Below are positions 1-50,067 of a stretch of 50,067 nucleotides of DNA, one piece after another. The stretch spans positions 1 through 50,067 of the forward strand of contig JALHRP010000026.1 of NCBI GenBank assembly GCA_022841365.1, read 5' to 3'. The DNA is from Chitinophagaceae bacterium. Its GTDB lineage: Bacteria > Bacteroidota > Bacteroidia > Chitinophagales > Chitinophagaceae. Both the position numbers and the translations under genes were made by a program. Positions within the stretch are counted from its first letter, which is position 1. Every line of letters begins with the position of its first letter. The notes under the pieces were generated by a model. The model was not told where the DNA came from and searched no databases. It saw nothing but the letters and a program-made list of their open reading frames with translations.

Positions 1-2148
1 GGATTTGTAGCAATGGCAACAGATCTGTTAGCACTTACATTGTTAACTCCTCCGGGCGAACTGGGTGCAGATGTTGCATTTGGTTCTGCACAGCGTTTTG
101 GTGTACCACTTGGCTTTGGCGGTCCGCATGCTGCGTTCTTTACATCGAAGGATGAATTTAAGCGTTCAATCCCCGGCCGTATTATTGGTGTAAGTATTGA
201 TGCAAAAAATAACCGTGCATTACGCATGGCTTTACAAACAAGAGAGCAACATATCAAGCGTGAAAAAGCAACATCCAATATCTGCACTGCACAGGCACTG
301 TTAGCAAATATGGCGGCAATGTATGCAGTGTATCATGGACCGGAAGGATTAATCAACATTGCAACACGGGTTGCATTACTGGCGCAAACTGCTGCCGATG
401 CAATTAAAGAAAAAGGATTTGAATTGCTGAGTGACTCGTTCTTTGATACCATTGCGGTGAAAGTAAAAGATGTTGCAGCCATCAAAACAAAAGCAGAGAA
501 GCAGGAAATTAACCTGCGTTATATCAATCATGAGACCATTGGTATTTCCATTGATGAAACAACCAATCCGGAAGATCTGTATGATCTCATCAACTGTTTT
601 GTAAATGAGACCGATCCTGTTCATTTTTCTATTGCCGAAGAACCTGAACTGCATCATTTGCCTGCAGCGTTAGTAAGAACAAGTAAGTTTCTTACGCATC
701 CCAACTTTAATACGCACAACAGCGAGAGCCAGATGATGCGTTACATCAAACAACTGGAAAACAAAGATCTTTCGTTAAATACATCTATGATTTCTTTAGG
801 CAGCTGTACCATGAAATTAAATGCTGCTACTGAAATGATGCCTTTAAGCTGGGCGCACTGGAGTAAGATGCATCCCTTTGCACCATCTGCTCAAACAGAA
901 GGTTATCAGCAACTCATCAATGAGCTTGCAGACTATCTGATTGAAATTACAGGATTTGATGCCTGCAGTATGCAGCCCAACAGCGGTGCACAAGGTGAGT
1001 ATGCAGGTTTACTTGCCATCCGAAATTTCCATTTAGCTAACGGTGATGCACACCGCAAAATTATGCTGATTCCTGTTTCTGCTCACGGAACCAACCCTGC
1101 AAGTGCTGTGATGGCAGGAATGAAAGTAGTGGTGGTAAAGGCATTGGACAATGGTTATATTGATGTAGCTGATTTTAAAGCAAAAGCCGAACAACACAGT
1201 GCCAATCTTGCCGGTACTATGATTACCTATCCAAGTACGTTTGGCATTTTTGAAGAAACTGTAAAAGAAATTTGCGAAATCGTTCACCAGCATGGCGGAC
1301 AGGTGTACATGGATGGTGCAAACATGAATGCACAGGTTGGGCTTACTTCGCCCGGATTAATTGGTGCAGATGTATGTCATCTCAATCTGCATAAAACATT
1401 TGCTATTCCACATGGTGGTGGTGGTCCGGGCATGGGACCTATTTGTGTTAAGAAACATTTAGCGCCGCATTTGCCCGGTCATGTAAGTCAATCAACTAAC
1501 GGGGCAGTAAGTGCTGCACCGTTTGGTTCTGCTTCCATTCTTATCATCAGCTATGCGTATATCCGATTGCTTGGTGCAACAGGTGTAAAGAAAGCAACTG
1601 AGTTTGCCATTCTTAATGCCAATTACATGAAGGCACGTCTAGAAAAAGACTATGATATTTTATATACCGATGAACACGGAACCTGTGCACATGAATTTAT
1701 TGTAGACCTGCGGCCCTTTAAACAAACAGCAGGTATTGAGGCAGAAGATGTAGCCAAGCGTTTAATTGATTATGGATTTCATGCACCAACCATGAGCTTT
1801 CCTGTAGCCGGTACCATTATGATTGAACCAACTGAAAGTGAAGACAAAGCCGAGCTGGATCGTTTTTGTGATGCCATGCTAAGCATTCGTCAGGAGATCC
1901 GTGATATTGAAGAAGGTAAAGCAGACAAAGCTGACAATCCATTGAAGAATGCTCCACATACACAAATGACAGTGATGGCAGAGGAATGGAAACATCCGTA
2001 TACAAGACAGCAGGCTGCCTTCCCGCTTTATTATGTTACGCAGAATAAATTCTGGCCATCAGTATCAAGAATCAATAATACACATGGCGACAGAAACCTT
2101 ATTTGTACCTGCGAACCGGTAAGCAGCTATGCAGAAGAAGAAGCGTAA
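1..2148 (+). CDS. gcvP: Glycine dehydrogenase (decarboxylating), P-protein of the glycine cleavage system, 5'-truncated
   Basis: The frame is open to the left edge, so the start lies outside the window; about 715 of the usual 950 or so residues are present. P-protein decarboxylates glycine using pyridoxal phosphate and passes the aminomethyl group to the lipoyl H-protein. The PLP-binding lysine is the AAA codon at 1393-1395 in the motif [20 protein letters not shown], typical of the C-terminal half of one-piece GcvP. N-terminal-half motifs such as FGGPHAAFF are present at the start of the window, and [17 protein letters not shown] marks the start of the second half. The protein is the fused one-chain form, not the split GcvPA/GcvPB type. 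It ends in a normal stop and is followed by a strong terminator. No other gcv gene is visible in the window. Confidence 0.97.
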
Positions 2149-2163
2149 AAATTGATCATTTAT

Positions 2164-2201
2164 AAAAAATAATCCTGCACATGTGCAGGATTATTTTTTT
2201 T
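2164..2201 (+). terminator. Rho-independent terminator after gcvP
   Basis: Perfect palindrome (arms AATAATCCTGCACA / TGTGCAGGATTATT, 2168-2195) followed by a run of T. It is placed 20 bases after the gcvP stop. Confidence 0.9.
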
Positions 2202-2243
2202 CCGGTTCAACATAGTTCTTTCGCTTACCACGTTTGAAATTTT

Positions 2244-2251
2244 TATATTTG
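2244..2251 (+). promoter_or_regulatory. -7 promoter element TATATTTG, 5 bases before the start at 2257
   Basis: Perfect match to the Bacteroidota -7 consensus TAnnTTTG. No convincing -33 TTTG partner is seen. With the usual geometry the transcript would start within a base or two of the ATG at 2257. Confidence 0.55.
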
Positions 2252-2256
2252 GTAAG

Positions 2257-4269
2257 ATGCGCCATGTAATTCTGTATATAATCGGATTCTTATTATCAGC
2301 AACATGTTTGCAGGCACAACCGGTATGCAGCGATAACGGCCACACCCCTTCTTCTCCTGTTTCCATTTGCGGTAACGGCACTTACTCCAGATCACCTTCA
2401 TCGGTTTGTTTCAACAAAAGTTTTTTTCTACCCGGATGTACCAATTCATTTACCAACTATGGTGATCTGAATCCTGTTTATTTTAAGTTTACCTGTAAAA
2501 CATCAGGAACATTTGGATTCGTAATTGCAGCATGGAAACCGGAAGAAGATTTAAACTGGCAGTTGTTTGATATTACAGGAAAAAATCCGCTGGAAATTTA
2601 TACCGACCGGAATCTTACCATTGCAGCGAACTGGTCGGGCACGCCCGGACCAACCGGTGCATCAAATGCAGGATCATCATTGATCCAATGTCGAACCATA
2701 GTCGGCCAGGGCTCTCCGGGAAATACTTTTTGCAGAATGCCTACGCTTACAGAAAATCATACTTATTTACTCATGGTAGGCAATTCCACAGCCCCGGGTG
2801 CTTTTGCATTAACTATTGGCGGAGGTACGGCAGATATCAGCGGCACAACGGGTGAGGATATCAACGTTTCTGTTGCATCCTGCGATAACAAACAGCTCTT
2901 GTTGAAATTCAATAAAAAAATCCGTTGCAGCAGTATAGCAGCAGATGGTTCAGATTTTAATTTATCTCCTGCAACGGGTACTATTACAAGTGCTGTGAGT
3001 GTTCAATGCAGCAATACAAGTGAAACAGATTCTATTTTACTAACCTTTGCCAATCCATTACCTGTTGGCAGTTACACTTTAACCATAAAAAAAGGGAACG
3101 ACAACAATACACTTACTGATCAATGCAGCAACAATATTACTGATCCTACACAACTGAACTTTCGTGCATATCCATTTGCTTCTTTAGATACCATCTTCCC
3201 TGCAGGTTGTGAACCGGTGAAACTAAAAATCAAACTCACAAAACCGGTACGATGTTCATCTGTTGCTTCAGATGGCAGCGACTTTATCATTACCGGCCCA
3301 ACAGCAGTAACAATTACCGGCATTACAACTTTTTGCAGCAGTACATTCTTAACAGACAGTCTTGAACTGCAACTGCTGCAACCAATCAGTACTGCCGGCA
3401 GTTATTCCATTGCAATTAAAAACGGCAGCGATGGCAATACGTTAGTGGATGATTGCAATTTTGTTACACCTGCAGGTAACAGCAAAGGCGTAACAATAAA
3501 AGGAATGGTTGATGCAAATTTTTCATTTGCAGTAAAAGAAGGTTGCATTGCTGATACCTTGTTGTTCAATCACCCCGGCGGAAATGATGTGAACAGCTGG
3601 AGCTGGACAGTTGATACCATCAACAGTTCTTTGCAGCAACCTGTAATATTGATAAACAGAGGAGGTAATGTACTGGCCGAATTGTATGTGAGCAATGGTT
3701 TGTGTTCAGCAGTTGCTCAACAGATCTTTGCATTAAAACCAAAACTGTTTATTGATTTTACTGCACCCGACAGTACCTGTGCAGATGAACCGGTGTTGAT
3801 TGTGAATGAAAGCAGAAATGCAGTTGATTGGTTCTGGGATTTTGGAAACAACACAACGAGTACCGTTCAAAATCCGCCATTGCCATCTTATTCTATTACT
3901 GATGTTGACAAACGTTATACCATTTCACTTACAGCCGTTAAAGAAAACTGCAGTATCACAAAAACGCATGAATTATTAGTTGAAGCATCCTGTAACATTG
4001 CCATGCCGAATGCTTTTACACCAAATGGAGATGGATTGAATGATGTATTTCAACCGCTTAAAACATCCGGCGTTACTGGATTACAGTTGATGATCTACAA
4101 TCGTTACGGACAATTGCTGTTTACCTCATCAGGTAATAACATTCAATGGAATGGCATGCTGAATGGAGTTGCACAACCTGCCGGACTTTATTCCTGGCAG
4201 TTAACCTATACTGATCGTAAAACAGCCAAACAGATTTTGAGAAAAGGTACTGTAATGCTGTTGCGTTGA
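2257..4269 (+). CDS. Secreted protein with Ig-like repeats, a PKD-like domain and a T9SS type B (gliding-motility-associated) C-terminal domain
   Basis: Residues 1-20 are a signal peptide (hydrophobic core ending CLQA, then QP). Two related cysteine-containing beta-domain repeats follow at about 209-295 and 315-405, each with the motif CSS(I/V)A(A/S)DGSDF near its start and a G(N/S)D(N/G)NTL motif near its end. A PKD-like stretch with WFWDFGNN lies at about 500-570. The last 86 residues begin NAFTPNGDGLNDVFQPL and contain YNRYGQLLF and GLYSWQLTY, the CHU_C / type B sorting domain that directs export through the type IX secretion system to the cell surface. The exact role is unknown; adhesion or surface binding is a reasonable inference. 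The gene is monocistronic, set between a terminator and a convergent amidohydrolase gene. Confidence 0.88.
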   Translation: MRHVILYIIGFLLSATCLQAQPVCSDNGHTPSSPVSICGNGTYSRSPSSVCFNKSFFLPGCTNSFTNYGDLNPVYFKFTCKTSGTFGFVIAAWKPEEDLNWQLFDITGKNPLEIYTDRNLTIAANWSGTPGPTGASNAGSSLIQCRTIVGQGSPGNTFCRMPTLTENHTYLLMVGNSTAPGAFALTIGGGTADISGTTGEDINVSVASCDNKQLLLKFNKKIRCSSIAADGSDFNLSPATGTITSAVSVQCSNTSETDSILLTFANPLPVGSYTLTIKKGNDNNTLTDQCSNNITDPTQLNFRAYPFASLDTIFPAGCEPVKLKIKLTKPVRCSSVASDGSDFIITGPTAVTITGITTFCSSTFLTDSLELQLLQPISTAGSYSIAIKNGSDGNTLVDDCNFVTPAGNSKGVTIKGMVDANFSFAVKEGCIADTLLFNHPGGNDVNSWSWTVDTINSSLQQPVILINRGGNVLAELYVSNGLCSAVAQQIFALKPKLFIDFTAPDSTCADEPVLIVNESRNAVDWFWDFGNNTTSTVQNPPLPSYSITDVDKRYTISLTAVKENCSITKTHELLVEASCNIAMPNAFTPNGDGLNDVFQPLKTSGVTGLQLMIYNRYGQLLFTSSGNNIQWNGMLNGVAQPAGLYSWQLTYTDRKTAKQILRKGTVMLLR

Positions 4270-4335
4270 ATAAAATAAATATCTCCAACCAACTATCATT
4301 AAATGGTGATTGTTGATTTGATGAAATGAATTCTT

Positions 4336-5658
4336 TTATTTCACTCTCACTCCACCCTTCATCACCATATCTACTTTCTGGAGCAAATTGATAAAACGAA
4401 GCACATCCCCTTTCACCGCAATAATGTCGGCCACTTTTCCTTCACTGATGGTTCCTACTTTATTTTCTACACCTTGAAAAACCGCCGGCCAGTAGGTTGC
4501 AGAGCGAATGGCCAGCATGGGATCAACACCCATCTCCCTAACCCAAATGTCTAATTCGTTCCATGTACTCTGGCTGTGAAATTTCATGGGAATGCCTGAA
4601 TCTGTTCCAATGAGCATGATGACACCGCTTTCTTTCAGTTGTGAAAACTTGCGTTTTAATGTTGGCTTACGGTAAGGTGTAACCTGAAAATAAGAAAGCT
4701 GCGATGGATACATTAATGAGTGACGGATGTCTTTGATTACACTGTCGGGTAAACCAACCTGCCACGATGGATCATCCAGGTGTTCGGTGTTTTTAATATT
4801 GTAATCGTTATTGAACAATCCTTCAACTGTAGGGCACCAGAATAATTTATTGTTGGAGTTGGCAGTGCGTTCCTTAATCATCCGCATCACATCATCCGGA
4901 TACTCCGGTGCAGTAGCCAAACCTGTATGTTCAAAACAATCGGCACCTGCAAGTAATGCTCTGCGAATTTCTTCAGGACGATGAGCATGCGCCACCACTT
5001 TTAATTTCCATTTATGTGCTTCATCAACAATGGCATTAATTTCTTCCTGCGTCATTTGATCCTGATCAATCAGCTTAATACAATCCACACCACCCTTTGC
5101 CAGCTTCTGTACTTTGGCTCTTGCATCGGCCACACCATTAATACCCCAACGAAACTGTTCAGTGCCGGGATAAGGTGCATGTTGCAAAAATGGTCCGCTC
5201 ACATACAATGTGGGCCCCTGTAACTTTCCCTCATTGATCATATTTCTTACAGCAACAATATCTTCTAGCGGTGCACCAAGATCTCTTGCACTGGTTACAC
5301 CGGCCATTAATAATTGCTTTGCTCCTGCAGGCATAATCACAGAACGGAAGATGGGCGGATATTTTTTATCCCAGTACGTATAATCCGAATGCCCGTTAAT
5401 CATCAGATGCACATGCATATCCCACAAGCCGGGCAATACACTCATCCCTTCTGTTGATATCACTTCTGCATCTTTCGGAATTTCAGTTAAACCGATCTGT
5501 CCTACTTTAATGATCTTATCGCCTTCAATAATAATTACAGAATTTTTCAGCGGCTCACCGCCAAAACCATCAATCAGTGTGCCTCCTACTAACGCTTTTT
5601 TCTGTGCACTTACTGAAAGAGTTAATAAAAAAGTGAAACAAAAAGTAAGTAACCTCAT
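4336..5658 (-). CDS. Secreted amidohydrolase family protein (imidazolonepropionase/prolidase-like)
   Basis: 440 residues with a signal peptide ending near residue 19 (SVSAQ). The metal-dependent hydrolase fold is shown by H82 and H84 in WDMHVHLM, a candidate carboxylated lysine K195 in CIKLIDQDQ, H224/H226 in VVAHAHRPEE, H244 in FEHTG and the catalytic aspartate D353 in GTDSGIPM. A C-terminal composite beta segment (KVGTISEGKVADIIAV) is typical of the cyclic amidohydrolase subgroup. Substrates in this group are varied (peptides, cyclic amides, organophosphates) and the sequence does not decide which. Export suggests periplasmic or lipoprotein-free secreted action. It runs toward the gene at 2257 with 66 bases between the stops. 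Confidence 0.88.
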   Translation of the reverse strand: MRLLTFCFTFLLTLSVSAQKKALVGGTLIDGFGGEPLKNSVIIIEGDKIIKVGQIGLTEIPKDAEVISTEGMSVLPGLWDMHVHLMINGHSDYTYWDKKYPPIFRSVIMPAGAKQLLMAGVTSARDLGAPLEDIVAVRNMINEGKLQGPTLYVSGPFLQHAPYPGTEQFRWGINGVADARAKVQKLAKGGVDCIKLIDQDQMTQEEINAIVDEAHKWKLKVVAHAHRPEEIRRALLAGADCFEHTGLATAPEYPDDVMRMIKERTANSNNKLFWCPTVEGLFNNDYNIKNTEHLDDPSWQVGLPDSVIKDIRHSLMYPSQLSYFQVTPYRKPTLKRKFSQLKESGVIMLIGTDSGIPMKFHSQSTWNELDIWVREMGVDPMLAIRSATYWPAVFQGVENKVGTISEGKVADIIAVKGDVLRFINLLQKVDMVMKGGVRVK

Positions 5659-5763
5659 GGCAGTTGATTTTAATGATGAGCCATCAATTTACTTACTTTT
5701 TTATTTATCCGGAAGAACTTATAGAAAAGTCAAACGAATATAAATTTCGTTGACGGTTATAAA

Positions 5764-6150
5764 CTATCCCTGCACGGCCACTTTCTTTTTCCAGAAATAA
5801 TAAGAAAGTACACCCGGAATAATCCACATGAATAATGTGAGCATCATGGGATCAAACTTACCTGCTGCAGCAACACCGGAATAAACAGCTCCCGTTAAAT
5901 CGAAAAACAAACCTGCATAAGCCCACTCTTTAACCGTACGGTTCACACCGGGTATGAGAATAGCTGTTACACCAAGAATTTTTGCCCAACTGATAAACTG
6001 AATAAAATAAACAGGATAACCCAGAAACTTATTAAACACCTCAATGGTTTGTTCATTAGGGCCAATACCGCCAACAGATGAAAAAATCATAAGAGCTGCA
6101 AACAGAATAGTGAACACCCAGTAGAGTGTGTTGATTGTTTTTGGTTTCAT
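5764..6150 (-). CDS. DoxX-like integral membrane protein
   Basis: 128 residues with four hydrophobic segments (about 10-28, 45-65, 75-95 and 100-120) and a short basic tail ending in KKKVAVQG. Size, topology and motifs such as FIQFISWAKILGVTAIL and WAYAGLFFDLTGAVYSG fit the DoxX_2 group of small inner-membrane proteins. The function of this group is poorly defined; relatives are linked to redox or sulfur metabolism. It lies upstream of the amidohydrolase gene on the same strand, about 105 bases away, so co-transcription is possible. A 7-base-period repeat lies directly before its start codon. Confidence 0.8.
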   Translation of the reverse strand: MKPKTINTLYWVFTILFAALMIFSSVGGIGPNEQTIEVFNKFLGYPVYFIQFISWAKILGVTAILIPGVNRTVKEWAYAGLFFDLTGAVYSGVAAAGKFDPMMLTLFMWIIPGVLSYYFWKKKVAVQG

Positions 6151-6151
6151 T

Positions 6152-6172
6152 TTGATTGTTGATTGTTGATGT
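6152..6172. repeat. Short heptad array (TTGATTG) before the DoxX-like gene
   Basis: Two perfect copies of TTGATTG plus a degenerate third, ending two bases before the minus-strand start at 6150. It is the smallest clear member of the 7-base-period repeat family found elsewhere in the window. Confidence 0.5.
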
Positions 6173-6356
6173 TAAAATAACAAATTCGATTTATAACTGT
6201 AACAAAACTATCCTGTCTAAAAGAAATTCCTCCTGTGCCCTTGCGACAAAAATCATGGCTGCTTGCGACAACTCATAGCCACCTGTTGTTTTTCAGATAT
6301 GATGAATATCAGCTTCCCCACTGCATCTCCTCATCTTTCACCTCTTTATTTGAAAT

Positions 6357-6364
6357 TAGTTTTA
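6357..6364 (+). promoter_or_regulatory. -7-like element TAGTTTTA, 4 bases before the start at 6369
   Basis: Matches TAnnTTTG in 7 of 8 positions and ends 4 bases before the ATG at 6369. No clear -33 box. Confidence 0.4.
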
Positions 6365-6368
6365 TATA

Positions 6369-6917
6369 ATGAAACAATTCATGCTGATTATATGCCTGTT
6401 TCAATTGATTGCCGTTTCATTACCGGCGCAAAGCGCAAAGAAAATTATACAGGCAGGTATTGAACTCGATGCACTTCCTTTTGCTACCGGTGGATATTTT
6501 GGTGCTGCATGGATTGGTAAAGAACATATTCGTGTACGGTTGTTAACTGCTAAAGTAAATATGCCGAAGTTCATCACCCGTAGTGGATTCAGCCAACATC
6601 AAATCACATCTTATGCTGTTACAGCAGATTATTTTCTGAAAGAAAACTGGAATGGATGGTGGGCTGCAGCGGGATTGGTATACTGGAAAAGCAGCATCCG
6701 TACAGATGCACAATTACAAACTGCACGCTTTAAAAATTACTTATTGAATGGAAGTATCGGTTATAACATCCGCTTACACAAACAAATATATCTGTCGCCA
6801 TGGGCGGGTATGAGTATCAGAACAGGTGGCGACAAAGCTGTTGCTGTTGATGCAAAAAAATATACTCTACCGCTAATAAATCCTGAAGCTTCACTTAAGA
6901 TAGGGTTTCGTTTCTGA
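6369..6917 (+). CDS. Hypothetical secreted protein, probable small outer-membrane beta-barrel
   Basis: 182 residues. A signal peptide covers about residues 1-20 (MKQFMLIICLFQLIAVSLPAQ). The mature part alternates polar and aromatic or hydrophobic residues (for example WNGWWAAAGLVYWKSSIRT and IYLSPWAGMSIRTGG) and ends in a C-terminal phenylalanine strand LKIGFRF, a pattern common in outer-membrane beta-barrels. I do not recognise a named family. The next gene starts 68 bases downstream on the same strand. Confidence 0.7.
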   Translation: MKQFMLIICLFQLIAVSLPAQSAKKIIQAGIELDALPFATGGYFGAAWIGKEHIRVRLLTAKVNMPKFITRSGFSQHQITSYAVTADYFLKENWNGWWAAAGLVYWKSSIRTDAQLQTARFKNYLLNGSIGYNIRLHKQIYLSPWAGMSIRTGGDKAVAVDAKKYTLPLINPEASLKIGFRF

Positions 6918-6985
6918 CATTTTCTTCTCCATTTCGATGAACGGCAAAAGATTTTCTGCTGAAAGGTTGTACTTTATACTCCTAA

Positions 6986-7846
6986 ATGAACATGCATATG
7001 GATCAGCAAATCATTAATCTTTACGATGAGTATACGCATAAACCACTTACACGCCAGGACTTCATGAAGCGTTTGGTGCTTTTAACCGGAAGTACTGCAG
7101 CAGCATTGGCTTTATTACCCATGCTTGAAAGCAACTATGCAAAAGCGGCCACTGTTTCTGCAGACGATTTGTTTACTGAATATATTACCTACCCGGCAGT
7201 TGCCGGTGAGATGAAAGCCTATGTTGCCCGGCCAAAAAAAGAAGCAAAGTACGGCACCATCGTAGTGATTCATGAAAACCGTGGGTTGAATGCACATATT
7301 GAAGATGTTACACGCCGTGCAGCCAACGCAGGATTTTTAGCCATCGCTCCCAATGCACTTTCACCATTAGGTGGCACACCTGCCAGTGAAGATGAGGCAA
7401 GAGCTTTATTCACTAAACTTAATGCAGAAGAGAACGTAAAAAATTTTATCAATGTTTTTTCCTACTTAAAAACAAGAAAAGACAGCAACGGAAAATTTGG
7501 TTCAGTAGGTTTTTGCTGGGGCGGAGGGATGAGTAATACCTTAGCAGTGAAAGTACCGGAACTGAAAGCAGCCGTTGCATTTTACGGCCGGCAGGCTGCT
7601 GCTGCCGAAGTTCCTTCTATAAAAGCAGCGTTGCAACTTCATTATGCATCGCTTGATGAACGCATTAATGCAGGTATTGCAGCTTATGAAGAAGCTCTAA
7701 AAACAAATAAAATTAATTATGAACTCCACATGTATGAAGGAGTCAATCATGCATTTCATAATGATACTGCAGGTAACCGTTACAATGAAGCTGCCGCTAT
7801 GCTTGCATGGCAACGCACCATTGATTTTTTTAAGCGTTACCTCTAA
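6986..7846 (+). CDS. Dienelactone hydrolase family protein, exported
   Basis: 286 residues. An N-terminal segment of about 55 residues contains QDFMKRLVLLTGSTAAALALLP, which resembles a Tat-type signal of exported dienelactone hydrolases but lacks the twin arginine. The alpha/beta hydrolase core has E97 in HENRG, the nucleophile C177 in GFCWGG, D224 in SLDERI and H255 in NHAFHND, the Cys-Asp-His triad plus glutamate of the family. These enzymes open lactones such as dienelactone; many Bacteroidota paralogues have unknown substrates. The first of several closely spaced ATG codons is used here; residue 5 is an equally possible start. Confidence 0.88.
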   Translation: MNMHMDQQIINLYDEYTHKPLTRQDFMKRLVLLTGSTAAALALLPMLESNYAKAATVSADDLFTEYITYPAVAGEMKAYVARPKKEAKYGTIVVIHENRGLNAHIEDVTRRAANAGFLAIAPNALSPLGGTPASEDEARALFTKLNAEENVKNFINVFSYLKTRKDSNGKFGSVGFCWGGGMSNTLAVKVPELKAAVAFYGRQAAAAEVPSIKAALQLHYASLDERINAGIAAYEEALKTNKINYELHMYEGVNHAFHNDTAGNRYNEAAAMLAWQRTIDFFKRYL

Positions 7847-7935
7847 ACGATATTTTACTGCTATATAAACATGCGACTTTACCAAAAGACAATTGGTTAC
7901 TTTGCAACACAAATTTTTAAACGATTGACTGCAGC

Positions 7936-9759
7936 ATGAAGAAATTTTATTTTCTGTTCTCCTTACTATCTCTGTTCATTATTAATGTGCATGCCCAAAC
8001 TCCTCCTAAAAGAGAACTCCGTGCTGCATGGCTTTCAACTTTTTTAAATCTCGACTGGCCAAGTACCAGTGGCCGCACCGTGCAACAGGTAAAAGACTCT
8101 GTTACAAAATTGCTGATCATGCACCGTCAAACAGGAATCAATGCATTGTATGTGCAGGTAAGATCGGAATGTGATGCCATGTACCCCAGCAGTATTGAAC
8201 CGTGGAGCAGCGCTGTTACAGGCGTTCAGGGAACTCCGCCGGCCAATGGTTTTGATCCGTTACAATTTGTTATTGATGAATGCAGAAGATTGGGAATTGA
8301 AGTACATGCATGGCTCAACCCCTATCGTGCAGTCAATAATTTTAATAACATCGCAAACTATGCAGCAACGCATGTTGCCAAAATTCATCCGGAATGGTTG
8401 TTGGCACAAGGCACTTTACGAATATTAGATCCGGGCATACCGGAAGTAAGAGACTATGTAATAAATGTTGTTACGGATATTCTTCGACGTTATGATGTAG
8501 ATGGTATTCACTTCGATGATTATTTTTATCCCTACCCTTCTGCAGGCGGCACTCCCACTCCTCCACGCTTTAATGACAATGCAACCTTTGCTGCTTATCC
8601 CAGAGGCTTTACCAATCAGAACGACTGGCGCAGAGATAATATCAACCTCCTTATACAACGCACATACGACAGCATTAAAGTAATTAAGCCATGGACTAAA
8701 TTTGGCGTATCACCATTTGGCATCTGGCGAAACCAGAGCAGTGATGCAACGGGTTCTGCCACCAACGGATTACAAAGTTACAGCGACGTATTTGCAGACA
8801 GTAAGAAGTGGATTGAACAGGGCTGGGTTGATTATCTTACTCCACAAATTTACTGGAGCATAGGTTTTACTGTTGCCAATTACAGTATACTGGTGCCATG
8901 GTGGAACAGCAATGCGAATAACCGTCATATCTACGCAGGTCAAGCTGCATATAAAGTAAATGCAGATGCAGATGCCAACTGGAACAATCCTTCACAAATC
9001 AATAATCAGGTAAGATTAAACCGCACTTACAATCAGGTATATGGGAGTTGCTTTTTCCGCACAAGAAATTTTGCATTAAACCCATTGTTCTTTCGGGACT
9101 CACTCATGCAATACGTTTATACAAAACCTGCTTTACTGCCTGCCATGCCATGGCGAGATAATATTGCACCTCAACCGGCATCGAATTTAACCGTTTCAAT
9201 TACAGGAAACAGTGTGCAGTTAAACTGGAGTAAATCGCCGGCAACTACAAATGAATCAGATAAAGTAAGGCAGTATGTGATTTACCGGTTTAATACATCA
9301 ACCATTAATCTGAACGATGTAAACGCTCTTCAATACATTACTCCGAATGATGCAACAGCAACCTATACAGATGCTGATCTTGCTCCGGGTACTTATTATT
9401 ATGTTGTAACAGCACTGGACCGTTTTCATAACGAGAGTGTGGCCAGTAACACTGCTGATGCAACCATCATCGCCACCTCTGTTTTGTCACCTGAGTTAAC
9501 TGCACTCAATTTGAAAAATTATCCAAATCCGTTCAGCAGTTCTACAGTCATCAGTTATGAATTGGTAAAACCAATGCAGGTAACAATAACACTGCACGAT
9601 GTAAATGGTAAAGAACTGAAACGATTGGTTGCGGAAAAACAACCGGCAGGCAAACAAATCATCACTCTGGATGCTGCACAATTACCGGCAGGCATTTATT
9701 ACATAACGCTTAAAACAAATACATTCAGCAGAACAATAAAATTAAGTGCAGTTAAATGA
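7936..9759 (+). CDS. Secreted GHL10-type glycoside hydrolase-like protein with FN3 and T9SS type A sorting domain
   Basis: 607 residues. The signal peptide is residues 1-20 (ending NVHAQ). From about 25 to 340 it matches the glycosyl-hydrolase-like 10 group: RELRAAWLSTFLNLDWPS near the start, INALYVQVRSECDAMYPS, GIEVHAWLNPYRA, DVDGIHFDDYFYPYP and WVDYLTPQIYWSIG. A fibronectin type III-like domain lies at about 405-495 and a type A sorting tail (NYPNPFSSSTVISYEL to GIYYITLKTN) covers the last 85 or so residues, so the protein should leave through the type IX system and be surface-attached or released. The substrate is not evident from sequence; relatives are thought to act on bacterial or algal polysaccharides. 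Confidence 0.88.
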   Translation: MKKFYFLFSLLSLFIINVHAQTPPKRELRAAWLSTFLNLDWPSTSGRTVQQVKDSVTKLLIMHRQTGINALYVQVRSECDAMYPSSIEPWSSAVTGVQGTPPANGFDPLQFVIDECRRLGIEVHAWLNPYRAVNNFNNIANYAATHVAKIHPEWLLAQGTLRILDPGIPEVRDYVINVVTDILRRYDVDGIHFDDYFYPYPSAGGTPTPPRFNDNATFAAYPRGFTNQNDWRRDNINLLIQRTYDSIKVIKPWTKFGVSPFGIWRNQSSDATGSATNGLQSYSDVFADSKKWIEQGWVDYLTPQIYWSIGFTVANYSILVPWWNSNANNRHIYAGQAAYKVNADADANWNNPSQINNQVRLNRTYNQVYGSCFFRTRNFALNPLFFRDSLMQYVYTKPALLPAMPWRDNIAPQPASNLTVSITGNSVQLNWSKSPATTNESDKVRQYVIYRFNTSTINLNDVNALQYITPNDATATYTDADLAPGTYYYVVTALDRFHNESVASNTADATIIATSVLSPELTALNLKNYPNPFSSSTVISYELVKPMQVTITLHDVNGKELKRLVAEKQPAGKQIITLDAAQLPAGIYYITLKTNTFSRTIKLSAVK

Positions 9760-9761
9760 CA

Positions 9762-9788
9762 GACAGACCTGCAGACAGCGGGTCTGTC
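9762..9788. terminator. Possible terminator hairpin between the GHL10 gene and msrC
   Basis: Eight-base stem (GACAGACC / GGTCTGTC) with an 11-base loop begins 2 bases after the stop at 9759. It lacks a following T tract, so it may be a weak terminator or an mRNA 3' end stabiliser. Confidence 0.4.
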
Positions 9789-9822
9789 GTAAATCATCTT
9801 ACCTTTACAAAAATGAACAATC

Positions 9823-10326
9823 ATGGCAGAAGACTTACTCATTATACAGGGAACAAAAGAGGAACAGTACCGTCAATTAATACCGCAGATTAAAGGCCTG
9901 CTTGAAGGCGAATCTGATTTAATTGCCAATCTTGCAAATGTAAGCGCTGCTCTCAGTGAACAATTCGGCTGGCTGTGGACAGGTTTTTATCTGGTAAAGC
10001 CAAGCTCTGCAAAAGCCTTTACTGATAAAGGTGAAGAATTGGTTCTCGGACCGTTTCAGGGGCCTGTTGCATGTACACGTATACGCAAAGGAAAAGGTGT
10101 TTGTGGCACAGCATGGGCCGAAGCGAAAACGATTATTGTTCCTGATGTTGAATTATTTCCCGGCCATATTGCCTGCAGCAGTTTAAGCCGTTCAGAAATT
10201 GTTGTGCCTGTTATCCGCAATAATAAAGTTGTTGCTGTTTTAGATGTTGACAGTGAAGCACCCGATCAGTTTGATACAACAGATCAAACATTTCTTGAAG
10301 AGATTATTTCATTGCTTGAATTCTGA
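9823..10326 (+). CDS. msrC: Free methionine-R-sulfoxide reductase (GAF domain)
   Basis: 167 residues, one GAF domain. Cysteines C84, C94 and C118 (in ACTRIRKGKGVCGTAW and ELFPGHIACSS) fall at the three positions known from E. coli fRMsr, where they carry out thiol-dependent reduction of free methionine-R-sulfoxide. The wall of the substrate pocket motif WLWTGFYLV is also present. It is a cytosolic oxidative-damage repair enzyme. A TAccTTTa promoter-like element is at 9800-9807. The next gene starts 8 bases after this stop, so the two probably form an operon. Confidence 0.93.
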   Translation: MAEDLLIIQGTKEEQYRQLIPQIKGLLEGESDLIANLANVSAALSEQFGWLWTGFYLVKPSSAKAFTDKGEELVLGPFQGPVACTRIRKGKGVCGTAWAEAKTIIVPDVELFPGHIACSSLSRSEIVVPVIRNNKVVAVLDVDSEAPDQFDTTDQTFLEEIISLLEF

Positions 10327-10334
10327 TTGACCGC

Positions 10335-11384
10335 ATGCAAAAAAACAAGGTGCTGCTTTACGGAGCAAACGGATATACCGGCCAACTGATTGCCCGTTAT
10401 GCAAAAGACTATCAATTAACACCTGTGCTTGCAGGCAGAAACGAACTGGCCATTCAGCAACTTGCAACTTCATTTAATCTTCCTTACGTTGTTTTTTCTT
10501 TGGATGATGCCACAATCATTCAAGAACATTTACAGGAAGTTCAATTGGTGATTCATTGTGCCGGACCATTCAGCCATACCGCCAAACAAATGGTTGAAGC
10601 ATGTATTGCAACAAATACCCATTACATTGATATCAATGGCGATATTTCTGTTTTTGAAAAAATAAAAACCTATCATGCTGCTGCAGAACAGGCAGGCATC
10701 ATGCTGATGCCCGGTGCAGGGTTTGATGTAATTCCTACTGATTGTACAGCACTGTACTTAAAGCAGCAACTGCCCGATGCAACACATCTGCAACTTGCAT
10801 TTATTTCTTATGGCGGTCAAACCAGTCATGGTACAGCAACAACCATGGCAGCAAGAGCAGGAGAAAAAGCAGTGATCCGTGAAAACGGAAAGCTGGCAAA
10901 AAAACCGCTGGGATTTAAAGGCATGTGGATTACAGTAAACGGAAAACAACGTTTTGTAATGAGTTTACCCTGGGGCGATATATCAACTGCATTTCATACA
11001 ACCGGCATTTTAAATATTGAAGTATTTACCGGAATGAAACCGGCTGTATATCGTTTACTCAAATTTCAATTTCTGTTTAACTGGTTGTTAAGAACAACAG
11101 TTGTACGTAAATGGATACAACAAAAAATTGAAGCAAGACCTGCCGGACCAACAGATGAACAAAGAGCAAAATCAACAACGGTCATCTGGGGAAAAGTAAA
11201 AAATGCTGCGGGTAAAGAACTGACTCATCAGTTTACCTGTGCTGATGGCTACAGTGTTACTGCATGGGGTTCGCTGCTGATTGCACAAAAGATTCTTGCA
11301 GGAAACTTTAAAAAAGGATATCAAACACCCGCCGGTTGCTATGGTGCAGGATTGATTCATGAGTTGCCCGGAACTCAACCATAG
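10335..11384 (+). CDS. Saccharopine dehydrogenase-like NAD(P)-binding protein (trans-acting enoyl reductase type)
   Basis: 349 residues. An N-terminal Rossmann motif LLYGANGYTGQLIARYA, followed by LAGRNE and VIHCAGPFSHTA, places it in the saccharopine dehydrogenase NADP-binding superfamily. The middle motif MLMPGAGFDVIPTDCTALYL is typical of the short enoyl-reductase-like subgroup, not of true lysine-pathway saccharopine dehydrogenase. The substrate is unknown. It follows msrC by 8 bases and ends 1 base before the stop of the convergent gene at 11386. Confidence 0.85.
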   Translation: MQKNKVLLYGANGYTGQLIARYAKDYQLTPVLAGRNELAIQQLATSFNLPYVVFSLDDATIIQEHLQEVQLVIHCAGPFSHTAKQMVEACIATNTHYIDINGDISVFEKIKTYHAAAEQAGIMLMPGAGFDVIPTDCTALYLKQQLPDATHLQLAFISYGGQTSHGTATTMAARAGEKAVIRENGKLAKKPLGFKGMWITVNGKQRFVMSLPWGDISTAFHTTGILNIEVFTGMKPAVYRLLKFQFLFNWLLRTTVVRKWIQQKIEARPAGPTDEQRAKSTTVIWGKVKNAAGKELTHQFTCADGYSVTAWGSLLIAQKILAGNFKKGYQTPAGCYGAGLIHELPGTQP

Positions 11385-11385
11385 C

Positions 11386-11946
11386 TTAAGGTTTTGCAAT
11401 ATACCCTTCTGCATGAAAGGTTACAAGAAAAGGCCGTGCAGTTGAAGGTGCAATCAGTTTAAAGAATCTCGTGTAACATTCATTCATAAAACTCCGTTGC
11501 CCTTTCTTCGCTTTCGGAAAATCATATACATCGGCTATTGATTCAAGCTGTCCTGTTACAGGATGAAAAATGCCGCAAACAGTGCCCAATCCCCAGCCGA
11601 AATACGCATTTGCATTAAGATCAATTAACTGAATACGATATGATGCATGCGCTTCTGTATTTACGGGAGTAATCGTTTCGCCTTTTAAATAAGTACTGCA
11701 GATTTCTTTTAAATGAAGCGCATCTGTTTCTGATAACTGATAGGTAGTACCTGTACCCAGCAGATAGTGTTTTAATAAATCCCGTTCAAGACGGGAGTTG
11801 AGTTTAGGATGCAGTGTAACAACTTTATACAACCATCTTTTATATCCTTTCAATACAGAAGGATGTTTCATTTTGGCAGCAGTGGTATCACCTGCCAGTA
11901 AATGAATGGGTAAAAAAATCAGGAGCCAGCAAAGGATGGTCTTCAT
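11386..11946 (-). CDS. Hypothetical exported protein
   Basis: 186 residues with a signal peptide ([19 protein letters not shown]). The mature region has no motif I recognise; it has three cysteines (CSTYL, TVCGIF, NECYTRF) and a conserved-looking segment [20 protein letters not shown]. It is divergent from the J-domain gene, with only 57 bases between the start codons, so the two share a promoter region. Its stop is 1 base from that of the saccharopine-like gene. Confidence 0.7.
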
Positions 11947-11953
11947 GTGCCGC

Positions 11954-11961
11954 TAAAAATA
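11954..11961 (-). promoter_or_regulatory. -7-like element TATTTTTA for the gene at 11946
   Basis: Read on the minus strand it matches TAnnTTTG at 7 of 8 positions and ends 7 bases before the ATG at 11946. Confidence 0.4.
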
Positions 11962-11990
11962 ATACTTTCTCATCATTTCCTGTCCATTCT

Positions 11991-11998
11991 TAGTTTTG
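11991..11998 (+). promoter_or_regulatory. -7 element TAGTTTTG directly before the J-domain gene
   Basis: Perfect TAnnTTTG match ending 5 bases before the GTG at 12004. This decides the start: the upstream ATG at 11947 would put the promoter inside the coding region. Confidence 0.6.
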
Positions 11999-12003
11999 CT
12001 GCT

Positions 12004-12645
12004 GTGAAAGATTATTATGCTATACTGAATGTTCCTGTAACGGCCACCCTTCCTGAAATAAAGCGGGCTTACAGAAAACTGGCCATGCAGCACCACCCGG
12101 ATAAAACCAATGATGATCCGTACAGCCTTGCATCATTTAATGAAATAAAAGAAGCTTATGAAACACTTACATCACCTCAAAAAAAACAATTGTATCTCAA
12201 TGAACGATGGCTGGCACATGCACATCAGCTGAAAGAAAAAACAGAAGCTGTTACACCTGTTTCCATCTTAAAAAAAAGTCTGGAGCTGAATAAACTCACA
12301 GCTGCAATGGATGTACACCGGATGAATGAGCAACTCATTACGGAGAAAATACTTTTCCTGCTTTCAAACGAAACCATTCATGTACTGCAAACCTTTAACG
12401 AACCGGATATGCTTGAAAAAACAGCATTGCTGTTGTTGGGCTGCTGTAAAAAATTAACTGTTCAAAGCACAGAAAAAATTACAGAACAGGTTTGTAAGCT
12501 GAGCAGCAGTACTGCAGTTCAAAAAGAAGCACATACATTGCTGAAGAACAGAAAAAGAAGTGAACTGTATGAGCGCTATCAGCCTGTTCTCCTCCTCTTG
12601 CTTACAGCAGTGATTTGTATGATCATTTATTTTGCTGCTGCATAA
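12004..12645 (+). CDS. J-domain (DnaJ-like) membrane-anchored protein, GTG start
   Basis: 213 residues from the GTG start, giving the standard J-domain opening (V/M)KDYYAILNV. The J domain covers about residues 1-65 with the HPD tripeptide in [11 protein letters not shown], which stimulates the ATPase of DnaK partners. There is no G/F region or zinc finger. A helical middle region leads to one C-terminal membrane segment ([18 protein letters not shown]), so it is probably a tail-anchored co-chaperone facing the cytosol. The start was moved from the ATG at 11947 because a perfect -7 element lies between and because family members begin at this residue. Confidence 0.85.
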
Positions 12646-12652
12646 TTCAGTA

Positions 12653-12684
12653 AAAAAAACCGATTGAAAAATCAACCGGTTTTA
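12653..12684. terminator. Bidirectional terminator between the convergent J-domain and T9SS genes
   Basis: Stem AAAACCGATTGA / TCAACCGGTTTT with one mismatch and a short A-rich loop, flanked by A and T runs. It serves both convergent genes (stops at 12645 and 12692). Confidence 0.8.
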
Positions 12685-12691
12685 TTCCTGA

Positions 12692-15600
12692 TTATTCAAA
12701 CCTCAATAATTCCGAAAAGACATTCCCCGATTTCAGATCTGTAACTTTTAATACATACAGTCCGGATGAATAAGCGGCAGTTCGCTGTAAAGTATAAGTT
12801 GCATTACCGGGTAATCTCAATTGCTGTTTCAGCAAAACCTGTCCGTTGGTATTATACAACTCAAGTTTATATTCTGATGGCAATGGATTATTAAAACGGA
12901 TGGTCGTTTTATTTACAACAGGATTGGGATAAATATGAATCCGGCTGTTATCCGTGTACTTTACAGTTACAACATTACTGTAAGTAACTGCACCGCCAGC
13001 TGTTTTCATACGCAGTCTGTAATAGAGCATACCGTTAACAGGGTCGGTATCTGTAAACTGATAAGATCCATTAGTGAAAGCAGTTGATACATTCACCAGA
13101 CCTATAAAACTAAATGCACCGGTTTTTGAAGTGGCTCTTTCTACACTGTATTCAATCACAGCAGAAGTTGCTTTCCTCATCCAGCTTAATTCAACGGCTT
13201 CAAGATTTCGCTTACCGCTTAATTCTGTTTGATCTGTTGACAGTACTCCGCCGCAGGCACCATTTACCCTGCGATAAGTAACACGTTGCAGACAGCCATT
13301 GTTAACATTTGTAGTGTTTACATACATACCTGTATCAGAAGGCAACAGATATGGAATAGAAAACGTATTGGATGTACTTACCAATACACTATCGGTAGCA
13401 CTGGTTTTTTTATACCATTTATAAGTTGCATTGGGTATTAATTTCACAGACAGGTTTACATTGTTATAATAACAGTTACTGCTGGAAGAAACATATAAAT
13501 TTTCAAGCGGAAGAACACTTACATCATTTAAAGCTGCATTACCACATGCGTCAACTGCACGCAGGCGCACAAGACTGTAAGTAGTTCCGTTACTGATTGC
13601 AAATACAGGATTTGTCTGCGGCGCTGTATTAATTGATGGAGAAGCCGGCACACTGCCAATTACTTCATACATATACGGAGCTACACCACCTGTAACATTT
13701 GCTCCTGTACTGAAGCTGTTATTGTCACATTGGTAAGCCGACGATTGCGAAAGACTCGGAAACACGTATGGCTTCACAACAATGGTATCATAAACTGAGT
13801 TGTTACATACTTCAGACCACGGATAAACATAATTATAATTGTAACGTACAATGTATGTTGCTGGTTCAAGATTTGAGAATGTATAGTTACTCCCCGAAGA
13901 AACTGAATAATTGATCAATACATCTGTTGCATTCTTTTTGATGATGCTTGGCAGTATTGTTCCCTCATCAGTTGAACAGTTGGCAATAATGTTACCATAT
14001 CCGTTGGGCCAGCTGGAGCCGGGGCATTTTAATTCAACCGAAGCAGATCTTGTAATGGTTCTTGCAAAAGGATCTATTTCAACAGAGTCTTTATTGCCGC
14101 AGGCATCTGTTCCAACAATTTTATACTTTAAACCACCGGGTAAATCCGGCAACTGCACAGTAAGATAGTCTGTATATTCAGGAGCAGAAGTATACACTAA
14201 AATACCTCCCGGTTTATACACCTGTACAACATACGGCTGTATACCGCCATTAAATTCAGGATGAATTTCTGACATTCCAACACTGCATAAGCTGTGTGTT
14301 TCTGCATCCATATCCAGATCAGTATCGAGGCTGGTAGTAAAACACCTGTTGATGGTTGTATCGTAACAGGCAGCATCGTTTTTAATTCTTATACAGTATG
14401 AGCCATATGGTAAATTATTGAACGTTCCTGTTGTATTGCAACTGACTAATACGTTGGTTGAAGTATACAAACAATATTCCGGGCTGTTCAAATTCGCCTG
14501 ACCGGTTATACGGGCAGTAACTGTAGTACAACTTTCATTTTCAATTGTTACAGCTGCTGCCACAGCGGGCTTATTCTTTGTAACGGTAAAACAACGGTTA
14601 ATTGTTGTATCATAACAGGCTGGGTCGTTGATGATTCTGATACAATAGGTACCGTATAATAAATTGGGAAATATACCGGTTGTATTACAGGTAATTAAAA
14701 CGTTACTGCTGTTGTACAAACAATACTGCGGATTATTTAAGTTCGCCTGACCGTTTACCGTTGCCCTGAATGTTGTACAGTTTCGGTTATTGATTGTAAC
14801 CGAAGCACCAACTGCCGGTAACGGCCTTGCAATCGTAATGCATCGCTCAATCAAAGTATCATAACAAAGTGTATTGTTTTGCATACGGATACAATAGGTT
14901 CCAAATGCAAGGTTTGTAAATACACCGGTACTGTTACAGTTGATCAGTACATTCGCACTGTTATACAAACAAAACTGCGGGTTCGATAAATTTGTTTGTG
15001 TACTTACAGTAGCCGTAAATGAATTACAGGTAAACGAACTGCCTACAACTGCTCCCATTGAAGGAACCGGTTTTGCTTGAGTAAAACAGCGGGTAATCAA
15101 CGTATCGTAACAGATGTCTGTGATCTTTATGCAATACGATCCGTAAGCAAGATTATTAAATACACCGCTGCCATTACATGCGATCTGCACATTATTATTA
15201 TCAAACAAACAATATTGTGCATTTGTAAAATTAACTTTCCCGGTAACAGAAGCATTAAAGGTTTGGCAGGCAAGATTTGAAAGTGAAACAGTTGCTGCCA
15301 CTGATGGCTTAAGCGTCTCAAACCACACAACATTTTTCACTACTCCGCAACGGTCTTTTGCAACAAGTGTGAGGCTGCGTTTATTCCCAATATAAAAACG
15401 AAACTGTCTGATATCAGACCAGATCGTATCACCCGGGGCTTTAACAATACCATATGTAAACCCATTAAAGGAGGTAGAAGGTGTAATGTTAGAATTGCCC
15501 TTGTTATCTCTTAACGTAAAGCTCACATCTGCACTGTCGCAGAGCGTTCTTGCAAGAGTAGTACTTTCAATAACCCAGTTATAATTCTGAATTGCAACGG

Positions 15601-16159
15601 TTCTGGTTTGTATTCCACCACAGGAATCACGCAACTCAATTCTGTAATCACCGGGCATTAAATTGGTAAACAGTCCGCTATTATTAGAGGTACCAACACC
15701 CATTGGTGAAGGTGCTACAATTTTAAACACAAATGGATTTCTTCCGTTTAATAATCCTGTGGCTGAAATGGTACCGTCTGTTCCGTTGATACAGGTTACA
15801 TCGGTACTTACAAGCGAAAAAGAAGGCGCTGCATAATTACCTGTGATGATTGCTCCGTCTACTTCACGAATACAATCAGATACAACATCTTCCACGACCA
15901 CTTTATAGGTACCGGGGGGTAAACCTGAAATCACATTGCTGGAAGTAAAAGGAGTTGATACTGGTCCGACTACTTTGTAATTATAATTTCCCGAACCACC
16001 TGACACAGTTACAGTAACAATACCGGTTGAACTGCATCGTGACTCCTGCGTTGTATATTCAAGCTGTAAATTATTGCAATCGTAAGTTTGAGAAAAAAGT
16101 ACTGAGGGAAAAGTACAGCACAGCAATGCAAGAATCCACGGGTGTAAATACGTTTTCAT
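12692..16159 (-). CDS. Large secreted protein with four cysteine-rich tandem repeats and a T9SS type A sorting domain
   Basis: 1155 residues. The signal peptide is about 1-23 (ending SVLFSQ). Residues 25-190 contain SprB-like segments (VTVSGGSGNYNYKVVGP, LPPGTYKVVVEDVVSDC), often seen in Bacteroidota adhesins. Residues about 284-610 are four tandem repeats of roughly 82 residues, each with five or six cysteines and the motif YCL(F/Y)(N/D)...C(N)xTGxFxNLxYGxYCI. Later segments carry further beta-domains, and the last 80 or so residues (IHIYPNPVVNKTTIRF to GLYVLKVTDL) form a type A sorting tail. A surface adhesin role is inferred; no catalytic motif was seen. Confidence 0.87.
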   Translation of the reverse strand: MKTYLHPWILALLCCTFPSVLFSQTYDCNNLQLEYTTQESRCSSTGIVTVTVSGGSGNYNYKVVGPVSTPFTSSNVISGLPPGTYKVVVEDVVSDCIREVDGAIITGNYAAPSFSLVSTDVTCINGTDGTISATGLLNGRNPFVFKIVAPSPMGVGTSNNSGLFTNLMPGDYRIELRDSCGGIQTRTVAIQNYNWVIESTTLARTLCDSADVSFTLRDNKGNSNITPSTSFNGFTYGIVKAPGDTIWSDIRQFRFYIGNKRSLTLVAKDRCGVVKNVVWFETLKPSVAATVSLSNLACQTFNASVTGKVNFTNAQYCLFDNNNVQIACNGSGVFNNLAYGSYCIKITDICYDTLITRCFTQAKPVPSMGAVVGSSFTCNSFTATVSTQTNLSNPQFCLYNSANVLINCNSTGVFTNLAFGTYCIRMQNNTLCYDTLIERCITIARPLPAVGASVTINNRNCTTFRATVNGQANLNNPQYCLYNSSNVLITCNTTGIFPNLLYGTYCIRIINDPACYDTTINRCFTVTKNKPAVAAAVTIENESCTTVTARITGQANLNSPEYCLYTSTNVLVSCNTTGTFNNLPYGSYCIRIKNDAACYDTTINRCFTTSLDTDLDMDAETHSLCSVGMSEIHPEFNGGIQPYVVQVYKPGGILVYTSAPEYTDYLTVQLPDLPGGLKYKIVGTDACGNKDSVEIDPFARTITRSASVELKCPGSSWPNGYGNIIANCSTDEGTILPSIIKKNATDVLINYSVSSGSNYTFSNLEPATYIVRYNYNYVYPWSEVCNNSVYDTIVVKPYVFPSLSQSSAYQCDNNSFSTGANVTGGVAPYMYEVIGSVPASPSINTAPQTNPVFAISNGTTYSLVRLRAVDACGNAALNDVSVLPLENLYVSSSSNCYYNNVNLSVKLIPNATYKWYKKTSATDSVLVSTSNTFSIPYLLPSDTGMYVNTTNVNNGCLQRVTYRRVNGACGGVLSTDQTELSGKRNLEAVELSWMRKATSAVIEYSVERATSKTGAFSFIGLVNVSTAFTNGSYQFTDTDPVNGMLYYRLRMKTAGGAVTYSNVVTVKYTDNSRIHIYPNPVVNKTTIRFNNPLPSEYKLELYNTNGQVLLKQQLRLPGNATYTLQRTAAYSSGLYVLKVTDLKSGNVFSELLRFE
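14330..15310 (-). repeat. Four tandem intragenic repeats of about 245 bases
   Basis: Encodes residues about 284-362, 363-444, 445-527 and 528-610 of the large T9SS protein. The units share PAVxAxVTIxNxxCTT, QxNLxNPxYCLYxSxNVLxxCN and CYDT(T/L)IxRCFT. Units 3 and 4 are most alike, suggesting the newest duplication. Confidence 0.85.
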
Positions 16160-16635
16160 GTACAGATTTTTTCTAAAGGATGATAGACTATAAGGGTATT
16201 AACGTGACAAAACTAAGTGCTTACACTTATTTTTTTTAGTAAAATTCGATGAGCCACCTCCGTAATAAACAGGTATTGATAATTGAGAGATATAAAACAG
16301 TTGTTTTCAGTATCCTACACTTAAATATATTCTTAATAAAAATTTGAACACTTGTTGCTTAATCGTTGAACAGCATTGTAATCAGGTTGAATTCAAAAAA
16401 TGATTTCCGAAAAAGGGAATCAGATAAAACAGTTCTGCATTTCCGGGATTTGCAAAAGATCATATTTATCAAAAGCAGTTAATCTGCAAATCATAAATGA
16501 GAATAGTCTGTTTGGGAGACAGGTGTTGAAAATTTATTCACCCCAAAGCGATAAAAGCTAAACATATGAATGAATGTTGATGAACGGTTAAACCATTGGA
16601 TGAAAAGACTGTTCTTTTTACAAACAAAACATTTT
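16160..16635. other. 476-base intergenic region between divergent genes
   Basis: Separates the start of the large T9SS gene from the fasciclin gene, so it must hold two divergent promoters. I see a small hairpin with a T run at 16214-16238 and two similar short blocks (GATATAAAACAGTT near 16289 and CAGATAAAACAGTT near 16431). I find no convincing open frame, tRNA or consensus promoter in it. Confidence 0.5.
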
Positions 16636-17196
16636 ATGAACAAAACATTCTTCTCTTTGATGGCAACTGCTTCTTTAGCAGTATTCATGATTGCATGCGG
16701 CAGCGGTGAACAAACAACCGAAGCAACAGCAGACACAACAGCTACTGAAACAAAAGCAGCTGATACCATGGCTGCGATGACCCCTGCTACAGTTGTAGAT
16801 ATTGCTGTAGGGTCAGCCGATCATTCAACATTGGTAGCTGCTGTAAAGGCCGCCGGTTTAGTAGAAACCTTAAGTGGTGCAGGACCTTTTACTGTATTTG
16901 CTCCAACAAATGTAGCATTTGATAAATTACCTGCAGGTACAGTAGATAATTTACTGAAGCCAGAAAGCAAAGCAGATCTTACAGGAATTTTAACCTACCA
17001 TGTAGTAGCAGGCACATTAAAAGCTGCTGACTTGAAGGATGGCCAAAAACTGAAAACAGTAAATGGCGCAGAGTTAACTGTATCAATTAAAGAAGGTAAA
17101 GTAATGATTGATGGTGCAAACGTAACCGCTGCAGATCTTTCAGCCGGTAACGGTGTTGTGCATGTATTGGATGCAGTAGTATTGCCTAAAAAATAA
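16636..17196 (+). CDS. Fasciclin-domain lipoprotein
   Basis: 186 residues from the ATG at 16636, chosen because it gives a clean lipoprotein signal (MNKTFFSLMATASLAVFMIAC, lipidated cysteine at about residue 21); upstream in-frame ATG codons would add a non-signal extension. A Thr/Ala-rich linker (about 25-55) precedes one FAS1 domain with the hallmark segments LVETLSGAGPFTVFAPTNVAFDKLP, LTYHVVAGTLKAADL and GNGVVHVLDAVVLP. FAS1 domains mediate cell adhesion or matrix binding; the bacterial role is mostly unknown. The gene stands alone and ends at a strong terminator. Confidence 0.93.
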   Translation: MNKTFFSLMATASLAVFMIACGSGEQTTEATADTTATETKAADTMAAMTPATVVDIAVGSADHSTLVAAVKAAGLVETLSGAGPFTVFAPTNVAFDKLPAGTVDNLLKPESKADLTGILTYHVVAGTLKAADLKDGQKLKTVNGAELTVSIKEGKVMIDGANVTAADLSAGNGVVHVLDAVVLPKK

Positions 17197-17216
17197 AGGT
17201 TCCATTTCCATATTTT

Positions 17217-17254
17217 CAAAAGTTGTTTCCATACCGGAAACAACTTTTGTTTTT
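17217..17254 (+). terminator. Terminator after the fasciclin gene
   Basis: Stem CAAAAGTTGTTTCC / GGAAACAACTTTTG (17217-17249) with a 5-base loop, then a run of six T. Confidence 0.9.
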
Positions 17255-17307
17255 TATGGATGTCCCTGTCCCCTGCTTCTTCTTACATTAAACTTGATGC
17301 ATAACTT

Positions 17308-17315
17308 TATCTTTG
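17308..17315 (+). promoter_or_regulatory. -7 element TATCTTTG, 4 bases before the ABC-F start
   Basis: Perfect TAnnTTTG match; 4 bases separate it from the ATG at 17320. No TTTG at the expected -33 position. Confidence 0.55.
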
Positions 17316-17319
17316 CAGC

Positions 17320-19224
17320 ATGCATTATGTTTCAGTTGAGGGCTTAACAAAAAGTTTTGGTATACAGCCCCTGTTCTCCGGAATTACATTTCACATTGAA
17401 GAAGGCGATAAAATTGCACTGGTAGCCCGTAACGGATCGGGCAAATCAACACTATTAAAAATTCTTGCCGGCAAAGAAACCGCCGATGCAGGTAAATGCT
17501 GGATACATAAGGATGTGGATATTGCATTGTTTGAACAGGAGCCGGTGTTTGATGAGCGAAAGACAGTTCTTGAAAATATTTTTCAGCACAACCATCCTGT
17601 GATTAATGCCATTAAAGACTATGAAGCTGCCAGCGAAGAGCACAACGAAGAAAAACTTGGAGCCGCACTGATTAAAATGGATGAACTGGGTGCATGGGAT
17701 TTCGACAGTAAAGTAAAACAGATCCTGGGCAAACTCAACATCCATCAGTTACAGCAGGCTGCAGGCACATTATCCGGGGGCCAACGCAAACGTGTTGCGC
17801 TGGCAAGAACACTCATTGATATTGGCTTTGATCATAAACATGTTTTACTGATTATGGATGAACCCACCAACCATCTGGATGTTGAAATGGTGGAGTGGCT
17901 GGAACATTATCTCAGTAAAGAAAATATTACGTTGTTGCTTGTAACGCATGACCGTTATTTTCTGGATGCTGTTTGTACAGAAATATGGGAACTGGATGGG
18001 AATGATTTATACAGTTACAAAGGTGATTATGAAAATTACCTTGAAAAGAAAATGGCACGTATTGAAAGTGACCAGGCCAGTATTGATAAGGCAAAAAACA
18101 CCTACCGCAAAGAACTGGAATGGATGCGGAAACAACCCAAAGCCAGAACCACCAAAAGCAAATCAAGACAGGACAACTTTTACGAAGTGGAAGCAAAAGC
18201 CAAGCTGCGTATAGAAGATCAGCAGGTGCAACTGAGCATGAAGATGAACAGATTGGGTGGCAAAGTGGTGGAGATGAAAAAAGTATACAAACGGTATGAT
18301 GAGAAAATTATACTGCAGGGCTTTGATTATACGTTTAAAAAAGGCGAACGGGTTGGTGTTGTAGGAAAAAATGGTGCAGGTAAATCTACCTTTCTGGAAA
18401 TTATACAGGGTATTCAACAACCTGATAGCGGTAAAGTAAATATTGGTGATACCATCATCTTTGGCAACTATTCGCAAAAAGGACTTGAACAGAAAGAAGA
18501 TAAACGGGTCATTGAATTTGTAAAAGATATTGCAGAAAATTTCCCTTTAGCATCAGGTGGTTCATTAAGTGCTGCACAGTTTCTGCAACTGTTTTTGTTT
18601 GAACCGGATAAACAATACACCTACATTTCAAAATTGAGTGGTGGTGAAAAAAGAAGACTGCATTTATTGTCTATCCTCTTTCGCAATCCAAATTTTTTAA
18701 TTCTGGATGAACCAACCAATGACCTGGATCTGCCAACACTTTCGGTGCTTGAAAATTTTCTCAGTGAATTCCCCGGTTGTTTATTAATTGTAAGCCACGA
18801 CCGTTATTTTATGGACCGGCTTGTTGATCATTTATTTGTGTTTGAAGGAAACGGTGCAGTAAAAGATTTCCCCGGCAACTATGCCCAACTTAGAATATGG
18901 GAAAAAGAACAGGAAAAAAAATCAACTGATAACAAAGAGAATATTAGTGCTGAGCGAAGCAAAGAAAAAGAAATAGAGAAGGCAGTTGAACCATTGGCCT
19001 CACCAAAGAAACGTTTCAGTTTTAAAGAAAAAAGGGAGTTCGAAAATCTGCAGAAAGAAATTGAAGAACTTTCAGCAGAAAAAGAACAGATCACGCAACA
19101 ACTGAATAATAGCAATCTTCCATTTGCTGAGTTACAACAACTATCGAACCGCATTGCAGAAATAACCGGGCTGCTCGATGAAAAAGAAATGCGGTGGCTG
19201 GAACTGAGTGAGTACACAGATTGA
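17320..19224 (+). CDS. ABC-F family ATPase, Uup-like
   Basis: 634 residues with two ABC domains and no membrane segments. Domain 1 has Walker A ARNGSGKST, signature LSGGQRKRVALARTL and Walker B LLIMDEPTNHLD. Domain 2 has Walker A GKNGAGKST, signature LSGGEKRRLHLLSIL and FLILDEPTNDLD. The basic inter-domain linker (KELEWMRKQPKARTTKSK) is the P-site tRNA interaction segment of ABC-F proteins. A C-terminal coiled coil (about 560-630, FSFKEKREFENLQKEIEEL) is the Uup-type DNA/ribosome-binding extension. Such proteins act on ribosomes or DNA intermediates, not in transport. The stop abuts the stop of the convergent thioesterase gene. Confidence 0.93.
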   Translation: MHYVSVEGLTKSFGIQPLFSGITFHIEEGDKIALVARNGSGKSTLLKILAGKETADAGKCWIHKDVDIALFEQEPVFDERKTVLENIFQHNHPVINAIKDYEAASEEHNEEKLGAALIKMDELGAWDFDSKVKQILGKLNIHQLQQAAGTLSGGQRKRVALARTLIDIGFDHKHVLLIMDEPTNHLDVEMVEWLEHYLSKENITLLLVTHDRYFLDAVCTEIWELDGNDLYSYKGDYENYLEKKMARIESDQASIDKAKNTYRKELEWMRKQPKARTTKSKSRQDNFYEVEAKAKLRIEDQQVQLSMKMNRLGGKVVEMKKVYKRYDEKIILQGFDYTFKKGERVGVVGKNGAGKSTFLEIIQGIQQPDSGKVNIGDTIIFGNYSQKGLEQKEDKRVIEFVKDIAENFPLASGGSLSAAQFLQLFLFEPDKQYTYISKLSGGEKRRLHLLSILFRNPNFLILDEPTNDLDLPTLSVLENFLSEFPGCLLIVSHDRYFMDRLVDHLFVFEGNGAVKDFPGNYAQLRIWEKEQEKKSTDNKENISAERSKEKEIEKAVEPLASPKKRFSFKEKREFENLQKEIEELSAEKEQITQQLNNSNLPFAELQQLSNRIAEITGLLDEKEMRWLELSEYTD

Positions 19225-19659
19225 TCAGTCAGTAAAACTAAACCCTTCTGCTTTAGGCAGCTTTGCAATGATTGTTGCTGCAATAGCCGGCACTGCCAAT
19301 TTTCGTTTCATCACATCCATCCATGCAAGATCTGCATGAATAATTGCTGCAACAGAACCATCCGTTTTCTTCAGCTCATGTGTAACACTCCATCTTGATC
19401 CGTCTTTTCTGCATTTGGTGAGCAACAGATTTACTGCAATGATTTCACCTGCATTGATTTCCCTTTTAAAAACACACTCTTCTCTAAACAGGATGGGGCC
19501 AATCTTCAATTCTTTCATTACATCCAATGTAAAGCCATTCTCAATTAAAAAACTCATACGGGTATGTGCCCCCAGTTCATAATACTTTGAATGCATCACA
19601 TGCTGGTTGGCATCTACATCAGCCCAGCGCAGTTCAAATGTTTTAATAAATTCACTCAT
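19225..19659 (-). CDS. Acyl-CoA thioesterase, 4HBT hotdog family
   Basis: 144 residues. The opening LRWADVDANQHVMHSKYYEL is the 4-hydroxybenzoyl-CoA-thioesterase motif with the catalytic aspartate and the conserved NxHVxxxxY pattern. The remainder (REECVFKREINAGEIIAVN, AAIIHADLAWMD) fits the hotdog fold. The acyl-CoA substrate cannot be read from sequence. It lies downstream of the phosphorylase-like gene but is separated from it by a terminator and has its own -7-like element. Confidence 0.88.
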   Translation of the reverse strand: MSEFIKTFELRWADVDANQHVMHSKYYELGAHTRMSFLIENGFTLDVMKELKIGPILFREECVFKREINAGEIIAVNLLLTKCRKDGSRWSVTHELKKTDGSVAAIIHADLAWMDVMKRKLAVPAIAATIIAKLPKAEGFSFTD

Positions 19660-19663
19660 ACAC

Positions 19664-19671
19664 TAAAATTA
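19664..19671 (-). promoter_or_regulatory. -7-like element TAATTTTA before the thioesterase gene
   Basis: On the minus strand it matches TAnnTTTG at 7 of 8 positions and ends 4 bases before the ATG at 19659, directly after the T run of the upstream terminator. Confidence 0.45.
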
Positions 19672-19672
19672 A

Positions 19673-19704
19673 ATAAAAAACCCCGGCTGAAATACCGGGG
19701 TTTG
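19673..19704 (-). terminator. Terminator of the alpha-glucan-phosphorylase-like gene
   Basis: Stem AAACCCCGG / CCGGGG(TTT) with an AT-rich loop; on the minus strand it is followed by a T-rich tract. It lies 16 bases past the stop at 19720. Confidence 0.85.
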
Positions 19705-19719
19705 AGCTATAGAATCAGT

Positions 19720-21378
19720 TTACTTTTTATTGTACAACAACTTGTAATATTCATCTGCCATGCGGTTACTGTCGAACTGAAAACGAACATCTTTCATTCC
19801 GTTTTGAGTAATCTGCCGCCACACGGAATAGTTATCATAATACAATGGCAGAATTTGTTTTTCCAGAATTTCATACATCTGATCCAGATCGTACTGATCC
19901 TGCTCCTGTACATGTACCGCACTGTAATCAATTGGCGGAACAATAAAACTGTTGTTTCCGTGATTTGCAAATTCACAAATCCATCCATCAAATGTGCTGA
20001 AGTTAACAGCACCATTCATAGCTGCCGTCATACCACTGGTACCGCTTGCTTCACGTGGTACACGTGGATTGTTTAACCACACATCTGATGCCTGTTTTAA
20101 CCGCTTGCTTAATGCCAGCTCGTAACCGGTGCATACAGCAATGTTTTTATAATTCTTGCTCAGGTGAACAAGATGATTAAAATCGCTGATGGCAGGATAA
20201 TCAACCGGATAAGGTTTACCGGCCCAGATAATCTGCACCGGATATTTTTTATTGCTGAGTAATGCATTGAACCGGTCGAGATCCCTTGTAATTAACTCTG
20301 CTCTTTTGTACCCTGCAAAACGGCGTGCCCATACAATGGTGAGTACTTCCGGATCAAACAACTTACCTGTCTGATCGGCAACAATATCAAAAGCACGCTT
20401 CTTTAAATATTTTTTACGGTCATCAAAACGCTCTTCATTGTTTTCATCCATTGCAAAATACAATTGCTTATCGGCCCAGTAGCGCCAGTTTTGTGCATTG
20501 GTAATACTGGTGATGGGTGCTATGTTTTCGTAATGACTCCACATTTTTCTGCTCACCTCTCCGTGCAATGCACTTACACCGTTTGAGATGCGTGCAAAAC
20601 GCAGAGCCGCCAATGAATGATTAAACTGATCGTCATAAATACCTGTGAGCTTTCTCACTTCATCTAAAGGCACACCGCAGAAATAACTCATTTTTTCGCA
20701 CAGAAAAATATCATGCTTTTCATTCCCTGCTTCTTCGGGTGTGTGTGTGGTAAACACCAACCGCTTTTTCACTTCTTCAACACTTTCAAATTTTTTATAG
20801 AGATAAAATGCAGAAGAGATGGCATGTGCTTCGTTTAAGTGATACACATCGGGTTTAAATCCTAACTCATCAATCAGTTTTGCACCCCCAACACCCAGTA
20901 AAATAAACTGAGCCACTTTGGTTGCAACGTTTGCATCATACAAACGGTGTGAGATGGTTTGTGAAACATAATCGTTCTCGGGCACATCGGTACTTAACAG
21001 AAACATCGGCGCACTTTTAAATGTTTCCGGATTTAAATACCATGCTTTTACCCAAACCGGATGTTCATGAATATTAATCTGGAATTTGATGCCTGTATCT
21101 TCTAAAAAATTATAAATTTTTTCATTCCACTGCACCTGCAGTGTCTGATCCTGATTGCGTGCCTGATCATAATAACCGTACTTCCATAAAATACCAATGC
21201 CGATCAGATTTTGTTTCAGTTCATATGCACTGCGCATGTGAGAGCCGGCTAAAAATCCAAGACCGCCACTGTAAATTTTTAATGGTTGATGGATGGCGAA
21301 CTCCATGGAGAAGTAAGCAACCTTTTTAGAATAATCATTTTCTGCCTGGTAAGGAACTTTAAAATTGTTAAACGTCAT
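19720..21378 (-). CDS. Alpha-glucan phosphorylase-like glycosyltransferase (short form), PLP lysine replaced by threonine
   Basis: 552 residues, the size of the short alpha-glucan phosphorylase group, not the 800-residue GlgP. Family motifs include VAYFSMEFAIHQPLKIYSGGLGFLAGSH near the start, DVYHLNEAHA, VFTTHTPEEAGNEKHD, TIVWARRFAGYKRAELI and IIWAGKPYP. The C-terminal motif reads EASGTSGMTAAMNGAVN: in classical phosphorylases the residue after GxM is the lysine that binds pyridoxal phosphate, and here it is threonine (ACG). Either this branch does not use PLP and works as a nucleotide-sugar transferase or it is otherwise altered. The likely area is glycogen or alpha-glucan metabolism, but no other glg gene is nearby. 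Confidence 0.85.
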   Translation of the reverse strand: MTFNNFKVPYQAENDYSKKVAYFSMEFAIHQPLKIYSGGLGFLAGSHMRSAYELKQNLIGIGILWKYGYYDQARNQDQTLQVQWNEKIYNFLEDTGIKFQINIHEHPVWVKAWYLNPETFKSAPMFLLSTDVPENDYVSQTISHRLYDANVATKVAQFILLGVGGAKLIDELGFKPDVYHLNEAHAISSAFYLYKKFESVEEVKKRLVFTTHTPEEAGNEKHDIFLCEKMSYFCGVPLDEVRKLTGIYDDQFNHSLAALRFARISNGVSALHGEVSRKMWSHYENIAPITSITNAQNWRYWADKQLYFAMDENNEERFDDRKKYLKKRAFDIVADQTGKLFDPEVLTIVWARRFAGYKRAELITRDLDRFNALLSNKKYPVQIIWAGKPYPVDYPAISDFNHLVHLSKNYKNIAVCTGYELALSKRLKQASDVWLNNPRVPREASGTSGMTAAMNGAVNFSTFDGWICEFANHGNNSFIVPPIDYSAVHVQEQDQYDLDQMYEILEKQILPLYYDNYSVWRQITQNGMKDVRFQFDSNRMADEYYKLLYNKK

Positions 21379-21462
21379 AATACAGTGTTAGTTTGCTAAA
21401 GGGGTCGCAATATAAAGGGAAAATCTTAAACAGGATTTTTTTGGGGGAGCGGTTTATACACA

Positions 21463-21855
21463 TCAAAGGTTTGGAATTACTGCTGTTACTTCAATTTCAA
21501 TGAGCAAACGGGAATCAATGAGCGCCGAAACTTCAACCATTGTAGATGCAGGTTTTATTTCTCTGAACACCTCGCCGTGGGCTTTCCCTGCTTCTTCCCA
21601 CTTTGAAATATCGGTAATGTACATTCTTGTACGTACCACATCGTTGAGCGATGAGCCTGCTTCTGTAAGCGCTTTGTTTATTTTTTGAAAGATAAAACGG
21701 GTTTGTTCATAAACACTTCCTTCTCCAATCAGCTCATCGCCATTAACTGCCGTTGTACCGGCTACCTCTATCACATTACCAATACGCACTGCTCTTGAAT
21801 AGCCCACAATCTCCTCCCATGGAGAGCCGGAACTGATATTTTGACGGTTGCTCAT
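21463..21855 (-). CDS. RidA/YjgF family protein
   Basis: 130 residues. The conserved arginine is in DVVRTRMYITDISKW, and other family segments are RAVRIGNVIEVAGTTAVNGDEL and STMVEVSALIDSRLLIEIEVTAV. RidA enzymes deaminate reactive enamine/imine intermediates, but this subgroup is larger than enteric RidA and may have a different substrate. The start codon overlaps the stop of the upstream lipoprotein gene by 4 bases (ATGA), so translation is probably coupled. Confidence 0.88.
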   Translation of the reverse strand: MSNRQNISSGSPWEEIVGYSRAVRIGNVIEVAGTTAVNGDELIGEGSVYEQTRFIFQKINKALTEAGSSLNDVVRTRMYITDISKWEEAGKAHGEVFREIKPASTMVEVSALIDSRLLIEIEVTAVIPNL

Positions 21856-22820
21856 CGTTTCTTTTTTGTTGTTTGTTTTGCAGGTGCAGGCTCTCTCTTT
21901 CGTGGATAAGTTCCCTCAAAAAAACAGGTAATACCCCGGTAAGATCCGCAGCCATTCTGTTCCTTTATTGTTACAGCCGCATTTGAAAATATAAACTCAA
22001 TTACACAGTCGCTGTTGCTGTCTCTGAAAACAGCCTTTGTTTTGCTCACCCATTCTGCATCACCTTTTACTTCGCCAACACACTCGCCGTTTTGTTTACT
22101 GAAGTGTACAAAAAACCTGATTGTTTTTGATGTTGCAGCATCTCTCACAGAAACCAGGTTCTTTTTATCACTGCTGTAATCAGCAGAGTATTTATTTTTC
22201 CGTGGAAGAGTATCAATGGGGTTGCCCATAATTTCATCGCTCAAATCTTCGGTGCTGTTAGTCATGGCCATAATAAACTTTCCCTCCTCATCAATATAAT
22301 ATATAGACTCGTTGGTCCACATTTCACCGGTTGCTGTTTTACGTTCCTGTATAAAGGAGATGTTGAATTTATTGTCTATCCTGCAGTATTTCGACCCGGC
22401 TCCTTTTGGCAAATAGTTGTTTACATCAACCGTACTTAAAAAAACTGCTTTCTTATTAAAATAAAACAACTGTGCATTGTTCAGTTTTCCCTGTCTGGAT
22501 TTGATTAAAACATAATGACCATCTTTTTCATCTGTTATCTTTCCTATAAGGTATAGTTTAAGCAGTTTGGTTTTAGGATATAGTTGCTGAAAAACCGAAT
22601 CGGGGATGAAGGTTTGAAATGATTTGAGATTGATGAGTGCAGAGTCAGACTCTTTTTTATTCAGCAGCTCATCATTAATCAGCACCGGAAATGTGAGGGG
22701 TGTTGCAAGATTGATAAATTCTGCTGTACTGAGATCTTCATCTGTAATTGTCTTCGGTTTATCACCGGTACACCCGGCAATAAAAACAATGAACAGCAAA
22801 GCCAGCCATTTGATATGCAT
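21852..22820 (-). CDS. Hypothetical lipoprotein
   Basis: 322 residues. The N-terminus MHIKWLALLFIVFIAGC is a clear lipoprotein signal with lipobox FIAGC at about residues 13-17. No family was recognised in the mature protein, which ends in a very basic tail (KREPAPAKQTTKKKR). The segment GCGSYRGITCFFEGTYPRKR near the C-terminus looks like a small cysteine-containing beta-sandwich seen in other envelope lipoproteins. It overlaps RidA by 4 bases and is probably co-transcribed with it. A TACTTTTA element lies upstream in the short region shared with the divergent mntR-like gene. Confidence 0.75.
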   Translation of the reverse strand: MHIKWLALLFIVFIAGCTGDKPKTITDEDLSTAEFINLATPLTFPVLINDELLNKKESDSALINLKSFQTFIPDSVFQQLYPKTKLLKLYLIGKITDEKDGHYVLIKSRQGKLNNAQLFYFNKKAVFLSTVDVNNYLPKGAGSKYCRIDNKFNISFIQERKTATGEMWTNESIYYIDEEGKFIMAMTNSTEDLSDEIMGNPIDTLPRKNKYSADYSSDKKNLVSVRDAATSKTIRFFVHFSKQNGECVGEVKGDAEWVSKTKAVFRDSNSDCVIEFIFSNAAVTIKEQNGCGSYRGITCFFEGTYPRKREPAPAKQTTKKKR

Positions 22821-22911
22821 ATGGAAGTTTTAAGAATAGACTTTAAAAGTAAAGTTTTTGTGCGGAACAGGACAAAGCAGAAAAATTATGCCGGAATGAG
22901 ATTATTTTTTT

Positions 22912-22919
22912 TAGATTTG
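22912..22919 (+). promoter_or_regulatory. -7 element TAGATTTG before the MntR-like gene
   Basis: Perfect TAnnTTTG match, 23 bases before the ATG at 22943, so this transcript should have a short leader. The AT-rich leader may also hold the regulator's own operator. Confidence 0.5.
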
Positions 22920-22942
22920 CCTAAATTATAATTTCATATCTA

Positions 22943-23602
22943 ATGAATTTTTCGATTGCAGAAGAAAATTACATTAAAGCCATTTGGCGGTTACAGCAAG
23001 CCGACAGCAATGTGACCACCAACGAATTATCCGCTGAGCTGCAAACAAAACCTGCTTCCGTAACAGATATGCTCAAGCGGCTGAAAGAAAAAAAAATACT
23101 GAACTACGAGCCGTACTATGGAGTAAAATTAAATGCAGATGGAAAAAAGATTGCCTTAGGCATCATCCGTCGCCATCGTTTATGGGAATATTTTTTGGTG
23201 GAGAAGCTGAAGTTTGAATGGGACGCAGTACACGTTATTGCTGAAGAACTGGAGCATGTAAGCAGTCCGGAATTGGTTGAGCGTCTGGATCATTTCCTGG
23301 GTTTTCCAAAAGCCGATCCGCATGGCGATCCCATACCCGACAGCAGCGGAAGAATGGAAACCTCCAAACACATCAGTCTCCATCAGTTAAAAGAACAACA
23401 ACCTGCAATAGTGAGTGGTGTAAACGATCAGAGCAGCGGACTGCCTGAGATACTAAGACAAAAAAAAATCAGCATCGGTACAAAGGTTGAAATTAAACAA
23501 CGCTTTTTATTCGACGGATCGATTGAAATAAAAATCCGAAATCAACCACTGATTACACTCAGTGAACAATTAGCAAAGAATATTTATGTAACTCCGTTAT
23601 AA
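22943..23602 (+). CDS. DtxR/MntR-family metal-dependent transcriptional regulator
   Basis: 219 residues. The winged helix-turn-helix (about 1-62) contains NFSIAEENYIKAIWRLQ, LSAELQTKPASVTDMLKRLK and GRRHRLWEYFL-type metal-binding and dimerisation helices follow (IIRRHRLWEYFLVEKL, HVIAEELEHVSSPELVERLDHFLG). A C-terminal FeoA/SH3-like domain (about 145-219) is present, as in long DtxR relatives. It should bind Mn2+ or Fe2+ and repress uptake when metal is plentiful. The gene directly precedes an Nramp transporter on the same strand with 88 bases between, which strongly suggests that transporter is its target. Confidence 0.92.
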   Translation: MNFSIAEENYIKAIWRLQQADSNVTTNELSAELQTKPASVTDMLKRLKEKKILNYEPYYGVKLNADGKKIALGIIRRHRLWEYFLVEKLKFEWDAVHVIAEELEHVSSPELVERLDHFLGFPKADPHGDPIPDSSGRMETSKHISLHQLKEQQPAIVSGVNDQSSGLPEILRQKKISIGTKVEIKQRFLFDGSIEIKIRNQPLITLSEQLAKNIYVTPL

Positions 23603-23603
23603 A

Positions 23604-23636
23604 GCAGAAATAAATGATAGAATGAATTTATTCTGC
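23604..23636. promoter_or_regulatory. Imperfect inverted repeat between the regulator and the Nramp gene
   Basis: Arms GCAGAAATAAAT and ATTTATTCTGC around a short centre, starting 2 bases after the regulator stop. It could be an operator for the MntR-like protein or an attenuating hairpin; it lacks a T tract. Confidence 0.4.
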
Positions 23637-23690
23637 AACGTGTAAAGGTCTTTGAACAGCAACACGGTTACAAAGTGCAAAAACAAACAA

Positions 23691-25571
23691 ATGAAAGTAC
23701 AACATACAGATACCTCACTGAGCGAAGTACACGACTCTGTAGATACCACCAAACCGCAAAAAGGTTGGCGACGTATTTTGGCCTATGCCGGTCCGGCATA
23801 TCTGGTAAGTGTTGGTTATATGGATCCGGGTAACTGGGCCACCGATTTACAGGGCGGTGCAAAATTCGGCTATCAGTTAATCTGGGTATTGCTGATGAGT
23901 AATCTCATGGCGTTGCTGCTGCAGAGTTTAAGTGCAAGGTTAGGCATTGTTCGCCGCAGAGATTTAGCACAGGCCAACCGTGAAGTATATCCTCCGTTGG
24001 TGAATTTTTGTTTGTACATCCTTGCAGAAATTGCCATCGCAGCCTGTGATCTTGCAGAAGTGATTGGTATGGCACTGGGTATTTATCTGCTCACCGGTTT
24101 ACCATTAATATGGGGAGTAGGAATTACGGTCTTTGATACCTTATTATTGTTATGGCTGCAGAACTATGGCATACGCAAGTTGGAAGCATTTATTATTGCA
24201 CTGGTGGTGATTATAGGATGTTCATTTCTTATTGAAATCATTATTGCCAAACCCTCTTTGCCGGAGGTGGCAATAGGTTTTATACCTACAGCATTAACAA
24301 ACGAGGCTTTATATATTGCTGTTGGTATTATTGGTGCAACGGTAATGCCACATAATTTATACCTCCACTCTGCATTGGTGCAAACCAGAAAAATAGGAGA
24401 AGATAAACAAAGCATCAAGCGAGCATTGAAATTTAATTTTATTGACAGCACCATTGCTCTCAATGCTGCATTTTTTGTGAATGCAGCAATTTTAGTATTG
24501 GCTGCCACTGTATTTTTTAAAACAGGAAATACACAGGTAGCAAGAATTGAAGATGCACATCAGTTGCTGTCGCCATTGCTGGGTACAAAGCTTGCGCCTG
24601 TTCTTTTCGCCATTGCATTAATTGCAGCCGGGCAAAGCAGCACCATTACCGGTACGCTTGCGGGGCAAATTGTAATGGAAGGCTATTTACGTTTACGCAT
24701 CAACCCTTTACTACGCCGTTTACTCACAAGATTAATTGCAATTGTACCGGCAGTAATTGTAATACTGGTTTATGGAGAGGAGAAGGTTGATGATCTGCTG
24801 GTGTTTAGCCAGGTGATTTTAAGTTTACAACTGGGCTTTGCAGTTATACCTCTTATACATTTTGTAAGCGATAAAAATACAATGGGCGAGTTTGCAATTA
24901 AAACATGGGTTAAAATTGCAGCCTGGCTCATTGCAGCCATTCTTGTTTTTTTAAATGTGCGGTTGGTGGTGCAGGAAGTTGCAGCGCTGTATAATGAAGA
25001 AGGAATGTTGTTCTGGAAAATAATGATCCCCATCATTGCACTTGGTTTTTTATGGTTGTTTTTAATGATGACCTTGCTGCCGCTTGTACGTAAACAATTA
25101 CGGAAAGACAGTCATAAAATGCACAGCGATGTTCCTGCACTGGCCAATCTTTCTGTGCCAAACATCAAACATATTGCTGTAGCACTTGATTTTTCTGAAA
25201 ACGATGAAAAGCTGATTGCCTATGCACTCAATCAGGGAAGAACAGAAGCTACATATACATTGCTGCACATTGTAGAAACAGCACCGGCAAGACTGTTGGG
25301 CGATAACAGTGATGATGACGAAACCCGAAAAGACAGAGAACGGCTTGCGTACTATGCAGCAACGTTAGTTCAAAAAGGTTATCAGGTATCAACTGCATTG
25401 GGTTATAACAACCGTATAAAAGAAATTGTACGCATTGTAAAAGAAACCAACTGTGATCTGCTGGTGATGGGTGCACACCGGCACAAAGGGCTGAAAGATT
25501 ATGTGTTTGGAGAAACCATTGAAGCTGTGCGTCATGAACTGGACATACCTGTCTTAATTGTAAATGTATAA
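23691..25571 (+). CDS. mntH: Nramp-family divalent metal transporter fused to a C-terminal universal stress protein domain
   Basis: 626 residues from the ATG at 23691, preferred over an upstream TTG. The N-terminal part (about 35-455) has around 11 membrane segments and the Nramp hallmarks DPGNWATD in the first helix and MPHNLYLHS in the sixth, the residues that coordinate Mn2+ or Fe2+ in a proton-coupled importer. Residues about 485-626 form a UspA domain with a likely nucleotide-binding loop (LLVMGAHRHKGLKDYVFGETIEAVRHELDIPVLIV). Nramp-UspA fusions occur in Bacteroidota; the role of the stress domain is unknown but may couple transport to ATP or stress state. It follows the MntR-like gene and ends at a terminator. 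Confidence 0.94.
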   Translation: MKVQHTDTSLSEVHDSVDTTKPQKGWRRILAYAGPAYLVSVGYMDPGNWATDLQGGAKFGYQLIWVLLMSNLMALLLQSLSARLGIVRRRDLAQANREVYPPLVNFCLYILAEIAIAACDLAEVIGMALGIYLLTGLPLIWGVGITVFDTLLLLWLQNYGIRKLEAFIIALVVIIGCSFLIEIIIAKPSLPEVAIGFIPTALTNEALYIAVGIIGATVMPHNLYLHSALVQTRKIGEDKQSIKRALKFNFIDSTIALNAAFFVNAAILVLAATVFFKTGNTQVARIEDAHQLLSPLLGTKLAPVLFAIALIAAGQSSTITGTLAGQIVMEGYLRLRINPLLRRLLTRLIAIVPAVIVILVYGEEKVDDLLVFSQVILSLQLGFAVIPLIHFVSDKNTMGEFAIKTWVKIAAWLIAAILVFLNVRLVVQEVAALYNEEGMLFWKIMIPIIALGFLWLFLMMTLLPLVRKQLRKDSHKMHSDVPALANLSVPNIKHIAVALDFSENDEKLIAYALNQGRTEATYTLLHIVETAPARLLGDNSDDDETRKDRERLAYYAATLVQKGYQVSTALGYNNRIKEIVRIVKETNCDLLVMGAHRHKGLKDYVFGETIEAVRHELDIPVLIVNV

Positions 25572-25586
25572 GATAAGTAAACAAAG

Positions 25587-25615
25587 AAGGCCCGTTCAGT
25601 TGAACGGGCCTTTTG
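25587..25615. terminator. Bidirectional terminator after mntH
   Basis: Perfect 12-base stem AAGGCCCGTTCA / TGAACGGGCCTT with a 2-base loop, then TT. Confidence 0.9.
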
Positions 25616-25635
25616 TAAACTCCTGAGATTTCTGT

Positions 25636-26097
25636 TTACAAATGTTTATTACGTCCCTTACCCTTTGAATTTGATTTTACAGGTGCACCTTTTTTGCCTG
25701 AGTAATGAACTTGCTTTGGCCCTTTACCGTTTTTAATTACGGCCTGGCGACCATTGTATCCCTTGTACTTTGCATACTGCACTTTATGTTTTGAATAACG
25801 CAAATAGGGCCTTGGCTCATTGATCACCACTTTATAACCGCTGTATAAATTATACGTTCTATAACGGTAAGGCAATGAATTTGCATAAATCCAGTTACCA
25901 TTGTTTAAATAAATAAACTGTCTGCGAGGTACATAATAATACGCACCTACATCGGGCAGATAATAATATTCTACATAATCGTAACCAACAGGGCCCCACG
26001 CCGGTTGCAATCCGATGTTCACATTAATTTGAGCTTTTGTTTCATTTATATATGCAGTGCCCGATACAAGCAACAGCATTAACACTACTTTTTTCAT
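25636..26097 (-). CDS. Hypothetical secreted Tyr-rich basic protein
   Basis: 153 residues with a signal peptide to about residue 22 (ending ETKA). The first half of the mature part is rich in tyrosine and aromatic residues (GYDYVEYYYLPDVGAYYYVPRRQFIYLNNGNWIYA); the second half is strongly basic (KHKVQYAKYKGYNGRQAV to SNSKGKGRNKHL). Proteins of this type are common and uncharacterised in Bacteroidota; a cell-wall or matrix association is possible but only inferred. It is convergent with mntH. Confidence 0.72.
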   Translation of the reverse strand: MKKVVLMLLLVSGTAYINETKAQINVNIGLQPAWGPVGYDYVEYYYLPDVGAYYYVPRRQFIYLNNGNWIYANSLPYRYRTYNLYSGYKVVINEPRPYLRYSKHKVQYAKYKGYNGRQAVIKNGKGPKQVHYSGKKGAPVKSNSKGKGRNKHL

Positions 26098-26299
26098 ACG
26101 TTTCTATTTTTGGTTGAATGATCAGCCGCTTTTTTTGCAGAATGTACATTTACGATTTCTTGCGCAAAAGCGGTTTACAGCCTGTCATTTTTCAAAGTCA
26201 ATGCCAAATTTTGCTCTTCCCTCATTTTTTTACTTTAACAATCTGATTTTCAGCGAATAAAAATATACAACCTGTTTTCATGTATAAGCCTTAAAAGTA

Positions 26300-26323
26300 A
26301 ACGGCCTCCTGATGGAGGCCGTT
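26300..26323 (-). terminator. Terminator after the porin-family gene
   Basis: Perfect 10-base stem AACGGCCTCC / GGAGGCCGTT with a 4-base loop, 24 bases past the minus-strand stop at 26347, followed on that strand by a T-rich tract. Confidence 0.85.
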
Positions 26324-26346
26324 ACATGTATAGATAACTGTAAGTT

Positions 26347-26934
26347 TTAAAAAGCAAATCCTACACCCAACTGAAAGCCGGTAGTGGTCCATTTTTCCTG
26401 ATCGCTGATGTCGCTGATATTGCTGAGGCCAATGGCATAACGTCCGTAAGCTCTTACACGTAATATGTTTACCTGTGCACCTATGAGCATAGATAAGTCC
26501 CCTTTCTTAAATGCATCCTGTCCGTTCTGCAGCATGTTTCTGTTTTTATCAATCAATATTCCAAACTGCGGACCAGCCTGCAGCGTTAATATTTTTACAG
26601 GTTTGTAAGAAAGCAGAAGAGGAATACTCAGGTAGTTTAACTGCGGATCAGAAAAATTCTGCTGATCAATATTCTGATAGATGGCTTTAAAACCTGAAAC
26701 TGTATCGGCATTGATCTGGTTGTACAATACCTCTGCCTGGATACCGAATTTTTTGCCCAATCCTATTTCAGTAAACACACCCGCATGATAACCCAATGTG
26801 TAAGAGTCGCTGTAACCTTTGCCTTCAATTTTGCCAACATTGGCGCCGAGTTTAGGACCAAACTTAAAACTCTGTGCATACGAAGCAGCAGAGAAAACAA
26901 GTGCAACAAGAAGAAGAGCGCTATACTTTTTCAT
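26347..26934 (-). CDS. Outer-membrane beta-barrel protein, porin-like (OMP_b-brl_2 type)
   Basis: 195 residues with a signal peptide ending ASYAQ (about residue 20). The mature part has the typical small barrel layout FKFGPKLGANVGKIEG, YTLGYHAGVFTEIGLGKKFGIQAEVLYNQI, LNYLSIPLLLSYKPVKILTLQAGPQFGILI and a C-terminal strand FQLGVGFAF. This pattern matches the widespread Bacteroidota family of eight-stranded barrels (PorT-like/OMP_b-brl_2). The cargo or role is unknown. Confidence 0.88.
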   Translation of the reverse strand: MKKYSALLLVALVFSAASYAQSFKFGPKLGANVGKIEGKGYSDSYTLGYHAGVFTEIGLGKKFGIQAEVLYNQINADTVSGFKAIYQNIDQQNFSDPQLNYLSIPLLLSYKPVKILTLQAGPQFGILIDKNRNMLQNGQDAFKKGDLSMLIGAQVNILRVRAYGRYAIGLSNISDISDQEKWTTTGFQLGVGFAF

Positions 26935-27028
26935 ACATATGATTTTAGTTGTTTCAATAACGGCTAATTAAGTGCCAATGATTTTTTACCGCTGGTAAAA
27001 ATATGTTAAGACGATAAACAACGCAAAA

Positions 27029-28033
27029 TTAAAACATGAATCCCGTTTGCAGTGTAAAGAGGGTGCTGAACTTATAATCGCTGCTCAACAAATAATAATC
27101 AAAATAAATTTGCGGGTTGATATAAAACTTGCGGATATACCAGGCAACATCGAGCTGCATACCCAGCGATTGAAATTTGAATTGCTCGTTTTGCGAATCT
27201 GTTTCAGAATAAGCCCTGCTGCGGCCGGGTACAAAACGTTGGCGGATGGTTCCTTTTGAATTAACCATCACCGAATTTTTAGTACCAATCAACATCACCG
27301 TTGCCTGTGCAGAAAAATAATCTTTCTTACCAAATCCCCCCCAGTCTAACTCATACTTGAGATAGGGAATAAATGAAAAGGAACGAACCCTTACAGATGA
27401 AGTATCATTCACAAAAAAATAAAACGTCACTGAATCAGGACGCACCGGCAATTTAATCCGTTGCGAATCCAGGTAAGAAAGGGTTTCTCTGTAACGCCCG
27501 CCGGAGTAGCCTGTCATTGCTCCGCCTCTCCAACGTTTATTACCCCCTTCAGCATAAAACAAAAAATCATTATCGTATGGTGAACTGCTGTTTACAAATT
27601 CTTTTTTACCTGCAAAACGTGTATAAGATAATCCGTAAGCATAGTTTTCTTTTCTGATCTGGTCATAAGAAAAACTAAGTGCATGTTGAAGCAACTGTGC
27701 TTTTTTTTCTTCCAGTAAAATAAAACTGCTGTAAGAAAAACTCAACCCGCTTTTGTGATAGTAAGCAAGATTTGGAGTAAGGCTGATATTGCTGCTGTAT
27801 TGCTGTGCATTTAACGCCACATTTTTTACACTGAACTGTGTGTTTCCCACTCCTGCCCCGATTAAAAAATAAGTCTTCGGCTGCACAAGCGAATCGTACA
27901 ACTTTAAAAAATCATCTAACTCTTTTTCAATGGAGTCTTTATTAATGGGGATGGAATCAACAACCGTTTCCTGTGCAAATGAGGAACCGGCAAGCAACAA
28001 GGCCAGGAAGAGTTGAATAAGTGGTTTAGGCAT
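27029..28033 (-). CDS. Outer-membrane beta-barrel-like secreted protein
   Basis: 334 residues from the ATG at 28033, which gives a clean signal peptide (MPKPLIQLFLALLLAGSSFAQ); an ATG 30 bases upstream would add a non-signal extension and was not used. The mature sequence is made of alternating strands (YFLIGAGVGNTQFSVKN, LSFSYSSFILLEEKKA, YAYGLSYTRFAGKKEF, YISPQIYFDYYLLSS-like) and ends FTLQTGFMF with the C-terminal aromatic residue of outer-membrane proteins. A DUF4421-type family is possible but I am not certain. Function unknown. Confidence 0.78.
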   Translation of the reverse strand: MPKPLIQLFLALLLAGSSFAQETVVDSIPINKDSIEKELDDFLKLYDSLVQPKTYFLIGAGVGNTQFSVKNVALNAQQYSSNISLTPNLAYYHKSGLSFSYSSFILLEEKKAQLLQHALSFSYDQIRKENYAYGLSYTRFAGKKEFVNSSSPYDNDFLFYAEGGNKRWRGGAMTGYSGGRYRETLSYLDSQRIKLPVRPDSVTFYFFVNDTSSVRVRSFSFIPYLKYELDWGGFGKKDYFSAQATVMLIGTKNSVMVNSKGTIRQRFVPGRSRAYSETDSQNEQFKFQSLGMQLDVAWYIRKFYINPQIYFDYYLLSSDYKFSTLFTLQTGFMF

Positions 28034-28127
28034 AAAATCAGGACGGCAAAACAAATAGACCAACCGATTGCAAGTTAGTTTAATCGCAGGAAAAAAATTT
28101 CACCACAAATTTAAACTACTGTTCCTG

Positions 28128-29384
28128 TTAACTGAGTTCAATCAACGTAATCTCAGGCAATATGCCCACACGCCCGGGGTAACCAATAAAACCAAACCCA
28201 CGGTTTACATATAATTTTTGATTGGCCTGCTCATACAAACCCGCCCATTGTTTGTACACATATTTTACGGGGCTCCATTTAAAGCCGGGAATTTCTACAC
28301 CAAACTGCATACCGTGTGTATGGCCTGCAAGTGTAAGATCAATATCGGTGAATGTTGATGTGACCTCTGCATTCCAGTGAGAAGGATCATGACTCATCAA
28401 TATTTTAAAAGGAGCTTCTTTTGCCGGTGTATGCGTTTCAGTTAATTTACCAAACGAAGGAAAGTTTGCTTTTGCACTGGTATTATCCACTCCTAATAAC
28501 GCAATCTGTTCACCATTCTGTTCAATCAACACATGCTCATTGCGTAATAATTTCCACCCCAGCTCTGCATGTACTTTCTGTACCGCTGCTGCATTGGAAA
28601 TTTGTTTTTGCCTCACTTCTTCTTTTGTTGCACCGGTAGGAAAACCAAAATCATGATTGCCAAGTGTTGAATACACTCCATGTTTTGCTTTTAGACTGCT
28701 GAATACTTCCATGTACTCGTTCATTTCCTCTGCAGCATTATTTACCAGATCACCTGTAAACAAAATGATATCGGCATTTTGCTGATTGATTTTTTCAATA
28801 CCCCGCATTACCGCCTGCTTATCGGTAAAACTTCCGCTGTGAATATCGCTGATATGAATAATCTTAAATCCCTTAAACGCAGCCGGCAGATTGGAAAAAC
28901 TCAGCGCAATTTTTTGCAGATTGTATTTGTATTTATTTCCGAAACCATACAACAGAGAAGTAAACAATCCGCCACCTACAGCAAGTCCGGCCCAGCTTAA
29001 AAAAACAGATCTGGTAATACCTGTTGCATCACCCGTATTTTTTGGATTCCACGATGGAATAAAAAAACTGCCCGCCCATTGAACAACTCTGCGCACATCA
29101 TCTACCAGAAAAAAAGCACTGGCCAACAGTTTGGCAAGAAATAATCCGATAACAACTGCAAACGCATACGTACGCAAAAGTTTATGCCAGTTTTCATAAT
29201 TGGTAAATACAATACTGAGCATTAAAGCAATTGACAGGATGCTGATGCCCCAGTAAGAGCCCAGCACAATCCACCTTGTTTTGGGTTGCCAGTTTGCTGC
29301 CACCGATTTCAACGCCTGGTATACGTAAATATCCACCAGAATCAATATCAATAAAAATATCCAGGAGCCTGCTAATCTTCTCAT
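28128..29384 (-). CDS. Membrane-anchored metallophosphoesterase (YkuE/YaeI-like)
   Basis: 418 residues. Four hydrophobic segments occupy about the first 150 residues (SWIFLLILILVDIYVY, YWGISILSIALMLSIVF, FAVVIGLFLAKLLASAFFLV and a segment near 130-147). The cytosolic or periplasmic C-terminal domain carries the calcineurin-like metal-binding motifs HISDIHSGSF, LFTGDLVNNAAEEM, STLGNHDFG, MSHDPSHW and LAGHTHGMQFG. Enzymes of this type hydrolyse phosphoesters, some acting on lipid precursors such as UDP-diacylglucosamine, but this one's substrate is not evident. It is divergent from the UPF0173 gene. Confidence 0.9.
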   Translation of the reverse strand: MRRLAGSWIFLLILILVDIYVYQALKSVAANWQPKTRWIVLGSYWGISILSIALMLSIVFTNYENWHKLLRTYAFAVVIGLFLAKLLASAFFLVDDVRRVVQWAGSFFIPSWNPKNTGDATGITRSVFLSWAGLAVGGGLFTSLLYGFGNKYKYNLQKIALSFSNLPAAFKGFKIIHISDIHSGSFTDKQAVMRGIEKINQQNADIILFTGDLVNNAAEEMNEYMEVFSSLKAKHGVYSTLGNHDFGFPTGATKEEVRQKQISNAAAVQKVHAELGWKLLRNEHVLIEQNGEQIALLGVDNTSAKANFPSFGKLTETHTPAKEAPFKILMSHDPSHWNAEVTSTFTDIDLTLAGHTHGMQFGVEIPGFKWSPVKYVYKQWAGLYEQANQKLYVNRGFGFIGYPGRVGILPEITLIELS

Positions 29385-29576
29385 AAATGATGAACGTTAT
29401 AAAATAAAAAAAGCTGCTTTTGATGTACTACCGGCGGCTTCTATTCCCTGTAACATACGGGGGATAACTATTGTTCCCGAATATTATGCCGAACCCTTAT
29501 TTTTGTCAGTATGGCATTGCGTACTTAAGAATCCTTCGTAATTGCTGTCGTTGAGTCGTTTGAAACTACTTCCTGC

Positions 29577-30254
29577 ATGAAATTTACATACTACGGCCAT
29601 TCTTGTTTTGGTATTGAGATCAAAGGTAAAAAACTGTTGTTCGATCCGTTTATTACACCGAATAAACTGGCTGCTGCAGTAAATGCAGATGAAGTGGAAG
29701 CTGATTATATTTTTGTAAGTCATGGTCATGAAGATCATATAGCCGATTGTGTATCCATTGCTAAACGAACAGGTGCGCTGGTCATCTGCAACTGGGAAAT
29801 TTATCAATGGCTTTTGAAGCAGGGAGTAGAAAATGTTCACCCTATGAATACGGGCGGCAGAAAGAGTTTCGATTTTGGAACCGTTAAGTGTGTACATGCA
29901 CAACACTCTTCTTCCTTACCCGATGGAAGTTATGGCGGCAACCCCATGGGTTTTGTTGTTGCCTGCGAAAAAAACTTTTATTACAGCGGAGATACGGCAT
30001 TAACACTGGATATGCAGTTGATTCCGCAGGGATCGCCCATTGCGTTTTCTATTATGCCCATTGGCGATAACTTTACCATGGGAATTGAAGATGCAGTAAG
30101 AGCAGCTCACATGATCAGTTGCCATTCCGTAATTGGTGTGCATTACAATACGTTTCCTTATATTGTTATTGATGCTGAAAAAGCAAAAGCACATTTTGAA
30201 CGCAACGGACTGGAGTTGAAATTGCCGGGTATTGGAGAAACCATTGATTTATAA
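29577..30254 (+). CDS. UPF0173-family metal-dependent hydrolase (metallo-beta-lactamase fold)
   Basis: 225 residues. The opening MKFTYYGHSCFGIEIKGKKLLFDPFITPN and the metal ligand motif SHGHEDHIAD, with YYSGDTALTLDMQLI and VIGVHYNTFPYI, match the UPF0173 group of single-domain metallo-beta-lactamase-fold hydrolases. Its substrate is unknown. The last 38 bases before the next gene (parA) contain no terminator, so it may be co-transcribed with parA. Confidence 0.92.
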   Translation: MKFTYYGHSCFGIEIKGKKLLFDPFITPNKLAAAVNADEVEADYIFVSHGHEDHIADCVSIAKRTGALVICNWEIYQWLLKQGVENVHPMNTGGRKSFDFGTVKCVHAQHSSSLPDGSYGGNPMGFVVACEKNFYYSGDTALTLDMQLIPQGSPIAFSIMPIGDNFTMGIEDAVRAAHMISCHSVIGVHYNTFPYIVIDAEKAKAHFERNGLELKLPGIGETIDL

Positions 30255-30292
30255 AAACGACAGATTGTAAATACAGCAGATAAGAAAAAATT

Positions 30293-31120
30293 ATGGGCCG
30301 AATTATTGGAATAGCAAATCAGAAAGGAGGAGTTGGTAAAACCACCACAGCAATTAATCTTGCTGCAAGTTTTGCTGTGCTTGAATATAAAACATTATTG
30401 GTTGATGCTGATCCGCAAGCCAACAGCACTACCGGCGTTGGGTTTGATTTGCACAATGTGCAGCAGAGCCTGTACGATTGTTTTGTAAATGGTGCAAATG
30501 CAAAAGATGTTGTATTGAAAAGTGAAATTCCACATTTAGATCTCATCCCATCACATATTGATCTGGTTGGTGCCGAAATTGAAATGATCAATCAACCCAA
30601 CCGTGAAGGAGTATTAAAGCATTTACTTGAACCGTTGAAAGATGATTATGATTTTATTGTAATTGACTGCTCTCCTTCGCTGGGTTTAATTACAGTAAAT
30701 GCATTAACAGCAGCCGATTCTGTTCTGGTTCCTGTGCAAACAGAATTTTTTGCATTGGAAGGTCTGGGTAAACTACTCAACACCATCAAAATTGTACAAA
30801 GCCGTTTAAATCCGCAATTGGTGATTGAAGGAATTTTAATGACCATGTATGATGGCCGTTTGCGTTTATGCAATCAGGTGGTGAGTGAAGTGCGCCGTCA
30901 TTTTGAAGGTATTGTATTCGACTCCATCATTCATCGTAATACACGTTTAAGCGAAGCTCCCAGTTTTGGCAAACCTGTTATTTTGTATGATGCAGATAGT
31001 AAAGGGTCTATAAACTATCTCAACCTTGCCAAAGAAATCTTACAACGCAACAACCTCACCAAAATGAACCAGGAAGATAAGATCATTGAAATGGAAGATG
31101 AGGAAGAAGCTGCTAGCTGA
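30293..31120 (+). CDS. parA: ParA/Soj-type ATPase
   Basis: 275 residues. The deviant Walker [21 protein letters not shown] near residue 8, [11 protein letters not shown], and [18 protein letters not shown] identify a ParA ATPase of the chromosome/plasmid segregation type. It is chromosomal-type in size and lacks an N-terminal helix-turn-helix. A short acidic tail ([13 protein letters not shown]) ends in a heptad repeat array whose first units form the last codons. The expected partner parB does not follow: the next gene is fmt, 161 bases away. I did not see a parS-like site but could not search exhaustively. Confidence 0.93.
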
Positions 31121-31154
31121 TAGAAAAAAGCTGCTAACTTCTAGCTATTAGCCG
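31107..31154. repeat. Heptad array overlapping the parA stop codon
   Basis: Units of 7 bases with consensus AGCTNNT: AGCTGCT, AGCTGAT, AGAAAAA, AGCTGCT, AACTTCT, AGCTATT, AGCCGTG. The parA stop lies inside the second unit, so the array supplies the last residues (AAS). Confidence 0.75.
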
Positions 31155-31232
31155 TGTACTTTGTTTACCTGTAAAACTAAACTCAGCTTTCTAAGTTTTA
31201 TATTTTGCTATTCATAAATCTGCAACCTTTTG

Positions 31233-31264
31233 CTTGCAGCTAGTAGCTCGTAGCTAGCTGCTTT
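31233..31264. repeat. Heptad array upstream of fmt, inverted relative to the one after parA
   Basis: Units TTGCAGC, TAGTAGC, TCGTAGC, TAGCTGC, about 80 bases from the array ending parA. Read on the minus strand the units resemble those at 31107, so the two arrays could pair into a hairpin over the parA-fmt spacer. Confidence 0.65.
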
Positions 31265-31269
31265 CTCTT

Positions 31270-31277
31270 TACTTTTG
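31270..31277 (+). promoter_or_regulatory. -7 element TACTTTTG, 4 bases before the fmt start
   Basis: Perfect TAnnTTTG match directly after the heptad array; 4 bases (CCCC) separate it from the ATG at 31282. Confidence 0.6.
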
Positions 31278-31281
31278 CCCC

Positions 31282-32301
31282 ATGGTAACGAACAAATCTC
31301 CACGTATTATTTTTATGGGTACACCTGAGTTTGCTGTTGCATCGTTGGATGCTTTGGTGAAAGAAGGCTACAATGTGGTGGCAGTTGTTACGGCTCCCGA
31401 CAAACCTGCCGGCCGTGGTATGAAGATGAATGAAAGTGCAGTTAAGAAATATGCTGTTGAACAAAACATCCCTGTTCTTCAACCCGAAAAATTAAAGAAC
31501 CCTGCTTTTATTGAAGAATTAAAATCATACAACGCAGATCTGCAGATTGTCGTAGCCTTCCGTATGTTGCCTGAACTGGTTTGGAATATGCCGGCAATGG
31601 GCACCATTAACGTACACGGAAGTTTATTGCCGCAATACCGTGGTGCTGCTCCTATTAACTGGGCGGTGATCAATGGTGAAAAAGAAACAGGTGTTACCAC
31701 ATTCAAACTGAAACATGAAATTGATACCGGTGATATTTTGTTACAGGAATCTTTTCCGATAGCTGAAAATGATACCGCAGGTGAAGTGCATGACCATATG
31801 AAAGAAGTTGGAGCGAAGTTACTGGTAAGAACAGTTGAAGGATTGGTGAACGGAACGTTGGAGGAGAAACCGCAGTCGTCAATCGTCAGTCGTCAATCGT
31901 CAGATACCCACTCATCACTCATCACTCATCATTCATCACTCAAACATGCTCCTAAAATTTTTACAGAAACCTGCAAAATAGATTTCAGCAAAACAACAGA
32001 AGAAGTGCATAATCTCATTCGTGGGCTATCTCCATTTCCCGGAGCTTTTACAAGTTTTCATGGAAAGATGATGAAGATCTACCGGTCGAAAAAGGAAGCG
32101 GATCGGGACGCTAAAGGCGGCCTGAACCCTGATGAACAAAACATTCAGGCCGGCGAAACCGTCCCGACCGAATTCATCACCGATGGAAAAAGCTTTTTAA
32201 AATTTGCCTGCAACGATGGCTATGTGCATGTGCTGGAGCTGCAACTCGAAGGCAAAAAGAAAATGATGATTGAAGATTTTTTGAGAGGCTACAGAAGTTA
32301 A
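31282..32301 (+). CDS. fmt: Methionyl-tRNA formyltransferase with an in-frame repeat insertion
   Basis: 339 residues, slightly longer than the usual 310-320. The N-terminal catalytic domain has IIFMGTPEFAVASLDAL, VVTAPDKPAGRG, the active-site stretch NVHGSLLPQYRGAAPINWA and EIDTGDILL. The enzyme formylates initiator Met-tRNA for translation start. Residues about 198-222 are an insert encoded by two adjacent 7-base-period repeat arrays, in the linker between catalytic and C-terminal (tRNA-binding) domains; frame is kept. The C-terminal domain begins at APKIFTETCKIDFSKTTEEVHN. The -7 element at 31270 suggests a nearly leaderless transcript. It is convergent with the gene at 32325. Confidence 0.95.
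   Translation: MVTNKSPRIIFMGTPEFAVASLDALVKEGYNVVAVVTAPDKPAGRGMKMNESAVKKYAVEQNIPVLQPEKLKNPAFIEELKSYNADLQIVVAFRMLPELVWNMPAMGTINVHGSLLPQYRGAAPINWAVINGEKETGVTTFKLKHEIDTGDILLQESFPIAENDTAGEVHDHMKEVGAKLLVRTVEGLVNGTLEEKPQSSIVSRQSSDTHSSLITHHSSLKHAPKIFTETCKIDFSKTTEEVHNLIRGLSPFPGAFTSFHGKMMKIYRSKKEADRDAKGGLNPDEQNIQAGETVPTEFITDGKSFLKFACNDGYVHVLELQLEGKKKMMIEDFLRGYRS
31872..31946. repeat. Two adjacent heptad arrays inside fmt
   Basis: First array: CAGTCGT, CAATCGT, CAGTCGT, CAATCGT. Second array: ACTCATC three times, ATTCATC, ACTCAAA. Both have a strict 7-base period and together encode about 25 residues in frame in the fmt linker. Confidence 0.85.
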
Positions 32302-32324
32302 AATAGAAGTTATGTTTATTATCC

Positions 32325-32870
32325 TTACTGATCAAAAGAAGATCCTTTTTTTATTTGATGTGAAAATTGATTCTTCTGTAGTAATGTGTTGAGAAATCGC
32401 CTGAATGTTTTACTAAGTCCATCTGCGAGATAATATACTTCATCCCCTTTTCCAACCTTCCCTTGTTTTTGAGCGGGGATATCAATAGTAGATCTTAAGC
32501 GATTACAGTCCAGGCAAATTGAAATCTGTGCCACAGCCTTCCCTTTTAGATAATATACAAACCCCACATGTGGATCAAAACAAGAAGCGGTTACACCCCC
32601 AAACGATTTTTTATCTCCAAATTTAGCATTCAGATTTTTTATAGTTGAGCTATCAAGTTGCTGTTGTTTTTTTATTGACTTTATTAATTGACCCTTTTCA
32701 TTGACAATGAAAATATCAGCGTCTTTTCCTCCTTCAAAATCATACATTATAACTTTATCAAATTTCAAATCAAGAAATGGATTTTTTGAAATCTGACCGA
32801 TTGAAATAAAAGGTATAGCTAACAATAAGAGCAGTATTCCCCGCTTATTTAAATAATTTCTTGACCTCAT
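32325..32870 (-). CDS. Hypothetical exported protein
   Basis: 181 residues with a signal-like N-terminus (MRSRNYLNKRGILLLLLAIPFISIGQ). The mature region has KFDKVIMYDFEGGKDADIFIVNEKGQL, a central cysteine pair SICLDCNRL and no motif I recognise. It is AT-rich compared with its neighbours and lies between two regions with heptad repeats, so recent arrival or relaxed selection is possible. It is convergent with fmt (23 bases between stops). Confidence 0.68.
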   Translation of the reverse strand: MRSRNYLNKRGILLLLLAIPFISIGQISKNPFLDLKFDKVIMYDFEGGKDADIFIVNEKGQLIKSIKKQQQLDSSTIKNLNAKFGDKKSFGGVTASCFDPHVGFVYYLKGKAVAQISICLDCNRLRSTIDIPAQKQGKVGKGDEVYYLADGLSKTFRRFLNTLLQKNQFSHQIKKGSSFDQ

Positions 32871-32988
32871 AAAACAAGATTACGATAATAAAAAATAAAG
32901 GAGTTGATTACTGAGTAATCTTCTCCTTTATTTAACCCCTTATATTCATTTATTACTAGCTGTGGTCAAGGTTTGTAACACAAGACGA

Positions 32989-33030
32989 GTGCACTTTGCA
33001 CTTTCAACTTCTAACTTTGTACTTGTTTTT
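32989..33030. repeat. Heptad array abutting the stop of the LysM gene
   Basis: Plus-strand units GTGCACT, TTGCACT, TTCAACT, TCTAACT, TTGTACT, TGTTTTT. On the coding (minus) strand the units read AGTnnAA and begin at the stop codon of the LysM gene (33029). Confidence 0.8.
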
Positions 33031-34021
33031 ATTTCCCCCACAACAATTCCGCATTAAACTTTTCTGCGCTTACACCTAATTGTGATGCAGCTGCATTACT
33101 TAACCGGAACATCAAACCGCTACCGGGACTTGTTTCTTCTACCCCACCTAATACTTTTGCATAAACTGCTTTCCCGTTTGCCGGATTTTTAATTAATACA
33201 ATCGTTCCTTTTTCTACACGGTCAATTAGGACATAATATTTACCATCACTCCAGCCACTGGTGCTTTTAAATACAGAACCTGCTCCTGCATTGCCATTCA
33301 CCTGTTTGCCGTTATTCGTCTGACGATTAAATTCATCTTTAAAAAAACCATTACCCGAATAACTGGCTGCAGACACGTCTATCTTTGGTTCTTCTTTTTT
33401 TACTTCCACTTTTGGAGGATCCTGTTTTACGGGTTCTTCTTTCTTTGCAATAACAGGCTCCTGCTTTTTAGGTTCTTCCTTTTTTACTTCAGCTTTCGGT
33501 TCCTGTTTTACCAGTGTTGGTTCACTTCGTACATTCATTCCCTGCGCTGCAAGGGGTGATAATGTTTTATCTACTTTCAAAAAGCCAATGATCACTTTAC
33601 TGCCAACACTCACCGCATCGCTGTTTAAATTATTCCATGATTTGATGGAAGCATTATCTGTTTTAAACAACTGGCTGATTTTTGTAACCGACTCTCCCTG
33701 TTTTACCACATGATAAACAGGTACCACTGTTTCATTTTCTTTTCTTGTTCCTGTTTGCCAGAAATTGACTTCATTCAACGGAATTTTTAATGCCTGACCA
33801 ATACTTAATGGCGAAGTAAGCTCCAGTCCGTTATAAGGTGCAAACACTCTAGGACTGAGGTTATAAATACGCCCGATGCTGTAAAAATTTTCCTTGGGGC
33901 CAATGCTGTGGTTCAGATAGGGCTGATTGCTGTTATCTAACTGCACCAGCAAAGGAGTAGTTTGTGCAAATGCTGCAATACTGATCAATAAAACAAAAGC
34001 AAAAGAAAAGGCTCTCTTCAT
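33029..34021 (-). CDS. Secreted protein with two LysM domains and a DPBB/RlpA-like C-terminus
   Basis: 330 residues, signal peptide ending AAFAQ (about residue 19). LysM-type repeats at about 30-80 (GPKENFYSIGRIYNLSPRVFAPYNGLE) and 105-155 (HVVKQGESVTKISQLFKTDNASIKSWNNL) bind peptidoglycan or chitin-like glycans. A long Lys/Glu/Pro linker (about 165-225, KEEPKKQEPVIAKKEEP) leads to a C-terminal beta-barrel-like segment (YYVLIDRVEKGTIVLIKN to AAASQLGVSAEKFNAELLWG) resembling the double-psi barrel of RlpA-like proteins. A cell-wall role is likely. A CATCTTTG element lies 22 bases upstream. Confidence 0.85.
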   Translation of the reverse strand: MKRAFSFAFVLLISIAAFAQTTPLLVQLDNSNQPYLNHSIGPKENFYSIGRIYNLSPRVFAPYNGLELTSPLSIGQALKIPLNEVNFWQTGTRKENETVVPVYHVVKQGESVTKISQLFKTDNASIKSWNNLNSDAVSVGSKVIIGFLKVDKTLSPLAAQGMNVRSEPTLVKQEPKAEVKKEEPKKQEPVIAKKEEPVKQDPPKVEVKKEEPKIDVSAASYSGNGFFKDEFNRQTNNGKQVNGNAGAGSVFKSTSGWSDGKYYVLIDRVEKGTIVLIKNPANGKAVYAKVLGGVEETSPGSGLMFRLSNAAASQLGVSAEKFNAELLWGK

Positions 34022-34100
34022 GATGGTTGTAATTTACAGAGCAAAGATGCAGAATTCTCAGAAAGAATCGTACCAAAGAAAAGCTTAACGATTCTTTTGC

Positions 34101-34108
34101 TAACATTG
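34101..34108 (+). promoter_or_regulatory. -7-like element TAACATTG before the RNase H gene
   Basis: Matches TAnnTTTG at 7 of 8 positions and ends 7 bases before the ATG at 34116. Confidence 0.4.
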
Positions 34109-34115
34109 CAGCCAT

Positions 34116-34751
34116 ATGAGTACGGCCAAACCGAAATACTATGTTGTATGGAAAGGGAAAGAACCCGGTATTTATACCAACTGGAACAATTGTAAACAAC
34201 AGGTAGAAGGCTTTGCAGGTGCGGCATACAAGTCATTTACAACCCGTATGGAGGCAGAGCTTGCTTACAAAGAACATTTTGCCAAACACATTTATAAAAA
34301 AGATAAAGAAACCGCTGTTAAAGATTACTCCGCTGTAGGCAATCCCATTCACGACAGCATTGTTGTTGATGCTGCCTGGAACAGTGTACAGAAAGATATG
34401 GAGTACCAGGGCATTTTGTACAAAACCAATTCACGCATTTTTCATATGGGGCCACTAGCAAATGGTACCAACAACATCGGCGAATTTTTAGCCATTGTAC
34501 ATGCACTCGGTTATTGCAAAAAACATGGATTGGAAAAAATGCCCATCTACAGCGACAGCCGGAATGCCATTGGCTGGGTGAAAGCAAAAAAATGCAAAAC
34601 CAATCTGGAACAATCTGCAAAGACGCAGCATATTTTCGATCTCATCCATCGTGCAGAAAACTGGCTGCAGGAAAATACATACAAAAACAAAATCCTGAAA
34701 TGGGAAACCAAAGTATGGGGCGAAAATCCTGCAGACTTTGGGCGAAAATAA
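34116..34751 (+). CDS. Ribonuclease H with an N-terminal viroplasmin-like domain
   Basis: 211 residues. The N-terminal 50 residues (KYYVVWKGKEPGIYTNWNNCKQQVEGFAGAAYKSFTTRMEAELAY) are the RNA/DNA-hybrid-binding viroplasmin domain of eukaryotic-type RNase H1. The catalytic domain shows the acidic set: D in SIVVDAAWNS, E in NIGEFLAI, D in IYSDSRNA and D in NPADFGRK. It degrades the RNA strand of RNA-DNA hybrids. The opening is a variant of the usual domain I motif, common in Bacteroidota. Confidence 0.93.
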   Translation: MSTAKPKYYVVWKGKEPGIYTNWNNCKQQVEGFAGAAYKSFTTRMEAELAYKEHFAKHIYKKDKETAVKDYSAVGNPIHDSIVVDAAWNSVQKDMEYQGILYKTNSRIFHMGPLANGTNNIGEFLAIVHALGYCKKHGLEKMPIYSDSRNAIGWVKAKKCKTNLEQSAKTQHIFDLIHRAENWLQENTYKNKILKWETKVWGENPADFGRK

Positions 34752-34854
34752 AATTGCTTCAATTTACCAATCACAAACCAACTTCAATTCGTTCATTATT
34801 TTCTGGCAGGGTTCTTGAAAATACAAGTCATTATTCACTTTAAAATTTACTTGT

Positions 34855-35145
34855 ATGAGCATGAAATTAATTTTCTCCTGTGTTGCAGCAGGTGCCGCAA
34901 TAGGCTTGTTACTGGCACCCGACAGTGGATCGGCTACCCGAAATAAAATTACACATACCATTGATGATATAAAAGAACGGTTGTATAAAGTAAAGTCGAA
35001 GGGTGCAGATGAACTGGAAGAGTTAAAAGAAATTTTCAGCCGTGAAATAACCGGATTAAAAGAAGACACACGTTCACGGATACTTGAACTGTTGCAGGCA
35101 GCAAAACAGGCAGGCATCAGAGTAAAAGAACAGATGGCTGTGTAA
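34855..35145 (+). CDS. YtxH-domain small protein
   Basis: 96 residues. N-terminal hydrophobic segment LIFSCVAAGAAIGLLLAPDSGSATR and then a long amphipathic helix (IKERLYKVKSKGADELEELKEIF), the hallmark of YtxH-like proteins. These are membrane-associated, often stress-induced, with unknown function. A terminator follows within 20 bases. Confidence 0.82.
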   Translation: MSMKLIFSCVAAGAAIGLLLAPDSGSATRNKITHTIDDIKERLYKVKSKGADELEELKEIFSREITGLKEDTRSRILELLQAAKQAGIRVKEQMAV

Positions 35146-35161
35146 TTGCAACGAAACGGAT

Positions 35162-35195
35162 CAAAAGGAGCCCGACGGCTCCTTTTGCTTTTTTA
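35162..35195 (+). terminator. Terminator after the YtxH gene
   Basis: Stem CAAAAGGAGCC / GGCTCCTTTTG with a short loop, then a T-rich tract. Confidence 0.9.
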
Positions 35196-35275
35196 CTTTT
35201 TTGAAGTTAACTTTCACTACCGGCAACGAGGAACAAAAAGACGATTCATTTTTTTTGAAAGGCTAATACGATCTT

Positions 35276-36919
35276 ATGTGGATTTTCAGAATCAACCGTT
35301 TATTCAGAAACAGCTTACGGCTTATCAGCATCCTGTTTATTATTACCAGACACCTGGTAAAGAACCAGCTCTATGGCCTTCGTTTTTTTCGGCGCATCAT
35401 TGATCCCAAAGGAAAAAATTTAACCACCCGAGCAGAGCGGATCCGTTTTATGATTGAAGATTTAGGACCCACCTTTATTAAGTTTGGACAAATTATTGCC
35501 GACCGTCCCGATCTTGTATCTGAACAATTGCGTAATGAATTAAAAAAACTGCAGACTTCTGCCAAACCATTCGATAATCATCTTGCTTTTTTAATCATTG
35601 AAGAAGAGCTGGGTGCTCCCGTGCATGAAGTATTTGCCATGCTGGAACATATGCCGTTAGCATCGGCATCCATTGCACAGGTGTACAGAGGAAAGCTGCA
35701 CAGCGGTGAAGAGGTAGCAGTAAAAGTGCAGCGCCCGCACATCAAACAAAAAATAAGCATTGATCTTGTGCTGATGAAAGTACTTGCAGAGCAGGTAGTG
35801 AAATCGAATCCTGAAATTGCAAATTTTAATGTGATTGGTTTTGTAGAAGATTTTGGCACCATCATCAAAAAAGAACTCGACTTTACCAATGAAGCATCTA
35901 ACATGCTTCGGTTTGCAGAAATGTTTAAACAGGATGATCATTGTTATATTCCAAAAGTATACAGCCAGTACAGTACTCAAAAAATACTGGTGATGGAATT
36001 TATTACCGGTGTGGAGCCGGATGAAAAAGCTGAGTTACTGGCGAAAGGTTTCGATACTCATCAAATTGCAGAAAACGGTACAAAAATTCTGCTGAAGATG
36101 ATTTTACAGTACGGTTTTTTTCATGCCGATCCGCATGCAGGCAACTTACTCATAAGAGGTAATAACCAGGTTGTATTACTTGATCATGGAATGACGGCCA
36201 GCCTGAAACCTGCGCAGATACAGGCGCTCATCAATTTCATGCTTGGCTTTGCACGGCAGGATACACACCGAATCACCAAAGCATTACTGGCCTTGCTTGA
36301 AATCAGTTTTTATAAAGACCAGGCAGATCTTGAATTTGAAATAAGTGAACTGATACAGAAGTACAGCTATATCCCGTACGAGAAAGTTGATCTCTCCGGA
36401 TTAATGGCTGAAACATTTAAAGTGATTCTCCGTCATGGATTAAGAGTGCCATCCAATCTCTATATGCTGCTGAAAGCGTTGGGAACCATTCAGAAATTTG
36501 CAGAGGCGCTGGATGCAAATATTTCACTCATACATATGATTGAGCCTTATGCCAAACAAAAACTGAAAGAAAAATTCAGCTTTGATGCAATCGTCAACAA
36601 AGTGCTCAACTCCGCAGAAGATTATCTGTACATTGTTGACCGCCTGCCTTCTGATATTAAGGAAGTGATGAACAACCTTCGCAAGGGTGTATTGAAACAC
36701 GAAATCAATTTCAGAGAAGATAGTTTTACCAACAAAGCGTTGCGGCAAAATTTTAACCGGCTTGCTTATGTGTTTATTCTGGGTTTGCTGATGATCTGCT
36801 CCACTTTGCTCATGATCTTTCAGCCGGAGAAAGAAGTTGTACGTGTACTGTTTTACTGCAGTGTTTTTGCAATGATCTGGACGGGTATTAAACTACTCTT
36901 CAATACCAAATTCAGATAA
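35276..36919 (+). CDS. UbiB/ABC1-family protein kinase-like protein (AarF-like)
   Basis: 547 residues. The family's KxGQ-type motif is present in IEDLGPTFIKFGQIIADRPDLV, the A-rich nucleotide loop in ASIAQVYRGKL, the catalytic lysine in VAVKVQRP, HADPHAGNLLI and VLLDHGMTA (variant DFG). Two C-terminal membrane segments (AYVFILGLLMICSTLLMIF and VLFYCSVFAMIWTGIKLLF) anchor it. Such proteins support quinone biosynthesis or lipid homeostasis through ATPase activity. The start assigned here gives a basic N-terminus before the family-conserved region; a slightly later start is possible. It is convergent with rsmF (3 bases between stops). Confidence 0.9.
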   Translation: MWIFRINRLFRNSLRLISILFIITRHLVKNQLYGLRFFRRIIDPKGKNLTTRAERIRFMIEDLGPTFIKFGQIIADRPDLVSEQLRNELKKLQTSAKPFDNHLAFLIIEEELGAPVHEVFAMLEHMPLASASIAQVYRGKLHSGEEVAVKVQRPHIKQKISIDLVLMKVLAEQVVKSNPEIANFNVIGFVEDFGTIIKKELDFTNEASNMLRFAEMFKQDDHCYIPKVYSQYSTQKILVMEFITGVEPDEKAELLAKGFDTHQIAENGTKILLKMILQYGFFHADPHAGNLLIRGNNQVVLLDHGMTASLKPAQIQALINFMLGFARQDTHRITKALLALLEISFYKDQADLEFEISELIQKYSYIPYEKVDLSGLMAETFKVILRHGLRVPSNLYMLLKALGTIQKFAEALDANISLIHMIEPYAKQKLKEKFSFDAIVNKVLNSAEDYLYIVDRLPSDIKEVMNNLRKGVLKHEINFREDSFTNKALRQNFNRLAYVFILGLLMICSTLLMIFQPEKEVVRVLFYCSVFAMIWTGIKLLFNTKFR

Positions 36920-36922
36920 CCC

Positions 36923-38344
36923 TTAGCGCATCAGGATACGCCACTCTTTGGGATAATAATTATTGATGCGGTTTCCCAGCAGCTTTATCCATCCAAGCGG
37001 AACGTTGTTGTACATAGCCAGGGCCCAGCCTTTCTGTTCACTTGAAACGTTCAGTTCATTTCTTCGCAGATAGTCCAATGCCTGATTCAAATCCAGATCA
37101 ACTTTTACTGCATCTGTTTTCAGAATGGTTGATACTGCCAATGCATGCTCCGGCAGTAAATCATTTTTTGCAATGGTTCCCAGCTCTACACCAGCATAAC
37201 GCACTTTCAGTTCCTGCATCAGGTATTGTATGGTTTCATTCCACTGCGTTGGTACGGCTGCAATATGTTGTCCTTGTTTGATGAAACTGAATCCAACTGT
37301 TGATTGCAACCAGTTTGCTGCTAAAGTTGCTTCCTGCTTTGTTGCAAGCTGTGTGTGTTTTATTTTTAAACGAACAGTATCTGTCTCTTCTTTTTTTCTG
37401 AACGCTGCAATAAAAAAACCTTCGCCTTTTACTTTGTATGGCCAGAAACGATAACCATATACTCCTGTTGAAGATTGCACTTCATCAATCCCCCACTCTT
37501 CATCAACCTTCAACCTTAAACCATCAACCTTAAACTTTTCTTTTATCCAATCCAGTATGTCTTCATCTTCCTCAGTTGAATAAGAACAGGTAGAATAAAT
37601 CAGCACTCCATCTTCTTTTAAACAATTCCATGCATCGGCTAAAATCCTTTGCTGTCGCTGGCTGCAGAGTTGTACGTTTTCTTCGCTCCATTCGTTGATG
37701 GCATCCGGATCTTTACGAAACAAACCACTGCCGCTGCATGGCGCATCAATCACCAGTACATCAAACAGTCCTTCCAGCTTTGAAAAATCCCGTGGATCAT
37801 TATTGGTAACAAGCACATTGCTGCTGCCCCATTTAATGATATTCTCTTTGAGTATCTGCACTCTTGTTTGAATCACTTCATTACTCAGCAGCAAACTTTC
37901 TTTGCTGATGATGGATTGCAACAACGTTGATTTACCGCCGGGTGCTGCACAAAGATCAAGTACCACTAAAGCCTTTGAAAGATCCACTGTTTGTTTTACA
38001 GCCTGCTCTAAAAACATACTGCTGGCTTCCTGCACGTAATACGTTCCTGCATGAAAGAATGGATCTAATGTAAACGAAGGGCGTTCGCTGAGATAGTAAC
38101 CGGAGGAAGACCAGGGAACAGTTGAGTGAATGGTGAATGGTGAATGGTGAATCAACGTCTGATAATTTGAAACGAATGACTGATCATTACTTATTGACCA
38201 TTCATTATTGTCCATTGACCACTTCAATGGATTTATACGAACTGATACAACCTGCTCACCACTTGCATGCACCGTTTCAAACGCTTCTTTGTTGAAGCCT
38301 TTTGTATTATTGAGTGAACTCATCAAGGAAGCCGGTAGATTCAT
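36923..38344 (-). CDS. rsmF: rRNA cytosine-C5 methyltransferase (RsmF-like) with in-frame heptad repeat insertions
   Basis: 473 residues. The NOL1/NOP2/Sun core has the SAM-binding VVLDLCAAPGGKSTLLQSI (about 127-145), DAPCSGSGLFRKDPDA with C203 and IYSTCSYSTEEDEDI with C253, the two catalytic cysteines of m5C enzymes. A C-terminal RNA-binding (RsmF_B/PUA-like) domain covers about 310-473. Residues about 42-75 (between RINPLK and PWSSSGYYLSERPSFTLDP) and 270-282 are encoded by 7-base-period arrays and look like inserted low-complexity segments. The start overlaps the upstream membrane-protein gene by 38 bases. Confidence 0.92.
   Translation of the reverse strand: MNLPASLMSSLNNTKGFNKEAFETVHASGEQVVSVRINPLKWSMDNNEWSISNDQSFVSNYQTLIHHSPFTIHSTVPWSSSGYYLSERPSFTLDPFFHAGTYYVQEASSMFLEQAVKQTVDLSKALVVLDLCAAPGGKSTLLQSIISKESLLLSNEVIQTRVQILKENIIKWGSSNVLVTNNDPRDFSKLEGLFDVLVIDAPCSGSGLFRKDPDAINEWSEENVQLCSQRQQRILADAWNCLKEDGVLIYSTCSYSTEEDEDILDWIKEKFKVDGLRLKVDEEWGIDEVQSSTGVYGYRFWPYKVKGEGFFIAAFRKKEETDTVRLKIKHTQLATKQEATLAANWLQSTVGFSFIKQGQHIAAVPTQWNETIQYLMQELKVRYAGVELGTIAKNDLLPEHALAVSTILKTDAVKVDLDLNQALDYLRRNELNVSSEQKGWALAMYNNVPLGWIKLLGNRINNYYPKEWRILMR
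37499..37540. repeat. Heptad array inside rsmF (second insert)
   Basis: Minus-strand units AGGTTGA, TGGTTTA, AGGTTGA, AGGTTGA with 7-base period. They encode FKVDGLRLKVDE between catalytic motif IYSTCSYS and the following core. Confidence 0.65.
38118..38228. repeat. Heptad arrays inside rsmF (first insert)
   Basis: Minus-strand units GGTCAAT, GGACAAT, AATGAAT, GGTCAAT, AAGTAAT, GATCAGT, then further on ATTCACC three times and ATTCACT. Encodes about 34 residues in frame near the N-terminus. Confidence 0.82.
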
Positions 38345-38834
38345 TTGCCTGTACTGATTCTTTTGGTGAAGTTGAGCTTTTTATAATTGCCAGAATAAAG
38401 AAAATAATTGCTGCAATAAACAGAAATAAAGATAGAATACTAGAGAAGGGATAGAAAATAACATTCCCTATTCTGACTGCATCTGACACTGTGCCATTTG
38501 GTGTTTCCATTTTAAAGAAAGGTGTAAGAAATGGAACTGCAACTATTGAAACAAAAGAAAGACAGAGATGAGCCCCGGAATAAAGGATGCTGATATAACG
38601 GTGCCTGAAAACATAATAAAGAATTATAGTCAACATCATTATTGCGGTGCAAACGAGAAGAATAATTGTTTGAGGTGTAAAAATCAACGACCGTGGAACC
38701 AGGTATCTTTCTACATACTTTCGCTCAAGTTGTCTGAGGCTTATGTAAACAGAAATAATCTCTACTGTTTTTATGAACAGTGTAATCAGAAAAATAATAA
38801 ATGGAAATTGTATATGATTCTTTCTGTATCGCAT
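38307..38834 (-). CDS. Hypothetical four-helix membrane protein
   Basis: 175 residues with four predicted membrane segments (IQFPFIIFLITLFIKTVEI, IILLVCTAIMMLTIILYYV, SFVSIVAVPFLTPFF and IFYPFSSILSLFLFIAAIIFFILAII) and a short hydrophilic C-terminus. No family recognised. It starts 5 bases after the methyltransferase stop and overlaps rsmF by 38 bases, so it belongs to the thyA-to-rsmF transcription unit. It is more AT-rich than its neighbours. Confidence 0.65.
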   Translation of the reverse strand: MRYRKNHIQFPFIIFLITLFIKTVEIISVYISLRQLERKYVERYLVPRSLIFTPQTIILLVCTAIMMLTIILYYVFRHRYISILYSGAHLCLSFVSIVAVPFLTPFFKMETPNGTVSDAVRIGNVIFYPFSSILSLFLFIAAIIFFILAIIKSSTSPKESVQANESTGFLDEFTQ

Positions 38835-38839
38835 GTTTC

Positions 38840-39640
38840 TTAAAAACGAATGATAAAGTGTTCCTTCTCTTTCTGTTCTTTCCTCAAAAAAACCAGTCCA
38901 ATAAAAAACAGATCAATGGTTAAAGTTACAGACGGGTGTTGTTTGATCTGCTCCCATGCTTCTTCCATTTCTTTGCTCCAGTGAATATCATCAAACACAA
39001 ACAGTGTATCAGCAGTTGTTTGCGCAAGCAACTGTTCAAAATAACGAAGTGTTGGTTCTTTGCGGTGATTGCCATCAATAAAAATAAAATCAAAAGGCAT
39101 TGAAGATGCTGCAAGAGTTGATACGAGTGTTTCATCAAAATTTCCCCTAACCATTTTCACATTCTTCAACTGTAATTCATTAAACTGTTGTTGTGCTATT
39201 TCAGAAATAGCGATAGAGCCTTCCATTGTGATAACTGCAGCATCAGATTTTGCTTTAGCTAGATAGGCTGTGGTGATACCCAGTGAAGTTCCCAGCTCCA
39301 GTATTTGTGTTGGTTGAACATACTGTACCAGTCTGTACAACAGCTGTGCATATTTTTTTGGCTTTAGTGATGTAGCTGCAATCTGTTTCAGCACCCGTTG
39401 CTTTGTTAACCCTTTCACAGAACCGGCACCAAAATCTTCTACAGTAATAATTGTTTCATTCTTCAATAACCTGCTACGCTGCTCTTCAATTTCTTTATAT
39501 GCTGCATAGTTTGTTTTGTCATTCAACACGTTTGTAACCAGATCAAATACAAAAGGAGAATGAATACCGTGCCCCTTTCCATTTGCTGCAGTTAAGTAGT
39601 AGTTAAGATATTTTAAACCAAGTTGAAAAGCAGAATACAT
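38840..39640 (-). CDS. SAM-dependent O-methyltransferase-like protein
   Basis: 266 residues from the ATG at 39640 (MYSAFQLGLKYLNYYLTAANGKGHGIHSPFVFDLVTNVLND is the family-typical opening). Upstream in-frame ATG codons were rejected because they run through heptad repeats. The Rossmann methyltransferase core has ILELGTSLGITTAYLA, VITMEGS and FDFIFIDGNHRKEPTLRYFEQLL. The substrate is unknown. It is a member of the thyA-folA unit, followed 5 bases later by the membrane-protein gene. Confidence 0.85.
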   Translation of the reverse strand: MYSAFQLGLKYLNYYLTAANGKGHGIHSPFVFDLVTNVLNDKTNYAAYKEIEEQRSRLLKNETIITVEDFGAGSVKGLTKQRVLKQIAATSLKPKKYAQLLYRLVQYVQPTQILELGTSLGITTAYLAKAKSDAAVITMEGSIAISEIAQQQFNELQLKNVKMVRGNFDETLVSTLAASSMPFDFIFIDGNHRKEPTLRYFEQLLAQTTADTLFVFDDIHWSKEMEEAWEQIKQHPSVTLTIDLFFIGLVFLRKEQKEKEHFIIRF

Positions 39641-39643
39641 CAG

Positions 39644-39685
39644 AAAATGAAAAATTGAAAATAAAAAATAGGAAATGAAGAAGCG
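39644..39685. repeat. Heptad array before the O-methyltransferase start
   Basis: Plus-strand units AAAATGA, AAAATTG, AAAATAA, AAAATAG, GAAATGA, AGAAGCG: a strict 7-base period ending 4 bases from the start codon. Confidence 0.75.
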
Positions 39686-39693
39686 TAAGATGG

Positions 39694-39735
39694 TTCTACT
39701 TTTCAGTTTGAACTTTTTACTTTTCACTTTTCCTG
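39694..39735. repeat. Heptad array overlapping the folA stop
   Basis: Plus-strand units TTCTACT, TTTCAGT, TTGAACT, TTTTACT, TTTCACT, TTTCCTG. On the folA coding strand they read AGTnnAA, the same consensus as the array after the LysM gene, and they form the last residues (RKSEK) and the stop. Confidence 0.8.
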
Positions 39736-40226
39736 TCCCACTGCTGTATAGTAAATGAATAGGCATGTTTTTCATCTGCAGCAAAATCGGTGAACTTTGT
39801 TAACTCCCACTCGTTAATGTTGACTTCAGGAAAAAATACATCCGCTTCAAAATGCGCATGCACTCTTGTTAAATAAATACGGTTGGCTAAGGGCATTGCC
39901 TGTCCATAAATCTGTGCTCCGCCTGCAATACAGATTTCTTTAGTCTCCAGCTTTTTTGCCTGTTGCAGCGCATCCTCCAGCGAAACAGCAAACCATACAT
40001 TATCGTATGCAGATTGTAAATCTGCAGTTCGTGATACAATAATATTGGTGCGACCGGGCAACGGTTTACTGCCAACTGATTCAAAGGTTTTTCGTCCCAT
40101 GATCACGGGCAGGGCCCATGTGGTATTTTTAAAAAACTTCAGGTCAATGGGCAAGTGCCAGAGGAGTTCGTTATTACGACCGATGGCGTTGTTGGAAGAT
40201 GCAGCGACGATTAAACTGATTGTCAA
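39717..40226 (-). CDS. folA: Dihydrofolate reductase
   Basis: 169 residues. Motifs: SLIVAASSNNAIGRNNELLWHLPIDLKFFK (substrate and NADPH pocket), PVIMGRKTFESVG, KPLPGRTNIIVSR and EICIAGGAQIYGQAMPLANRIYLTRV. It reduces dihydrofolate to tetrahydrofolate and regenerates the cofactor used by ThyA, its neighbour 29 bases upstream. Its last five codons and stop are part of a heptad repeat array, so the C-terminus may vary between strains. Confidence 0.96.
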   Translation of the reverse strand: MTISLIVAASSNNAIGRNNELLWHLPIDLKFFKNTTWALPVIMGRKTFESVGSKPLPGRTNIIVSRTADLQSAYDNVWFAVSLEDALQQAKKLETKEICIAGGAQIYGQAMPLANRIYLTRVHAHFEADVFFPEVNINEWELTKFTDFAADEKHAYSFTIQQWDRKSEK

Positions 40227-40255
40227 TTTTGTAATTTATAATTGTTCTGATAAAC

Positions 40256-41050
40256 TTACACAGCAACCGGTGCTTTTATTCCCGGATGGCTCTGATAATT
40301 TTCTAATGTAAAGTCTTCGAACTTAAATTGAAAAATATCTTCTACTGCAGGATTTAATTTCATGGTTGGCAAAGGAAAAAAATCTCTGCTCAACTGCAGC
40401 TTTACCTGCTCCATATGATTGCTGTAAATATGCACATCGCCAAATGTATGTACAAAGTCGCCGGGCTCTAAATCGCAAACCTGTGCAATCATCAATGTAA
40501 GCAAAGCATAGGATGCAATATTAAACGGCACACCCAGAAACACATCGGCACTGCGTTGATACAACTGACAACTGAGCCTCCCGTCTGCAACATAATACTG
40601 GAATATTGTATGACAAGGCATCAACGCCATCTTTGGCAAATCGGCTACATTCCACGCACTGATGATGAGACGACGGCTGTCAGGATTTTTTTTGATTTGA
40701 CTGATGAGATCTGCAACCTGATCAACCACAACTCCGTTTGCCCCCTCCCAGCTTCTCCACTGTTTGCCATAAACTGGACCAAGCTCTCCATTTTCATCGG
40801 CCCATTCGTCCCAGATACCAACCCCGTTTTCTTTGAGGTAAGCAATATTTGTTTCACCTTTTAAAAACCAAAGCAGCTCGTGAATGATACTGCGCAGATG
40901 CAGTTTTTTGGTGGTAACCATAGGAAACCCTTTACTTAAATCGAAACGCATCTGGTAACCAAACACACTTTTTGTTCCGGTTCCTGTTCGGTCGGTTTTT
41001 TCTGTTCCTGTTTCAAGGATATGCCGCAGCAGATCATGATATTGTTGCAT
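40256..41050 (-). CDS. thyA: Thymidylate synthase (folate-dependent)
   Basis: 264 residues, the same length as E. coli ThyA. The catalytic cysteine is C146 in [14 protein letters not shown], preceded by [10 protein letters not shown] and followed by [19 protein letters not shown], all invariant in the family. It methylates dUMP to dTMP with methylene-tetrahydrofolate. It heads a minus-strand set (thyA, folA, methyltransferase, membrane protein, rsmF). ThyA and FolA work in one cycle. Confidence 0.98.
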
Positions 41051-41094
41051 GGCTGCAAGTTAATTAAAAGCAGTAAGCATGCCGCAAAGGCTGT

Positions 41095-41301
41095 ATGGCT
41101 GTGGGGAAGATGTGGAAGAAAGCGGAACACTCATATTACCAGATTGCTTTCGAGCTGAGAAAAATTACCTACAAATTGGTATTTTATTATTACTACCCTG
41201 CTGTTTTCTTTGCTGTAGTTTATGGGTTGAAAAAAGAAATGTTTCAGGTGATTTCACCCATGGACAAAGGCCCTGCAGGAATTATTTTTATTGCAACATA
41301 A
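41095..41301 (+). CDS. Possible small membrane protein
   Basis: 68 residues, in the region between divergent thyA and the lipoprotein gene. The frame has a hydrophobic aromatic segment (LVFYYYYPAVFFAVVYGL) after a basic N-terminus with KMWKKAEHSYYQIAFELRK. Amino-acid composition looks plausible for a protein, but length and absence of a known family leave it uncertain; it may be chance. Confidence 0.25.
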   Translation: MAVGKMWKKAEHSYYQIAFELRKITYKLVFYYYYPAVFFAVVYGLKKEMFQVISPMDKGPAGIIFIAT

Positions 41302-41337
41302 AAGGTTCACATTTTAAAACCATCAAACTTTACAATT

Positions 41338-41817
41338 ATGAGAAAAACATTCATCGCATTGCTTTGTATTTCATTAATCCTTTCCCTTTCTTCTTTAAAA
41401 TGTAAAAAAGATAAAGAAGAAGAAGAAAACAGCGAGATCGTTGGTAACCCCGGCAATCCCCGTTTCAACTTACGCTTTACCAATGAAACCAATGTGGATA
41501 TGGATTTGTATGTACGAACACCCAATGGTACTGTCATCAGTTATGCCAATTCATTTGGTCAGGGCGGCACATTAGATGTGGATTGTCTTTGCGGATCATG
41601 CCCCGACGGACCAAGTGAAAATATTTACTGGCAGGATGGCACTGCACCCAATGGAACTTATCAATACTGGGTTGAGTATTATGATGATTGTAATGGCGGC
41701 AGCCCTTCATCTACTTTTACATTACGTTTAATGAAAAACGGAACCATACTGGAAACAAAAACAGGCACCTTAAGTGCCAGCAACCGAAAATCAACCGTTT
41801 ACTCTTTCACAAAGTAA
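41338..41817 (+). CDS. Hypothetical secreted protein, possible lipoprotein (DUF2135-like)
   Basis: 159 residues. The hydrophobic N-terminus is followed by SLKCKKDKEEEEN: a cysteine with acidic/lysine residues behind it fits a Bacteroidota surface-lipoprotein signal, though a lysine before the cysteine is unusual. The mature domain (FNLRFTNETNVDMDLYVRTPNGTVISY, GPSENIYWQDGTAPNGTYQYWVEYYDDC) resembles the YfaP-like DUF2135 beta-sandwich. Function unknown. A palindromic terminator follows. Confidence 0.75.
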   Translation: MRKTFIALLCISLILSLSSLKCKKDKEEEENSEIVGNPGNPRFNLRFTNETNVDMDLYVRTPNGTVISYANSFGQGGTLDVDCLCGSCPDGPSENIYWQDGTAPNGTYQYWVEYYDDCNGGSPSSTFTLRLMKNGTILETKTGTLSASNRKSTVYSFTK

Positions 41818-41824
41818 AACCAAT

Positions 41825-41854
41825 AAAAAACCCGGAACATGTTCCGGGTTTTTT
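41825..41854. terminator. Bidirectional terminator between convergent genes
   Basis: Perfect palindrome AAAAAACCCGGAACA / TGTTCCGGGTTTTTT with A and T runs on either side, serving the lipoprotein gene and proline dehydrogenase. Confidence 0.92.
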
Positions 41855-41855
41855 A

Positions 41856-43088
41856 TTATGCTGATTTTCTCCGTTTCAATTCCCGTTTAATTAATGCCAG
41901 CTCTCTGCCTGTTTGTCCGCTCATGGAACTGTTCTCCTGCGCCCTGCGCATAAGATAAGGAATCACATCTGCAATAGGACCAAAAGGAAGATACTTGCTC
42001 ACAGAATAACCTGCTTTAGCAAGGTTAAATGTGATATGATCACTCATACCATATAATTGACTGAAGTGTACATGCGGATGATGATGCTGCAATCCTTTAC
42101 TGTGCAGCAACTGTGCAGCCAGCAAATTGCTTTGCTCGTTATGCGATGCAACAATCACGGCAATACGATCTACATGCTGCAGACAAAATTCAACGGCACG
42201 GTTATAATCATTGTCGCTGCTTTCTTTATCGGGTTGAATAGGATCCTGATAACCCATCTCTGCTGCACGTTTCCGTTCTTTCTCCATATATGCACCACGA
42301 ACAATTTTTATTCCCAGGATGAAGTTGCGTTGCTCGGCTGCTTCATAACAATCATGGATGAACTGGTATCTGTCGTGCCGGTATAATTGTGCAGTATTGT
42401 ACACAACGGCTGAAGATTTATTGTATTGATCCATCATGAGCATGGTTAATGCATCAACCGGATCCTGTATCCAGGTTTCTTCTGCATCTACCAGCACACC
42501 TATTTTTTTAGCAGCAGCAGTAGAACAGATTTTTTCCATGCGGTTACAAACTTTTTGCCACTCTGTTCGCTCATCAGCACTCAATTGCTCCAATACTTTT
42601 TCGTAACGCTTAATCAAGGTTCCTTCTGCGGTATGCATCAACGCATCCATCTTTTCAAGCAGAGCAAAACGGGCAATACCGGTTACCTTGATACTCATAA
42701 ACGGAATATTGGCCTGTGTGGAAGCGTATTCAATCACTTTAATAAACTGTTCGCAGCTCTCATCTTTTTCTGCTTCCCCATAATCGCCTCCTTCAACACC
42801 ATAATCAAGGATTACCTGTACATGAAATTCTTCCAGCTTGTCTGCCACCTGTGCCGTTTCCTGCAGGGTTTCTCCACCTACAAACTGCTCAAACAATGTA
42901 TCCTTGATTAAACCTTTTACCGGCAAACCTGATTTAATAGCCCATGGAGTTAAACGTGTACCCAATTTCACCAGCCAGTTATACCCCATAGATGAAAACA
43001 GAAAATGTGCTTTCTTTAATTGTTTATCATCCTTATACTCAAATGCATTTGCGGTATTATCAAATGTAACTTTAGAAGAAGAATCCAT
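41856..43088 (-). CDS. Proline dehydrogenase (PutA domain type, single-function)
   Basis: 410 residues. Family motifs include YLPFGPIADVIPYLMRRAQEN near the C-terminus, LGIKIVRGAYMEKERKRAAEMGY, IAVIVASHNEQS and FVGGETLQETAQVADKLEEFHVQVILDYG. It oxidises proline to pyrroline-5-carboxylate with FAD, the first step of proline breakdown. No P5C dehydrogenase is next to it. Start chosen at the ATG that yields the usual N-terminus. Confidence 0.93.
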   Translation of the reverse strand: MDSSSKVTFDNTANAFEYKDDKQLKKAHFLFSSMGYNWLVKLGTRLTPWAIKSGLPVKGLIKDTLFEQFVGGETLQETAQVADKLEEFHVQVILDYGVEGGDYGEAEKDESCEQFIKVIEYASTQANIPFMSIKVTGIARFALLEKMDALMHTAEGTLIKRYEKVLEQLSADERTEWQKVCNRMEKICSTAAAKKIGVLVDAEETWIQDPVDALTMLMMDQYNKSSAVVYNTAQLYRHDRYQFIHDCYEAAEQRNFILGIKIVRGAYMEKERKRAAEMGYQDPIQPDKESSDNDYNRAVEFCLQHVDRIAVIVASHNEQSNLLAAQLLHSKGLQHHHPHVHFSQLYGMSDHITFNLAKAGYSVSKYLPFGPIADVIPYLMRRAQENSSMSGQTGRELALIKRELKRRKSA

Positions 43089-43136
43089 GCAATCGTAAAT
43101 TAAGAGGGCAAAGATAAATCAAAAAGACTCCCGCTC

Positions 43137-43988
43137 TCATTCTCCTTTGCGGTTAAACAAAACAAGTGCGTTTCTTACAAAGCCGGGTGACAGGTACAGC
43201 ATATGTGTTTTTTCGGGAGTGTGGATCGTCATTTTTATGTTGAGTTTTTTCTGCCATACCGAGCGGCTTACAATCAACAGATCATTTGTGCCGACAGGTA
43301 AATCTTTTAAACGCAGCCGGATTGGTTTTTCAAGCAGATTTTGCAGTTCAACAATTGTATTTCCGTTGATGAAAACTGAAACCGAGTCGTGGCTGCTTGA
43401 ATCAACAGTAGAAAATTCAACAACAATATCCTGCTGATCAATATCAAGGCTGAATTCGTTTTGAATAAAACGTTCCTGTGCAGGCAACAGAATACCGGAC
43501 CGTTCATACTGTTTATACAAAGCAGTGATATACTCATCTATTTCATCGTTTGCAGCAAAAGAAATGGTATCGGTAACTTTAACACAACTCATCACTTCTG
43601 TATTTCCGTTTTGCCATACCCAGTTACCCTGCAGCAAAAAGGAAGAATCACGCTGTTTATATTCAAGCAAGATTAACTGGAGGGCCTGGCAATCACTTTC
43701 TTTAATTGAAATAGCCCGTTGCACTTTTTGCCATTTAAAATCAATACGTCCGTTTACAGGAGAACCTGTTACAAAATAATCGCAACCATACACTGTACCC
43801 TTTTCTACCCCTCTTGTGTAAAGAATACCAAACCAGCTTCCTTCACTTTGAAGCAGTTCAAGTCTTACACGCATGCTTTTATCACCATCTTCATGCTTGT
43901 TTAACCTGCCTTCCCAAACTCCCGACAGGTTTTGAGCAGAGCTTTGAAACGAACAGAACAATAAAACGAATAGTAAAAATTTTGGCAA
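43137..43988 (-). CDS. Hypothetical secreted protein
   Basis: 283 residues with a signal peptide (ending FQSSAQ). The N-terminal region NLSGVWEGRLNKHEDGDKSMRVRLELLQSEGSWFGILY resembles a lipocalin-like or DUF-type beta-barrel seen in Bacteroidota secreted proteins. A later domain (VVEFSTVDSSSHDSVSVFINGNTIVEL) is probably an all-beta sandwich. No catalytic motif was seen and I could not assign a family. It is followed by proline dehydrogenase on the same strand. Confidence 0.7.
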   Translation of the reverse strand: MPKFLLFVLLFCSFQSSAQNLSGVWEGRLNKHEDGDKSMRVRLELLQSEGSWFGILYTRGVEKGTVYGCDYFVTGSPVNGRIDFKWQKVQRAISIKESDCQALQLILLEYKQRDSSFLLQGNWVWQNGNTEVMSCVKVTDTISFAANDEIDEYITALYKQYERSGILLPAQERFIQNEFSLDIDQQDIVVEFSTVDSSSHDSVSVFINGNTIVELQNLLEKPIRLRLKDLPVGTNDLLIVSRSVWQKKLNIKMTIHTPEKTHMLYLSPGFVRNALVLFNRKGE

Positions 43989-44040
43989 TTGGTTTTTAGT
44001 TGAAGATACTGACGCAATTGCAAATATTTCTTTAATAAAA

Positions 44041-44105
44041 AAACGTTTTTACAACTGAACACAGTCAACTGATGCGATGCCGTGTCTTCAACTGCAAAAA
44101 CGTTT
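44041..44105 (-). terminator. Long hairpin, probable terminator of lysC
   Basis: Arms AAACGTTTTTACAACTGAA (44041-44059) and its imperfect complement (44087-44105) enclose an inner GAACAC / GTGTCTTC-like stem; on the minus strand a run of eight T follows. It sits 24 bases past the lysC stop and 53 bases before the next start. Confidence 0.8.
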
Positions 44106-44128
44106 GTAAAAAACCTGTGATGAACTGA

Positions 44129-45451
44129 TTAATCCAAACCGAAAATTCCTTTATTTAACACCTGCAGTGTTTTTGTTTTGTATGCTGCAGGAACCAGTAA
44201 GGACACGTTGTGCGGACTGCCGCCATAACTCACCATACGAACAGGTATATCAGCAATACTTTCAAACAGTTTGCGGAGTATATGTTCTGTTTGGCCAATT
44301 TCATTTCCAACAATACTTACAATGGCTTGTTCTTTATCCAGCTCAACCGTACCAAATGCTTCCAGCTCACGGATAATTTCTTTTAAAGAACTGTTATTAT
44401 CAATGGTTAAGGAAACAGCCACTTCTGATGTGGTGATCATATCAATGGAAGTGCGGTATTTTTCAAACACTTCAAATACTTTCCGTAAAAAACCATAAGC
44501 CAGTAACATGCGGCTGCTTTTTATTTTAATAGCAGTGATGCCGTCTTTTGCTGCTACTGCTTTTACACCAACACTACCGGCTTCTTCGGTGATCAACGTA
44601 CCTTTTGCATCGGGCTGCATGGTGTTGAGGAGTTTCACAGGAATTTTGTAATGCTGCGCCGGCCAGATAGATGCCGGATGTAAAATTTTTGCACCGAAGT
44701 ATGCCAGCTCTGCTGCTTCATCAAAACTCAACTGCTCAATGGCAACTGTTTTTTGTACAATGCGTGGATCGTTGTTGTGCATGCCATCAATATCGGTCCA
44801 TATTTCACACACACTTGCATTAATAGCTGCTGCAATAAGTGAAGCTGAATAGTCACTGCCGCCACGTTTTAAATTATCTACTTCGCCTCTTGCATTGCGG
44901 CTGATATAACCTTGTGTAATAAAAATCTTTTTGTCTTTATGCTGATTGAGCAACTGGCTCAACTTTACTTTAATGCTGCCGATCTGTGGTTCTTCGTACG
45001 TATCAATCGTCATAAAGTCCAGTGCAGGCAACAGCAAATGATCAATTCCTTTTTCTTCCAGGTAACAACTGAACATTTTTGTGCTCATCAATTCGCCCTG
45101 TGCAAGAATATCTTTATTCAATGCTTCGTTAAAAGAAATTTTCAGAATGATATTTAAAAATTCAAAATGCTCTGCAATAATTACTCTGCATGCATCCTTT
45201 GCTTCTTTTGTAACCAATAACTCACTGATGAAGTTTTGATAATGTGCATTCAGTTTATCAATCTGGTCTTTGGCTGCACCTCTTTCCCCCGCTGCCAGTG
45301 AGTTACCGATTTCAACCAAGGAATTGGTTGTGCCGCTCAATGCACTCAACACCACAATCTTTGGTTCTTCGTCTCTGGTAACAAGTGCTGCTACATCATG
45401 CATTCTTTCCGGTTTACCTACTGAGGTGCCGCCAAACTTCATCACTTTCAT
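44129..45451 (-). CDS. lysC: Aspartate kinase
   Basis: 440 residues. Catalytic N-terminal domain (MKVMKFGGTSVGKPERM, GGSDYSASLIAAA, EIWTDIDGM) phosphorylates aspartate, the first committed step to lysine, threonine and methionine. The C-terminal half holds two ACT domains (KAVAAKDGITAIKIKSS and IVSIVGNEIGQTEHIL), the sites of feedback inhibition in the lysine-sensitive class. It is monofunctional, with no homoserine dehydrogenase. A hairpin-rich repeat lies directly before the start, see separate entry. Confidence 0.95.
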   Translation of the reverse strand: MKVMKFGGTSVGKPERMHDVAALVTRDEEPKIVVLSALSGTTNSLVEIGNSLAAGERGAAKDQIDKLNAHYQNFISELLVTKEAKDACRVIIAEHFEFLNIILKISFNEALNKDILAQGELMSTKMFSCYLEEKGIDHLLLPALDFMTIDTYEEPQIGSIKVKLSQLLNQHKDKKIFITQGYISRNARGEVDNLKRGGSDYSASLIAAAINASVCEIWTDIDGMHNNDPRIVQKTVAIEQLSFDEAAELAYFGAKILHPASIWPAQHYKIPVKLLNTMQPDAKGTLITEEAGSVGVKAVAAKDGITAIKIKSSRMLLAYGFLRKVFEVFEKYRTSIDMITTSEVAVSLTIDNNSSLKEIIRELEAFGTVELDKEQAIVSIVGNEIGQTEHILRKLFESIADIPVRMVSYGGSPHNVSLLVPAAYKTKTLQVLNKGIFGLD

Positions 45452-45463
45452 AATTCTGATTTT

Positions 45464-45495
45464 GCCCCCATCCCCTGAAGGGGTGTTGATACACC
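45464..45495 (-). repeat. GC-rich hairpin repeat in the lysC leader
   Basis: On the minus strand a GGTGT-ATCA-ACACC hairpin is followed by CCCCTTCAGGGGATGGGGGC, ending about 12 bases before the lysC start. Short CCCC...GGGG elements of this kind are often dispersed in Bacteroidota genomes; here it is the only clear copy in the window. Confidence 0.55.
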
Positions 45496-45726
45496 TTCTT
45501 AAGCTGGGAAATTTTTAATTTATTTTGTCAACTATTGTAAATCCATTTTTCTTTTGTTGCGACGCACACTTGCACCGATGAATCTTCTTCATCATCCCCC
45601 CGCCATCTTGCATGTTGTGTAACAACTTATTTTTGCTGATTTGCAAAGTCAATAAGCTTCTTCATTTGTGCAGACACCGCAACTGTAATTCTTTTCTGAG
45701 CAGTCAATCGTTATTAGTCGGCGAAA

Positions 45727-46803
45727 TTAAAGATTGAGATTGAATTTTCGTCCAACTTCTGTCAAATCTTCTGTTACTGTATGTAATAAAGGAATCCCTT
45801 CTTTCATTCGTATTGCTTCAAACTCACGTTCAGGGTCACCGGGTATCAGCACTTTCTCATATCCTTCAATTGGTTTTGCATCTCTGAAACGGCGGATCCA
45901 TTGATCCATATCTTTTTTAAACTCCTCTGCTTTGCGAAATGCATCAATCCGCATGGCGCCTAAAAAATGCCCCAACCCTTTGCCGGGCTGGTTTTGCGGC
46001 ATAGGAACATATGCAGGAAACGGCGGCACCCATGGACCATAATTGGCACCGCTCAATACAGCAGAAAAAATATCAACAACAGAACCCAGTGCATATCCTT
46101 TATGACTTCCATGTTCTTTATCACTACCCAAGGGCAATAAAGCTCCTTTGTTTTTTAACGCATGCGCATCTGTTGTGGAATGACCTTCTGCATCCTGGAT
46201 CCAACCCATTGGTGCTTCCAGATTTTTGCGTTGCAGAATTTCCAGTTTACCATTGGCTGCAGTTGTTGTGGCCATATCTGCAACAAACGGTGGTTCGTTT
46301 CCTGCAGGCACTGCAACAGCAATTGGATTGGTACCGAGCATTCGTTCGTTTGAAAAAGTAGGCGCTACTAATGCCGAAGCATTGGTCATGGCCATACCGA
46401 TCATGTCGTGTTGCAAAGCCATCATTGCATGATAACCTGCAATACCAAAATGATTACTGTTTTGTACACTTACCCATCCGCTGCCCACTGCTTTTGCTTT
46501 TTCTATAGCAACCTGCATGGCAAATGGCGCAACCACCAAACCCAATCCACTATCTCCATCAACCACTGCAGTAGAAGGCGTTTCATGAATGATGCGGATG
46601 TTGGGCGTTGCATTGATTCGTTTGGCTTCCCACAAACGAACATAACCACTCAATCTTGCAACACCATGCGAATCAATACCTCTTATATCAGCCGCCAGCA
46701 ATGCTTTGGAAGCAGTTGCAGCATCTGCTTCACTGCAACCCATTGCAAGAAATACCTGCTGAGTAAAAGAAAATAAATGTTGGTAAGAAAATACTTGGTC
46801 CAT
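45727..46803 (-). CDS. Ldh/malate dehydrogenase family NAD(P)-dependent oxidoreductase
   Basis: 358 residues from the ATG at 46803, chosen because a perfect -7 element overlaps the alternative upstream ATG at 46827. Hallmark motifs: ALLAADIRGIDSHGVARLSGY, WVSVQNSNHFGIAGYHA, AMTNASALVAPTF and MLGTNPIAVAVPA, those of the malate/L-lactate/ureidoglycolate dehydrogenase family that is unrelated to classical MDH. The substrate (L-lactate, malate or a 2-oxo acid) cannot be read. Gene stands alone. Confidence 0.92.
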   Translation of the reverse strand: MDQVFSYQHLFSFTQQVFLAMGCSEADAATASKALLAADIRGIDSHGVARLSGYVRLWEAKRINATPNIRIIHETPSTAVVDGDSGLGLVVAPFAMQVAIEKAKAVGSGWVSVQNSNHFGIAGYHAMMALQHDMIGMAMTNASALVAPTFSNERMLGTNPIAVAVPAGNEPPFVADMATTTAANGKLEILQRKNLEAPMGWIQDAEGHSTTDAHALKNKGALLPLGSDKEHGSHKGYALGSVVDIFSAVLSGANYGPWVPPFPAYVPMPQNQPGKGLGHFLGAMRIDAFRKAEEFKKDMDQWIRRFRDAKPIEGYEKVLIPGDPEREFEAIRMKEGIPLLHTVTEDLTEVGRKFNLNL

Positions 46804-46824
46804 ACTGTTACAAAAAAAGAAACC

Positions 46825-46832
46825 CAAAATTA
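46825..46832 (-). promoter_or_regulatory. -7 element TAATTTTG before the Ldh-family gene
   Basis: Perfect TAnnTTTG match on the minus strand, 21 bases before the ATG at 46803. It decides that start over the ATG at 46827, which lies within it. Confidence 0.55.
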
Positions 46833-46956
46833 ATGATACAATTAAACGAGCGAACGAATGATGAAACTTGCATTACAGAAAAAAGTGATTGTAACCTTCC
46901 GGCCGTCAGACAGGCGCAAGAGTTGATGTTATAAAAAACAATGCCGGTATACAAAC

Positions 46957-46984
46957 ACTCATCACTGCTTACTCATCACTCATA
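46957..46984. repeat. Heptad array abutting the stop of the DUF3467 gene
   Basis: Plus-strand units ACTCATC, ACTGCTT, ACTCATC, ACTCATA, 7-base period; on the coding strand they read AGT-phased units (AGTGATG, AGTAAGC) starting at the stop codon. Confidence 0.75.
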
Positions 46985-47302
46985 CTAGGCTTGCGCTGTT
47001 GGTCCACCAAAATTGAGAGGGATCTGCATTTCTTCCAGATCACGGATAGATCCATTCGCCTGTTCAAAACGTTGAATATTCTCCGTAAGCGCTTTCATAA
47101 AACGCTTGGCATGTTGCGGTGTAAAAATGATTCTCGATTTCACTTTACTCTTGGGAGTGCCTGGCATTACGTTTACAAAGTCAATCACGAATTCTGCATG
47201 ACTGTGTGTAATGATGGCCAGGTTGGCATATTCACCTTCTGCTACTTCTTCTGTAATCTCAATATTGAGCTGATTGGGGTTTACATTTTGCTGTTCGTCC
47301 AT
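46985..47302 (-). CDS. DUF3467 protein
   Basis: 105 residues from the ATG at 47302; the upstream in-frame extension is not supported because a -7 element lies within it. It reads MDEQQNVNPNQLNIEITEEVAEGEYANLAIITHSHAEFVIDF, PGTPKSKVKSRIIFTPQHAKRFMKALTENIQRFE, the pattern of DUF3467, found in many Bacteroidota. Function unknown; small cytosolic protein. Confidence 0.9.
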   Translation of the reverse strand: MDEQQNVNPNQLNIEITEEVAEGEYANLAIITHSHAEFVIDFVNVMPGTPKSKVKSRIIFTPQHAKRFMKALTENIQRFEQANGSIRDLEEMQIPLNFGGPTAQA

Positions 47303-47320
47303 AATAATTAAGTTGAGTGA

Positions 47321-47328
47321 CAAATATA
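47321..47328 (-). promoter_or_regulatory. -7 element TATATTTG before the DUF3467 gene
   Basis: Perfect TAnnTTTG match on the minus strand, 18 bases before the ATG at 47302. Confidence 0.55.
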
Positions 47329-47583
47329 CAACCTGAGCGGCTGGGATGAAAGCAAAGAAACATAAACAACTTATTGAGATAAAAAAGAGGTCTTGTTGCA
47401 GTGAAACCGCATTGATAGGAAAATGGTTGAAACGCTCTTGCCGGTATTTCTCCACCCGTAACAGGCAATGCTGCCTCAACAAAAACAAGCATGCTTTAAC
47501 TGAGCAGGATCAAAACTTTGTTTGATTGTAATCAGCATTATTCAACTGTTGCAGGAGTAGCTTAGTTCAATAAAACCTGATAT

Positions 47584-48681
47584 ATGAATACACACATCAG
47601 TACAGAATTAAAAGAAGTGATGGAGGCGGTTCATTACCGCCCTGCCGTATCAATTATTCTCCCGTTTGAGGCTAAAATAAGTTTAAAAACAGAAGTTGCA
47701 CATGCATTGAAAGTGGCTGCAGATAAAGCCGGAACAGAAGTAATGAGTAATTACCCCGGCGAACTGGGCAGGATTGTAATGCAAAAAATTACCAACATCA
47801 TCAGCGGACTCAATTACGATACAGGCAAGAAAGGAATTGCTGTTTATGTATCGCCTGTATTTGAAAAAGTATTGTATTTAGATGTGCCGGCAGAAGCAAA
47901 AATCATCATTGATGAATCGTTTGAAATAAGAGACTTGCTGTACAGCAATCAGCAACAGTACAAATACCTTGCTCTTGTGTTAAGCAGCGGCGAAAGCAAA
48001 TTATTTCTCTGCAACAATACAATAATTGAAAAAATTGCAGGCAGTAAAGCAGAGAATGTGGAATTACCTGAAAATGATTTGCCTGAACGTGTAGCAAATT
48101 TTTCAACTCCGGGTGATCGTAAAGAAATACAGCTGGAGAAATTTATCCGCCATGTTGACCAAACACTTGAAGCTGCACTCAACAGCAATCCCTTTCCAGT
48201 TTTTGTAATGGGTGTTGAACGTGTAACCGGCCATTTCAGGCAAATAACCAAACACAGCAATGCTGTGATTGATTATATAAATGGCAGCTGCGAAGATCTC
48301 TCCATTTCACAATTAAGAGAAAAACTGGCACCGGCCGTCAGTGTCTGGAAAAGCAAACAACAAAAAGAATTACTCTTTCAACTTGAAGAAGCAGCCGGTA
48401 AGAAAAGACTTGCGGCCGGCATAGCAGATGTATGGAAGGAAGCCTTGCATCAAAAAGGCCGTTTACTGGTTGTAGAAAAAAACTATTTGCATCCGGCGCA
48501 GCACAGTGATGTGGAAGACAGGATTACGGAATTATCCGAACCGCATAACAGTTTTTCTTCTATCAGAGATGCTGTTGATGATGTAATTGAAAAAGTACTG
48601 CAGAACGGAGGCGATGTGGAGTTTGTTGATGATGGTGCATTAAAAAAATACAGAAGGATTGCACTCATCCGGTATTTCTGA
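47584..48681 (+). CDS. Bacterial eRF1-like (baeRF family) protein
   Basis: 365 residues. The three-part layout fits the bacterial archaeo-eukaryotic release-factor-like (baeRF) group: an N-terminal region with VSIILPFEAKISLKTEVAHALKVA, a middle domain around 150-270 (RHVDQTLEAALNSNPFPVFVMGVERVTGHFRQ) and a C-terminal eRF1 domain-3-like end (KGRLLVVEKNYLHPA ... EKVLQNGGDVEFVDDGALKKYRRIALIRYF). There is no obvious GGQ peptide-release motif, so it is not a termination factor. This group has been proposed to act on ribosomes during conflict or quality control. The assignment is made from pattern similarity only. Confidence 0.65.
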   Translation: MNTHISTELKEVMEAVHYRPAVSIILPFEAKISLKTEVAHALKVAADKAGTEVMSNYPGELGRIVMQKITNIISGLNYDTGKKGIAVYVSPVFEKVLYLDVPAEAKIIIDESFEIRDLLYSNQQQYKYLALVLSSGESKLFLCNNTIIEKIAGSKAENVELPENDLPERVANFSTPGDRKEIQLEKFIRHVDQTLEAALNSNPFPVFVMGVERVTGHFRQITKHSNAVIDYINGSCEDLSISQLREKLAPAVSVWKSKQQKELLFQLEEAAGKKRLAAGIADVWKEALHQKGRLLVVEKNYLHPAQHSDVEDRITELSEPHNSFSSIRDAVDDVIEKVLQNGGDVEFVDDGALKKYRRIALIRYF

Positions 48682-48842
48682 TTACAAAAAATATCAGCCG
48701 GCAGGGTAATTTATTTTGCTGCTGATGGCATCATAACTATAAAAACTACTGTTGATTTTATCTGACAAAAATCAAAATCCGTCATGACAACCTTCATGAT
48801 CTGTTCAATACAAAAGATGGAACTTGAACCATCAAACCTGTT

Positions 48843-49613
48843 ATGCTTAATTTATCCCGCACAAAGTTTTTTTTAGCAGAAGCCGGCGATACAGCCCGCT
48901 TTACAGGCCGTTTCTTTAAACAATGGTTTAAGCCGCAATACGAAGTCTCTGAATTTTTTCGCCAGTGCTATATTATTGGCTACCACTCTATGCCGCTGGT
49001 AGGATTAACAGCCTTTATTATGGGCCTTGTATTAACCATGCAGTTACGCCCCAGCATGATGGATTATGGTGTGGAATCACAACTACCTGCAATTGTAAGC
49101 ATTGCTGTAGTTAGGGAAATCGGTCCGGTTATTACGGCCTTGATCTTTGCAGGAAAAATCGGCAGCAGCATTGGGGCTGAACTTGGTTCAATGAAAGTAA
49201 CAGAGCAGATAGATGCTATGGAAGTAAGCGGTACAAACCCGTTTCGGTTTTTAGTGGTTACCAGAGTAATGGCAGCTACATGTATGTTACCGGTACTGGT
49301 GATGCTGGGTGATGCTATATCACTCTACGGCTCTTGGCTTGGGGTGAATATCCGTGGTAATACCAGCTTTGATTTATTCTGGACACAGGTGTTCGACAAT
49401 TTATCGTTTAAAGATGTGCTGCCTGCTTTCATCAAAAGTTTTTTCTTTGGTTTTGCCGTGGGCATCATCGGCTGTTATAAAGGATACAACAGCAGCAAAG
49501 GAACAGAAGGTGTGGGACGTTCAGCTAACTCTGCAGTAGTGGTTTCATCGGTACTTATTTTTCTGCTTGATTTACTTGCTGTACAAATAACAGATGTACT
49601 TGGATTTAATTAA
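48843..49613 (+). CDS. mlaE: MlaE-family ABC transporter permease
   Basis: 256 residues. An N-terminal amphipathic segment with FFRQCYIIGYHSMPLVGLTAFIMGLVLTMQ leads to the family core (ITALIFAGKIGSSIGAELGSMKVTEQIDAMEVSG and a final membrane pair near 190-250). MlaE permeases form inner-membrane complexes with MlaF that move phospholipids between the membranes and keep the outer-membrane lipid asymmetry. The matching ATPase gene follows 33 bases downstream. The rest of the system (MlaD etc.) would lie beyond the window. Confidence 0.93.
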   Translation: MLNLSRTKFFLAEAGDTARFTGRFFKQWFKPQYEVSEFFRQCYIIGYHSMPLVGLTAFIMGLVLTMQLRPSMMDYGVESQLPAIVSIAVVREIGPVITALIFAGKIGSSIGAELGSMKVTEQIDAMEVSGTNPFRFLVVTRVMAATCMLPVLVMLGDAISLYGSWLGVNIRGNTSFDLFWTQVFDNLSFKDVLPAFIKSFFFGFAVGIIGCYKGYNSSKGTEGVGRSANSAVVVSSVLIFLLDLLAVQITDVLGFN

Positions 49614-49646
49614 ACCGGCATTGAACAACTTTATACTATTGTACAA

Positions 49647-50067
49647 ATGAATGAAAACAGATTCATACCATCAGAGCAACTGTTGCAACATCCAACCAGG
49701 CCGGGCTACTACCCTTCCATCACTGAGAATAGAGAGAATATTGTTATTCGCACAGACCATTTGTGCAAATCATTTGGCAGCAACCATGTACTCGTTGATT
49801 TTACTATGCAGTTGCGTAAAGGTGAAACACTGGTGGTTATGGGCAAAAGCGGATCAGGCAAATCTGTATTAATTAAATGCATCATAGGATTGCTGGAGGC
49901 CGACAGTGGAACAATTGAAGTGCTGCAAACCTCTATGAATCAGATCAGCAATACGGATTTAGATAAAGTAAGAGCCAAAGTCGGGTTTCTCTTCCAGAGT
50001 AATGCGTTGTATGATTCTATGACGGTGAGAGAAAATTTGGAGTTCCCGTTACGGCGGCACTGGTTAA
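49647..50067 (+). CDS. mlaF: MlaF-like ABC ATPase, 3'-truncated by the window edge
   Basis: The frame is open to the right edge; 140 residues are visible. After an N-terminal extension of about 35 residues, the ABC core starts NIVIRTDHLCKSFGSNHVL. Walker A is MGKSGSGKSVL and the Q-loop region FLFQSNALYDSMTVRENLEFPLR, with the pattern of MlaF and other organic-solvent-resistance ATPases. It pairs with the MlaE permease 33 bases upstream. The signature, Walker B and H-loop are beyond the window. Confidence 0.92.
   Translation, partial: MNENRFIPSEQLLQHPTRPGYYPSITENRENIVIRTDHLCKSFGSNHVLVDFTMQLRKGETLVVMGKSGSGKSVLIKCIIGLLEADSGTIEVLQTSMNQISNTDLDKVRAKVGFLFQSNALYDSMTVRENLEFPLRRHWL

What the first reader, a model, noticed from the sequence alone, without database searches (positions are those of the whole stretch)
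31107..46984. A dispersed family of degenerate tandem repeats with a strict 7-base period
At least nine arrays share a 7-base period although their unit sequences differ: 31107-31154, 31233-31264, 31872-31946, 32989-33030, 37499-37540, 38118-38228, 39644-39685, 39694-39735 and 46957-46984, with a smaller one at 6152-6172. Units inside an array diverge but keep phase (for example ACT at fixed position), so this is not a simple microsatellite. Seven of the ten fall between 31 and 37.5-40 kb. Heptanucleotide short tandem repeats are known from heterocystous cyanobacteria; I do not know of a described family in Bacteroidota. Possible roles are mRNA 3' end processing, protein-binding sites, or selfish repeats spreading by slippage.
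Basis: partly seen in the sequence, partly recalled or inferred. Interest (0 to 1): 0.8.

Follow-up and report, generated by a model that had tools for sequence, protein, structure and literature searches.

The report
Fast-changing seven-base hairpin repeats
Short DNA stretches built from seven-base units, often forming the two arms of a hairpin, sit at the same permissive spots in many Chitinophagaceae bacteria and can change sequence, sometimes both arms at once, faster than the DNA around them.

Summary
A scan finds seven lag-7 islands in the window and none at lags 2-6 or 8-11. It is wider than stated: 80 relatives' fmt neighbourhoods (1.38 Mb) hold 221 lag-7 islands against 1-23 at lags 4-6 and 8-11, and 18 other family stretches 27 against 0-4. 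Forty stretches from other Bacteroidota show little, and so do the window genome's stretches that were not picked for hits.

Many arrays are arms of a quasi-palindrome. Inside genes most sit at fixed in-frame sites, the fmt linker and two spots in an RsmF-like methylase, with different units in different species.

In two Sediminibacterium-like genomes, 13 of 23 orthologous sites had hairpins in both. Both arms were replaced together at 6 (a seventh is borderline), and two others had the loop inverted. Arm homogenisation and spacer inversion are published signatures of template switching (PMC8604942, passages).

Best explanation: heptad quasi-palindromes that turn over by template switching, seven-base slippage and exchange with a genome-wide pool; the exchange is inferred. 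Closest known case: Nostoc trnL intron P6b. In the window most palindromes are decayed.

The parts
31107..31154 (.). Degenerate GCTGCTA-type array over the end of the ParA-like gene (stop at 31120); first arm of a possible inverted pair with 31233-31264
   Evidence: lag-7 identity 0.56, 0/10000 shuffles; below the island cut; sequence
31233..31264 (.). TAGTAGC-type array just upstream of fmt; inverted relative to 31107-31154
   Evidence: island 31232-31266; 0.91 identical in L048
31872..31946 (+). Two in-frame arrays (TCGTCAA-type, then ACTCATC-type) coding residues 197-222 of fmt, between the two Pfam domains
   Evidence: island 31866-31949; Pfam domains 8-185 and 225-338; first array replaced in L048, second the same; no hairpin excess in folding, 160/200 shuffles as good
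31282..32301 (+). fmt, methionyl-tRNA formyltransferase, host of the in-frame arrays
   Evidence: Pfam PF00551 and PF02911
32989..33030 (.). Intergenic AACTTTG/AACTTCT-type array
   Evidence: island 32989-33025; 0.81 identical in L048
37499..37540 (-). Site B: in-frame AACCTTC-type array in the RsmF-like gene (residues 269-282)
   Evidence: island; same place periodic in other loci, relative position 0.54-0.59; protein alignment
38118..38228 (-). Site A: in-frame imperfect palindrome, GTGAATG-type arm then ATTGACC-type arm, in the RsmF-like gene (residues 39-76)
   Evidence: first arm is an island; fold z -2.55, 3/200 shuffles as good; L048 has other hairpins here
36923..38344 (-). RsmF-like 16S rRNA methyltransferase gene, host of sites A and B
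   Evidence: Pfam PF17125, PF01189, PF13636
39641..39739 (.). Inverted pair: GAAAA-type arm (39641-39679), spacer, TTTTC-type arm (39694-39739), between a methyltransferase-like and a DHFR gene
   Evidence: islands, 16/21 inverted match; fold not better than shuffles, 32/200; 0.97-1.00 identical in L048
46957..46984 (.). Short CACTCAT array between an Ldh_2 gene and a DUF3467 gene
   Evidence: lag-7 identity 0.67, 2/10000 shuffles; TRF 4 copies
6129..6172 (.). Short TGTTGAT array at the start of a DoxX-like gene
   Evidence: 13/10000 shuffles; island 6135-6171 at >=19/28

Best explanation
The arrays belong to a loose family of small (about 60-110 bp) dispersed quasi-palindromes whose arms are made of degenerate seven-base units. 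They persist where extra DNA is tolerated: short intergenic regions, often beside a stop codon, and a few in-frame sites in genes. No single sequence is conserved; what is kept is the period and, in young copies, the hairpin. Proposed working: (1) DNA polymerase switches template between the arms, which copies one arm onto the other and can invert the loop; (2) seven-base slippage adds or removes whole units; (3) now and then the nascent strand or a repair tract picks up a related hairpin elsewhere in the genome, so that both arms change together to another type already present there. They are mostly neutral or mildly selfish; old copies, such as the fmt one in the window, lose pairing and keep the period. 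Shown: period, dispersal, positional conservation with unit turnover, joint arm replacement, loop inversion. Inferred: template switching as the cause, and the ectopic step. The size of seven is unexplained.
For: Lag-7 islands 221 against 1-23 at lags 4-6 and 8-11 in 80 loci; 27 against 0-4 in 18 background stretches. 25 of 43 neighbouring islands match inverted against 87 of 430 between sites. Same in-gene sites, different units: fmt 34 of 35 islands at relative position 0.58-0.68, 38 of 74 linkers periodic at 7 and 0-3 at other lags. Arms pair better with their own partner than with that of other species: fmt 0/5000 permutations. Two 90%-identical genomes: 6 of 13 hairpin sites with both arms replaced, own duplex -29.2 against crossed -12.9, and 2 loop inversions. 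Both hairpin types have dozens of matches in both genomes. Array length changes of >=5 are multiples of 7 in 17 of 51 against 5 of 67 elsewhere. Arm homogenisation and spacer inversion as outcomes of template switching: PMC8604942, passages.
Against: No donor-to-target copy was seen directly; the window's site A has no close copy in its genome, only matches of 17-29 bases. Window hairpins are weak: fmt and 39638-39742 do not beat shuffles. The RsmF arm test is weaker: 27/5000 by energy but 434/5000 by ungapped matches, and 2 of its 18 sequences look mis-cut. Ten of 23 sites were dropped and the sites were chosen by similarity to the two types. Shared units within a genome are only a mild excess (21% against 15% of pairs at >=16/21; G000 31% against 14%). 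Most array length changes (34 of 51) are not multiples of 7. L048 arrays mostly resemble the window's.
Confidence: 0.5

Rival explanations
1. Plain heptanucleotide tandem repeats that arise by polymerase slippage at each site and decay; inverted arrangement and shared units are by-products.
For: Period is the most constant feature; near-perfect long arrays exist (L027 17065-17156); length steps favour multiples of 7. Heptamers are reported as the most abundant longer repeats in many bacterial genomes (Mrazek 2007, not read, as cited in passages of PMC4679880 and PMC4692102).
Against: Slippage makes direct repeats, yet neighbours match inverted in 25 of 43 and direct in 4 of 43; both arms change together and loops invert; dozens of related copies in one genome.
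Confidence: 0.17
2. Mobile palindromic elements of the REP or MITE kind, moved by a trans-acting enzyme, whose sequence diverges quickly.
For: Dispersed copies of the same hairpin type in one genome; a different palindrome (GAGCGAAGTCGA core) sits at the window's site A in L048; in-frame palindromic inserts are known for Rickettsia palindromic elements (PMC10969869, passages).
Against: No islands in 20 Y1_Tnp neighbourhoods (86 kb); no conserved ends seen by eye in the copies printed; none of the four presence/absence cases that one search printed is a clean empty site.
Confidence: 0.18
3. Selected RNA hairpins (terminators, 3'-end stabilisers) kept by compensatory change.
For: 64 of 109 arrays between co-directional genes lie within 20 bp of the upstream stop, purine-rich there and pyrimidine-rich 20-50 bp on; only 10 of 116 fully intergenic islands lie between divergent genes.
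Against: Similar elements lie inside fmt and RsmF-like genes. T/A-tract flanks in 4 of 16 heptad and 9 of 51 other hairpins in the family set, 8 of 40 and 0 of 7 in the second set. 43 of the 109 also lie within 20 bp of the downstream start. Stop codons in purine-rich arms bias 'near a stop'. No Rfam match in the window at gathering thresholds.
Confidence: 0.13

Closest known systems
P6b stem-loop of the Nostoc trnL (tRNA-Leu UAA) group I intron, Class I TDNGATT and Class II NNTGAGT repeats (PMC4476775, passages)
   Same: Degenerate seven-base units build a stem-loop; one class is replaced by another repeatedly at the same site.
   Different: One intron in cyanobacteria; here dozens of sites per genome, intergenic and in-frame, in Chitinophagaceae, with loop inversion seen.
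Heptanucleotide simple sequence repeats, e.g. TAACTGA arrays (PMC4679880; abstract, section 12, passages) and GGGAATC arrays of xanthomonads (PMC4692102, passages)
   Same: Period 7, mostly intergenic, arrays between the same genes vary in sequence and length.
   Different: Those are described as direct repeats of one unit; here units are degenerate and diverse, and often paired as inverted arms.
REP / REP-like palindromes with RAYT transposases (PMC3733652, abstract start in a listing and one passage)
   Same: Small dispersed intergenic palindromes.
   Different: No arrays near 20 Y1_Tnp genes; no fixed core sequence.
Rickettsia palindromic elements (PMC10969869, passages)
   Same: Palindromic DNA kept in frame inside housekeeping genes.
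   Different: About 150 bp with family sequences; here heptad arms without conserved sequence.
Template-switch homogenisation of short inverted repeats (PMC8604942, passages; yeast)
   Same: Arm homogenisation and spacer inversion.
   Different: There single events in existing repeats; here with period 7, dispersal and whole-type replacement.

Membership tests
Heptanucleotide simple sequence repeats | Excess of period 7 over neighbouring periods | tested here: met
Heptanucleotide simple sequence repeats | Near-identical direct copies of one unit | tested here: inconclusive
   some near-perfect arrays (L027 17065-17156), most degenerate; neighbouring arrays mostly inverted
Nostoc trnL P6b type heptad stem-loop | Heptads on both sides of a stem, with class-for-class replacement at one site | tested here: met
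   6 of 13 sites with both arms replaced; in the window only site A folds better than shuffles
Nostoc trnL P6b type heptad stem-loop | Lies in a group I intron of tRNA-Leu | tested here: not met
   window arrays are intergenic or in protein genes; no Rfam match in the window
REP elements with RAYT | Elements beside a Y1_Tnp (RAYT) gene | tested here: not met
   0 islands in 20 neighbourhoods of 4.4 kb or less
REP elements with RAYT | Conserved tag (GTAG or CGTC) at one end | not tested
   no systematic search made
MITE | Terminal inverted repeats with target-site duplication and empty sites | tested here: inconclusive
   no clean empty site among the four cases printed; duplications not searched
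Intrinsic terminator | Hairpin followed by T-tract | tested here: not met
   tract flanks in 4 of 16 and 8 of 40 heptad hairpins, other hairpins 9 of 51 and 0 of 7; single cases not excluded

The most novel reading that the evidence does not exclude
A sequence-free repeat: hairpin 'slots' in which the inherited feature is a period of seven plus palindromy at fixed genomic places, while the letters come from a genome-wide pool and are swapped as a unit between slots, by ectopic template switching or an unknown copying enzyme, inside housekeeping genes as well as between genes.
Probability: 0.33. Interest if true: 0.8.

Novelty: new variant of a known kind. Interest (0 to 1): 0.6.

Why it matters
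If right, it extends a curiosity known from one cyanobacterial intron to many sites per genome in another phylum, and offers natural sites where template switching, loop inversion and seven-base slippage can be counted. It would make the old question of why bacteria favour seven-base repeats testable. It also shows two housekeeping genes that tolerate hypervariable in-frame stretches, and warns against using such regions for phylogeny or primers.

Tried and rejected
A general seven-base mutational bias of all non-coding DNA: rejected, since intergenic DNA outside arrays has no lag-7 excess. REPs moved by RAYT: no arrays in 20 Y1_Tnp neighbourhoods. A known structured RNA: no match in the window at gathering thresholds. 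Intrinsic terminators: no clear tract excess. One consensus unit: fitting 279 islands gave only mixed classes such as AcTcAcc and aGTTnnn. Strong genome dialects: only a mild excess. Purine-rich arm first as a special mark: weaker than it looked, since other strong hairpins show it too, 36 of 51 in the family set. Clean insertions: not found; one search printed four cases, one of them an anchoring error in fmt (L053/L054). Scripts that went wrong: (wrong pattern, 2 of 81 loci) was redone as (74 of 81); one search printed stray BLAST text, its useful lines remain; one tally (multiples of 3) is a coding slip and is not used.
Full report
CHECK. The window is G000:C26 of a 4.56 Mb draft in 326 contigs. 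A scan for >=20 matches in 28 positions gives seven islands at lag 7, none at lags 2-6 and 8-11, one each at 12 and 13 and three at 14. In 450 kb (window plus 20 stretches, of which those on C2, C4, C11, C15, C24, C29 and C39 were picked because one search had hits there) there are 31 islands at lag 7, 1-4 at lags 5, 6, 8 and 9, 8 at lag 3, and none at lag 7 in three Markov-2 simulations. In the 11 stretches without hits the count is 4 in 220 kb, hardly more than the 3 at lag 9. So the window is a dense patch of a moderately populated genome.

HOW WIDE. Of the 373 fmt relatives found, the best 80 were kept; the nearest named isolates are Lacibacter. These 80 loci (1,383,197 bp) hold 221 lag-7 islands in 58 loci, against 23 at lag 8, 9 at lag 9, 7 at lag 6 and 1-3 at lags 4, 5, 10 and 11; a Markov-3 simulation gave 2. 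Eighteen stretches elsewhere in family genomes (341,750 bp; 20 were asked for) gave 27 against 0-4, in 8 of 18 stretches. Outside the family, 20 stretches from the order and class gave 10 against 0-5, and 20 from other classes 6 against 0-5. The pattern TCATCACTCATCACTCATCA (up to 2 mismatches) occurs in 34 of 147 genomes of the family; its backward control, which is itself a heptad array, is the abundant one in others such as G003, G044, G060 and G082.

ANATOMY. Many arrays come as inverted pairs. Of 43 neighbouring island pairs in the 80 loci, 25 match inverted at >=15 of 21 and 4 direct, against 87 of 430 inverted matches between different sites; in G000 4 of 8 against 20 of 56, no difference worth the name, which I put down to one unit dominating there. 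The purine-rich arm comes first in 22 of 25 and 4 of 4, but other strong hairpins share this order in 36 of 51. Folding as DNA gives a 25-bp stem for L117 2464-2560 (z -7.8), z -5.6 for the L120 hairpin at the same place and z -5.8 for L123. In the window, site A has z -2.55 (3/200 shuffles as good), while the fmt array (160/200) and 39638-39742 (32/200) do not beat shuffles; L100 (z -1.5) was cut before the end of its second arm.

PLACES. In the 80 loci 99 of 221 islands are in ORFs (45%, random positions 90%), 81 between co-directional, 25 between convergent and 10 between divergent genes, and 6 at locus edges; ORFs were called by a simple longest-frame rule. Thirteen window genes were traced in the 80 loci plus window: of 228 islands, 75 fall in them, 35 in fmt (29 of 81 loci; 34 at relative position 0.58-0.68), 36 in the RsmF-like gene (21 of 58 loci; 20 at 0.06-0.15, 14 at 0.54-0.59, 2 at 0.67-0.68) and 4 elsewhere. 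The other in-ORF islands were not examined. In fmt the site is the linker between Formyl_trans_N (residues 8-185) and Formyl_trans_C (225-338). The linker could be extracted in 74 of 81 loci; 38 reach 13/21 at lag 7 and 0-3 at any other lag from 4 to 11, with units that differ between species. Among RsmF site A linkers, extracted in 44 of 58, the 26 short ones have mean lag-7 identity 0.41 against 0.22-0.30 at lags 4-6 and 8-11. Site B keeps its length in nearly all of the 58 aligned proteins as I read the alignment (exceptions L077, L080, L085, L089), so there the period has come in without a change of length. Between co-directional genes, 64 of 109 arrays lie within 20 bp of the upstream stop and 43 within 20 bp of the downstream start.

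TURNOVER. Window and L048 are 91% identical. In fmt the first array is TCGTCAA-type in one and AAGTGGA-type in the other (21 bases longer) while the second is nearly unchanged, and at RsmF site A L048 has instead two hairpins with the core GAGCGAAGTCGA. At the other window islands compared, the two are 0.81-1.00 identical. Crossing arms among species weakens pairing: fmt (21 of 74 linkers, insert >=60) -18.6 own and -14.4 other, 0/5000 permutations as good; RsmF site A (18 of 44) -19.2 and -16.0, 27/5000, but 434/5000 by ungapped matches, and two of the 18 (L057, L075) look mis-cut. Length differences of >=5 at arrays are multiples of 7 in 17 of 51, against 5 of 67 at other indels; some intervals overlap, so these counts are not independent.

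THE BEST CASE. L117 (Sediminibacterium sp. Gen4) and L120 are 90% identical. The hairpin at L117 2470-2562 has 57 matches at E<=1 in its genome, itself included and palindromes counting on both strands. At E<=0.001 the L117 type has 35 matches in its own genome and 33 in the other; the L120 type has 45 in its own and 37 in the other. From 20 stretches of one genome and 35 of the other, chosen from these matches, plus L117/L120 themselves, 23 orthologous island sites could be compared. Ten were dropped because no strong hairpin was found in one or both, in some because the anchors cut the site. Of 13, six have both arms replaced (mean identity below 0.8): own duplex energy -29.2, crossed -12.9, own better in six of six. 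L117/L120 2457, at 0.80 and so counted as conserved, behaves alike (-43.0 and -29.9 own, -19.8 and -19.5 crossed). Of the other six, two have the loop inverted: L252/L288 (0.94 as reverse complement, 0.56 direct) and L269/L279 (1.00 and 0.55). The choice of sites favours these two types, so this is not a genome-wide rate.

MECHANISM. Arm homogenisation and spacer inversion are the two outcomes of polymerase template switching between inverted repeats (PMC8604942, passages with abstract). Seven-base slippage fits part of the length steps. Neither alone gives a jump of both arms to another type already common in the genome; I infer an ectopic exchange, which no call shows directly. In the window's own genome site A has no close copy, only matches of 17-29 bases. 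Selection for an RNA hairpin could also keep arms paired, but the in-gene copies and the lack of a tract excess speak against terminators. A RAYT-type mover is not supported: Y1_Tnp genes are in 44 of 60 family genomes, but none of 20 neighbourhoods holds an island. I could not explain the seven.

KNOWN. Degenerate heptads that build a stem-loop and are replaced class for class are known from the Nostoc trnL intron (PMC4476775, passages). Heptamer arrays in five Bacteroidetes are in PMC4679880 (abstract, section 12, passages); PMC4692102 (passages) reports heptamer arrays between the same genes with extensive length and sequence variation in two xanthomonads. Nine paper searches listed no paper on heptad palindromes in Chitinophagaceae; only the best-ranked titles were listed and the library lacks most subscription journals, so this is weak evidence of novelty.

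Noticed in passing
L048 16866-16925 (orthologous to window 38118-38228): Two hairpins with the core GAGCGAAGTCGA sit in frame in the RsmF-like gene where the window has heptads. The pattern GAGCGNAGTCGAAG (up to 1 mismatch) has 11 hits in the window's genome against 1 for the backward control.
   Followed up: partly
L053/L054 intergenic site printed: L054 has CCCC...CCTGAAGGGG-type palindromes where L053 has a heptad array: another case of one hairpin kind in place of another.
   Followed up: no
80 fmt loci (L048-L127): A smaller excess of period 8 (23 islands, against 1-9 at lags 4-6 and 9-11) besides period 7.
   Followed up: no
L027 17065-17156 (G000:C29): A near-perfect GATGAGT array of about ten units, the youngest-looking array in the sample.
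   Followed up: no
L267 2979-3140 and its relative L285: Repeated remnants that look like tRNA 3' ends (GGTTCGATTCCTGGCGAGGCCAC), with heptad-like AAGAAATAAG stretches between them; tRNA finder not run.
   Followed up: no
window 37499-37540 and orthologues (RsmF site B): Seven-base period inside a stretch of nearly constant length in a conserved domain, which plain expansion by slippage does not explain.
   Followed up: partly
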